The notes under the pieces: generated by a model
What the model saw: only the letters and a program-made list of their open reading frames with translations
Databases searched by the model: none
Told to the model about the DNA's origin: nothing
Made by a program: the position numbers and the translations under genes
Shown: piece by piece, positions 1 through 64,000 of the stretch
How the letters are laid out: each line of letters begins with the position of its first letter
Numbering within the stretch: position 1 is the first letter of the stretch
Assembly (NCBI GenBank): GCA_963920575.1
Contig: OY986967.1
Coordinates: 4,695,869-4,759,868, forward strand
DNA: 64,000 bases
Reading direction: 5' to 3'
Origin: Narthecium ossifragum
Lineage: Eukaryota; Streptophyta; Magnoliopsida; Dioscoreales; Nartheciaceae

Positions 1-1
1 G

Positions 2-3000
2 AAGGCGCACAGGCTCGATCCGAGCTCCAGCGGTCGTGGTGTTCGGCAGTTCAAGACTGGCCTCCTTCAGCGACTGGAGCGGGTAAGATGATCGACATTT
101 CCAATCTTCTCTCTTTCAAAAGAAACTATAGTGGTTTCAAGAATTCTTGACATCGTTTTAAACGAGTAGAGCGAGATGATATCGATCGGTGCCATCGCTC
201 TGCGGCCTTTGTCCTAATTTTTCGACTTTAAATTTAGAAGGCATACAAGGGATCGACAGCAACGCCTTTATTCTCTTCCTATATTGTTCATTTCCATAAA
301 CGTTATCCATTTCGTTTCGATGTGTTGTTCTTGTATTCCACGTCGATTAAAGAGCTAAATTCAAAAGGTTGCAAATGAGACGGTTGATGTGTTCGCGGGG
401 AGCTGTCGTTCGCTATTTATATGCCGATCCATTAGCCAACGTTTTGGGTATTGTCTCGTGTCAGCTTCCGGATTCGGGTTAAAGAAGAGATACACAAGAT
501 CCGTTAAGAGTTACCGGGGTTCGGAGCTCCACTGGCAATTGGCCTCTTGGTTATTTTCGTTAGCCGTAAAGTTACCCTACCGCCCAGTGAGCGTAGGCCG
601 ATCGTCGGTGGTTTGGTGCCTTTCGGTGCTTCCTGGAAATGACGGGTTTTCCTCCCTCTTCATCTTGGTTTTGTTAAGGTTTTTAGTAAATTCTGGTCAT
701 CTTCCACGGGTATGCTGAAGAATCCATTTTATTATCTCCTTAAGAATTTGTGACCGGGTATTTTGCGAGCTTGAACCAAAGAACAACCTGGGCGGATAGA
801 ATATAGAAAACTAGCTTGGCCATTAATGGGTTATAGACTGAAATTAACCATCTGCAGGGTTCATGCGATTGACAAATGAGTAGTACTTTTTCATGCTCTG
901 TTGCATATGTCGTTACTTTAGTTGCTTGTCATGTGCTTCATGGAAGAGTTCTTCTCTAATGCTTCTCTGACGGTCCAACGGAACTAGAATTGGGTGAACG
1001 TGTACCCGCTCAATGCTTTTATAGCTTTTTAACACAGATGCCCATTGCTGTTTTGAATGCTTGTTTTAGGATAATACTCCGAGTCTTGCAAAGAGAATAA
1101 AGAAAAGTGATGCTAGAGAAATCCAGAGCTTCTATCAGCAGTACTATGAGCATTATGTTCAAGCCCTGGACAAAGGCGAACAAGCAGATAGGTAATCCTG
1201 ATTGGCCTCTCAGGTTTCTCCTAGTTATTATTTGCTATCTTCTTATCACTTGATTTGCAGAGCCCAGCTCGGGAAGGCTTACCAGACTGCAGGGGTGCTT
1301 TTCGAAGTGCTCTGTGCAGTTAATAAGTCCGAAAAAGTCGAAGAAGTTGCTCCCGAGGTTTTTTCATTTACACCATATCATTTTGCCCTGATATGCCCAC
1401 TTTTTTTTTTCCTGATGCTTCTGTTTATTTATTTGGGTTTCTGTGCTAAATGAGCAGATTATTGCTGCGGCCAGAGATGTCCAAGAAAAGAAGGAAATCT
1501 ATGCCCCATACAATATCCTCCCCCTCGATGCAGCTGGTGCCTCTCAATCAATTATGCAGCTCGAAGAGGTATGAGTTCACAATCTTTTGTTTAGAGTTCT
1601 CAGTTTATTGCAATTTGTGTTATTTTTTAAGCGTATTACTTGTTATTTCGGTGATGTTCAAAATCCTGTTACTGTTCACTGACAGTGAATAAGTTCACTT
1701 GGCACTAACCACAATTACCTTTGACAGATTAAAGCAGCTGTGGCTGCTCTGCGGAATACACGTGGGTTGACCTGGCCCAATGCATTCGAGCAACAAAGGC
1801 AGAAAACAGGGGACCTCGATCTTCTTGATTGGTTAAGAGCGATGTTTGGTTTCCAGGTTCATTCTCTAGAGAAGAGGAATCAATCTTTTATACACTGCCT
1901 TGCTTAAGAAAGCCAAATTATGGCATTCTCTAAAACACTGTTGGCTTTTATTTCCAGAGGGACAGCGTCAGAAATCAAAGGGAGGATTTGATTTTAATGC
2001 TTGCTAATGTTCATATAAGGCTGAGCCCCAAGCCTGAACCTCTGAACAAGGCATGTTCTGTATTTACATACGCTGATCATTGCATTAATTCTTTGGAAAT
2101 TTTAATACCTTAGTTTAACTGTCGAGATCTCTAATAAATATGATCCAGAAACAGTTAAGTTTATCTGTTTTTGCATCTGAAAGGCATCAGTTCTTGCCAA
2201 CATACTAGTTTTCATTATGTGTGTTGAAAGTTTCTTCTTTTTCTCTACTATTTCATTTGACCTAGAAACGAACAGGAGATTCACATTGTGCTCAAAGACA
2301 GTTTTGGCTGTTTCTTTTAGATCGATAAGACAGAAGATGACTTCTGCGCTATAGGTTTTATGTGAGTTCTGTCAGTCTTGCTTTGGCACCTGAATATTGG
2401 TAATAATAGTAGCATCAATACTGTTTTGGGCTAATCACACAGGTGTTTCAGTCTACATGACGATGAGGTTATATATAAGAGAACCTAATTCATGCGTAAC
2501 AATTGCAGAAAGAATTGGACTCGTGTGCAGTATTGGATACGTGTTTGCTTTATCAAGCCTAAATTAAGCTGGATATAGTTACCAGTGTAAGGCATAACTT
2601 AGTTTAGAAGTCATTTGGCTGATCTCACTGCTTTTACAATCTAGAAGGCGGCAAGGAATGTGCATGCTACAGAACTAGTCACAGTTTAAATCATGTAGGT
2701 TGTTACACCATTTTCTTTTGGTTATTACTGGGACTTCATTTTCTTTATTTCTCTGTAATTCAAGCAAGTAGGTCAGTTGATGATACTGAATTAGTTCGCA
2801 ATGCAGCTTGATGACCGAGCTGTGGATGCAGTTATGAATAAACTCTTTAAGAATTACAAAAACTGGTGTAAGTTTCTGGGACGAAAGCACAGTTTACGGT
2901 AAGATGTGACATATCTCAACTTCTGGTTCATTCACTAAATCATTCTACAAAGTTTCCTGATTGTGTTCTTGTTGAACATCCACTGCTGCAGACTTCCCCA

Positions 3001-6000
3001 GGGTCAGCAAGAAGTCCAACAGAGGAAGATCCTGTACATGGGTCTTTATCTACTCATCTGGGGTGAAGCTGCCAATGTTCGTTTTATGCCAGAATGCATG
3101 TGTTACATCTTTCATAACGTGAGTCTCATGTTTTATAGTTTCCTACTTTTCTTTCACTTTGACATCTTGTCACTCAATCGGATCTTCTTTTGCATATATC
3201 TTATGTAAGTGTATCACTTTCAGATGGCATATGAATTGCATGGTCTGTTGGCTGGAAATATTAGCGTAGTTACTGGAGAAAACATCAGACCCTCATATGG
3301 TGGGGATGACGAGGCTTTTCTGAAGAAAGTAATTAGACCAATATATGGTGTGATAGATAAGGTAAACTATATTGAAGAAGTGCAAATCATGTTTCCCTAT
3401 TGCAATTTCTGGGAATAATGCCATCTTTTTGTTTATTTGCTAGGAAGCCAAGAAGAGCAAGGGTGGAAAAGCCCCTCACTCGGCTTGGTGTAATTATGAT
3501 GACCTAAATGAATATTTCTGGTATCGAGGAGTTTCAATTCTTACAAGCTAATAGTCCAAAATACTAGCCAGCCATGTCTCTCATCTCTTGCTTCTGATCA
3601 TTACATTTATCTGCATGCTACTTAGGTCATCTGATTGTTTCTCTTTGGGATGGCCTATGCGTGATGATGGCGATTTCTTTAAATCAACACGTGAATCAAG
3701 GCCCATAGCTCAGGTGTCTAGTGTGAAATATGACTACAAATGCTGTCTTCATCATGGCCACCACATTGATTGCGTAGTTCAATGATTGAATTGCAGGCAA
3801 GACCTCCATCTAGGAGAAAATCTAAGAAAAGAACAGGGAAATCAAATTTTGTAGAGACCAGAACATTTTGGCACATTTTCCGAAGTTTTGATCGCATGTG
3901 GACGTTTTATGTATTGGCCCTACAGGTTTGATATCGATCACAGACAGTTGATTATTTTTTGCTCTGTTAGATCTTAGAATTATGTTCTTTTTCCAGGCAA
4001 TGGTTATTGTCGCCTGGAGTGGTTATTCACCAATGGAAATTTTCCGAAAAGATATCTTGTACTCTATATCTAGCATCTTCATCACAGCTGCCTTCCTTAG
4101 GTTCCTCCAGAGTATGAAGCTCATACACTATCTTATTATTCTAAATATTTTTTTGTTTTTACTTCAGGTTGCTGTGACTCAATTCAATGGTAGTGTAATG
4201 GTGTTTGGCTGCCAAGTCATTAGATCTTTTGGTTGAGCCTAGCTTTCGAATGATAGTGAAGAGCAAGAAAACTGCATGAGTTGATTGAGATACCTTAGAT
4301 TCTGTTTATAGCAGAAAAGAACAATACAAGACCTTGTTGTAAAAATGCAACTTTACCCCTTGAGTTGTAGATATTTAAGGGTGAACAACACTTGATAATC
4401 ATGGATGACATAAAAGTGAATATTTGCAAAAGGCTACTGGGTATAACACAGTGTACGAGGATGCAAGGCTTGTGGAAACACTAGTAGAAAAGAAAGTTGA
4501 ATCGGGAATATGTGTCTCAGATATGTAACAATGGCGTTGAAAAATGGGAAACTTGATGGTTGCTCATCCATGAAACTCAGGGCCAATCATACTCTTGCCC
4601 TTTTCATAGTACAACTGAACTCTTATATCACATGCCATATCATGATAAGTATATTAGCTGCAGCTATATCGTGCTAGCTTTAACATGCGGCCATCTGATT
4701 GTCCTGTTTCCTTCTTTTAGATGAACTTGAAGTTAGGGTGTGAATACTCATGTATGCCTCGAAATAAGCTTCTTCTTGTAGTTATGTATAATTTCACTTC
4801 TCTAAGTGTTTCTTCTATCAGGTCATTTTGTAATTTGTATCCATTGCAGATTTAAATGTCTTAACATATACTCCCTTATGTTCATTACATAACCAATAAA
4901 GTTCAACAAAAGATGTTAAAAGGTTCCTAAGCATCTTAGCTCCGTTCAGATTTGTAATGCTTAGAGCTTTTGAATGTGATTCATTGTGTAATGGCAACAC
5001 TGATGCCTCTCGCCACAAAGCTTGTTTTTCATGGGTGCAATTTCTTTGTAATAGGTATTCTGGACCTTGTTCTCAACTTCCCTGGCTATCATAGATGGAA
5101 ATTTACTGATGTGCTGAGGAAAATTCTCAAGATACTAGTCAGTGTTGCTTGGGCTATTATCCTTCCTCTTTTATACAATCACTCCTGGTCGATTATTGAA
5201 TCCCCATTCAAAAATTTGACGAAGTATTTTGATCAAATAAAAGGGGTTCCACCTTTGTACATTTTGGCCGTCATTCTGTACTTGCTCCCAAATGTACTAG
5301 CAGGGGTATTGTTCATATTTCCCATGCTTCGAAGATGGATAGAAAATTCAGATTGGCATATCATCAGGCTTCTTTTATGGTGGTCTCAGGTAATCAGATA
5401 AAATATTCCTCTCCTTGCACACCACCCAGGTTGGTTTTGTTTTATCTGTAAGTTTGAATGACACTTGCTATAAAATAAATTTTTTACTGTTGAGACAAGG
5501 GGAATCTAGAAAAGCACCTTCTGTATTCAGAACTAGAATGTAGGGTTTGAGCTTTATAAGTTTCTTAAACCAGTCTAGCTACTAAGGGCTTCATTAAATT
5601 GGACGTGATGTATTTGGTGCACCATCACTGCTGACACCTTATTCTCAACCTAGCATCATATTTCCAGCTTTTTTGACATGAATTTCACATTACTTTCAGA
5701 TAGCATATTGATCACCTAGAAAGTACATTGAATCAAAAATTCGAAGCATTTATTCTTTTTTTGAAATGCGATGAAAGATTATTAGCAATATGCATCAATT
5801 CTTCATAGTGTCCATAGTTCATTAAGTCTTGAATTACTTGTATACCTACACAGGACATTTGTGATATATCTTAATTTATCTGTGTGTATCAGTTATAGGG
5901 ACACCTTGACAATATGACTTAAAAGGGTATGCTGCAAACTAGCAATTAGGACATGTACTCTGTGATTTATGTTACAATTGTTTCCCTCTTGAGGTTCATT

Positions 6001-9000
6001 CTTTCTTTTTTCTCGAACTAATGTGTTCTCATCAACTAAAACTGTGAACACTGATCTCCTCAGCCAAGAATTTATATTGGAAGGGGCATGCATGAAAGCC
6101 AGTTTACACTTTTCAAGTAAGTTTTTGGTGACACTCAAAACATCAACAACTTTATAATGTTTTATGGGTTCCTCATGTGGTACATTTTTTGCTCATCTAA
6201 TTTACTGTCTTTCCAGGTACACTTTCTTCTGGTTGTTGTTGTTGTGTTCCAAACTTGCATTCAGCTATTATATCCAAGTAAATACTTGTATTTATCTATA
6301 AGTATATTCCTTTATGAGAAATTGGCTTTGTGCAAAATAAAGAAGTTATTGCAGTTATTTACTTGCCACTTTGCTTTGCTTTTTGTAGATAAAACCTCTG
6401 ATAAAGCCAACGAAAGACATGATGAATGTTCATAATGTCCAGTATGCTTGGCATGAACTTATGCCTAACGGTATTCATTTTCTTTGTTCTGATTACATGT
6501 ATAGGATTTCCTAATTTATTAGTGCCCTTATCATTGATTATCTGTTCTTTGCAGCCCCAAACAACATTGGTGCTGTTCTATCTGTCTGGGCTCCTGTGAT
6601 CTTGGTTAGATTTCTACTAACCTTCTCATCTGAAATCATCACCCCTGCATTTTAATGAGATAGTCGGGTCTTCCTCATTATAGTCGGGTCTTCCTCATTT
6701 TATTCTTTGGGCCCCAATAAGATTATATACAGGTTGTGTTCTTCATCTGTAGGTTTACTTTATGGATACACAAATATGGTATGCTATCTTCTCTACCTTG
6801 TATGGTGGCGTTTCTGGCGCATTTGGACGACTTGGAGAGGTACTAAAAGCTCTGACTGGTTAAAGCTAAATTGTGTTATGCAATCCCATTCTTGGAATAA
6901 TGTCTATCTCCCCTAAGAAGTTATGCATTCTGTTTCGTCAAGAGAACTCCAAAGTGATACAATTGGAAGTAAACTACTTACAAGGTGCCTTAAAGGCTTA
7001 AATAATATCCATTGTCCAGATAAGATCATTTGTATAGTCTACAATTATCAGAATCTCTTTTGATGATCATCTTTGTCTTCTCTTTTCTTGAGTTTTTGGG
7101 AAATGTCAGTACTGGTGAATGCAGTAATGCAGCCAAAATAATATACAAGTGACGATTTCCTCACTAAAAAGAGCAAGGAAAAAAAAAAACCAAGATATTT
7201 TCTTAGACATGAAGATGGTATCATCTGAGTCATAGTGGCATCATGCTAATGGTATCTTTTTGATACCTAGTAAATGAGCTAGATTTGAGTATCCTGTGCA
7301 TCATAATTTACCTGTTGATATTAGAACATCTTGAATAGACATGTGAGCACTTGCCAGAATTAATGGTGCTTAAATCAGTGTGCAGCCTGAGGCATCAATT
7401 GTTACCTAATTTTCTAAACTTAATGCCGGAAAAATTCTGTACGCTGTCATTGTCGTACTGTATATTTTGACAATCCATAAGATACTAACATGATCTAATT
7501 TGTATTTTTAGATCCGTACCCTCGGCATGCTGAGATCACGCTTCCACTCTTTACCTGGAGCCTTTAATACATGTTTGGTACCATCAGAGAAGATGCAGAA
7601 GAAGGGATTTTCTTTCTCAAAGCGCTTTGCTGAGGTTGTCCTTCATTTTAATAATTAATTTCCTCCTATTTAGTTTACTCGCATTGTTTCATAGAGTATT
7701 TAGTGCTTTGACTTCAGGTTTCTCCAAGCAAGAGAACTGAAGCCGCAAAATTTGCTCAGTTGTGGAATGAAGTAATATGTAGTTTCCGCGAGGAGGACTT
7801 TATAAGTGATAGGAAAGGCTATTCTCCCTCCCAAAACATTTTGTTGGTTTATTTTGTTTTGACTGTGTCTTGCTAAAACCAAGCTGCTGTTATCCTGGAG
7901 TGCAGGGAAATGGATCTGTTGGTAGTTCCTTACTCCTCAGATCCCAGCCTGAAGCTCATCCAATGGCCACCATTCTTACTTGCTAGCAAGGTCTAATTAA
8001 TACTTCTTGATGATTCCTTTTGCTAATTCTTAATTTTATTGATTCCTGATTCCTAAGCATTTTATCCAGATTCCTGTAGCATTGGATATGGCAGTCCAAT
8101 TTCGATCCAGAGATTCTGATTTATGGAGACGCATCTGTGCTGATGAGTATATGAAATGTGCTGTTATTGAATGTTACGAGTCTTTTAAACTTGTCCTCAA
8201 CCTACTAGTAGTTGGGGAAAATGAGAAAAGGTACTTGAATCTCTTTTTACTCCACATAAGATTAGGAGTTACCTTATATTAAGGAAGCAAGTCTAACTTT
8301 GATGTACTTTCTTGCACATCTCTAATTCCCGTAAGTAGAAAGTACTTGCACACTATTGTCCCTATTAAAGTGCACTATAGGCTCGTACTGGTTCAAGTTT
8401 TAGTCAATAAGATTGTAGGATTATAGGATTTAGTGGTCCATCTACTTCTAGTTTAAATGCATAAGGCACGAACAAAGGCTAAAACACTGCCGATATCAAA
8501 AAGATGGATATCCACATCCACATACACGTGTATGGAGGCTGGGAGCAATAATTAGCAAATTCATGTAATAGTATCTATTACACATGGAGATGCAGATCTG
8601 GTAGATATGCTATGTGTATTCTCACATATTTTTGTGCTCTATTGCTCTTACATCCCAATTGCATATGCATTGTAAGTTTACAGGTTCTACCCTTGGTTGT
8701 AAGTACGTAGCAAAGTGTACCTCATATCCTTATGCCATACTAGCTGTTCAGACATGTTGATGTCAGCTCCTGCTTTGCCATATAACATTACTGCACTTGT
8801 CTGAAAATCCATTACATAACACCATCTTATGAGTGTGTCTCAATGTTGTGATATATATCCATACGATTGGTCATCTGTTTGTGTTTATGTACTTACCTTA
8901 TATCTAACATGTCTAGCCAATTTTTGGTGGAACAGGATCATTAACATCATTATCAAAGAAATTGAAGCTAACATCTCAAAGAACACATTTCTTGCCAACT

Positions 9001-12000
9001 TCAGAATGAGTGCTTTGCCTACCCTTTGCAAAAAGTTTGTAGAGCTTGTTGAAATTTTGGTAAGCTGCATATAAGGAGTGTGTTAATAATTGAGTGCCTT
9101 TTCAACTATTGTTTACAATATGCCATAAGAGCATGTTTATTTAAATCTTCTGTGTTGCAGAAAGAAGGCGAGGCATCTAAACGTGATACAGTCATATTAT
9201 TGCTCCAAGACATGTTAGAAGTGGTTACTCGGGACATGATGATCAATGAGATTCGGTTAGTTAATGACAACTTTCTTTCTTTGCGTGATTGAAGTCATAA
9301 AATTTTCTTCCTATTATATATAATTTCTTGCCCATGTTCACTTGCTACATTATACGCTATTTTCCAGTGAGTTGGCCGAGCTTGGTCATGGAAGCAAGGA
9401 TTCAAGTCCTGGAAGACAGCTTTTTGCAGGTACAGGGGCCAAGCCTGCCGTATTGTTTCCTCCTGTAATGACAGCACAATGGGAAGAACAGGTGCATATC
9501 AGCCAAATGAAATTCCACTGTGAACAAGTGATTAGTGACTTATTAATTTTGACTTGGCTGCAGATCAAGCGTCTATACCTCCTATTGACCACTAAAGAAT
9601 CTGCTGTTGACGTGCCTACAAATCTGGAAGCTCGAAGACGGATAGCATTTTTCACAAACTCTTTGTTTATGAATATGCCACGTGCACCACGAGTTCGCAA
9701 AATGCTATCTTTCAGGTTCTGTGTTAAACATGTTTTACAGATAGAAATTAAGTTTTTAGATTCATCTTTTGCATGGATTACATATTTGCTGTCTACTAAA
9801 AGTAATTACATATTAGCTGCCTCATAGAAGGAAATGAAGAATTGATACATTCAATATTTACCGCTTCTAGCTCATAATGTGGGGTGCAAAAGGAAAAGAA
9901 TTGACATGAAAAAAGTACTTCAATCTCTATAAAACCGTACAAGTTTGTTTCAAAGTGTCATAAACAGTTAACTACATGGTTAACCTGTTGGCTATCTTTC
10001 AACGAAATAATCTTTATTTAAAAATGACTGTTAGCATCTTATTACTGCAAACGAGTTTGTATTTCAATGCGGCATGTATGACTTGACATTTTCTACAAAA
10101 CCTTTTCCTCGAAATTGTTAAGCTACATCATAAATGTGAGACCCATTTGGCATGTGTGGATGTTGGAAATTGATAATTTCTCTATTACTTGAACTTGCTG
10201 TCTGGTACAACTAAAGTTTCCTGTATATTTTGAAACGTACTTTTTATATCTGGAATGTTGGACATTCGTAAATTTCTAGCAGCGCAGTCAAAAGACGTCT
10301 CTATTTTGGACATTAATTGTTCAAGTTTTGTTTGATCTATCTGGACTAAGGATTACCGTTCCGTGGCATGTGTCATGATGGTATTTGGCTGGCACAGGGT
10401 TCTTACCTAGTGAGGTCCACACGGACCCTGTGCCGATGTCGTGGAGCTCTTCAGGCCCTAGTGATTGTAGTTGCACATGTGGCAGTATACATGTAGCGTG
10501 CTGGTAATTACCGGCAGAAACATGCTGGTATGCTGGTTGGCACAGATTGACATGATTCCCTTAAATCCAAGAGTATGAATATGGAAGGCACAGTACTAGA
10601 ACTTATGTACAATAAAAGCATAAAACATAGAGGAAAAATTCTTTTATTAAAATATACATGAATTATACTCTGGCCACCCTTCAAGTTAGCATCACTATTC
10701 CTTGATTATAATGTATTTGGAAGATTAGAGTTTTGTGAACTCACTATCAATGGTACTTGCAGTGTGATGACCCCATACTACAGCGAGGAGACTGTCTATT
10801 CTAAAAGTGATCTTGATCTAGAGAATGAAGATGGTGTATCCATCATATTTTATCTACAAAAGATTTTTCCTGGTACTAACATTTGCTTTCTTATGGATAA
10901 AATACATCATGATGTTATTTATTTTACCTCAAAACTTAAAATTTTTGGACTGATTATGTTATATCTTGGGTGCACTTTACTTTTATAGATGAGTGGAACA
11001 ACTTCATGGAGCGAATAAATTGCAAGAGAGAAAGTGAGGTCTGGGCAAATGAAGAGAATGTCTTGCAGCTTCGTCATTGGGCCTCTCAAAGAGGGCAGAC
11101 ACTCTGTAGAACAGGTAACTGCTACATGCTGCTTGCAGCTGTTACTTCTGTATGCTGGCTGGACTAGTTCATAATACTTCAAGTGTTGCAGTTAGGGGAA
11201 TGATGTACTACCGACGAGCTTTAAAGCTTCAGGCTTTCCTTGACATGGCCTCTGAGGAGGGTAAGAGCACATTCTATTTGCTTGAGTACTAGGGAAGTAT
11301 CCTCGTTTCTGACAAATGACTGGAAATATTTATTCTTGTAAATGTGTGTAGAGATCTTAGAAGGCTATAAAGCAGTTACTGATCCCGCAGAGGAAGAAAA
11401 GAAGAGTCAGAGGGAAAAGAAGAGCCAGAGGTCGCTCTCGGCACAACTTGAGGCTGTAGCAGACATGAAATTCACATATGTTGCCACCTGCCAACAATAC
11501 GGTATTCAGAAACAGTCTGGAGATCGCCGCGCAACTGACATTTTAAACCTTATGGTTAAGTAAGTAACTATTCCATGAAAAGCAATTAGTGTTTTCTGAC
11601 CGCTGTGGTAACATGATGTCGAGAGCATTCTTTCTTCATTAGCATCAGCTATTACTCATTGAAATTACCTATGATGTATGCTTGGAGACACCCTTTTTTT
11701 CTTGCCTATTGTCTATACAACTTCTCCACAGGTACTATGACTCATGACATGTAATTTCCACATCATGCACATGTAGTTTCAGAGCATTCTTCCTCTGAAA
11801 CCTTTGGTATACTGTGTATCGCTGCACAAGTCTATTTATTGTACCCGTATCTAGTTTGCATAATAGGTTTCTTGCATAGTGCTAACAGGGAAAAAAAATC
11901 CTTGCACAAGACATCACATCAACCTATACTCTGGACCTGTATAGCAGGAATCTTATCATATTTTGTTTGACCTATTCAACTTTTATATCATAGATGAGAT

Positions 12001-15000
12001 CCATGTTATGCTCTAAGAGTTAACTGCTACAACAAAAAGCAGAAACTAAAGGGGACGATGAGAGCCTGTCCAATGCATGCTGCTCCCTGATGTGGGAGGA
12101 GATTCTTTAAGATGAATTTAAGTGATTTTGTTAAGTCTAGCATAATTAAGCTTGCCCAGGTTTAGAGTTAATTTACTTAGACCTAGCAAGTTCAAGGTTG
12201 CTTAATTGAGCTCTTTTAATCTCTCTTGATATCAAGTTCTGTTTTCTATACAACTAATATGTCCTTCAAACAGCTATCCTTCACTCCGTGTAGCATATAT
12301 TGATGAAGTCGAACAAAGAGAAGGTGACAAGGTACAGAAGGTTTATTATTCTGTCCTAGTAAAAGCTGTTGACAATCGTGACCAGGTAATACTGCATTCT
12401 TAGTGTAAATTTGTCTGCCAGCATGATAAGGTTAGAAAATGCTAAAGCTACTTTGTTTTTTCCTATGGAAAGGAAATCTACCGAATAAAGTTGCCAGGGG
12501 CACCAAAGATTGGTGAAGGCAAACCTGAGAACCAAAACCATGCAATAATCTTCACTCGTGGGGAGGCTCTTCAGACAATTGATATGAACCAGGTATTCTG
12601 GGGCAATTTGCATGCTGGTTCTTAGCAAAAAAAGCTTTATAACACTTAACAAAAAGCAAGGTTAGGCTATTGTGAGAGCTAAACCACTGAAATACTTAAG
12701 ATTGTCCTGTAGGATAACTACCTAGAAGAAGCTTTGAAAATGCGTAACCTTTTGGAAGAATTCAATGAAGATCATGGAGTGCGTCAACCTACCATTCTGG
12801 GTGTACGCGAGCATATTTTTACGGGAAGGTATTTCTTGTTTTCATGGACACCTCGTCTGCGGCCACTGATGTCTATTAGTCTAACATATGACTGAATTTT
12901 TCTTTGTAGTGTTTCATCCTTGGCTTGGTTTATGTCAAACCAGGAAACAAGTTTCGTTACCATTGGTCAAAGAGTCCTGGCAAGTCCCTTGAAGTGAGTT
13001 TCCTATCATTTAGTTCTAAAAAATAATTGGTTACTGGTATCTTGTATTCCTGGAGAGGTTTTTGCAAAAGTAGTTGCTACTCGCTAGGCAGGTCGTGGGC
13101 TGCAGAAATTTACATATATTTTGGCTACTTAATTTTTTTCTTCCTTCAGTTCTTTCAAGATATTTCTGTTTCTTAATTGCCCTCAGATAACTTAAAAGCA
13201 AAGCAGAGATGTCCTAAAAATATGAAACTGTGAATACTTGAGGTAAAACAGGAATTCTAGCTGCATGATTCAAATTAGTGGATAATGATATGACTATTCT
13301 ACGAGCAATAGGCTGAAGATTTGATGAATATTTTTTATCTTAAACCTAAGAAAGAGATCTTGGATTAAAAGAAGATTCCCAACGGTCCTAAGTTAAGTTG
13401 AGAATGCTAAGTGGCTTACAAGTTAAGCTATTGAAGTGGGAGAGTGGAAACATTTATATGTTATATATGATGACCAATGACCAATATTTATTTGATTATA
13501 TTGACAAGGTTTCAAGAAGGTTTTTAGTATGAAGTTGCTACAAGAAAACTGTTGGCCACTCTAAATCTTAGTGATGAGAAAGATATGGCTACATGATTAG
13601 AAACTGTTAAACTGAGCATGCTACTTGTGATCATCAATCAAATAAGACTATACTTCACAGTTGGTGGAAAGGATTCTGTTTAAAAAGGACTATGTTTGAA
13701 TTTAGCTTCCAAGTGGAAAGCAAACTCTAAATATGTTGCGTTGACTACATTATAAGGATGATTTTGCAAGGGATGATACAACTAAAGTAAAATAGAATAA
13801 TATAGCACTTCAGAGTAGATTTAGATGAAACCATGCTGATCGAGTTATAAGTTCGGAAAGTTTGAGAAAATGAAATATTTAAGAAGCTTATGTAGAAGTG
13901 GCACCAAAGAAATATATATAACTAGTGAAGAAACAACAAACTTGTCGGGTTAAAAGGCCATTTTGGTTAACAAGTCATTAAGCAAGACCTTGGATGCTAG
14001 AAGAACTCGGAAAGGTTGGAGAGGCATTTGGTGTCCATATATGTGTTAAAGGTGAATGATAATATATTCCCATATAGAGCGGAAAATGATGTGTGAAGAT
14101 GTGAGGGAGGATGATGACACAAGAAAAAAAAAAGAGCACTGATTTATGCACATGCCGGCGTGGCATGTGTATTACACATGCCACGATCGGTAGTCAAAGT
14201 ACCGACTCCTTCATCTATCCCATCGGTAGCCCACTACCGATGGGATAGATGAAGCTATCGGTAGTTGGCTATCGATACATTCAATCGGTAGCCCACTACC
14301 GATTCTTTCATCTATCCTATCGGAAGCCCATAACCGATTGGATAGATGAAGATATCGGTAGTAGGATACCGATACATTCAATCGGTAGTCAAGTACCGAT
14401 ATACATTCAATCGGTAGCCAAGTACCGATATACATTCAATTGGTAGCCAAGTACCGATATCTTCATCTATCCTATCGGTAGAGGATAGATGAAGATATCG
14501 GTACTTGGCTACCGATAGGTGGCATGTGCATGTGCCCGAATCTTTATTCAAAAAGAAATTGGATAATACTTCTGCAAATAAAAAATTGCTATATAATGGA
14601 ATGTGGTTTATTGGGGCAATTTTCATGGCCGTTGATAGGAAATATGTTGAGTTGGAAAGCATAATTATACATTATAAAGATCAAATATGGTGAATATTTC
14701 ATAGTTATGGGAAGCATGTTTCCCACTCGAAGGGGCGCTTTTCCATTAACGTGAATGGGAAATAGATCCAATTGAATTTCCACAACAGGAAGCTGAACTT
14801 CCATATTACAGAGAGATTTTCTAAAATATTTTTAATTCAATTGACGTTCAATGTAGAAAGAGTAAGATATGAGGCAGGCAGTTTGTCGGATAGCAAATGG
14901 AGGATGTGCTTCCCTGTCAAAGAGGTGTTTCCCAAGGAACATGAATGGCAAGCATATTCAATGGGGAAATGCCTGAAACTTTTGATTAGTTCTTAATATT

Positions 15001-18000
15001 CAATGGAGCCATGAGAAATCATCATAGATTCTTTTGTGAATTAATGGTGATTGCATGTAGCTTCTCATCAATTAGCATGGTTTCCCAAGTTTTTTGCCCT
15101 ATATTACATGTTATTTTCCTTGTTTTTTTTCATGTGTTTAACATATTACTGATTTGTATCCGTAGGGATAGGTGCACGTTTCGCGCTCTGGGTCATTTTT
15201 TATTTAGCTAACCTCTTCCATACTGTTACCGGCACTCATTATGCCTTTTAATACAACGGTGAATTGTGCATTGAGAAAGCTACCTGACATTTTAAAAATA
15301 TCATAGAAGCCTACAGATTGTTAGGCTTCTACCACGAGAGGTGTACTACCAACTAGTATTGAAACTAGGGATTGAAACTTGCAATTTTACAAGGTCTCCA
15401 AAAAATTGGATGCATTGTCTCTAAAATAGGAGGAATTAGAGAGAACTTACAGCCTGCCTTCCAGCAGAGATATGAGGTTAATTTCACAATTTTGTTCGAT
15501 AATTCAGTCTTTTTATTATGCTTACTGTTGCTTGTGATGATAGTGAGTGCAGCTTTAGTGGGGCATCAAATAAAAATGCAACTTAAAAGACAAAGAAACT
15601 CTGGAGCAACTATTTAATTATCCAGATCTGTTAATATGGAGATTAAAAGGCCAATGAAGATTGTTCTCATAGGGCAAGTTAGGCAGGTGACATGAAGTTT
15701 GTTATTTTTGCATGATTTTGACAGCAAATAACTTTATACAACCCACAAGTCTGCTTGTCCTACAAGGGAAATGAAGTGCTGAAATGCAGGTCCTGAAGTA
15801 AAGTGGGAAGTATCTGTGATAAGTTTGGTATATTCAAGCTTAGGAGTTTTAACAGTAGAGGTTGAACAAGTAGAAAACCAACTGACATGATACTGGCAAA
15901 TTTCAGTTTTGTTTACACATCGAAAAGTGCCTTTCCTAATGCAGATATTTTTCTTATGTAATGCTACTAAGTAATTGTCCATGAGTCTTACATGTAAGCT
16001 GCGGGGTTGTCCTAGTCTCGAATATTAACGGTCTTTTAAAACTATTCTTGTTCAGCAATTTTTCTGTTGATTCTATTGTTGTTTTGCTTGGCTTACTTCA
16101 TACTTAAAGCTAAAACTGTTGCTTCTGGATTCATTTTTAGTATGAAATGGTTTAGGGAGCTGGCAATCAATTCATTACTGCTATCAAAGGGTTATAAGAG
16201 TTGATACCTGATCTGACCTGCAAATATTGTTGACATATCATAGCTGTTGCTCTCTGAGCTCATCTGTCAATACTATCTGCTGTTTTGCAGGGTTCGATTT
16301 CATTATGGTCATCCAGATGTGTTTGATAGGATATTCCACATTACTAGGGGTGGCATTAGCAAAGCATCTCGCGGAATCAATTTGAGCGAGGACATCTTTG
16401 CTGGTCATTTCTGTTTCCAAGTTATCATCTAATATGAAGATTTCATGTCAGGTTCATCACCTGAATAGTCATTTATTGCTTTCAGGTTTCAACTCGACAT
16501 TAAGACGTGGAAATGTAACACACCATGAGTATATCCAGGTTGGAAAAGGCCGAGATGTGGGGCTTAACCAAATTTCTCTCTTTGAAGCAAAAGTGGCATG
16601 TGGTAATGGGGAGCAAATACTCAGCAGGGATATCTATCGCTTAGGCCATCGGTTTGACTTCTTCCGTATGATGTCATGCTACTTTACGACTGTGGGGTTT
16701 TATTTCAGCTCAATGGTACTTCTATGCTTTTACAATTCAGATCATAACCTTTCAAGAAATGAAAATTTTAGCTTATCTTACCTGCTAGATTTAACCAAAA
16801 ACATCTAGCTGTGGTTCTGAATCTTATGAAAATTTACTTTAGTAGTTACATAGATTATAAGCTTCTTTTGGTGACTTATTTGCTAGTAGCTGAATCATAT
16901 TCTAAATCATGTCCATGCAAATATGCAGATGGTCGTGTTTATAGTCTATGTTTTCTTGTACGGAAAACTTTACTTATCACTAAGCGGACTGGAGAAGGCC
17001 ATTGTAAGGCAAGCGAGGATGCGAGGGAATGGTTCTCTTGAGTCAGCTATGGCATCACAGTCTGTGGTTCAGTTAGGTATGTTGATGGCCTTGCCCATGG
17101 TCATGGAGATTGGGCTGGAACGAGGATTTAGAACCGCAATGGGTGACTTCATTATCATGCAGCTTCAGCTCTGTGCAGTTTTCTTCACATTCTCTCTTGG
17201 AACCAAGTCTCATTATTTTGGCCGAACTGTCCTGCATGGCGGTGCAAAATACAGAGCCACAGGAAGAGGCTTTGTTGTCCGACATGAAAAGTTTGCAGAG
17301 AATTACAGAATGTATTCAAGGAGCCATTTTACGAAAGGGCTAGAGTTGATGGTATTGCTGATAGTTTACCAGATATATGGGGCTGTAGCAACTGACATGA
17401 CAACTTATGTGCTCCTCTCAGCATCTATGTGGTTCCTAGTTGCCGCTTGGCTATTTGCGCCATTCCTATTTAATCCATCAGGATTTGAGTGGCAGAAGAT
17501 AGTGGAGGACTGGGATGACTGGACCAAGTGGATTAACAGCCGGGGCGGCGTTGGTGTGCCAGCAAACAAAAGCTGGGAGTCCTGGTGGGAGGAGGAACAG
17601 GAGCACTTGCAGTACACAGGATTCATGGGGCGTTTTTGGGAGATTGTATTGTCTCTGCGCTTCTTCCTTTTCCAGTATGGAATCGTTTATCATCTGCATG
17701 TCGCTAATGGCAATAAAAGCATCATTGTAAGTAGTCAATCTCATCTTAATTTTAGTAGATGATGCCTGTTCTTTTGCTTTTTTTAATTACATCACTGGAA
17801 GCTCTAAGTCTAGGAGAGGGCACATGCAACTCTCATTTAGAATGAGAAGCTTGGTGAGGAAAACAATACAATTGAGGATGTTCAGTTGGTTCTTCCAACT
17901 GAAGATGCTTGTTTAGTAGCCAGAAAACTAAACTAGCAATGATATGAAACTTGGTTTTGTCTGTTTTTACGTGCCAAATTTGATCTTGTGCTCAGGTGTA

Positions 18001-18730
18001 TGGACTGTCCTGGCTGGTGATCGTTGCGGTGATGCTAATTTTGAAGGTGAACTGCTGACTTATTGGTCATATGGCATTAATTCCTGCTTCCGATTTTGTT
18101 CCTGTACTAAAAAAGTGCTTATCTATTTCAGGTCGTATCCATGGGCAGGAAGAAGTTCAGCGCCGACTTTCAACTCATGTTCAGGCTGCTCAAATTGTTC
18201 CTGTTCTTTGGCTCCGTAGGAACTCTAGCCACCCTGTTCACTCTTCTTAATCTAACGATAGGCGACATTTTTGCCAGCATTCTTGCCTTCATGCCAACAG
18301 GATGGGCGTTGTTGCAGGTAATACATGTTGCTAATGTATTAGCTACGACTATGACTGAGCAAAATTTACGCTTGGTAAACAAAAAGTCTTGAAACCAATA
18401 GACGGGCATGGTCATAAAAATCTTTCTATCTCTAAAGATGTCCATAGCTAGTCACATTGAGACATTTGCATAATTTTTTCATTCTTGTATTTGGAGCAGA
18501 TCTCACAGGCATGTAGGCCAGTGATGAAAACTCTGGGGCTCTGGGGATCTGTCAAAGCTCTGGCCAGGGGATACGAGTACATGATGGGGCTGGTGATCTT
18601 TACTCCCGTGGCCATCCTGGCCTGGTTTCCCTTCGTTTCTGAGTTCCAGACAAGGCTGCTCTTCAATCAAGCCTTCAGCAGGGGTCTGCAGATTTCTCGT
18701 ATTCTGGCCGGCGGGAAGAAAAACAAGTAG
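2..18730 (+). CDS. CALS5: Callose synthase 5 (1,3-beta-glucan synthase), 5'-truncated by window edge
   Basis: Makes callose (1,3-beta-glucan) from UDP-glucose at the plasma membrane; the Arabidopsis family member CALS5/GSL2 builds the callose wall around pollen mother cells and tetrads. Assignment rests on continuous similarity to CALS5 across all exons (e.g. [24 protein letters not shown], final [15 protein letters not shown]), the FKS1/glucan synthase catalytic region, the RATG element in exon 38 ([10 protein letters not shown]), and hydrophobic clusters in exons 12-19 and 37-41. Visible exons: 2-82, 1070-1191, 1261-1357, 1458-1568, 1728-1856, 1958-2050, 2807-2898, 2992-3118, 3224-3361, 3444-3520, 3626-3713, 3797-3925, 3997-4111, 5055-5389, 6064-6116, 6217-6277, 6389-6470, 6555-6604, 6753-6839, 7512-7634, 7718-7812, 7906-7990, 8070-8230, 8936-9059, 9161-9255, 9368-9491, 9564-9715, 10763-10872, 10989-11114, 11192-11260, 11352-11559, 12274-12385, 12473-12592, 12713-12828, 12910-12993, 16291-16403, 16486-16715, 16929-17726, 17996-18046, 18132-18317, 18500-18730. 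These give 1859 residues in phase; the family is about 1920, so about 70 N-terminal residues are outside. Oddities: GC donor at 2051, GA donor at 7813, an 18-bp duplication in exon 31. Many exons make this a CALS1-8-type gene rather than an intron-poor GSL. Confidence 0.95.
2051..2806 (+). other. CALS5 intron 6 with GC-AG splice sites
   Basis: Exon 6 ends AACAAG and the intron opens GCATGT, ending AATGCAG before exon 7. The reading phase (phase 0, ...PEPLNK then LDDRAV...) only works with this boundary, and it matches the family protein. GC donors preceded by AAG are a known minor class of U2 introns. Confidence 0.85.
7813..7905 (+). other. CALS5 intron 21 with a non-canonical GA donor
   Basis: Protein continuity needs exon 21 to end ...GATAG at 7812 and exon 22 to start GGAAATGG at 7906 (SD-R-EMDLL). 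The bases after the exon are GAAAGG, where the normal donor would be GTAAGG. The acceptor (GTGCAG) is normal. Retention of the intron runs into an in-frame stop at TGCTAA (7871-7876 area). Confidence 0.7.
11396..11431 (+). repeat. 18-bp tandem duplication inside CALS5 exon 31
   Basis: Two adjacent 18-bp copies (11396-11413 and 11414-11431) differ at one base and encode EKKSQR twice. Arabidopsis-type CALS5 has a single EDKKSQRS here. The change is in frame and adds six charged residues in the cytosolic catalytic loop. Confidence 0.85.
12994..16290 (+). other. CALS5 intron 35, 3.3 kb, expanded
   Basis: By far the longest intron of the gene; most others are 70-1000 bp. It holds the palindromic ATCGGTAG repeat block at about 14150-14530 and otherwise AT-rich sequence without a recognisable coding domain. 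Short open frames inside it (for example near 14505-15000) have no family resemblance and are treated as chance. Confidence 0.8.
14151..14531. repeat. Nested palindromic repeat block, MITE- or foldback-like
   Basis: The motif ATCGGTAG or its complement CTACCGAT occurs more than a dozen times, mostly as short palindromes such as ATCGGTAGCCCACTACCGAT. Spacers repeat too (TTCATCTATCC and its complement GGATAGATGAA; ATACATTCA). The outer arms pair: CACATGCCACGATCGGTAG at 14184 onward against CTACCGATAGGTGGCATGTG ending near 14528. The whole block could fold into a long hairpin. I see no clear target duplication. Confidence 0.75.
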
Positions 18731-20098
18731 ACTGCCCAGAAACCACCTTAGGAAGGGGTGGGGAAGGGGTGCGGAGAAAGGTGCAAGTTTGGAAGGAATG
18801 GAATACACCAGGTGTGTTGATGCTACTTGTATTCCCGAGGGACAAAGCAGCAATGTATCTCGCCGGATGATCTTTCGCGTTGATATTTTGTACTCGTATA
18901 TAAATTTGTATGTAATCCATTCAATATAGCTACATGGCGGATTGTTAATTGATATCCTAAATGAAGAGGATGTAATTGTTTTTTTGGTGACTACTATATC
19001 ATTGGTCATCAATGCAAAAGATAAATAAAGCTCGCCCTGTGAATTGAACCGATGGTTGATACTCTACCGTAGAGAGTGGAGAGCGGTGTGATTGTGTGAA
19101 GTACTGCCAAAGCTTCAGCTAGCAGGTTATATAAGATTAGTGGAAAGTGGTGTGAAGAAGCACTGCCAAAGTGACAATGGTTGATATACTTTGAATGCTA
19201 TCGCTGCAATAACTACATTCTTTTTGCTTTTGTTGTTGTGGGAAAATTTGCTCCTGCATACCCTCTTCCAACAGTTGACTATGGAATTACAACTGAGGGG
19301 CGTTTGGTCTCGAAATTTTTTTCATTTTTTTCGTTCTCTATTTTCATTTTTTGTTCCTTCAGTTTTTTCAGTTTTAGGAAATGTGTTTGGTTTGGAATAT
19401 TGAAAAAGCTATTTTTTGAAAAATTAAAACAGAAAAGTTTAAAAGGACAATTTGGTCTTTCTATATTTTCCAGAACACATGTTCCTTGTTTTGTAGAAAA
19501 TATTTTTAAAAGACAAACTTGACACATTTTCAGCAATTTTTGTGTTTTCGCTTTCATGACAACAGAAAATGGGCAAACCAAACAGCCCATTCTAGAATGA
19601 TCAGTGAAGATGGGTCGTTGGGCCCTTCTCTTCAGTTCCTGTTTTCCTTTAAATTAATCAAGACGTTAACATATACTAGCTGGGTTTTAAGGTGAACTAT
19701 GCACAAACAAGAAGCATGCATGCATACCAGCACTTCAGCGCACAGCGATCCTTCTAAGTATCATACATACATCATGTGTGAGACTTATGCTCTTTAAACC
19801 AACAACTCAAATTAGTTGTACCAAACACCATAATAGTTCATCAGAAAGGGTGAGCTTGATGACATTAATTCACCACAAATTACAAGCGCTTATGTTCTTC
19901 ACCTGCTTCACCCTTAATATATTGATCAACTGACCCATAAAAGCTAATTCCACTATCGTATAAAATATTTAATCAGCTGTACATGGATACACGCCAGACT
20001 TCCACTGAAGAATGTTAATAATTATATACAAAGCAGGCTTGACATGATATAAACAACTTGCATATATAGGTATTCTGTCTTTTTTTCTTTTTCTTTTT
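18731..20098. other. CALS5 3' UTR and tail-to-tail spacer to VPS15
   Basis: Both neighbouring genes end here. AATAAA at 19023-19028 is a possible CALS5 poly(A) signal, with no stronger candidate. A low-complexity T-rich stretch (19315-19380) lies inside a possible MITE at 19297-19588. No coding sequence recognised. Confidence 0.6.
19297..19588. mobile_element. Possible small non-autonomous DNA transposon (GTTTGGT-type ends)
   Basis: The left end reads GGGGCGTTTGGT and the right end ACCAAACAGCCC, forming imperfect terminal inverted repeats about 290 bp apart. The interior is AT-rich and non-coding. I could not define a clean target duplication, so the superfamily is left open. Confidence 0.4.
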
Positions 20099-23000
20099 CT
20101 ATTTCCACACCTTGATGGCACCATCTCTGCTACCGGATATCAAGAGCCTCTGGTTCAACTTGACAGAAGCCAATGAGAGGACAGAGTCCCGATGGCAACC
20201 TGCAGAATCGGTAGCAGCCACAGCAAGAAGGGCCTTTTGTGTCAACTTCGTTTCTGCAGGCTGCTTATTCAGTTCCTGTAAAAAAAAAAAAAAGAGAGAA
20301 GTAAAATCCTTCTGTATGTCAAATTAACACTCAGCTCAAATTCAAATAGTTATTTCTGGACTGTTTGTCTAGCTACAATGGTACTAATGAGCCGATAAGG
20401 CCGCAAAAGATAACGAATAATTCTCTAGATGTTCACCACCGAACGGTTATAGCTCAACCATTGGTATGATTTTATGAGCTAACGCTGTAGACATAAAACC
20501 AGTGTCAACACTCAAGTTGCACTTCCTGCTAGTGCTACATAACAAAACTTCACAGATCTACAAATTGATTTCCCACAAAAGAAGTCATCAATCAGGGAAG
20601 AAAACCAATTCAGTTTTGTAATTCATGTCAGATGCCACGGATTACATTGAGGTCTAGTTGATGATAATGATTGGAAAACAAGCTGCGCCGTCTACTCAAA
20701 AAGCAACAACTAGAGTTCCTTGTGCAACAAAGGGGGCGTTTGGCGGACGCGGGATCCGGCGAATCCAAGGGATCTTCGGATGCGGGGATTCCGGATCCTG
20801 CGGATCCGGCCATTTGGCGCCGATTCGGGATCCGCGGGAGCGGATTCTGCGGATCCCGACGCGCCAAATGCCCCCAAAGTAAATAAAAGAAGTTGTTGTT
20901 ATATGCATGCATTGAAAAATCAAGCACGGACATCCTGCTTAGAACTTGCTATTATTAAACTCAACAATGTTGAAATGTAAGGGCTAGATATAATAAATTT
21001 ACCCGCACAATTTGTACCCCAAAATTTGATCTGACATCATAGTACTCATCATTTCCGACGCCTTTTGCCGATGGACCACAAACAGAATAACTTCGAGCAG
21101 GACTGCGAGCAACATCAGGAAACCAGACTTATAAACAGGTTGAATCATCACTTAACATTGAGCAATCAAAAGTACAAACCATAATTTTTAAATTATAACC
21201 TTGTGTGATCCCAATATCTAATTTTCAGATCAGTTCCACCAGTCAACAAGTCTCCCCCTGGCAAGGGAAGCAATGAACGGACACCTGGAACACGAGGGAA
21301 AGGTTCTTGTAACTCGCCGGTTCTGTATTTGGACTTAATATTTTGTTTCACATCCTGTTTAGAACTAGGCTTGCTAGGCCTTCCCAATGCCACTGGAAAG
21401 TTGGAGATATCAGGATCACCCTCGCCACTTGGTATTCTGTATACCTGCAAACAGACATTTGACAGCTGTCATTGATCACAATAGTCCACAAAAGCAGAAA
21501 ATCCATACTCCCCCTTCCCTTTTCTCCCTCCTCTCTCTCAGACACATACACAGACACACCACAAAAGCAAAAGCCTCCCCCCTCCCTCCCAACATATATC
21601 ACAAGCAACTTTTGCTGACCCAAATCTCGAGATCTAGCAGTATCAAGTACATTTTACCTATCAATAAAATTATTTGCTATCACATTTATTACAGGTTTCT
21701 TCTGTCTATAAAGCATGAATTAGCCAAGTCCGTAACCTAAAATAGAAATGCTAATGCTCTTGCAAGTACCTGGTGGCAGCTTCCATTTTCTGCATTCCAG
21801 AGGGAAACTTCATTAAAGCCAGCAGCAACATAAAACAATGGCCTTGCAACTGCAGAGTTGGAGTTTGAAGGTGGAATAAATACGCACATTCTCTCCACAG
21901 GGCACACTGCAGAGTATTGCCATGAATTGACAGGCAAAAGGAATCTCATATCCCAGAGTGTAAGCACCCCTCTCGAAGAACCTGAAACAAACCAATTCCC
22001 ACAATGACCCATGACAAGTGATGAGATATGTCCCTCCTCAGGAATAGCTTTAGATGTCCATGCTTCAGTATTTGTCCTCGTATCCCACAGATGGATTCCG
22101 CAACGTTGAGTGCTGTACAGAACTGTCTGGCTGATATAGCTGTCACTGCTGCAGTTCAAAAGGCTGAGAATTGCACCTTCCCCCACCTCTTTCTTCTTAA
22201 TATCAACAATACCTGAGTACCTTTCGACCACACTATCCAACCCTCTTGATATGTAATCAACAGAGAACAAGTGTACTGTCCCATCACACGCACCAACAAC
22301 TACTTGAGCTGTGCCACGAAGCATAGCAGCACACAAAGCCTTGCTGCCATCCAGAGTGTAAGTTAACCTAGATCTAAAAGAGATATCCTTTTCTAATTTT
22401 CTAGTATCCCATATTTTGACTGTTGAGTCATCTGATACAGTAATAAAGAAACTGTGGTCAGCTGATATGGTTATATCATTCACTGCAGAACGGTGCTCTT
22501 GGAGATGTGCCACCAGTACTCCACGAGGCCTCCATCCTGTGTCAGGAACTGATGATGCTTTTGCCAAGGATTGCAATCCACCCATATCAGATGACGAGGC
22601 ATCATCTCCAGCTATATATGAGCTCCCTTTCAAGGCATCAGATAAAGAGACATCTTGGAATCTGCTTGTTATATATGCAGATTGATCATCTTCTCTGGCC
22701 TCTGCATCTAGTGTTGATCTGGACAGGTGCTTGGAGTAATTGCTAACATTGAGGAAAGAGCCTGAAACCAGCTTAGGAGGAACAGAACCAGACAAACCAA
22801 TTGACTTATTGACAGCATCTAACCAAGGTGTAGATGATGAAGCAATTCCCAAAGAACTCCGATGGAATGAAGAATCCACCCCCCCAGGCACTGCTCCCAC
22901 TTGACGCTTGTCTGTGCAAAAGGAGTAGACGGGAATGCCTTCAGATGGTTCATCACAGAGAAAACTGGTTCCAGCACTGACATGTGGAGAAATTAAGCCA

Positions 23001-26000
23001 GAAAATAGTAACTTGTCGGAACCAATAGAATCCTTAATGTCAACTGCACCAGAGGCACTGTAGAAAGAACTTCCTGCTTTTATTTGGTTAATATCTTCGG
23101 TAATTGGAGAATATGATTTCTGTGTTGTACCGCTTGCATACTTGCCGCCCTGTGGGCTGGATTCTTTAACATTTGGGCTCTTCATGGGATTTGAATCTCT
23201 GGATATCCTCCTATTTTGTTCAGCAGTTTCCCATGGGCCAGGAGAGTTGTACCATATCTTCCTCTGTCTCTCCAGCATGTCTGCACCTTTAGCATTCTCC
23301 AGAACTTGATAAAACACCAATTTTGAGACAGGAGGCTTGAGACACGAAAGAAGAGAGGACTCTGACGATAGAGAAGCTGGCTCCCTATGAAGAAAAGGAC
23401 GTAAAACTGGACAAAGGTAAACATAAGAATCAGTTGGCCCTAAACTCTCGCTGCTTGCTGCAATAAAAGCAACGGCTGACCTCCTTACCCACTGAACTGG
23501 ATAACATAGCAAAGGAAAAGCTCGTTCAATCATGCCAAGAAGTGTTCTTTTCCTAAGGAATCCACTTCTGCATAGCATGGTTAAGCATTCCAATCCATTG
23601 ACAATTACAGGCACCATTGGGTCACTTAAAGCTTGCTCAATGTAAGGTAAAAGATATTCCTCAACACTTCGTTGACCAACAAAGTAGCACACGAAGACAA
23701 TTTGGCCATAAAAAACTGCCCTGAGTTGCTCATCTCGGTCATTAAGAAAAGCTGGGAGGATAGGTAGCAAAAAATCATTACTTTGCTTCTGGCCAAAGAA
23801 GTAACACAAATGACCAATATCCTGCAGGAGAGCTCTCCTGATATTTGGAGTTTGCTTAAGACCCATTACTAGTTCTTGAATAATTTCGGCGATTGATTTC
23901 CTCAGCAGGGAAAGTTGAGCGTCAATGCTATCACCTTGCTTCTTCTTACCAGAAGATTCTTGAGGAGATTGTGGTCTCTCAGGTTTATTTGATTTATCAA
24001 TAAGACCTGCCCCAGGTGAGCTCTGTAACTGAATCAATAATCTATGAGCAGTCAGTGCAATCTTGAAAATGTTGCTTGTATAACAGATCCTCACACTTTC
24101 CTCCGGATCATCAGGGAGCATAGACAGCATAGGAAGAATGTACTCGGTAAAAATCTTTGCCTCACTAGGAGGAAAGACACGGACTAGTGGCAAAATATCA
24201 CATAAAGTATCCAAAGCAGCACAACGCACAATTGCAGCTGGATCTGATAGCATTGCAATAATGTAGGGAAGCACGTGCTGCAACCGATCCTCATCATGAA
24301 TGTACAAGGAAGAAGATTTAAGTAGAAGTACCCCTTCTCTTCTCAATTGTGGCTGCTTCACGCTTCGAATGCACGAGCAAAGCAACGATGCAATCAGAAC
24401 CATTCCGTCACAACTCAGCTGGCATTCTGTTTCTGGGCATAAGGGCATCTTGTTCGCATCCAATTCACTATCATATCCCCCTATCAGACAATTCAAGTCA
24501 CTTTGAAGGATCTTCTGAAGAAGGGGGCTTTCTTTCACCCCATATCGTCTAGATGTTGTTCGAACTAACTCATTCGGAGATCGCACTATGGAATGATTTG
24601 TGTGTTTTTGAGTACAGTCGGTGCCGTCCATATCATTCAAATGTGGCCATCCAGACAGGATGTTACTCGGCTTCGCCTTTGTGTGTGAATAATGGTATTT
24701 ATCTTCTACTTCATTGAGAAGGGAGGCAATTCCTCTGACAAGTTGAGATTGGCCATCAACTAATCTGTTCTCTCCTCCTTCATTCCTTGAACAACCGTCA
24801 TAAGAATCTAGACTCAGCTTCCCACTTTCTATAACTTGAGAGGCTTCGTTACTTGTAGGGCTGGAATCTTTGCCCGACTCGGAAAGAATCTCAGTTGCGT
24901 TACCACTGATCATTTGCCTGTGTATCTCCTCAAAAGCACTCTGTGTTACTGCTACCTACATAAAAAGCATTAGCTGTAGACTATGAATTTCTGTTTTTCA
25001 AGACTCAAATTTGTAGAAGTTGAAATCATAAAGACTTCTTACCCTTGTATCTGAGTCGAGAGGAATCATGCAAGAAAAGAACTTATGAAGAAATGGTGAA
25101 AAATAGTTGGGAAATACAATGGATGCATAGCTCTGCAGATAGCTTTCACATGATAGTCTTGACTCTGGGTCTAACTGAATCATATGAAGTATCATATTCC
25201 GAATTCCAGCATCTTGTATCTGCATGTTGTAGCAATTATGTACAACTCTCCAGTAACAGAGTTAAAGTAGCAGAGCTAAACCTACAATGCGCACTTCAAA
25301 ACACGCCAAGTTCCTTAAAGAGTTACAAAGTCGACATAATACTCTAACAACGAAATGTAGCAAATCTGTATAATACAAGCACCTTTTCAAGAGATTGATT
25401 AGGATCATATTGTCCACGACGGTAAGCAAGTAACTGGGACAACTCAAAAAGTGATTGCCTCCCAAGGAAAAGTTCAGCAATAACACACCTGGGGGAAGCA
25501 TAAGATAGGTTATATGACTTAAGCCAATAACAACTGACATTTTGTCTAGATAAAGGATGGAGATTCTGATAATCGCAATCGCGAAAAGAAGCATCCCCCT
25601 ACAAACACTTGGTTCCACTAGAGGTCTCCAAAACAGAACATTCTCAAATGGGAAGATATGTACAATAGGGAAGAGCAAGCTGATAATACAAAGAATTGGA
25701 ACCAACGGTTCAATCGCTTGTATCTTCCTTCAGAGCCCAGTCATTAAATGCAGCAATAAACAAAAACATTTTCCAAGTTTAGCATTTTAAATCAGCTAAA
25801 AGCCTAAAACTATAAAAGCAAAAACTTGGTGATTTTTATTCTGATTAACTGCAGAGTGCCATATTACACAAACATTACAGGCAGTTGCCTTCTCACATAA
25901 CAATCGTAATGAAAAGTTTAAAAGTTCAAATAACAGAAGAAATAAATACCCAAGAGAGAAGATGTCCATAGATGGCTTCAGAGCTGCATCTGATGTAATT

Positions 26001-29000
26001 TGCCCTTCACCTCCGTGCTCATAAAACCTCTGAAAGATAAGAAATAGTTTCTTTCATCCCTCCAATAATTCCTCAATGATGGACACCAGTTACATCAGAA
26101 ATTAATAGTGGAAACAGAAAGGAGCTTGCGATGATGAGTAAAAACTTGAAAAAGCACTTAGCTAAGTATTGCTAGTTTAAGACTATGCAGGCCACACAGA
26201 CAAGTAACATCCTTTGCAGGTTTTTAGTGGGAAAGAATGGTTGGCACTTGGCACTATAAAGTAGTAAAACCCCTCAGCAAGTTCAGACATATAAAAAACT
26301 TAAGCATTTTAATTTCTACCTGCCAAGATACTATTACTACAACTTAACATGAACACACATAATAACTAGAATAAGCTGATGGTCGAGGACATTTGCTTAA
26401 CCGTCTTATTCACTTCATAGCAGTCTCCTTTTCATTTGAAGTTAGTTTTATGAAATATCCATACAATGCCCTATCATCATCAACTATATTCTTCACCACG
26501 CTGACACACTTTGTATCCTCAATAACAGCATTAAAACCTGCCTACCTTAAAGATGGCCAGCCAGCCTAGTAAGTTGGCCGCCATTTCATCCAAAAATCCC
26601 CTATAGAAAGATGCGTGAGTATAGCTCTTCAATTACTTGGTGATAACTTTTTTTACTTCGAGTTTGCTATATTGTCACTGAAATTTCTCCTATTTTTGTT
26701 AAGGGTGTATTATGCGCTTGAACCTTTTATTGCCCGATTTTCATGTCCATTCGTGTCTTAGTAGTGCCAGGTAGTATTGATTTCACATAAAACCTCACTA
26801 GAATGTGACACGATTTTGGACCTGGATGACAATCAACGAGCAGTTTTCTTAAAAAATGTATAGATTTGAAACCATAATCTTCACCCAATAACTGCTATCC
26901 AATGTTATGGCTGACAAAAATAAACAAACCTTAGGTAGCGAATCTTCTTTTCACTTACTTTTTATAAAGCATGTTTGATATTGCAAAGTTAAGTGTATTA
27001 AGAAACTATATTTCAGATCTTCAGTTATTGTCCATTACCCATACAAATCATCCTTCAGCTGAGAACAATGCACTTTGGAGATAAGACCATCTTTCACTAA
27101 ATTTCAAAAATATATCGTTCACAAAAGAATCATCTAATACAACAAAGGTAACACACTTTAAGAGAAATGAAGGACTATATATCACCACCTCTATCTAAGA
27201 AGATACCATTACCTTTACAACTTTGGGAGCACTTAGGCCATTTTTGGCTGTTGGATAAGAAAAGCATGCATAGTGAATAATTCGTAAAGCTATGCATACA
27301 CAAGGGGCATTCTTATCCTTAAGAACTTCTAGGTGTTTGGTTGGAAAATAGAGATAAGCTGGTAATGATATCTTAGATGAGGAAATGATGCTTCGTTGTG
27401 AAATGTGGGATAAAAGATATGCATAGTTGCCTTTGGTGGCACATATGAAAGTATGCTTATTAACAGACTTAATGTCCTACATGTAAATGGAGATAGCCTT
27501 GGGAGAGAGAAAATGAACAACAAAAATACATGCTCTAATATTGACATGCCTTGAGATGTGCTGCTCAAGTAAATACTGAAATTAGCATACACAAATGCTA
27601 AACAAGATTCATTTAAATGTTGATGACACTTGGAAAGGGGAGCGAGGCAAGGGATTACTGCTGAGAACCAGAAACCATGACAATGGGAAGTCCTTGCTCC
27701 TTGTTTGTAAGATGACGGGAGGAGGTGGAAGAGCATCAATGGTTTGTTATAAGATGTTCGTAGATCGTGAATTTGTTATAAGGAGAGAGGTAAACAGTCA
27801 GATAAACTACCCTGATGCACTATCGAAGGGTGGAGATGTGATAAGAAAGAGCTGTCAGGGTTTGACCAAAAGTATGTAAGGTTTTTATCGTAGGTGAAAA
27901 AAATTGCTTGGCTACATAAGCAAGGTTTTTGCATGCAGAAACCTCCCTTGCTAGATAGGAACTTAGTCCAATGGGCATATCAATGAAAATACCAACTAAA
28001 GAACCAAAAAAAAGTCGGCGACAAGAAGTAAGAACCAAATATACAACCATTGCAACCTATATTCAGAACTGATCAAATAGAGATGGAGGAAAAAAGATTT
28101 CAGTTTCGGCGATTATTACGTCCCAATGACAATCCATAAACAACTTGAAATGTCTCATACAAAGGTTATTATAGTCTCGTAAGTACAAGCATCACACTAA
28201 AAAGCAGCAAAAAGGATCAGACCAACCTCAGGTGCGATATAGCATCGTCTCCGCCCTCCAGTGTCAAAGAAAAATGAAAAATCCGAAGGATCATCATCGG
28301 GTATGTAAGTTGGCTTGAACGATGCAAAATCCACAAGGTATAGCCAGTTCCAAGAAGTGACAAGAACATTTTCACATTTAATATCCCCTACAAGAAACAA
28401 GACAACCACATTGATAAACCTATAAATGAAAAAGGAGTATTGATTTCCCTCCAGGAAATGCTCTCTCACCATGACAAACTCCCTTCTCATGGCTTTGCTT
28501 CACCGCACAAAGTAACTGCACAACCAAATAGCTAAGTCCACAACCATATCTGGAGAACATCAAGGAGAGCGCATACATGATGATTGCATATCGTTAAATA
28601 CGAGTGTTTAAGCATTGCTTGTTGCCTTCAAAACTTTACACTCTCAAATGCTAGACAAAACTAATTGTGCACTGTACTATTAGTCAAAACCTTCCAAGTT
28701 TACTGCTGACATCATTGTGTCATTCCTTATTGTTCATAGAAACAAGGTTGGTTCTGTTTCAATTCCCTTTCTTCACTAAATTTGAACAGACAGTACAAAA
28801 ACCAATACCTGAAAAACAAGCCATTTCTTCTCGATCAGACTAAGGGATGGTTGTGTTGTCATCCGGTCATAAAGGTTGCTAAAGAAGTACTGCCTCAAAA
28901 GGTATGCTGCCTTATCCGTCTCCAACCAAAACTACATAACAAGTGAAACATAGCATATTATCAAAAGAAAACCACATAAGAACAAAGAACTAATATCCAT

Positions 29001-30040
29001 CTATGTGCAGTCATTAGAGTGTGAACAGTATCTTGATCGAACTTGAATATCATTTTTCACACTATTCATTAATAACTTCACAACCTTACCCAACTAACAC
29101 CAACATCCCCACCAATTCATTCTCTACAAGTAAATTCAAAACAAGTACCCAAAACATATAAGAATTAGCACATATATCGGTACCTGTTCAATTAAATCAC
29201 CATTACTCTAATTGATCTGAGTGGATTCAATACAACCAATCAAACCCAAGTTAACCCATTTTCTAAAAAATTTAAAATGCAAGGAGATGGCATCCCACTG
29301 GTTAGTGTATGACTTCAAGACACCAACCACTGACACAATCTACGGTGCCATTTTTTTAATTATGATTACTGCAAACCAAGATATTCGAAGAAAACAGTAG
29401 CTGAACACGTGGAAACAAAGGGGTTAGAGCGAGGAAGGGAGCAGAGGGAGAGAAGCTGCAAAATTCCAACTCCAAAAAAGTTGTCAATACCTCATGAAGT
29501 CATGATACAACACTAAAATTATTTATAATCTAGATTTTGCCCAAGTATAACAATATCACAATAGATTTCTTTCAATGATAAGAACGTCTATGCTAAGATC
29601 CTCGAAGTCGCTTAAAATCACCAACTATCAGAAAAATAAACGCGAATAGAGAATAGAAGGGGATCATAAGAACTCACTTGGAAGGGCCAGACATGGGGAT
29701 TTTGAATACTTTGGAATATATCTCTGATCTCCCCCAGCCTCCTCTCGTACTCCTGCAACCAATAACAAGGGGGAGCACCAAAGGTTAGGGTTTTATCCCA
29801 AGGATCCCACTCAACTAGATTCCGGAACGGATCGGGTGATACCTTCAGGTCAAGGGAATCCCCGCGCTTAAAATAGACCTTGACGAGGACGAGGCCCTCA
29901 TCGTGCTTGCAAAGAATGGACTTGAAGAAGCGGCCCCTTTCCAGCACCTCCATGAGCACCAGATTGTACGATGACGGCAGGTCATGCAGGTAGTACTCCG
30001 TCGACGACACCTGCGTCGTCCTAGCGATCTTGTTCCCCAT
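20099..30040 (-). CDS. VPS15: VPS15 / PI3-kinase regulatory subunit 4 (pseudokinase, HEAT and WD40 scaffold)
   Basis: Regulatory subunit of the class III PI3-kinase VPS34 complex, acting in endosomal sorting and autophagy; essential for pollen function in Arabidopsis. Coding exons in gene order: 29678-30040, 28809-28931, 28470-28515, 28227-28387, 25950-26029, 25383-25488, 25043-25219, 21770-24955, 21200-21444, 21003-21102, 20099-20275. Together they encode 1587 residues, close to the usual plant size (about 1490). The start ATG at 30040 gives [10 protein letters not shown], a classic N-myristoylation site. The kinase-like region shows the catalytic loop HGDIKCEN (residues about 177-184) and DFA in place of DFG (about 197-199); no glycine-rich loop is visible. 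HEAT-like helices fill the first part of the 3.2-kb exon. WD40 repeats start near residue 1160 ([13 protein letters not shown]) and run to the C-terminus ([10 protein letters not shown] then TAG). All junctions are in phase and no stop is seen. Confidence 0.95.
20732..20875. mobile_element. GC-rich 144-bp MITE-like hairpin in the last VPS15 intron
   Basis: Ends GGGGGCGTTTGGCG and CGCCAAATGCCCCC are inverted repeats. The inside is dense in GGATCC and GGATTC variants, giving an almost fully palindromic element of much higher GC than the surrounding intron. AAAG lies on both sides but overlaps the ends ambiguously, so the target duplication is uncertain. Confidence 0.6.
26030..28226 (-). other. 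VPS15 intron 4, 2.2 kb
   Basis: Largest VPS15 intron, between the pseudokinase exon ending IAPE and the exon starting [11 protein letters not shown]-rich; open frames near 27329-27879 are not recognisable. A TGTTTGGTTGG motif near 27333 hints at a degraded small transposon, but no paired end was found. Confidence 0.6.
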
Positions 30041-30280
30041 TTCCTCGTCCCCACCGCCCCCTCCTTTGCCACACCAGGCTCAGCCGCCGGCCGGCTCCGG
30101 CTCCGGCTCCTCCTACGACGGAGAACTGGAGGAGTGATCGGAGAATGGCATGGGATTCCTCTATAATAGGGTTAGGGATTGGGATTGCGGGATCGAGGTC
30201 GTGGTTGCTTTTGGTTCTCCGGTGGGAGAGGGAAGCGCTCACGCCAGGGAGCTCGAGAGCTTCTTATTCCGTGTTCATAT

Positions 30281-30360
30281 ATATCGGGTGCGGGTCGAGT
30301 TTTCTAACGGGCCCCATTAGGCCCAACCAATACCCACAAGACTCCGAGTGGAAATTAGAA
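30281..30360. repeat. Promoter block copy A (beside VPS15)
   Basis: Roughly 80% identical by eye to 60110-60187 in the same orientation, including GGTGCGGGT versus GGATGCGGGT, the shared AACGGGCCCCATT core, the GGCCCAAC and AATACCCAC segments and a CTCC-GAGT/AAGT tail. Confidence 0.7.
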
Positions 30361-30599
30361 CGAAAAATGTTTCTCGCACCGGCTGACTGGATCGATGTGA
30401 CAGGTAGAATCATAAAATACACCATCCTAAGTGGCATGAAATTTTAAATAAAGTCGGGTTTAGACGGGTTTAGACGGGTTTAGGATTCATCCTCTTCCTT
30501 CATTCCGAACTCGAGAGAGAGATCACTCCCGAGAGAATCTTGGATTGATCGAGCTAGTAGGTGTAGGCGTTCCCGTCAATCCCGCGATCGAGGAAGGTG

Positions 30600-30731
30600 A
30601 CTGGGTTTAAGAACGGCACATCGATGGTCCTCCTCATCGATCTCGTGGCCGGTGGTCCTCCTCCTCATCGATCTCACGCCCGGTGGTCCTCCTCCTCACC
30701 GATCTCGCGGCCGGCGTCCTCCTCTTCATCG
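30600..30731. repeat. Degenerate minisatellite, left part (target of the SIRE insertion)
   Basis: Units of about 36 bp with GATCTCG, GCCCGGTGG and TCCTCCTCCTCA(T/C)C. The array continues at 42077-42262 beyond the SIRE element. Even the lead-in phrase GGGTTTAAGAACG(G/A)CAC occurs on both sides (about 30604 and 42136), so the array was itself partly duplicated before the insertion. Confidence 0.7.
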
Positions 30732-31901
30732 TGTTGATCCTAACCTTGTTTTGATGATGCCAATATACATTAAATGATAAAATATATGTTTAATATTTAT
30801 TACCCCTTTAATTGGAGATATTAAATTCAATATTTAAGTTATTTTGTACTGACGGTCGATGCAAGGATCGACCGTGGGAATGGAACGGTCAATCCATGGA
30901 TCGACCGTGATGAATGGTTCACACTTGGCTATATGCGTATTGACGCGACGGTCGATCGGTGCATCGACCGTCGGAAGCGTATTTTTTGATAGAGGCTCAC
31001 GGACGATGCGACGGTCGATGTGGCGGTCGACCGTGGCGCATCAATGAAGAAAGTAAAGCCGCGACGGTCAATCGGTGCATCGACCGTGGGAAGCGTTTTT
31101 CTTGACAGAGGCTCACGGACGATGCGACGGTCGATGCGGCGGTCGACCGTGGCGCATATATGAAGTAAAGTCAAGGAGCGACGGTCGATCCGAGCATCGA
31201 CCCTGGGAAGCGACCTTCTCAACAGAGGCTCACGGACGATGTGACGGTCGATGTCACGGTCGACCGTGAGAGCGACGGACGATGCGTGGATCGACCGTCG
31301 ACCAAAGAGGCTGAGTTTTTTATACGTGACGGACGATGGACGGATCGACCGCCAGGAGCGCGCAGAGTAAAAAAACTAGCCGTTGGAGAGTTGCAGGGAG
31401 CCGTTGGGGCTTCTTGTTGAGCTGGTTGAAGCCCATCTATAAGTAGTCTCTTCATATAAACTTGCCACAACTTTTATCACTATTATTGAGATTATTTGAG
31501 CAAGTTCTAGGAAAGATTTCTACTTATTCTCTTTGAGCTAAAACCTTTGTAAATCTTCTTCAAGTGTGAAGAAGTATCTTGAGAGTTGTTCAACAGCAAG
31601 TGGCTGTGATTGTAAGGTTACCAAGCACCAGGAAGCTTGGGGAAAAGCTTGTAAGGGATTTGCAAGTAGTGGAACCTCAAGGGGAGCCTTGAGAGAAGTG
31701 GACGTAGACCAAGAGTTGGGTCGAACCACTATAAATCGGTGTCATCTCTCTAACCCTTCTTTCAGTTAATGCTTGCATGCTATTGTAGTTAAGTTTCATT
31801 TTGTTTACAAGCATTCTAGCTATTAGATTCTTTTCTATCTGAATTTTCCATCAATCTAGTTTTTCAAAAAGAGTCCAATTCACCCCCCTCTTGGACCTTC
31901 A
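30732..31901 (+). repeat. 5' LTR of the SIRE element
   Basis: 1170 bp, TG...CA ends. Contains the palindromic GGTCGA/TCGACC array (30848-31363) and a likely promoter TATA (CTATAAG, about 31437). By eye it differs from the 3' LTR by roughly two dozen substitutions, a 12-bp segment present only here (near 31133) and a C-run length change. Confidence 0.95.
30848..31363. repeat. Palindromic ACGGTCGA/TCGACCGT array in the 5' LTR
   Basis: About ten units of ACGGTCGATnn...ATCGACCGT, each an inverted repeat with a short spacer, alternating with GAGGCTCACGGACGATG. The same array is at 41037-41534 in the 3' LTR, and a related one lies inside the element at 38701-38985. Confidence 0.85.
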
Positions 31902-31903
31902 AT

Positions 31904-31913
31904 TGGTATCAGA
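31904..31913 (+). other. Primer binding site of the SIRE element
   Basis: TGGTATCAGA, two bases after the 5' LTR, is complementary to the 3' end of plant initiator methionine tRNA, the standard primer of copia elements. Confidence 0.9.
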
Positions 31914-31965
31914 ACTAGGTCTCTAATTTAGTAGTGTAACAACCCTTAGAGGATCCTAACTAGAG

Positions 31966-33708
31966 ATGGAAAACATAGAGGGACAAGCTACCAATAGGCC
32001 ACCCTACTTCAATGGCTCAAATTACAATTATTGGAAAACAAAGATGGAAATCTTTGTGCAATCAATGGATTATGAGGCATGGCTAGTAATTGAGGATGGA
32101 ACTTATGTCCCGACCAAAATTGTTGATGGGAAAGATGTCTCAAAGACAAAGTGTGACTACACCCCAATTGACCTCAAAAACCTTCAAATTAATGCCAAGG
32201 CCAAGAGCTTTCTATTTTGTGCCCTTAGCCCTAGTGAATTCAATAGGGTCTCCACATGCAGATCAGCAAAGGAGATATGGGATAAGCTTAAAGTTACATA
32301 TGAGGGAACTAGCAGGGTTAAAGAGTCAAAGATAAGTATGCTAGTACATGAGTATGAATTATTTTACATGAAGAATGATGAGACTATTAGTGAGATGTTT
32401 ACACGTTTTAATAACATATTAAATATGCTTGAATCTCTTGGAAGAATTTATGCTAATGATGAGATTGTGAGGAAGATCCTTAGGTGTCTACCTAAGTCGT
32501 GGGATCCCAAAGTGACAGCGATAGAAGAAGCCAAGGATCTATCCAAATTGTCACTAGATGAGCTCATGGGTTCCCTCATGACCTATGAGATGAATTTGAA
32601 GAGGAGCAACGAAGAGGGAGACAAAAAGAAGAAGACGGTTGCCTTCAAGTCATCTAGCAAAGACTCATCTGATTCAAGCGATGGAGATGACGATGAGGAG
32701 TTGGCGATGATATCAAGGAGAATACAAAAGATCTTCAAACGCCAAGGAGGAAAGAAATTTTTCAAGAAGAAATTCTTCAAAGGTGAAAGGTATAATCCTA
32801 CTTCTTCTAACTCAAATGAAATCATATGTTATGAGTGTAGGAAGCCCGGACACATCAAGCTTGAATGTCCTCAACTCAAGATGCCTTCAAGGAAGGAGTT
32901 CAATAGTAGGAAGGCAATGGTGGCTACTTGGGGAGAAAGCGATGTGGAGACTTCATCCGATGAAGAAGAACAAGAGGTAGCCAACATATGCTTAATGGCA
33001 CATGGAGATGAGGAAGAAGAACAAAATGAGGTAGAGGATGAGCTTGCATTTGAAGAACTCTTTGATGCTTATCATGCTTTAGCTAATGATTTCAAATTCC
33101 TTAAAAAGAAATACTATGCTACTTGGGACTTGAAGAAAGTAGAAGAAGAAAAAGTAGATGCCATGCATAGGATTGGAACCTTAGAAAAAAAAAACAAATG
33201 CATGCTAGAGAACAAGTCTTGTGACACAAATGACACACTTGAGGATGAACTCAAGGACACTCAATATGAACTCACCATATTGAAGAATACAAATTATGAT
33301 ATGCAAAGAGAACTTATCTTCTTGAGGACATCCAAGAGAGATCTCACTCTAGAAGTTAATGACCTAAAAATCACTATAGCCAAATTTGTGAAGAGTAGAG
33401 ATAAACTAGATGAGATCCTTGATAGCCAAAGAAACTCCTTGAACAAGGAAGGAATTGGCTACAACCCTAGGAAGGTGAACAACCAAAAGAAGACTAACTT
33501 TGTTAAAGCTTCTTCTCATCCTCCTAAGGTAACACAAGGACCTACATGTCATTATTGTTGCAAAGTAGGTCACATTGCACCTAGTTACTATCTCATGAAG
33601 AATGCTAATGCTAAGAAAATCTGGTCACCTAGATATTCTTCTTCTCTTATGCATAGTACTAATGCAAATGGACCCAAAAAGATTTGGGTACCAAAAATCA
33701 AGGTTTGA
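31966..33708 (+). CDS. SIRE gag protein
   Basis: A 580-residue uninterrupted frame starting MENIEGQATNRPPYF, 64 bp after the LTR. The N-terminal half is the copia gag (UBN2-type) domain (YNYWKTKMEIF, KEIWDKLKVTYEG). A CCHC zinc knuckle follows (CYECRKPGHIKLEC, residues about 288-301), then an acidic region, a long coiled-coil stretch (about 370-500) and a second, damaged knuckle (CHYCCKVGHIAPSYY, final Cys replaced by Tyr). The extended C-terminal coiled coil is typical of SIRE gag. It is the only SIRE protein here still open end to end. Confidence 0.9.
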   Translation: MENIEGQATNRPPYFNGSNYNYWKTKMEIFVQSMDYEAWLVIEDGTYVPTKIVDGKDVSKTKCDYTPIDLKNLQINAKAKSFLFCALSPSEFNRVSTCRSAKEIWDKLKVTYEGTSRVKESKISMLVHEYELFYMKNDETISEMFTRFNNILNMLESLGRIYANDEIVRKILRCLPKSWDPKVTAIEEAKDLSKLSLDELMGSLMTYEMNLKRSNEEGDKKKKTVAFKSSSKDSSDSSDGDDDEELAMISRRIQKIFKRQGGKKFFKKKFFKGERYNPTSSNSNEIICYECRKPGHIKLECPQLKMPSRKEFNSRKAMVATWGESDVETSSDEEEQEVANICLMAHGDEEEEQNEVEDELAFEELFDAYHALANDFKFLKKKYYATWDLKKVEEEKVDAMHRIGTLEKKNKCMLENKSCDTNDTLEDELKDTQYELTILKNTNYDMQRELIFLRTSKRDLTLEVNDLKITIAKFVKSRDKLDEILDSQRNSLNKEGIGYNPRKVNNQKKTNFVKASSHPPKVTQGPTCHYCCKVGHIAPSYYLMKNANAKKIWSPRYSSSLMHSTNANGPKKIWVPKIKV

Positions 33709-33963
33709 TCTTCTATTTGTAGGATTGCATGAGATCCAAGATCAAGAACAACTCAAAGGCTAAAAGATGGTACCTTGATAGTGGATGCTCAAGACATATG
33801 ACGGGTGAAAGGAGCATGTTCTCAACCCTTCAATCTAAAGATGGAGGAATGGTGACTTTTGGAGATAATGGAAAAGGAAAAATTATTGGCATTGGCAATA
33901 TTGGTAAAACCTCTTCCATTATTATTGAAAATGTTCTCTTAGTTGAAGGTTTGAAACATAATT

Positions 33964-35614
33964 TGATGAGACGTGAAAAGTACACAAGTTAACCCCTTAA
34001 TTTACCTTTATTAGTCTTCGAGCAAGGTATTTCTAATAATTTTCATGGTATTTCAGGTACAAGAGCCTTCAACAGAAGTTAGATCAACTTTGGAGCGTAA
34101 ACGAGCCTATTCGAGCACATTTAGGTACATGGGTCAACTTCAAAGATTAAACTGTACCTTCTCAGGAAGAACCAAATAATGTACCATATATCATTGGAAA
34201 GCTCTGGAAGTCTAGTTTCTGAAGAATTTTACGGTTCATGATTTCGAGTTTCCTAGATGAAGTTATGGCATTTTTCGTACCAATGCGCAGTGCTGAATGG
34301 CAAAAGAGATAATATGCAGAAAAGAAGATCGATCCTCTGTGTATAAAGATCGATCCTTGTACTGTAGCAGAGAGCAGTAATTCAAAGGATCGATCCTCTC
34401 CCTATAGAAGATCGATCCTCGTCGGGGCGCAGCCAGAACTCAAGAGCAAAGATCGATCCTTTACCCTATAAGGATCGATCCTTTTGTGTCAGCCGAGCAA
34501 AATCAATGGTCCAGATCTAATCCGAGTGGGAAATGCTTGGAGGCTATAAATAGACCCCTTTTGGGGGATTTTGGGATTCTCTTTTGGACAAGAAGAGGCT
34601 AAGGAAAGGGGTAACCCCCTTGGGCAAGGAAGGGAGCTCTCATCCAAGAGGGAGGAGATTGATGAAGAAGATGATGATCCATCTCTTCTCCATGGTTTCT
34701 CCATCGAAGATGAGTAGCTAATCTATCTATCTAGTGGAATACCATGATGTTTTAGATTTTTATTTGTAGTTTTCTTTGGATTTGGATGTTGTAATCCTTA
34801 TGAGACAAGTTGTATGGATTTATTCTTCATTTCTATATCTTTGTAGTGGGATTCTAATGTTGGATGGATGGATTCTTTGGTTTGCATAAGCTAGAATCTT
34901 GTGCCCAATAGGTGTTTGTTGATATTCCCCAATGAGTAGGTTGTGCTAGAACCATGACCACTTGTGTTGAAGGGAGTCTTGGCTCTAGGTTAGGGACTTG
35001 GTTGTGCTAGAACCACTCCAATCCACATCTAATCTAGCATCTATCTTATCTTTTATAGTGTTTTGGATTCGAGATGCTAGAACCACCTCGATCCATTACC
35101 ATATTCCATACAACCCAATTCCTTGCGACGAGATGATCCTAACCCGACTTCTCGTTGGCGATGATCGTAGCTAATCCCTCAATCATCGACTTTCTAGCAT
35201 ACACCTAGTGCGACGGATAGTACTTAACCGGCTATTCGTTAGCGACGACTTTTGTTAGCCACAAGGTAGTCGATATTGTAGTGTCTCGATAGGATTGCAC
35301 ATCTTGATTCATTAGAAAGCTATGATTGAGCCTAATTCGGATTGGGATTCCCTATGACCTCTCTCTATCCATTGAATCATTTACATACTTTCTTAGTTTC
35401 CTTATCATAAAACCCAAAAATCATTTCTTTCATTTATCTTTGTAGGAACACTTAGATTAGGCCAAGTAGTTTAATTGTTTCCATACGCATTCCCTGTGGA
35501 TTCGACTCGGACTCACCGCTTGCTACCCTCAAAAGGTAGTTAGTTGAGAGTTTGATTATAAATTTCTAATTTTGATCGGGCGCGTTAAGCAGCGACACTT
35601 TCCACGTCCCATCA
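33964..35614. mobile_element. Solo LTR inserted in SIRE pol
   Basis: 1651 bp, starts TGATGAGACGTG and ends CACGTCCCATCA. The outer 18 bp form an imperfect inverted repeat. It is flanked by a 5-bp duplication TAATT (33959-33963) / TAACT (35615-35619) with one mismatch. TG...CA ends and 5-bp duplication fit an LTR element, and no coding region is inside. A TATA box (TATAAATA, 34545-34552) lies mid-element. The parent family is probably Ty3/gypsy but not identified. Confidence 0.75.
34324..34482. repeat. GATCGATC palindrome cluster in the solo LTR
   Basis: Six copies of GATCGATCC within 160 bp (near 34328, 34348, 34388, 34410, 34451 and 34473), arranged as three pairs separated by about 20 bp, upstream of the TATA box at 34545. 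Confidence 0.85.
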
Positions 35615-38600
35615 TAACTTACTTAGCATTAGTCAACTATGTGATAGAGGTAACAAAGTTATTTTTGAAGATTCAAAATGCTATGTTAAGAATGCTCTTA
35701 GTGATAAAATCTTGCTAGTAGGACACCGTGATGGTAATGTATACACATTTTATCTTAATGATCTTGTTTGCCATGATGATCTATGTCTTAGTGCTTTAAA
35801 TGAAAATTCTTGGTTATGGCATAGAAGGCTTGGGCATGCTCACATGGATTTAATATCCAAACTTTCTCGAAAAAACCTTGCTCTTGGACTTCCCAAGATC
35901 AAATTTGAGAAAGACAAGATTTGTGATGCATGTCAAAGAGGAAAACAAGTAAAATCCTCTTTCAAGTCTAAAGATGTAGTTTCTACCACAAGAGCACTAG
36001 AACTCATTCATATGGACCTTTTTGGGCCTACTAAACCAACTAGCTTAGGTGGTAGCTCATATGGATTTGTTTTAGTAGATGACTACACTAGATTCACATG
36101 GGTGATTTTCCTTGCACACAAAGATGAAGTCTTTGAGGAATTCACCAACTTTTGTAGAAGAGTCCAAAATGAGAAAGGTATTCTCATTACATGCATTAAG
36201 AGTGATAATGGAGGAGAATTCAAGAATTCCCTTCTAGAAAAGTTTTGTAATAACAACGGGATTTCCCATAACTTCTCTTCACCTAGAACCCCTCAACAAA
36301 ATGGTGTTGTTGAAAGGAAAAATATAACCCTACAAGACATGGCTAGAACTTTATTATGTGAAAATAATCTTCCTAAGTATTTTTGGGCCGAAGCAATCAA
36401 TACCTCTTGCCATGTGATAAATAGAGTAACCTTGAGACCCATTTTGAAAAAAACCCCCTATGAGCTTTGGAAAGGAAGAATTCCAAATATTGGGTACTTT
36501 AGAGCTTTTGGTTGCAAATGTTTTATCTTGAACAATGGCAAGGATAATCTTGGAAAATTTGATGCTAGATCCGATGAAGGAGTCTTTCTTGGATATTCGG
36601 GAAGAAGTAAAAGTTATAGAATCTTCAATAAAAGGACTTTGGTGGTTGAAGAATCAATGTATGTGACATTTGATGAAATGATTTTAATTCCTAGTAGAAT
36701 TGATAATGGTATTGATGAGGAAAACCCAAATGACAAATCAAAAGACTTATTGGATGAAACCCAAAATGATGTTGAAGAATTGAATGTTAGATTTGAGGAA
36801 TCCCTTGAGATTATACCTAGTGATCAACATCATGAGTTGCCAAAGGATCGGAAGTATGCATCTTCGCACCCAAAGGAATTAATAATTAGTGAACCATCAA
36901 GAGGAATCCAAACTAGATCTTCATTAAATAGTTGTGCAAATCTAGCCTTCCTATCTCAAATTGAGCCTAAAACGATAGAGGAAGAACTAGAGGATGATCA
37001 TTGGATCCTAGCAATGCAAGAAGAGTTGAATCAATTTGAAAGAAATGAAGTTTGGAATTTGGTACCTAGACCTCATGATCATCCCGTTATATGTACTAAA
37101 TGGGTGTTTAGAAACAAAATGGATGAATCGGGAACAATTACAAGGAATAAAGCTAGACTAGTTGCAAAAGGTTTCAATCAATAAGAAGGAATTGATTTTG
37201 ATGAGACTTTTGCACCGGTAGCTAGACTTGAGGCAATAAGACTACTTCTAGCTTTTGCATCTTACAAAGATTTCAAATTATATCAAATGGATGTTAAGAG
37301 TGCCTTCTTGAATGGGTTACTAAAAGAAGAAGTCTATGTTGAACAACCCCCCGGTTTTGAAGACTATAAATTGAGGGATCATGTATTCAAACTCACTAAA
37401 GCCTTATATGGATTAAAACAAGCTCCTAGAGCTTGGTATGAAAGGCTTAGCAAATTCTTGATGGATAATGATTTTTGTAGAGGAAAAATTGATACTACAT
37501 TGTTTACCAAATCAAAAGGCAAAGACTTGCTCTTGGTTCAAATTTATGTTGATGATATCATTTTTGGTTCTACAAATGATAAACTTTGTGAAGAATTTTC
37601 CACATGCATGCAAAGTGAGTTTGAGATGAGTTTAATGGGTGAACTCAATTATTTTCTTGGGTTACAAATCATGCAAACTCGATGAGAGATCTTTATTAAT
37701 CAAGCTAAATACACTAGAGACCTACTCAAGAAATATGATTTTGTAGAATCCAAAATTTATAGAACCCCCATGTGTACAACACTAAAGCTAGACAAGGATG
37801 AAGATGGGAAACCCGTTGAACAAACACTTTATAGAGGGATGATTGGTTCTTTACTCTATTTGACCGCTAGTAGGCCGGACATCATGTTTAGTGTTTGCCT
37901 TTGTGCTAGATATCAATCTTGTTCTAAGGAATCACATTTGGTTGCGGTCAAGAGGATCTTTAGATATCTAATAGGAACCCAAAATTATGGTTTGTGGTAT
38001 CCTAGAAGATCATCTTTTGATCTAATTGGCTACTCCGATGCGGATTTTGCCGGATGTAGATTTGATAGAAAAAGCACAAGTGGTACATGTCACTTTCTTG
38101 GTCATGCACTTGTTTCTTGGTTTTCCAAGAAGCAAAATTCAGTTGCTTTATCCACCGCCGAAGCGGAATATATTGCGGCGGGTAGTTGTTATGCACAATT
38201 ACTTTGGATGAAAATGCAATTGGAAGATTATGAAATACATGTAGACAAAATGCCCATTAGATGTGACAACACTAGTGCCATAAACTTATCTAAAAATCCC
38301 ATCTTGCATTCTAGAACAAAGCACATAGAAATTAGACATCATTTTCTTCGTGATCATGCACAAAAAGGAGATATTGCACTTGAGTTTGTTAGCACCGAAC
38401 ATCAAATTGCAGATATTCTAACAAAACCCTTGAGTGAAGACAGAATTCTCTATCTACTAAGGGAGCTTGGGATGTCCAATGGATGTCCAAAATAAAGGAG
38501 CTAAAAGGAAAAGGTATGGTCACCTCTTTAACTGCTTTTCATATCATATTCAACTTGAATGCTAAATTTTGGTAAATTAAGTTAATATCATGATTAATGA

Positions 38601-38700
38601 GTGATTTTTGTCTCATAATATTTAGTTACACGTGCTTGCAAAGATTTGTGATGTTTTGATTTAAAAATGATTTTAAATTGAATTTCAAAACTCACTTTCT

Positions 38701-38985
38701 GGGACTGACGGTCGATCCAGCTTTCTTGACGGTCGACCGTGCGTACCTTCGCACTGGACGGTCGACCGCCAACCTCCTCGGATCGACCGTGGGATGTCAA
38801 TTTTAAACCCCTTGTGTGCCACGGTCGACCGCCAACTTCGTTGGATCGACCGTGCGACAAAATGTGTGCGACCGTCGACCGCCAGGTTTTCGGATCGACC
38901 GTGCGACGCTTTTTTTTACACATAATGCTCGCGACGGTCGACCGCCAAGTTCCTACGATCGACCGCCACGGACCGTGTGATAACT
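38701..38985. repeat. Internal GGTCGACC array of the SIRE element
   Basis: Five units of about 60 bp, each of the form ACGGTCGACCGCCAA...GGATCGACCGTGCG, between RNase H and the third ORF. Same core palindrome as the LTR arrays but with different spacers, so not a simple copy of the LTR. Confidence 0.85.
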
Positions 38986-39161
38986 TAAGTCGGGGCTTTT
39001 TCGTCTTTTCCACTCCAATCTCCCCTTATAACTCCCGATCACCCTTCATTCCCCTCTCTGGTTCGACCGTGCCCTAAGTCCTCAAAACGTCCGCAGCCAC
39101 TCCTCCTTCTCTCTCTCAAGCCGATCTCCTCTTCCCCACTCAAAACCCTAACCAGCTGGCG

Positions 39162-40391
39162 ATGGCTCGCACCAAGAATGCTGGTCCTCCTTCACCTGAG
39201 GAACCAAGTGCACCTGGGAAACGAAAAAAGGCAGTCGCGAAGAAGCCATCCGGAGCAAAGAAAGCCAAAGGAGCTCAAGGAGGTTCTTCATCCAATCCTC
39301 AACCTACCCCTTCCTATGACGACTACTTCTTCCTGGATATGGAGAGGTATAAAACCTGGCCTGATTTTAAGGACAAGTTCGTAGTCTCGGGTAGAGCTTT
39401 ACAACTGCCCATAAACAAAAAACACGTAGTAGAGCGATACTTCACTGATATGGGATGGAACAAATTCTTAGAAATGCCTCAATACATCTATCCCGAAATG
39501 ATTAGGTATTTTTACTGCATTATGAGTGAGGATATAGATGATGAGGGATATGTAGCTATTACTAGCTATGTCTATGGTAATGAAATCAAAATTACCATAG
39601 AATGGTTGAATGAGCTACTTAATGCACCTAATTCAGGAGAGTGCATTTACTTTACTTCCCATGAGGATTTAAATAGAGCTAATCATGATAAACTAGGGAG
39701 AAAGGCTATCCTCAAGCCTCTACGAGTTGAGAAAATCCCTATATAACTAAATAGCCTCAACCAACAATTTAGGGAGCTTGCCCACTTCCTAGGAACAAAC
39801 CTATGTCCTAAGCTTGGCCATCATGATAATTTGGAACATATCCATGCCTATGTTCTTTCTTGCATGGTTAGGAGAAAACATCTTAACCTAGGCTATCTAA
39901 TTATCAAGGAAATGCTAAATCTAAATGCTAGGCAATCACTTCCTTTTGGGGGGCTCCTAACAAACATTTTCAAAGCCCTCACCCTAAACCTAGCCAATGA
40001 TGAACGCAAACCCCTTTCTCAACCCTTCAACAAATCCACCTACAAGAGGATGAAGGCCGCCAAATGAGCTTTAGGCCTCGGTTGGCCTCAACTCAGTTTC
40101 GATGAGGATGATGAGCCTCAAGAAGAGCATGGAGAAGAAAATATAGGGGGAGAGCCTTTGCTTGAAGAGCATCAAGGAGAAGCATCTAGTAGCCGAGTTC
40201 GTCGCATCACAGCACAACGGCTTGATGATCTCGAAGCTAGAATGGGAAGAATGGAAGTGAGTCTCGATGACATCAAGACTTCCCAAGCGACGATCACCGG
40301 AGATCAAGCCAAGATGTCTCAGCAACTTGACGAGATTTTCACCTACATCAAGAATGAATTTCCACCTGGCACTCCTTCAGAAAGCCTCTAG
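39162..40391 (+). pseudogene. SIRE third ORF (env-position / putative plant transposon protein), broken
   Basis: One frame of about 410 codons broken by TAA (39744-39746) and TGA (40065-40067). Start MARTKNAGPPSPEE is followed by a basic Lys/Ala-rich tail, then a domain like the putative plant transposon protein family (SGRALQLPINKKHVVERYF, YVYGNEIKITIEWLNELLN). The C-terminus is acidic then coiled-coil (RLDDLEARMGRMEVSLDDI). SIRE elements carry such an ORF where retroviruses have env; I see no signal peptide or membrane span, so an envelope role is not supported by this sequence. Confidence 0.75.
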
Positions 40392-40902
40392 TGATTGATC
40401 CTAATTTCCCATCCTCCTTACCTCTTTTTGATAATGCCAAAGGGGGAGAAAAGTGTGATGAGTGTGATGAATGTGAAAGCCCTACATTTCTTACTTTTGT
40501 ATTTTGAAAAACTTTGTTTTGAATTGAAAGTCTTGTAAGTTCAAAGTTTTCCAAATGATTTTGAATGGAAATATTGTATGGAAATGTTGAGATCCTTTGA
40601 ATGACATGCAAATGTGTTTGGATATTGCCTTGATGTATTAGTACAATTTTATAATCTCAATATTCAATATGAAATCACTTCATGAAAGCATAAATGTTAT
40701 TATTGAAAAGAAGTGAGCATGCTAAAATCCAAACCATTATGTCAACATATCTTGAATGGAACTTTTAATATCATTTGAAAGATATGTGACTTGTGTGCAT
40801 CTTGAAAATTAACTTTAGAACACATTTTCTGGAAGAAAAGGATGCATTGATTAAGGGGGAGTCAAAATATTTTATCATCACATTTAAAAGGATTGTCATC
40901 AT

Positions 40903-40916
40903 CAAAAAGGGGGAGA
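40903..40916 (+). other. Polypurine tract of the SIRE element
   Basis: AAAAAGGGGGAGA directly upstream of the 3' LTR, the expected plus-strand primer. Confidence 0.85.
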
Positions 40917-40917
40917 T

Positions 40918-42076
40918 TGTTGATCCTAACCTTGTTTTGATGATGCCAATATACATTAAATGATAAAATATATGTTTAATATTTATTACCCCTTTAATTG
41001 GAGATATTAAATTCAATATTTAAGTTATTTTGTACTGACGGTCGATGCAAGGATCGACCGTGGGAATGGGACGGTCGATCCATGGATCGACCGTGATGAA
41101 TGGTTCACACTTGGCTATATGCGTATTGATGCGACGGTCGATCGGTGCATCGACCGTCGAAAGCGTTTTTCTTGACAGAGGCTCACGGACGATGCGACGG
41201 TCGATGTGGCGGTCGACCGTGGCGCATCAATGAAGAAAGTAAAGCCGCGACGGTCGATCGGTGCATCGACCGTGGGAAGCGTTTTTTTTGACAGAGGCTC
41301 ACGGACGATGCGACGGTCGACCGTGACGCATATATGAAGTAAAGTCAAGGAGCGACGGTCGATCCGAGCATCGACCCTGGGAAGCGACCTTCTCAACAGA
41401 GGCTCACGGACGATGTGACGGTCGATGTCACGGTCGACCGTGAGAGCGACGGACGATGCGTGGATCGACCGTCGACCAAAGAGGCTGAGTTTTTTATACG
41501 TGACGGACGATGGACGGATCGACCGCCAGGAGCGCGCAGAGTAAAAAAACTAGCCGTTGGAGAGTTGCAGGGAGCCGTTGGGGCTTCTTGTTGAGCTGGT
41601 TGAAGCCCATCTATAAGTAATCTCTTCATGTAAACTTGCCACAACTTTTATCACTATTATTGAGATCATTTGAACAAGTTCTAGAAAAGATTTCTACTTA
41701 TTCTCTTTGAGCTAAAACCTTTGTAAATCTTCTTCAAGTGTGAAGAAGTATCTTGAGAGTTGTTCAACAGCAAGTGACTGTGATTGTAAGGTTACCAAGC
41801 ACCAGGAAGCTTGGGGAAAAGCTTGTAAGGGATTTGCAAGTAGTGGAACCTCAAGGAGAGCCTTGAGAGAAGTGGACGTAGACCAAGAGTTGGGTCGAAC
41901 CACTATAAATCGGTGTCATCTCTCTAACCCTTCTTTCAGTTAATGCTTGCATGCTATTGTAGTTAAGTTTCATTTTGTTTACAAGCATTCTAACTGTTAG
42001 ATTCTTTTCTATCTGAATTTTCCATCAATCTAGTTTTTCGAAAAGAGTCCAATTCACCCCCCCTCTTGGACCTTCA
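40918..42076 (+). repeat. 3' LTR of the SIRE element
   Basis: 1159 bp, same ends as the 5' LTR, followed by the target duplication CATCG (42077-42081). Lacks 12 bp of the palindromic array relative to the 5' LTR. Array at 41037-41534. Confidence 0.95.
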
Positions 42077-45013
42077 CATCGATCTCGCAGCCAGCGTCCT
42101 CCTCCTCATCGATCTCGCCGTGGGGGAAGGTGAATGGGTTTAAGAACGACACGTCGATGGTCCTCCTCCTCACCGATCTCGTGCCCAGTGGTCCTCCTCC
42201 TCACCGATCTTGCGCCCGGCGTCCTCCTCCTCATTGATCTCGCCGATGATGGTCCTCCTCAACTTTTGGCCCCTAGTGCATGCCACTGACTGGATCGGGT
42301 TCGACTGTGAGTCAAATTTCGCCCCCTTTTTCTTTGAGAACACAATGCTCTTTAGTGTTTGCTTGAATAAGGTCTAAAAAAGCTTCAGTAACTAACCACC
42401 AACCATCAAGGAGAATATTTTTAATGCTTATTGTAGCTTTCGCACACAATAATTGATAGTGATTTGCTGGCAACATTGTTAAAATTGCTGATGAAGGTTA
42501 CATGACTCTGCGAAGTGATGATAATTGCCATTAAAATCACAGGGACCAATCCATCCATATTATATATTTCAAGGGTATCATTTGAAAGAAATATTGTTGT
42601 TGTTAACAATAGTAGAAGGTTCTTGCTGCCACTAAAGAAAAAGGAACCAATGATGCAATGGAATCCGTCAAATTACGATATATTTTGTATGGCTCCTATT
42701 GCTTTGGGAAAGAAGATCACAAGGAAAGGCTTTGTGCTAGCTTTACAAAACTTGTGAATTTCTATGTTTTGATATTTGATCCTCTTATTTTCGCTATTCC
42801 TTATGAGGCATGTTTATATGATTGTAATCGTTGAAAAAGGCTTTTAGGGGGAGGATAAGTACTATAAATTGATGGAAAGCGTGTTCTTGGTTGAAAAGGT
42901 GGCTGAAAATAAAATCATAGCCCTACTCACATCAAAGAAATTAAAATTCCGTTGAGGCATCTTAAGTTCGCTATGTAAAAATAAGTATAGGATGGAATTA
43001 TACGTTCCAGTCGACATGTGATATTGGTGCGACAATGGATAGTAGAAATCACATGTCTTCCTCATATTCGACATCTATCCATGTAATTATGCATGCGTAT
43101 TTTCTGTGTGCTTGAAATGAATAATGACTCACAACACTATTCAAGTTTGAATGTAGGAGAAGTAAACTTTGTTTGCTAATTGCTAAATGATAAAATGTTG
43201 TCTCGATGATTTAGCAGCTTGGACTTCGTTTAACATGAGTATTTCTCATATTTTCATGGGGTGTTGAGAATATGTGTTCTTTATGCTTGCAAGGTCTAGA
43301 GGTTGACATCGATCATTCTGTTAGCTACAAATAGTAAAAGTAGTAGGTAATATTTCACACGTCAATGGATGAAAAAACCCAATCACTCTACTTTATATTG
43401 ATTTGCAATACATTTGATGTGAAGTATAGGTCTTTTAGTCACCTACTTTATATGCACGATATGGGACACATGGACCTTTCAGTCATTTGTTCGAACATGA
43501 TTAATTATCAGTTCCATTGATTTATGAATTGTTACAGTGTCTTGAAGAGTTGCTAGCTTTGACACCTTTTCAACCAAAACAAGGAATTCTTAGCTGCATA
43601 TGTTGTTTTAGGTTTACTTCTCTCATGAAACAATACATAATTGTTTCTTCTGCAAAAGTTGTAAAATATCTTGCTTTACATGCTAGTCTAGTTATTGTTG
43701 TGATTATATATTTCCTTATTTTGTGAAGTCAAATTTGATTCAGTTACCAATCAAATTACTTACATGTATAATTGCTAAAATGTATAGCCATATTTATCTC
43801 AGGATACAGTTTAGGGTTTACTTGTAGTTATCACATCTGGATGAGATATGGAATACACATTGAAGTATCTAGGAAGTGAAAAAAGTTATGTGAAAAAAGC
43901 TCAATGTTAAGAAATCGAAACTGTATGGCCCACTTAATTTAAATTTCATATTCATTTCCCCAAGGCATTCATTACTGTAGTTGACATGTGCGAATGAGTG
44001 TCATGCCCAGTGCCAATAATTTCTATATTGCTGATGTAATAAAATGAGGGTTGTCGCATGCGTCATCGTCCGCATCACCCCCGTCCATTCAGCTAAAGTG
44101 TAAGTGCGGGCTAAACGTCGTGCGACGAGTCTCCCGCACCAATAAAAATACGGGGTCGCACCTTTGTGTGTCCTACTAGTCAAAATGGGTGTGGATTTTG
44201 GAGGTGGGAAGATGTCGTACTTCAACAACCCTCATTCTCAAGTTCATCTTATACTCCTACATCATCTACTGGTCTATCGTTGGGTGCCTGGTCTAGCCCC
44301 AGCGGAGTAACGGTGGACACAATGGGCCTTCAAGTGGAAGTGATGTGTGGGCAGATGTACGAATTGTGCATTGTCATTTGGTTTCTTGTCATTGTCGTGA
44401 CATCAATTTTTATAAAAATCTTATTGTAACTGAAATTGGTGTACTGACCATAGCACAATGAGATTGCATTGCTCGCTATCATGTAATATGGCCATACTAG
44501 ACTCTTTGTCCCTGGATTTTGTGACAGCAATCTTGTCTTTTACCGTAACGAACCATCATATACTTATGTTGAATGAATGATCTTTTGCTTGTAGTGCTTT
44601 CTTTTGAATATGTTGCCTTTTGTCAATTTCTTTGTCTACCTTGAACGTGTTAAATTTTTTTCTATCTTTCCTCTTAATTTGTGTAATGTAATATATGAAA
44701 GGGAGACATGCACTAGAGTTTTATTGTTGTCACATGCCTATGCACTCTCCACACCAATACTTTGCAATGTTACATTCGCATAAAATGCCATCATTGTTTG
44801 TTAAGCTATTGTTTGCAAATATGAAATGGTTCATTCGCACTACATTTGTTATGTGACATGGCTACACACCTTCTGCCCTGTCGTGCTTTTGAATGCCACA
44901 TTTGCATAAAATGCAATCGCACTTTCTTAATCATATGTTTGGAAATCTCCAATAGTATATTCGCACTACACCTATAATTTTTTAATGTAATGGTTTTCCA
45001 CTGTCTTGCAGGC
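42077..45013. other. Spacer between the SIRE element and the Ulp1-type pseudogene
   Basis: 42077-42262 is the right part of the split minisatellite (GATCTCG plus TCCTCCTCCTCATC units). The rest is AT-rich, with no frame I can assign. A GC-richer, CG-rich patch at 44040-44160 stands out but has no coding signal. Likely old transposon debris and the 5' flank of the following gene. Confidence 0.5.
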
Positions 45014-47863
45014 ATGGCTGCACCTATCCATCACCCTATCAAACCCAATAGTCGTTGTTATGTCGCAACAGTTGCGCAATTGATAAAAAAAAAGTGTATA
45101 AAAGACAAACACCGAGAGTATGTTGCTCGGACGCCCTTTCGGGCCTTTTTTGACGTACCTAGTATGGATCAAGATAGAGTGCTGCTCGAGGATATCCTAT
45201 AAGGATGATAACATGATTCCTTTTTTCAGCTGAGTCCAAGACTAGTGGAGCTTACACCCTATGAATGTGAGCTTATCCTCGGTCTTCCGTCATCCGGGCA
45301 GCCGATTATTTTTTATCCGAGTATGGAGCCAGGACATAGACAGGACAAAGAGAAGGTGGTGTACCCGTGATGGGTTAGGCGGCATGTAGCTCAGGAGAAA
45401 ATATTAACAAGACAAGAATTGGGTTAGTTGATTGAGAGTCTTGCCAGGGACGAGAGACCCGCATACATGGAGGATACAATACGCTTCTTCATTTCGTTCG
45501 TATTGTCGACCGTACTGTTCCCTAGGAGTGACTACACATGCCCGCCTGAGCTAGCTTTATACTTAAATGACCTTGACGGTACATGGCTCTACGATTGGTG
45601 TGGTGCCGTACATTGGATGCTGATCTTCTGCTTGTCCCTGATGGTGCCTGAGATGAGAAAGCGTAAGAGAGCTCTTGAGGGTGCTCGCGTCTCAGGGAGG
45701 CCAAGAGATATACTCCTAAATGGATGCGCCATCGTACTTCTGGTATGCAATCCACTCATTTTGAAATTAATAAGCCCGCCTAGTTGACAAAATACGAAAG
45801 TGAATTCTTATTCGTTGACAATGCAGTTATGGTATTATGAGCACACCGCCAGTTCTAGGAGAAATCCCGTGGCCCCAGAATGTTGAAATGGGCTGGTACG
45901 AAAAAGAATAGAGAGAAGACTTTGGGGAAAGCAAAGGCGATGATGTCGATAGAGAATGTAGAATACATGATCCAAAACTCTTTCTTATGCATATGCTTGT
46001 TCATAAGTTTAATACCCGTCTAACGACCCTTTTTACGTAGGTGGCACGTTCACTGACTCCGACCGCTGAAGAGAAGTCATGGCTACAGCAAGTAGCCACC
46101 CGCCAGGGTCGTATTCCCGTAGCTGGGGACACGTACGGTGCTAGGCCTTCTACTTCGCAGAGCATGCTTAACAGGGCCGAGGTAGACAAATCCTAGTATT
46201 TTACATCAAACTGAAATGTACTTTGTGATCTAGATGAATTATATGAGGTTCTCATTCATTATTTATGGATCAATTAGGCGTCGGAGATCGCTAGGCTGAG
46301 GAGCATTTCTGAGGAGCATCATAGGGCGTTGGAGAGGCTTGAAGAAGTGACTGTGAAAATGCAAGCAAGCCACAAAGCTGAGTTGAGATCACTAAGGGCT
46401 GAGAACGAAAGATTGTCGCTAGCAGTGTCGAACCTGAAGGATGGAGGCCGTGGTAGCGAAAAGGGTTTAGAACTGCAGAACCTGAAGGAGGGAGGTCGAG
46501 GTAGCGAAAAGAGTTTGGTGTATGGTAGGCGTCGGAGAGAGGGAAAGGTAGTCGTCCAGAAGGTAGGCGATGTAAATTATGATGTGGATTCAGATGATCA
46601 TGGCCTCGCCCGCATGGAAGACACATATGTGTCTGCTCGGCATGTATACAATACCTATAAAGTATTATTCATGTAATCGTTACATAGGTCAATGTATTTA
46701 ACCATGTCCCGATTGATAGGTGGCTAAGTGCAAAGCTTCGATCAAGGGCTTGAGGAACCTTGACGCTGTCGATAGGGAGATCATTGTCACCTTCCTAGAG
46801 GCTATAAGAAGGTATTTTAGACATGGTTAATATTCAAATTGCCCATCCACATTATGACGTGATTGATGAGTTTTTATGATTTCAATTTCAGCCGCACTGA
46901 TGTAGTATGGGAAGGCCCAAGCATACATGTGCATGCTCAACACATCCTTGAACTTCTGGGAACGGGGGAGATCGTAGATGATGTGGTTGACGTGCGAATG
47001 AAGATGTATGTAGAGCGTTAGCTCGCTGCTCCACAGGACTATCTCCACAGGACTATGTTTCTACGTCTTTCTTATCGACCTATCTCCATGTGAGTTAATA
47101 TTAAAATTTACATTCGTAGTTTAGAAACTATGAATTTGATCTTGATTACACATACAGTAAATTAAATGATAGAGATGGCACTACGTACGAGTCTTGCAGA
47201 GGTCTGTGATGAATGATGATGCAGGCTTATGTGGTGTTGTTTTAAGGGATTTTCTCACCGAAGGGGGGATAGAGAATAAAAGGTTGTGGTTTATTCCTCT
47301 TGTCACGAAGAACCACTGGCATTTACTGTACGTGAATTTAGAGGAAAAGGCCATATTCCATTACTCCTCCATAAAAGATGATGTGTTCTCGATGGCCGCC
47401 AATGCGATGGTGTGTATGTGATGTATATGATAGGTACACGTTTATGTTTTTCTTCTTCCTTGCATAATTGTAGTTCTGTATGTTCGGCGCAGGCATCATG
47501 GGTGTGTGACTACATCCGTGACTGTCATGAGGTATTGTATGGCGGGAGCAAGTGGTCGTTATCCAAAGTCGATGGTCCCCAACAAAGTAGATCGTAAGAC
47601 AATTACTAAAACCCGTGCAATGTAATGATTTGTTTCAAGCTCTTTGTTACTATGTGGTCATTTGGACTTGCAGTTTGGATTGCGATATATTTATCATAGA
47701 GTTCATGGGCCGACTGCAAAGAAATGATCCATTGAATTTCAAAAGTGGAGATATGCGATATTTGAGGGCAAAGCTGGCTCTCGAAGTAATAGTTGATGGT
47801 CAGAACCGACAACGAAGAGGAGAGGCGGAGAAGATGAGGTTGATTGCGGAAATCATGCAATGA
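45014..47863 (+). pseudogene. Transposon-type Ulp1 protease gene with plant N-terminal domain, decayed
   Basis: N-terminal frame from MAAPIHHPIKPN resembles the DUF1985/plant-mobile-type domain of transposon Ulp1 proteins (LTPYECELILGLPSSG; PPELALYLNDLDGTWLYDW). It has stops at 45200-45211, TGA 45368-45370 and TAG 45425-45427. Further exon-like blocks: 45827 on (LWYYEHTASS, then stops), 46041-46180, a coiled coil at about 46279-46665 (HKAELRSLRAENERLSL), about 46723-46812, and 46892-47090 with TAG at 47019-47021. The catalytic part is at 47194-47421 (WFIPLVTKNHWHLLYV, catalytic His), about 47492-47593, and 47673-47863 (SLDCDIFIIEFMGRL, catalytic Cys in DC). Introns show GT-AG sites. Ulp1 enzymes cleave SUMO, but in plants such copies are mostly carried by transposons. 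The stops argue against a working protein. Confidence 0.7.
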
Positions 47864-48317
47864 AGGTATGTATTAGCAAAAAATAGTAATTTTGATACAC
47901 TGTATGCGCCAATGAACAGAGATGTTGTGTCTGCCTTTGTTGCTATGCATTGGTGAAGATTTTCTTACTTGCTGCCGATTGTTATATCATATGGAACAAA
48001 AATATCTGTCAAAACAAAAATCAGTGGCCTAATTTCTTATTCGATTGGTGATTTAGAACATCTTTTGAAGCCGTGAGTATTGCAATATTATTTCCCATCT
48101 CTTCTTCCCTTATGTGGAGCATTTATTACGTATTTTTTTTTTCCGATGTCTACTATTAATTTAAGCAACTTCTCGCAATGTTTTCCAATATTGATGAGAA
48201 ATTCCCATTTTGCTGCTATAGGTACTTCGTACATGTTGCATAGTCATAAGATATAAGTTGTGCGCATAGTAGTGACCTTAGGCCCAAGCATCAAGATTTT
48301 TGTTGTATGGAGGAACA
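47864..48317. other. Spacer between the Ulp1-type pseudogene and the MULE
   Basis: AT-rich, no gene or repeat recognised. Probably the 3' flank of the Ulp1-type unit, into which the MULE inserted. Confidence 0.5.
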
Positions 48318-48326
48318 TAAATTCTA

Positions 48327-48419
48327 GGCTAAATTTCACATTTTGTACCTGTAAAATATAGTAATTACAAATTTGGTACCTTAAATTGTGATAATTACAA
48401 ATTTGGTACCTCAAGTATC
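48327..48419 (+). repeat. Left terminal inverted repeat of the MULE
   Basis: Pairs with 54802-54894. It contains two tandem copies of TAATTACAAATTTGGTACC, also seen in the right arm. Beyond 48419 similarity stops after a further CAAGTATCAATACCGTAACAATTTG repeat unit on this side only. Confidence 0.9.
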
Positions 48420-49740
48420 AATACCGTAACAATTTGGTATCTCAAGTATCAATACCGTAACAATTTGATCTGCAGCTCGAACGGCGTTAAAATGTTGACG
48501 GAAAACTAGTCACGTGACTTGCACGTGACCAGTGTTAGTTAACCTCAAACCGTCTCTTTCACCGGGGCAAGGGTTTTTACGAGGGCTTTCACCGCCTCCA
48601 CCGTCTCTTTCACCGGGGGACCACTACTGGGGGACCACCGTGGACCACCTGACCTTACCGCCGACGAGACTTAATTCACTCAGGTATGAAATCTACTACA
48701 GATTAAACCCTTGATGTCTCCGATTACCGGGGTTTAGGCGCCATGTTTAGGGTCCAGACAAAGTTGCCATTTTTGAAAGGGTAGCCCCTACGGGATCTTT
48801 TGGTTTTCTTGGTCATTGAACGTCTTTTTCTTCATCGTTTAAGGCATGATTGTCCATTTCTCAATTGATTAACCATAGCTGTGGTAGCCCCGATGGTTTG
48901 AAGTTTAGGGTTCACATTTTTAATTAGGGAAGCTTATGATTGGTGCAGTGGGATCCTAGGATGGTGTTTAATCCTGTGTTTTTTAATCCTAGACATTGGT
49001 TATGTACCGCTTAGTGGATTGTTTAATCCTGCAGTATTGAATTCTACAATTTTTTAATCGTAGACATTAGTTAATCCTATATTGTTTAATCCTAAACATT
49101 GTTTAATCCCACTATGTTGAATGTATTGCCCACATTGTTAAATTCCAATGTATTGTAATATGGTCACTATATTGTCCACTTTAGCTAAAATTTGGTTATT
49201 GTATTGTTTAGAATGAATGGAGACATATTCTCAATTGTACTCCATCATGGTGGATACTTCGTGCACATAGGGGGTAATGAGAAGGCATTCAATGATATTG
49301 ACCTAGATGTGTTTGGTTTTTTTTATTTCGAGACATTCTATGAGTAGTTGGGCTATGCAAAGCATGGTAAGCTTTGGTACCTGATTCCATGGGATGTTCT
49401 ATGCAAGGAGGCTTTGAGAGAGATAAAATCTGACAAAGAGGTCATTTCATTGATGGTACTGGGTTCAACTGGACAAAAAATCCATGTCTACTCTGAAGGT
49501 GATGTCATCAATCCATGAGGTAATAGAGTTGAAAATATTGTTAGAGATATTCCTAATGCACCTCCAACTGTGAGGATTGCCACACCTGCTAGCACTCAGT
49601 TCCATGTTCCTGATGCACCTCCAGCTGTTCTTGATGCACCTCCAAATATTGTTAGAGCTTTTACCCCAGATGACACAATTGCCAATGCTGCTGGATCTAG
49701 TCATCATGCACATCCAAATGTCTCAGTTACTGATCAAGAT

Positions 49741-50076
49741 GAAGGTCAAGTTCCATGGGAGGAGGCAAGGAGAAGAACCAGAGGCAAGGTAGCTGCTGTT
49801 GAAAGCCCAGAACATATTGTTAGGGGCAGGGAACCTGCTGCTGAAGGTGAAGCTCAAGAATTTGGTCTCAGTATGTGGTATGAATCTATGTATGGAGAAG
49901 ATGATAATGAAGGTCAAGTTCCATGGGAGGAGGCAAGGAGAAGAACCAAAGGCAAGTCAGCTGCTGTTGAAAGTCCAGAAAATATTGTTAGGGGCAGGGA
50001 ACCTATTGTTGAAGCTGAAGCTCAAGAATTTGGTTTTGGTGAATGTTATGAAGCTATGTATGGAGAAGATGGTAGC
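49741..50076 (+). repeat. 168-bp in-frame tandem duplication in the mudrA-like gene
   Basis: Copies start at 49741 and 49909. Each encodes about 56 residues beginning EGQVPWEEARRRT and ending MYGEDD/MYGEDG, with a few substitutions, so the frame is kept. Confidence 0.9.
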
Positions 50077-50219
50077 TCTGGCAGTATTTCCTATGCACCA
50101 TCAGAGGGTTCAAGTTGTGATGATGAAGATGATTACATTTATGAACATGAAACTGAGACTAGTATGCATGGAATGGAACATGTAGGAGTGAATGACATGG
50201 CTGAGGATGTTGGAAAGGC

Positions 50220-50636
50220 TAGGGGTGAGCAGAACCGAACCGAACCCGAAAAACCGAACCGAACCGAATTAGTTCGGTCCATTCGATTCGGTTCTTCGGT
50301 CCATTCGGTTCGGTTCGGTTCTAGCATCTACAAAAAATTCGGTTCTCGGTTCGGTTCGGTTCTTGAAAAAAAAATTCAGTTAGGTTCGGGTCAGAACCGA
50401 ATAACCCGACTACCCATTAATCCGTTAACCTAGACTACCCACTAACCCAAAAAATTCGGTTCGGTTCGGGTCAGAACCGAAATTTTCGGTTCGGTTCCAA
50501 TTATTTTGGAACCGAAAAATTCGGTTCGGTTCGGTTCGGTTTCAATGGTAATTCGGTTCAGTTCGGTTCTCTAAAATCTGGACCGAAAAAAATTCGATTC
50601 TTCGGTTCTGGACCGAGAACCGAATGCTCACCCCTA
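50220..50636. mobile_element. hAT-type MITE inserted in the mudrA-like gene
   Basis: 417 bp with terminal inverted repeats TAGGGGTGAGCA / TGCTCACCCCTA and a perfect 8-bp target duplication GGAAAGGC (50212-50219, 50637-50644), the hAT signature. The interior is almost entirely pentamer repeats of CGGTT and its complement (e.g. CGGTTCGGTTCGGTT), making it a giant imperfect palindrome. Element plus one duplication copy is 425 bp, and taking them out puts the upstream and downstream transposase frames in register. Confidence 0.92.
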
Positions 50637-52738
50637 GGAAAGGCTAGTGGGTATGTACCTGAGGACTACAGGTCTGATGACTTCAGTGTGAGAGGTTTTT
50701 CTGAGGAGGATGAAGATGGTGATAAGTATCCAATCTTCAGGGAAGAGTCTGATATGGAGGTTGAAAAGCCATTCAGTATTGATTTGAAGTTTGCCTCAGG
50801 GAATGTCTTGAAGGAGAGTATAAAAACTTATGCAGTGAAGAATGGATATGATATGAGAATAGTGAAGAACACAAAGAAGGCTATTACTGTCAAGTGTGAA
50901 GGGAGTAATAAAACCTGCCCTTGGAGGATGCACTCATCTTTGATGCAGAGGTCTGCCACCTTCCAGATAAAGACCATGGTTGACAACCACAGCTGTAGTA
51001 GGGTCCATAAGAATAGATATGCTACTGCATGTTGGCTGGCTAAGAATTACAAGGATGATGTGAGGATAAACCTTGAAATGGGTTCAGGCACTTTGAGGGA
51101 GAGAGTGAATAGGGATCTGGCAGTGCAGATTTCTAGGATGACTGCTTGGAGGGCTAAAGACAAGGCTTTGTGTATGGTACAGGGAAATTGGGCAGAGCAG
51201 TACACCCAGTTGAGAGACTATACCATGGAAATACTACGAAGCAATCCTGGAAGCACATGTAAAGTTGCAACAAACCTGGGAGCTGATGGAGGGTGTTATT
51301 TCCACAGATTCTATATGTGTCTAAGTGCATGCAAGTCAGGTTTCATGACAGGATGTAGACCTGTGATAGGTCTTGATGGCTGTCATTTAAAGACACCATA
51401 TGGGGGGCAGATGTTGGTGGCAGTTGGGAGAGATGTAGATAATGGGATGTACCCAATTGCATACGCTGCTGTTGAGATTGAGAACAGAGAAGCATGGATC
51501 TGATTCCTAGAACTACTTGCTAATGACATTGGCTATGTATATGGCTAGCATTGGACAATAATAACTGATCAACTGAAGGTATGTGTTGTAGCAGTTTTGA
51601 CTTACTTCATTGTGCACACAATAGTTGTAGCATATATACTAGTGTTATATTCTTATGTAGGGACTAATCCCAGCTATTGAGGCTACCATGCCTGGGGTGG
51701 AGCATAAATTTTGTGCCAGACACATTTTCCAGAACTTCAGAAAGAGGCATAGATAAGTTAAATTGGGGAAGCTTCTTTGGAGGGCTTCATATGCAACCAC
51801 TGAGGAGGCTTTTGAGAGGGTAATGCATGTTGTGAGAGCAGATGATGAAGATGCATTCATTTATCTTAGCAACATGGAGCCTAAGTATTGGTCCAGGCAT
51901 GCCTTCAGAACTTTTCCCAAGTGTGACATTGTGACAAACAATCACACTGAGGCATTCAATAAATTCATATCGACTGCTAGGGAGAAACCAATCATAGCCA
52001 TGTTTGAGGAGATAAGGAAGCTCCTAATTGACATAATGAGGGAGAGAAGGGAGCTGGCCAAAAATCTTGTAGGCCAAGTTGGTCAAAATGTGAAGAAGAA
52101 AAAGCTGGATATGTTGTCAAGACTGACAAGGGACTACATAGTATCATGGGTTGGAGATATGGAGTATGAGGTCAGATCCCCATATGACCAGTTTGCTGTG
52201 AACCTGGCAACACACCAATGCAGTTGCAGACTATGGGTGATCAGTGGCCTCCCTTGCCAACATGCAATTGGATGCATCAACAAGGAAAGCCATAACGTTG
52301 AGGACTATGTGAATGCCTGGTATAAGAAAGAGAGGTTCCAGCAGTGTTATTTATCTTTCATTCATCCAGTCAATGGTCAACTACTATGGCCCAAGGTAGC
52401 TGGAGAGCCCATACTGCCACCTCCATATAAGAGGCAGCCTGGGAGGCCAAAGAAGCTCAGGATAAGGTCACCTGAAGAGGAAAGACACCCATCCAAGCTG
52501 AGGAGAAGGAACACCTCAGTGAGGTGCACAAGGTGCTGGGAATGGGGTCACAACAAGAGATCCTGCAAGAAGCCTCCACAACCAAAGCCAGCTGATGGTG
52601 CAGGTCCTAACAGTGTAGCTATGGAGAGCAACACCACAGTTGGAGGCTCTGGAACAACAGAGGATGGTCCAAGCATGGGTGATGGCAGAAGTGGCAGAGG
52701 GGGTAGAAGAGAGAGGAGGAAGCCAAAGTCAGCAGAGG

Positions 52739-53250
52739 CTCAGCCAGTTAGAGGAGGAAGAACCAATTGGATTGCCCCAAGAGTGACTCGTGCCAATACT
52801 CATAGTGTAAGCTCCCAAGAAGTTTATATTGCATGCCTTGTTACATGTGTAATTTGGATGTGTTTGTAATTTGAAAACTAATGCGTAGTGCATGTTATGA
52901 TATGTAGGTCATGTCAGAGGCTCAGCCAAGGCAGCTCTTCGGCTCCCAATCAAGTCAAGTAGGAGGCAGTCAACTGTGAGGCTTACAGCCTAGGCCATCA
53001 AAGGCTCAGCCAGTTAGAGGAGGAAGAACCAATTGGATTCCACCAAGAGTGACTCGTGCCAATACTCGCAGTGTAAGCTCCTAAGCAGTTTATATTGCGT
53101 GCCTTTTTACATGTGTAATTTGGATGTGTTTGTAATTTGGAAACTAATGCTAATTGCATGTTGTAATATGTAGGTCATGTCAGAGGCTCAGCCGAGCCAG
53201 CTCTTTGGCTCCCAATCAAGTCAAGGAGGAGGCAGCCAACTGTCAGGCTC
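52739..53250 (+). repeat. About 265-bp tandem duplication at the end of the mudrA-like gene
   Basis: Segment with CTCAGCCAGTTAGAGGAGG, the exon end ACTCGTGCCAATACTC, the intron (GTAAGCTCC...TATGTAG) and the next exon start GTCATGTCAGAGGCTCAGCC occurs twice with a period of 265-267 bp. The first copy's exon hits TGA at about 52976; the second reads through to 53365. Confidence 0.85.
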
Positions 53251-53528
53251 AGTTCCACCTCATGTTGTGTCAAACTTGCCTGACAAAGTTTTATGGATGA
53301 TGGGGAGGCCAAGCTACCAGCAAGGACAGCAGGGGAACAACAGTGGTGTGGGTGGGCAAAGATGAATGTGTTTGTAATTGAACAATGTCTGTGACTGGAT
53401 GGATGTCTTGAATGTGTTTGGATGTCTTGAATGGATGGATGAATGTGTTTGTATCATGAATGTCAAGAATACACCTCTGTTGTTGACAGTCTGTTTGTTC
53501 TGAATGAAAGTATTCATTTGCTGAATGA

Positions 53529-53740
53529 ATGTATTCAAAACAGCAATTACAGCAAAACAGCAATTACATTAGTTGTAGTCTGTTTGTTCTGAATAGTATG
53601 CTCAAGTCTTCACAACAGCAATACCAATTGCATTCAAAACAGCAATTACATTCCAGCAATACAATAGTGTGCTCAAGTCTTTACAACAACAATACCAATT
53701 GCATTCAAAACATTGCAAGCATTCGAAACATGGATTAATT
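53529..53740. repeat. 71-bp tandem repeat and CAG/CAA-rich tract at the convergent gene ends in the MULE
   Basis: CTCAAGTCTT(C/T)ACAACA...CAATACCAATTGCATTCAAAACA occurs at 53601 and 53672. It lies between the 3' ends of the two MULE genes. Confidence 0.7.
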
Positions 53741-53789
53741 ACATACCACCCCATTTGAGAAACCAACAGAAAACAACAATTGCAATTGC

Positions 53790-54389
53790 TCATGACATCA
53801 ATAATGTGAGCAGATATGTGTTGGATTTGTCCTTTAATTGTTGCTTTTGCAGCTCTAGCATAGCTGTCATCTCATCTTTCTCAACAATTGCTTTCTTCAA
53901 TGTTTGGATCTCAGCTTGCATCTCATTAATGGATTGCTGCATCTTAGTTTGCACATCGGTATAGGATTTCTGCATCTCAGATTGCATCTCAACAATTGAT
54001 TTCTGTTCTCTTGCTTGGAAGACCTCTATTTCCCTCTCCATCCGAGATGTGTTTTGCAATAGGCCATTGATCACAGTCTTGGCACGTTCACAGATGTCTT
54101 GATCATACCATTCCCAGAAGTTGCAGCCACCATATTCCTGTAAGGTTTGAAAACAGAGAAGAGGATGAATCCATAGAACATTAACATTTTATTCACTAGT
54201 ATCCATGAATCTTACCTGGCGGGTTGCGCAACGGAGGAACCTTCTACCTGGGTTCGTCGATGTCTAGGAAGTCAATAGCCTCAGCCTCTTACCACAATAG
54301 CAGTAGGAGCCCCCCTGTCTCTTCATCGTGGATAAGCTAGATGCAGCACTGATATGTGGGCTCATGCTCGATATTGAGTTCTTGGACAT
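53790..54389 (-). pseudogene. GRF-type zinc finger plus coiled-coil gene of the MULE
   Basis: Two exons: 54216-54389 and 53790-54137, with a GT-AG intron. Exon 1 starts MSKNSISSMSPHIS and contains the first half of a GRF finger (SYCYCGKRL, then NPGRRFLRCA) but with TAG at 54264-54266. Exon 2 completes it (EYGGCNFWEWYDQDIC) and continues as a heptad-rich coiled coil (REIEVFQAREQKSIVEMQ and on) to TAA. Such small GRF proteins accompany plant MULEs, often antisense to the transposase, as mudrB does in maize Mutator. Whether it is functionally equivalent to mudrB is unknown. Confidence 0.75.
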
Positions 54390-54801
54390 AATGTCGTCGC
54401 CAGAAAGCTACAAGGTACAGCTTCGAAGGACTGAATCAAGTAGCAACAAAGAACTGAATGTTGGACCTGTCCAGTTGAAGCTTGAAGCTTGAAGATGATG
54501 AAATCGGTAACAATAGACACCAATTTGGGTACTAAACCATACCTTGGTACTCGGCTTCTCGCCGGCCGGTGATAAATCCGGGGGAGATCGGTGTATTTTA
54601 GTCCGGTCGGTCCGGTCGTTCCATTCGCATGAAACCCTAGCCCCCTTCTTTGTTGTTAGTTGAGGAGGAGGAGGGAAAACCCAGTAAAACGCCTTTGTGA
54701 CGCGTGAACCGACCAATACCGCTCACGTGATATCACGTGAGTGGAATACCGTTAACTGCTGAGAACGGCAGCTGACGGTAGGTACTCATGTGGTACATTA
54801 C

Positions 54802-54894
54802 GATACTTGAGGTACCAAATTTATAATTATCACAAGTTAAGTTACCAAATTTGTAATTACCATATTTTACAGGTACCAAATATGAAATTTAGCC
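54802..54894 (-). repeat. Right terminal inverted repeat of the MULE
   Basis: Inverted copy of 48327-48419, about 90% identical by eye, ending TGAAATTTAGCC at the target duplication. Confidence 0.9.
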
Positions 54895-55354
54895 TAAATT
54901 CTATTTTGTGATTTTTCTTCATGCCATAGTTAGTTGTGTTAGTTGTGTATGCATACGCTGTAGCGCAAGTCAAGAAAGCCATGGAGGTAGGTACTTTTTG
55001 GTACTTTATTGCTCTACAGGATTGATTTGATGTTTTCCTACTTAAGTAAACATGAGTTTCATTTTCAAAATAGTGGAAAAACTTTTGCATGCTACGAGAT
55101 ACTTGGGAGGAGAAAATTTTGTATTTTGGGGTGGCCGAGAGGGATACCAGACTCTTTTGAACACAGATATGCAAAGGGAACAGCATGCCCCATGGAGATC
55201 ATGTACAGGGTCGAGGAGTCATTTTGTACTTTGCCTCTTGTCTTATGTATGATATAGTATGTATATGTTTGAAATGGGAAAATTTTGTATATTACAATCT
55301 CGTGACCAAATTATGTAATTTGATGTCTACAATCCTATATACATGAAACATGCG

Positions 55355-55384
55355 AATGAAATGAATGAATGAATGAATGAATGA
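55355..55384. repeat. (AATG)n microsatellite
   Basis: Seven to eight uninterrupted GAAT/AATG units. Confidence 0.9.
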
Positions 55385-56380
55385 TGTGGCCGAAAGTGTT
55401 CCCCAGATATTTATAAATGTTGTAAATTATGTATTATTAGTGATTGGTAGGTTGTAAATGTGAAATCACGTGCCCGTGTTCAAGGTTCATGCCGAAATTT
55501 TGAGTGATTTTTGGCATAATTTCGATTTAAATTGGGGCGGGGGTGTGACAGACCAGTTCCTTACAGATTAAAGGAAATCATTTTTTAATCCACATCAAAA
55601 ATATAAATTGCTATGTTATTAAAAAGATTTTGACTGCATACAAGATTAAAGGAAAGCATTTTTTAATTTCATTTTTCAAATTAAGATGAATTGATATCAT
55701 AATCGATATGGAATCTTATTAAAAAAACCATGAAGTGGTAATGTATTTTATGTGGATTAAGAAAACCTTTGTTCTTAAAGTGGGGTTCAGATATCCCCGT
55801 ACAATTATTTCCTTGGAATTCCCACTGCAATACCCAATTTCCCGCCCTTCATTATAATCCAACCGTGCTGATGAAGCTGAGATGGGGTATGTTAGTATGC
55901 CACGTTAGTATGTCATACATTCGTATGCATCGGATAGCCTTGCCATCCATCAGAAGCCATGTCAATGACAACATGGAGAGAAATATTGTCAGTGGTCCCC
56001 ATATGCAAAAAAAAACCAATGGGGCTCCTTACGTGCCACAAGTTAGTACCAGGGGTGCATTAGAAGGCAAATACTAACTTTGGATCAAATAGGCCATTTA
56101 CACAAAAACCCGTTGGCAAAAAAAAATGTTAGCAGAGTCCACTGTCCCAAACTCTATATAAGGCTTTGTATAGAGTTAAGAGCATGGGTCCATTTTGGGA
56201 AAAAAAATTTCACAATATAAGTGTGCTTCATAGTCTTGCGCCTACAGCTATCTCATTTCTGCTTCATAGTCTTGCGCCCATAGCTATCTCACCTCTTTCA
56301 AAACTAGCAGAGATGTTGGGAGAGTCCACTGTCCCAAACTGCCATTAGGATAGATCCACTCGAACGCCCATAATGTCAGA

Positions 56381-56645
56381 GGTTTAAGTTGGAGTAAGTG
56401 GAGGTGGGGGGAGAGGAGGCCCTAGGGGTGACGACCTCGCCGATCCTGCACCGAGAAGGTGCCATTTTCCAGCGACGGAGAAGATCCATCGACGCCTTGA
56501 GCTGGGCGAAAGGCTAGATCCAGTCGATCGGCCATTATTTCAGAGGTGGCGGTGGAGGAAGCGGAGGTGGGAGGGAGAGGAGGCCTTGGGGGTGAGGACC
56601 TCGCCGATCCTGCATCGAGAAGGTGGTCGTTTTCCAGCGACGGAG
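56381..56645. repeat. Two-copy GA-rich tandem duplication, about 180-bp period
   Basis: Copies share AGAGGAGGCC, GACCTCGCCGATCCTGCA and GAGAAGGTG...TTTTCCAGCGACGGAGAAG (about 56410-56490 and 56575-56650). Confidence 0.75.
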
Positions 56646-57789
56646 AAGAAGCAACTTGCTCGAGGACGTAATGCGCCGCTGGTCTTGATTGACATGAAGA
56701 TGTTCCCACGAAGGCTAGGGTTCTCTATGATGAAAATAAAACCAATAGAGGTGATGATGAGGGAGGTAATGAGTGAGACGAGCCGACTTGAATTGATGGG
56801 TTGGCGAATTTTTCGACCGAGCAACTCGGCGTCAGAAAACTCTCAACATCCGTGGTATGTTCTTGTTGGTTTTCACTTTGAAATCATGACTTTAAATCGC
56901 ATAACTGTGTTTAAAGATGGTAGCATTTGGATGGGTTTTGCAGCTGAGATGAGTGATATAGGTCGGCAAGGAGAAGCTCGGCTCAGATCGGTCGTCATGC
57001 AAGTTAACGGTCTTCTTCAGCATGGTGAGTCGAAAAACAACCTTTGATTATTAAATTGCCTACCAGTCTTTATAAATAGCGTTGCTGAAATAAAACGTAT
57101 ATCTAATTTATTCTTTGACCTGAGCATACATATATTCTCACACATATCCATGTCTAACAGTGAAGAAAGTCACGACACATTATGGTTGCTGATGCAGAAG
57201 CTCGTTTGGACATTGCCATTACATTGGCGCTCTGATGTTAAATTTCATCGCAATGAAGGATGGATCCGTCGGTGGTTCAAATGACTTCAGTGATAATAAA
57301 GCTACGAGATACGTGCTCCATATGTTGTCAATGAATTGATAATAAAAAGGGGTTTTCACAACTAATTTGCTTACTAAACAATTGATGTCCATATTATAAA
57401 AGGAATCAATAGCAATATTCAGTATCATGAACCCATAAAGCCAAACAAGTAATTGACAGCTAGAATCTTAATATAGGGTCGGGATGAAGGTGCATCGATG
57501 TCCATATTATACCTCATAAACACAATATCTTTGACAGCGGCTTCTTCTTTGCTTGTTTTGTACCATGTCACCAGTCGTCTCATTCTTAGCTCCTTCATAA
57601 TTTCCTTAACATTATGCCCGACATATGAGGGACCTAATGAATGAGATGACTAGTGATACATAGGCACATTTGAAAACAGCCTCTGAAAAACATAGCTTGT
57701 AGCTCAACTGAGGCAAGGGATTTAATGTGTTAGAACTCTTTATATAAGCATCGGATGGATCTAGCCTCTTGTATCATGTGTGACCAGTC

Positions 57790-58020
57790 AAGCCGCGTGC
57801 TACTCGTCATTTTTTTAATCACCAGTGAAGTGAAGTCATGGGATGAGATTTTAACCAGTAAAGCGGAGTGCCACTCGTCATTCTTTTAATCACCAGTAAA
57901 GTGAAGTCATGGGAAGGGATTAAAGTGAAGTCACGGGATGGGATTTTAACAAGTAAAGCGGAGTGCCACTCTGTCATTTTTTTAATCACCAGTAAAGTGT
58001 GTCACAGGATGGGATTTTAG
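57790..58020. repeat. Degenerate tandem repeat, about 80-95 bp units
   Basis: Three units built of CAGTAAAGCGGAGTGCCACT, GTCATT(C/T)TTTTAATCACCAG and GAAGTCA(T/C)GGGATGGGATTTTA. Confidence 0.8.
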
Positions 58021-58518
58021 AAAACAAACAAAAGGAGAACAATCAAGTGTTACGTCTGTTAAGGGCGGGAGGTAATGATGGGAGTGGATGGGGCAGTAGT
58101 GATCACCAAGAATGAAATAATGACATGCATGTATGCATGCTTCACCCTATTTAAGCAGCAGAAGTCCAAACAAGTCAATTGAATTGGAGCATCTTGTGCT
58201 AAAACTACTATATGAGAGAATTGAATATCTCAAAAATTAAATTACCATTAATTGAGTTAAGACCACATTGACATTATTCAGAAACGTAAATATGAAACCA
58301 TAACATTTACAATAACTATTGTAAAAGGAAGAATGAATTAATTTCTTCTCAGATGCCATAAGAATTAAATAATGCCAATATTATGGTATTCAAAGTTGCG
58401 TATATAGATTAAAGATCATGAAGAGCATTTCACCTCTCAGAGAGCATGATGAGTATCTGCAGGGAAGCCTTATATATATACACACATACACCATATCCAA
58501 GTTTTTTCTCGCAATCAT

Positions 58519-59000
58519 GCATCTGAAATAGTTGTAGAGCACAAACCCGCGTCACAAGCACGGATCTCAGAAATTTGTTGTGACTACTCACATGCACGGA
58601 TCTCAGAAATCACATGTATATACAGTAGTTGAACGGTTCTCCACTAACTATTGCATCTGAAATAGTTGCAGTAGCGATAAATCGCATCACAGCCACGGAT
58701 CTCAGAAATGTGTTATGACCACTCACAGACACGGATCTCAGAAATCACATGTATACACAGTAGTTGTCCGGTTCTCCACTAACTGCTGCATCTGAAATAG
58801 TTGCAGCAACACAAACCCGCATCATAGGCACGGATGTCAGAAATCTGTTGTGACCACTCACAGGCACGGATCTCAGAAATCACATATATACACAGTAGCT
58901 ATCCGGTTCTCCACTAACTGCTGCATCTGAAATAGTTGCGGCAACATAGACTCGCATCACATGCATGGATGTCAGAAGTCACATGGCTTGTACAGTAACT
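58519..59000. repeat. 135-bp minisatellite, 3.6 copies
   Basis: Copies begin GCATCTGAAATAGTTG at 58519, 58653, 58788 and 58923. Each contains CACGGAT(C/G)TCAGAAAT twice and GGTTCTCCACTAACT. Period 134-135 bp; the last copy is shorter. Confidence 0.9.
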
Positions 59001-60109
59001 ATCCGTCTTCAGCTATTTTCACCGGTTTCAACCAATGGGGTCTGTCAGTGACGCTCTTCTTATATTAGTACTTGGTATGCCACTCATATCCTCTCTTCTT
59101 CATGTTGTCTTGTTGGTTTCTCTTTTCCGATGTGAGTCACTTTCCTCTATTTGCGTTTTTGTTAGCCGGGAGAAATATTGTTGTTTTCGAGCTCGGGTTT
59201 GGTGAATTCTGTGGTGTGTGGTGGGGGGGGGGGGGGTTGCGGGTGCGTTCGGGGCAGCGATGTGGGGGGGGAGTACTAGTGGTTGCCGGTGTTTGATATA
59301 GACGCCGACTGCTTCTTGCGAGGGGGTTGGGGGGAGCTAACGAGTGAGACAACCACCACTGATTTAGTGGAATGGTAAATTTCCAGAGCTTAGTCTCGGC
59401 GCTGACTAATTTTCATTTGGGTTCTCGGTATGGTGTTATACCCTTCGTTGTGTCTTTAATTCATATAATATCCGTTTAGATCTGGTAAATTTCAACTGCG
59501 GCTATTGTGAATTGAAAGGATGGTAGTTGCTGAGGACGGGATGAGCTTGGTTCTAATCACTCTTTCACTGAACTCGGCGACCTTCCCACAGTCGGTGAGT
59601 GAAAGAACAGTCGACTCCGTTTGAACAGTGTCAATTTTCTGCTTGTAAATCTTCACTTTTCTTATTCTCAATTAAGCACTTGAGGTTTTTTGGCAGTCAA
59701 TCCATTTAAGGCATGGTTGATGATGTTGGGAAAATGTGCTCGTGTAGGAATTATGACCTCATCCGGCCTCCTAAGGTACATATTGCCTATCATCCCTACT
59801 GTTTTCGTCAATACCATTATGGACCTTCAAGATTCATAGCTTACGTAATGCGGTCTATAATTCACAGTATAATGCGCGGCAGTGTTAAGGATGGGAATGA
59901 GTTGATGTCTCATCGGACAAGCACGTCCAACTAAGGATGTCAATCAACATGTATATAATATGAAGTATATACTAATTTTGGAGTTTGACGGCAGGTCTTG
60001 ACAGCATACTATAACTTTTAGATTATACCATATAGGATGCCACATGGGATCGGTGTAACACACCGGCTGAGTAGGCCGGTGTGAATATCACGGTTCATTA
60101 GAACCCACC

Positions 60110-60187
60110 ATATCGGATGCGGGTAGACTTATTTAACGGGCCCCATTCGGCCCAACAATACCCACCATCTCCAAGTTGGAGTAGAAC
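60110..60187. promoter_or_regulatory. Promoter block copy B (beside RPT5)
   Basis: Lies 75-150 bp upstream of the RPT5 ATG. Contains AACGGGCCCCATTCGGCCCA, with GGGCCC and GGCCCA motifs of the site II class found in plant proteasome and ribosomal promoters. Counterpart of 30281-30360. Confidence 0.65.
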
Positions 60188-60261
60188 CCAACGAGAAGCC
60201 ACCGCTCCTTTATTGAGAGGCCGTTTTCAATTACTCTTAAAGCGCTCTCTCTATCTCTCCC

Positions 60262-63200
60262 ATGGCGTCCGCTTCGATGATGGTGGACGATCCCAACTTC
60301 GAGGATGACCAACTCGCGTCCATGACGACCGACGACATAGTCCGCGCCTCCCGCCTCCTCGACAACGAGATCCGCATTCTCAAGGCATGTTTAACCCTAA
60401 CCCTAACCCGGATCTTTGCTTTAGGGTTTCTGTTTTGGGGGTTTTGTAGTCAAGGAGATGTTGTGATGTTATTGTGGATCTGGGATGGATGTAGGATGAG
60501 TTGCAGAGGAATAATCTGGAGCTGGAATCGTACAAGGAGAAGATTAAGGAGAACCAGGAGAAGATTAAACTTAACAAGCAGCTGCCTTACCTCGTCGGCA
60601 ACATCGTTGAGGTATTTAGTTTTCTTCCTGTTAATTGGTTTCTATTTGTGGTTATTTTAAGCCTTTGCGATGCGATTTGCGTTGAAGAAGAGCTCTATGA
60701 GAATATACCGAAAGGGGGGCTGATTTTATTGTTTATGATGAACTTAATTGCATAGGATTAGGCTATTTGTAAAGATGGCTCTCTCGCATATCTGAGTCGT
60801 GCCAATATGGGATCTTTTGGGCCCTTCGATGTCTGACCTATGAACTTTGTAGCTTGGATGGACATACGTACTTGTTTGATCGGGTCTCTGACTGTTTTGT
60901 TGTTTTCCAAGGCGTTTGGTTTATTGGCAAAGTAGATTCAGTGAAGAGTTGGTATTTCCTATGAGTTGGGGCTGGCTAGTTTTATGTTTGTTTTCTTCAC
61001 TTGTTTGCTATTTATGGAATATTAATATTTCCGCTGCAGTTGTTTATAATTTAACAGTCCTACGAGTTCAAGGTATTCCTCTTATATTCCAAGGCAAGTA
61101 CTCCAGCACTGTAGAAATACATGCACCTTTGTGCATGTTATCATGGATAAATTTATTGACGTTGATAATAAGTCTTTTTACTCTCATAAGCACAATAGGG
61201 ATATGAGAACCAAAAACAGACTAATTTGAGCTCTGGCAAAGCAATTAAAGTTATCGATTGCTTTATTTTGCCTGTTATAGGTGGTTTCTGAAAACAGAAA
61301 TTCAATATTTACGGGCAATATACCAGCTGACAACCTAAGCACCTTGACCTCTTTAAGATCACATCTATGGAATATCTGGAGAGAGATATATTCCATATAC
61401 TGCTTTAGATGACAAGAAATGCATTCTTTTTGGTGCTAGAATCTGAGGGTATCACCACGGGTCATATCACCTCTAATAGAGTACCAATGTCTTCACCTTT
61501 TACAGACCTGAAAATTGATCTACACAGTTATTCACAAAGAAGATGTCAAGATCATATGAGACATTTAATAATATTTATTCTTTAACACGGAAGCAAGATG
61601 AAATATTACTGATGGCAAACGAGGTCTCTGGAACAACTCCTTTACATGGGCCACAACAGTGGCAATACATAGTTCGAAGACCCTCTTGCTGATGTTGTTT
61701 GATTACTGTTCTTCATGTACTTAATGTTGTGCTTTTCTCGGATGGTATTGGGATTTATCTGATAAATTGAATCCGGAAACATGTTTGCTTGCTCTCTTAG
61801 ATCATTGTGAGGTTGAAACTCACATTGATGATTGTTTGATATATGTCAGAGAAATAATATGAGCATTTGTTGCTTCATTTTCATGTGTACCTTGCCTCAT
61901 ATTCTTATGACTAGATGGACTTTTACAAGTTGATTTTTGTTCGTTCCCCAATTTCAAAAGTTAAAGAAAAGGGAGTAATATACAAAATTTGAATCTTCAA
62001 CAAAAGTCCATTGTGAAAAACGATTCTATGACTATGGTTCTTCTGATTTCTCAAACATTACGTGAATTTCCTTGTGAAGCATAGACTATGATGATGTGAG
62101 TGGGATGCTAAACCCAGCCTTGAACGTTACTCTGTCCTCTAATTGTCAGGTTTTCCCCCATAATGTTCTGTTCAAAAGGATGTTCTTTCCTTTAAGTGGA
62201 AAGACAGCAATTTTTCTTTGTCTTGGCTGAAATGTCTGAAGTTGCCATATGAATGGCAATTATGCTACTTATGGTGTCTAACTCGTTTTGCACATGACAT
62301 TGGAGTCATGTAAACGTTATGTTTATTGATTGATTTCAACTAACTTATAATTTGGTTCAGATTCTTGAAATGAATCCTGAGGAGGAAGCTGAGGAAGATG
62401 GCGCAAATATTGACTTAGATTCTCAAAGGAAGGGAAAATGTGTTGTTCTAAAGACTTCGACACGTCAGGTAAACCCTCTAATCATTATTGCCTTTATATT
62501 TATGAGTTTTTTTGAGTATGTTCAGTGCCTGCTGGTTTAGGATTCTTTTTCTGATCACTCAACAAAATTTAGATGCTTGATCTATTAATACTTTGATGAT
62601 CAAAGTTTAACAAGATCAAGTGAGTTTTGATAGGTTTTGCTTTAGATTCTCAACAATTTGAATTTCCCACTGTATTATATGGCTGCTTAGGCGGCTTTGA
62701 TTTCGTATTAGAGGGCGTAAAATGGACTTCTATCCTTTTTTTGGGTCTTAACTTGGTTTTCTCTAGTCGGAGAAACAATCTAATTTATGCGTTTTCTCTG
62801 TAGTATACAATAATACTGTTCTGTTTATAAATCTGATTGCAGACCATCTTCCTTCCTGTTGTTGGTCTGGTGGATCCTGACAAGCTTAAGCCTGGAGACT
62901 TGGTGGGCGTAAACAAGGATAGTTATTTGATATTAGATACACTTCCTTCAGAGTATGATTCACGAGTGAAGGCAATGGAGGTTGATGAGAAGCCAACAGA
63001 AGATTATAATGATATTGGTGGTCTCGAGAAGCAGGTAATTTTATTTCTATTAGCTTTGATAGTTATTACATAATTCTAACTACTATCATGACAAAGTGTT
63101 TTTATGCCGATCCGGAAAACTACATTTTCTTTGCATTTTCTGTTGTTTTTGTTTTCATATTTTATTGCATAGCGTCATTCTAAAGGTGAGGCTTGCATTT

Positions 63201-64000
63201 TTACTTACTCCTGTATCATCATCTAGTGGAAAAATTGTCAGGTATTTATCTGCAAATACAGTTTAGAATATTCTGTGCCCTTTTAGTTTATTATGCTGAA
63301 TGTCCTCCATTCATGTCTTTAATTGTATATTACTTTCCTGGATTTGTAGATTCAAGAACTTGTCGAGGCAATTGTGTTACCAATGACTCACAGAGACAGA
63401 TTCCAGAAGTTAGGAATTCGTCCACCTAAAGGGGTACTTTTATATGGGCCTCCTGGAACTGGGAAGACATTGATGGCTCGTGCATGTGCAGCACAGACAA
63501 ATGCAACTTTTCTGAAGTTGGCAGGACCACAGCTCGTTCAGGTTATAATAGGATGAAATAGCGAAGTTATTATCTTTATTACTTTTGTTTCCTATCTAAA
63601 TGACTAATATTTGCTTTTCATTCTCTATATCAAAATTGTATATCAAGGCCTCAATGCTTCCTAGGGGCTGGTTATGTTTGTTAATCGACAAAGATGTCTT
63701 AGGACATATCTTCATTGAACTCGCATCGCCCAAATAGTTAAGTTGTTAGAAATGTTACTAAAACTTTAAACACGTGTGGTTACCTTGCCAACCATCAAAG
63801 GAATTGGAGCAAGAACTACAGATCTCATAGTTTCTGAGGTTGTTGGGTGCGTAATAGTAAAAGCTGTTGCAAATGAAAATGTTGGGTCAACTTGCTCTCT
63901 TTGCAATTTTTTTATTAACTACTCACTTCCTTGGAGAAATATGTGTTACGTAAGTATTTGAAACTTGGATTCTTGAAGATCATCATGAAGCTAAGAACTA
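60262..64000 (+). CDS. RPT5: 26S proteasome regulatory ATPase subunit RPT5 (S6A), 3'-truncated by window edge
   Basis: One of six AAA ATPases of the 19S base that unfold substrates and feed them into the 20S core; its C-terminal tail opens the gate. Exons seen: 60262-60384, 60495-60611, 62361-62468, 62843-63034, 63350-63541, encoding the first 244 residues in phase. Start [17 protein letters not shown] gives the normal N-terminus. A coiled coil follows ([19 protein letters not shown], about 45-65), then the OB domain ([19 protein letters not shown], 117-135) and the start of the AAA domain with [16 protein letters not shown] and Walker A GPPGTGKT (213-220). Walker B and the rest lie beyond 64000; the exon starting MFIGDG was not found before the window end. 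Intron 1 has a GC donor. Promoter motifs at 60110-60187 and a telo-box in intron 1 fit a housekeeping gene. Confidence 0.95.
60385..60494 (+). other. RPT5 intron 1: GC-AG intron with telo-box
   Basis: Exon 1 ends CTCAAG and the intron opens GCATGT, the same donor as CALS5 intron 6. At 60391-60409 it has AACCCTAACCCTAACCC, i.e. telomere-like telo-box motifs, and TTAGGGTTT in the opposite sense near 60421. Confidence 0.8.
60612..62360 (+). other. RPT5 intron 2, 1.75 kb
   Basis: GT-AG intron between VGNIVE and [11 protein letters not shown]-rich; no repeat or coding domain recognised. Confidence 0.85.

What the first reader, a model, noticed from the sequence alone, without database searches (positions are those of the whole stretch)
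30281..60187. A 30-kb transposon island separates two divergent housekeeping genes that each keep a copy of the same promoter block
Seen: about 80 bp upstream of VPS15 (30281-30360) and about 78 bp upstream of RPT5 (60110-60187) align in the same orientation at roughly 80% identity, with the shared core AACGGGCCCCATT. Everything between is transposon or repeat. Inference: VPS15 and RPT5 were once head to head over one short bidirectional promoter, which became duplicated when the island formed (filled-in break or unequal exchange), leaving each gene functional. That would be a clear case of a promoter duplicated to survive a transposon burst.
Basis: partly seen in the sequence, partly recalled or inferred. 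Interest (0 to 1): 0.75.

Follow-up and report, generated by a model that had tools for sequence, protein, structure and literature searches.

The report
Transposon split a pre-duplicated shared promoter
In a monocot plant, a Mutator-type jumping gene landed next to the seam between two tandem copies of a short promoter region that sat between two back-to-back housekeeping genes, so each gene kept one copy; the copies already existed before the transposon came, and the case is tidy rather than revolutionary.

Summary
In detail: about 81 bp upstream of VPS15 (30281-30361) and 78 bp upstream of RPT5 (60110-60187) are homologous, in the same orientation, and a genome-wide search found no third copy. 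The 30-kb island is best read as one insertion (30362-60096) of a Mutator-like element (MULE), later enlarged by a SIRE-type copia retrotransposon and a MuDR-type element inside it. Its ends recur across the genome; at 8 of 9 testable copies the flanks match at 7-9 of 9 bases. Here the 8-bp repeat ATTAGAAC touches both ends, which fits a 9-bp duplication that lost one base. Without the element and one copy of that repeat, the two blocks form a seamless 86-bp tandem repeat and the VPS15 and RPT5 start codons lie 478 bp apart. So the promoter region was tandemly duplicated first and the MULE hit near the seam; the insertion did not make the duplication. Head-to-head ancestry is supported for this lineage. 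In rice the genes are linked but not neighbours. Whether both blocks are working promoters was not testable. A new, unusually clean example of known processes.

The parts
30281..30361 (.). promoter unit 1 (VPS15 side), includes the left target-site repeat ATTAGAAC at 30354-30361
60110..60187 (.). promoter unit 2 (RPT5 side)
60097..60109 (.). right target-site repeat ATTAGAAC (60097-60104) followed by CCACC (60105-60109), read as the displaced tail of unit 1
30362..60096 (+). outer Mutator-like element (MULE), one insertion; about 11.8 kb without its two main nested insertions; lacks the stretch that holds the transposase in sister copies C7b and C13a
   Evidence: ends recur genome-wide; paired ends with target-site duplications; collinear parts in sister copies; two sister copies hold a FAR1/MULE transposase
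30734..42076 (+). nested SIRE-type copia LTR retrotransposon (label SIRE recalled); LTRs about 98.2% identical; 5-bp duplication CATCG at 30729-30733 and 42077-42081
48314..54907 (+). nested MuDR-type element with 106-nt terminal inverted repeats (91%); DBD_Tnp_Mut and SWIM domains; absent from sister copies C7a and C11 of the outer element (junction about 48324/54906)
47173..47421 (+). Ulp1-type peptidase (Peptidase_C48) fragment carried by the outer MULE
   Evidence: 24.7 bits, cut-off 20.7; part of the profile only
30320..30325 (-). TGGGCC (reads GGCCCA on +), holding the TGGGC core of the proteasome-related cis-element, unit 1
   Evidence: motif from PMC6568242 (passage)
60149..60154 (-). 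TGGGCC (reads GGCCCA on +), same motif, unit 2
   Evidence: motif from PMC6568242 (passage)
21737..30040 (-). VPS15 (PI3-kinase regulatory subunit), start codon at 30040, large exon 21737-24913; that exon has one match in this genome
60262..64000 (+). RPT5 (26S proteasome ATPase subunit 6A), first five exons as read by me from the frames; runs off the window

Best explanation
VPS15 and RPT5 stood head to head, 478 bp between start codons, over an intergenic region holding two tandem copies of an ~86-bp unit (shown by joining the flanks). A Mutator-like element inserted 5 bp before the end of the first unit and made a short target-site duplication (shown, with a one-base irregularity). One unit was thus left next to VPS15 and the other next to RPT5. 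The element lacks the transposase stretch of sister copies and received a SIRE-type copia element and a MuDR-type element, growing to 30 kb (shown by comparison). That each unit works as a core promoter for its gene, through the GGCCCA/TGGGC site, and that the pre-existing duplication is why the insertion was tolerated, is inference.
For: The dispersed repeat begins at the block's distal edge on the left (30 rows: itself, the RPT5 block and 28 elsewhere, none of the 28 reaching further into the block than 30354) and ends before the right block (40 rows besides itself, none reaching past 60105; only 40 of 97 candidates were scored). Ten end pairs were fetched; 9 have a recognisable right end; in 8 of these 9 the flanks match at 7-9 of 9 bases (best over shifts of up to 2 bases), and 0 of 90 mismatched end combinations reach 7. 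At the window copy the 8 bp touching both ends are identical (ATTAGAAC); 90 mismatched combinations share at most 6 in a row. Of nine sister copies compared, three match 42.1-48.3 kb nearly throughout, three match 55.6-57.9 kb and nine match the right end. Two sister copies lack the nested MuDR at its junction. Two sister copies encode FAR1 + MULE + SWIM transposase domains. Joined flanks give unit 1 + unit 2 with no spacer, 70 of 85 columns identical. Unit divergence (10 mismatches in 80 ungapped columns) is far above the nested LTR divergence (21 of 1163), consistent with the duplication being older than that nested insertion.
Against: In the strict 9-base test the window copy scores only 4 of 9, because its duplication is offset by one base; I read this as a one-base loss and chose the common-substring test after seeing it; in that second test 4 of the 9 sister pairs share only 2-5 bases in a row. 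One of the 9 testable sister copies shows no duplication at its exact end. Three of the nine sister copies (C1a, C1b, C2) share little beyond the ends or the terminal minisatellite, and parts of the window interior (about 55.2-55.6 and 58.2-58.4 kb) match none of the nine. The insertion age of the outer MULE was not measured. No other plant genome was available to see the empty site, and rice does not have the two genes as neighbours.
Confidence: 0.9

Rival explanations
1. One reading: a single shared promoter block was copied when the island formed, by filling in a staggered break of about 80 bp or by unequal exchange, so that a copy lies on each side.
For: Two diverged copies in the same orientation flank the island.
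Against: The outer element has its own short target-site duplication typical of its family. The sequence between its right end and unit 2 is the tail of unit 1, not nothing, so the flanks already formed a tandem repeat. Unit divergence is much larger than that of the nested LTRs, though that only bounds the nested insertion.
Confidence: 0.04
2. The two blocks are independent promoters that look alike because both hold common plant promoter motifs (GGCCCA; the name site II is recalled).
For: Both hold GGCCCA and the GGGCCC palindrome.
Against: 70 of 85 columns align in order, score 103 against a shuffled maximum of 38 in 2000; no other place in the genome matched.
Confidence: 0.02
3. VPS15 and RPT5 were not neighbours; ectopic recombination between two copies of the MULE joined two unrelated flanks.
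For: In rice the genes are on the same chromosome but 70 steps apart in locus numbering.
Against: Recombinant flanks would not share a target-site duplication; here 8 of 8 adjoining bases match, and the flanks also join in register as a tandem repeat.
Confidence: 0.04

Closest known systems
Mutator-like elements with FAR1-type transposase and captured Ulp1 domain (Kaonashi-type; the Ulp1-MULE link seen as passages in PMC2528002 and PMC13317346; the label Jittery-like is recalled)
   Same: about 9-bp target-site duplications, MULE transposase in two sister copies, Ulp1-type peptidase fragment inside
   Different: the window copy lacks the transposase stretch and is inflated by nested insertions; terminal inverted repeats are degenerate; the Kaonashi elements described are non-TIR MULEs
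Plant bidirectional promoters (definition seen in the abstract start of PMC2648788 in a search listing: adjacent opposite-strand genes with start sites within 1000 bp)
   Same: VPS15 and RPT5 start codons 478 bp apart on opposite strands in the empty site
   Different: now separated by 30 kb; start sites and co-expression not known
Proteasome-related cis-element TGGGC of NAC78 (passage in PMC6568242)
   Same: each unit holds one TGGGC (reverse strand); one lies upstream of a proteasome gene
   Different: the 5-base motif is common; binding not tested, and one unit now lies beside VPS15, not a proteasome gene

Membership tests
Mutator-like element (MULE) | about 9-bp target-site duplication | tested here: met
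   family: 8 of 9 testable copies match at 7-9 of 9 bases; window copy 8-bp exact, offset by one in the 9-base frame where it scores 4 of 9
Mutator-like element (MULE) | MULE-type transposase | tested here: met
   in the two sister copies scanned, PF10551 with FAR1 and SWIM; the window copy itself lacks that stretch
Mutator-like element (MULE) | terminal inverted repeats | tested here: inconclusive
   three left ends from sister copies align inverted to the window right end over about 70 columns with many mismatches; the window's own two ends align only weakly
Ulp1-carrying (Kaonashi-type) MULE | Ulp1 peptidase domain within the element | tested here: met
   weak and partial but above cut-off, 24.7 vs 20.7 bits, lying in the part shared with three sister copies
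Ulp1-carrying (Kaonashi-type) MULE | VANC-type gene, absence of inverted repeats, phylogenetic grouping | not tested
   no phylogeny made
SIRE-type copia retrotransposon | copia LTR element: LTR pair, 5-bp duplication, gag-integrase-reverse transcriptase order | tested here: met
   the SIRE label itself is recalled and was not tested
Bidirectional promoter | opposite-strand genes with start sites within 1000 bp | tested here: inconclusive
   empty-site start-codon distance 478 bp; transcription start sites unknown
Bidirectional promoter | co-regulated transcription in both directions | not testable with these tools
   no expression data
Dispersed repeat (for the block) | many copies in the genome | tested here: not met
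   2 matches, both in this window

The most novel reading that the evidence does not exclude
The pre-existing tandem duplication of a two-way core promoter acted as a buffer: it made an otherwise damaging insertion between two essential genes survivable, turning a two-way promoter into two one-way promoters in one step, so the locus is a natural bisection of a bidirectional promoter.
Probability: 0.35. Interest if true: 0.55.

Novelty: new member of a known kind. Interest (0 to 1): 0.38.

Why it matters
It gives an ordered history (promoter duplicated, genes split by a transposon, transposon then filled by others) that can be read from sequence alone. It offers a natural test of whether a short promoter unit that once stood between two genes can serve each alone, and whether duplicated regulatory DNA makes a gene-dense site tolerant of transposons.

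Tried and rejected
Dispersed-repeat origin of the block: rejected. Motif convergence: rejected. A third, degenerate unit beside the two: none seen by eye in the joined flank; no formal test. A third gene in the island: 30455-30730 looked like a gene leader but is repeated across the genome as part of the MULE.

Synteny from locus tags and contig lengths in two protein searches, compared by eye (120 of 417 VPS15 rows shown; 120 of 7926 RPT5 rows shown): the only contig length in both lists is Canna indica's 79,688,840, so probably one chromosome. Against linkage: in the rows shown, Typha, Iris, Zingiber, Dendrobium, Phalaenopsis, Nyssa, Tetracentron, Papaver armeniacum, Macleaya and Euphorbia lathyris have the two genes on contigs of different length; several of these have more than one RPT5 or VPS15 row, and rows for collapsed clusters name one member only, so this is weak either way. 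Protein records carry no accession, so adjacency in Canna could not be read.

Papers: a first search for rice locus names gave 0. Three papers looked into by passages gave no usable VPS15 locus: PMC6016017 (no occurrence), PMC5062844, PMC7891152. No paper was found on a VPS15-RPT5 shared promoter (one hit, a human PSMC3 paper seen only in the listing) and none holding all five terms on head-to-head genes, tandem duplication, bidirectional promoter, transposable element and intergenic. A wider search on bidirectional promoters and transposon insertion was seen as a listing only, 12 of 34.
Full report
What was claimed.

The two blocks align over 81 bp in the same orientation (57 bp at 88%, E 3e-14), the core is exact at both places and at no other place in the window (one further place with 2 mismatches), and the score is far above shuffles. 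In the window's own genome (379,400,290 bases, 150 contigs) a search with the right block and RPT5 leader gives 2 of 2 candidates at E<=1: the two blocks themselves. The genes are VPS15 on the minus strand and RPT5 on the plus strand. VPS15's large exon has one match. RPT5 has this well-kept copy and, among 48 rows of AAA-type matches, more diverged RPT5-like places on contig C3. The plant is a monocot by its relatives: named sources among the best VPS15 rows are oil palm, Dioscorea, Musa and Asparagus at 66-69%; the species was not identified.

The island is one insertion. Just past the left block, from 30362, the sequence is a dispersed repeat (30 rows, of which one is the query, one is the RPT5 block and 28 are elsewhere; the 28 start at 30354 or later). 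Just before the right block, up to 60096, it is again a dispersed repeat (41 rows, one the query; 28 cover the end itself and 12 a segment just inside it; 40 of 97 candidates were scored, so these are lower bounds). I chose 10 places where a left and a right hit lay on the same contig in the same orientation and fetched both ends. In 1 of 10 no right end was found (the hit was to the inner segment); the other 9 span roughly 9 to 37 kb. In 8 of the 9 the flanking bases match at 7 to 9 of 9, allowing shifts of up to two bases; in 1 they do not. Of 90 mismatched combinations none reaches 7. Nine bases is the length given as typical for plant MULEs (passage in PMC2528002), and the two sister-copy proteins scanned hold MULE transposase, FAR1 and SWIM domains. 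The element in the window shares its interior with some sister copies in order: of nine compared, three match 42.1-48.3 kb nearly throughout, three match 55.6-57.9 kb, and nine match the right end; three (C1a, C1b, C2) share little beyond the ends or the minisatellite, and about 55.2-55.6 and 58.2-58.4 kb match none. In copies C7b and C13a the transposase frame lies in a stretch (about 7.5 and 5.5 kb) between the positions that match 60008 and 60025, and in the window these two positions are side by side.

Two later insertions explain most of the size. A copia element with about 98.2% identical LTRs (21 mismatches in 1163 columns, 20 of them transitions) and the 5-bp duplication CATCG sits at 30734-42076. 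A MuDR-type element with 106-nt inverted repeats sits at 48314-54907; two sister copies of the outer element run across that junction without it. Without these the outer element is about 11.8 kb.

The duplication came first. At the window copy the 8 bases ATTAGAAC touch the element on both sides (30354-30361 and 60097-60104). In a strict 9-base frame the match is offset by one base and scores 4 of 9; a one-base loss explains this, and the common-substring form of the test, which I chose after seeing that, gives 8 for the window, between 2 and 9 for the nine sister pairs, and at most 6 for 90 mismatched combinations. Taking away the element and one copy of the repeat gives ...TTAGAAC CCACC ATATCGG...: the last five bases of unit 1 lie between the right-hand repeat and unit 2. 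The two units then follow each other with no spacer, period 86 bp, 70 of 85 columns identical, and the homology runs on into those extra bases. A copy made by filling in an 80-bp stagger would leave the element directly against unit 2. The units differ at 10 of 80 ungapped columns, much more than the nested LTRs, which agrees with an older duplication but does not date the MULE itself.

What it means for the genes. In the empty site the start codons are 478 bp apart, so the two genes were true head-to-head neighbours in this lineage, and a matching target-site repeat argues against two unrelated flanks joined by recombination. In rice OsVPS15 is Os02g0796700 (passage in PMC13360276) and the RPT5 homologue is Os02g0803700 (passage in PMC4526543; LOC_Os02g56000 in passages of PMC11203680 and PMC4585792): same chromosome, 70 steps apart in locus numbering (that numbers rise by 100 per locus is recalled), so not adjacent. 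In Canna both genes sit on contigs of the same length, which suggests one chromosome and no more; in several other plants the listed copies are on contigs of different length. When the adjacency arose is therefore open.

How it probably works now. Each unit holds one GGCCCA, that is TGGGCC on the other strand, at 30320 and 60149; TGGGC is the proteasome-related cis-element described for NAC78 (passage in PMC6568242). I infer that each unit supplies core promoter function to the gene beside it and that having two units is why the split was tolerated. No expression data were available, so this is not shown.

Verdict. A confirmed observation, with the head-to-head origin supported and the proposed cause of duplication replaced: tandem promoter first, one MULE insertion near the seam, nested insertions later. 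A clear example of known processes.

Noticed in passing
window 16923-17762: Callose (1,3-beta-glucan) synthase exon on the plus strand, so the gene left of VPS15 is probably a callose synthase.
   Followed up: no
G000 C3:4420121-4421855, C3:3786563-3787256 and C3:3755145-3755270: Diverged RPT5-like places (best exons 78-79% identity, others 60-66%, some stops at exon ends that may be introns), unusual for such a conserved protein.
   Followed up: no
window 33993-35588: The copia element's pol is interrupted by about 1.6 kb of other sequence, perhaps another nested insertion.
   Followed up: no
window 30628-30731 and 42082-42260: 31-bp minisatellite (TCCTCCTCATCGATCTCG...) that belongs to the MULE family and varies in copy number among its members; the copia element landed inside it.
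   Followed up: partly
window 58518-58977: 135-bp tandem repeat, 3.4 copies, inside the outer MULE; a related stretch was seen in one of nine sister copies compared.
   Followed up: no
window 39078-39743: Open frame with a weak, below-cut-off match to Transposase_32 downstream of the copia pol.
   Followed up: no
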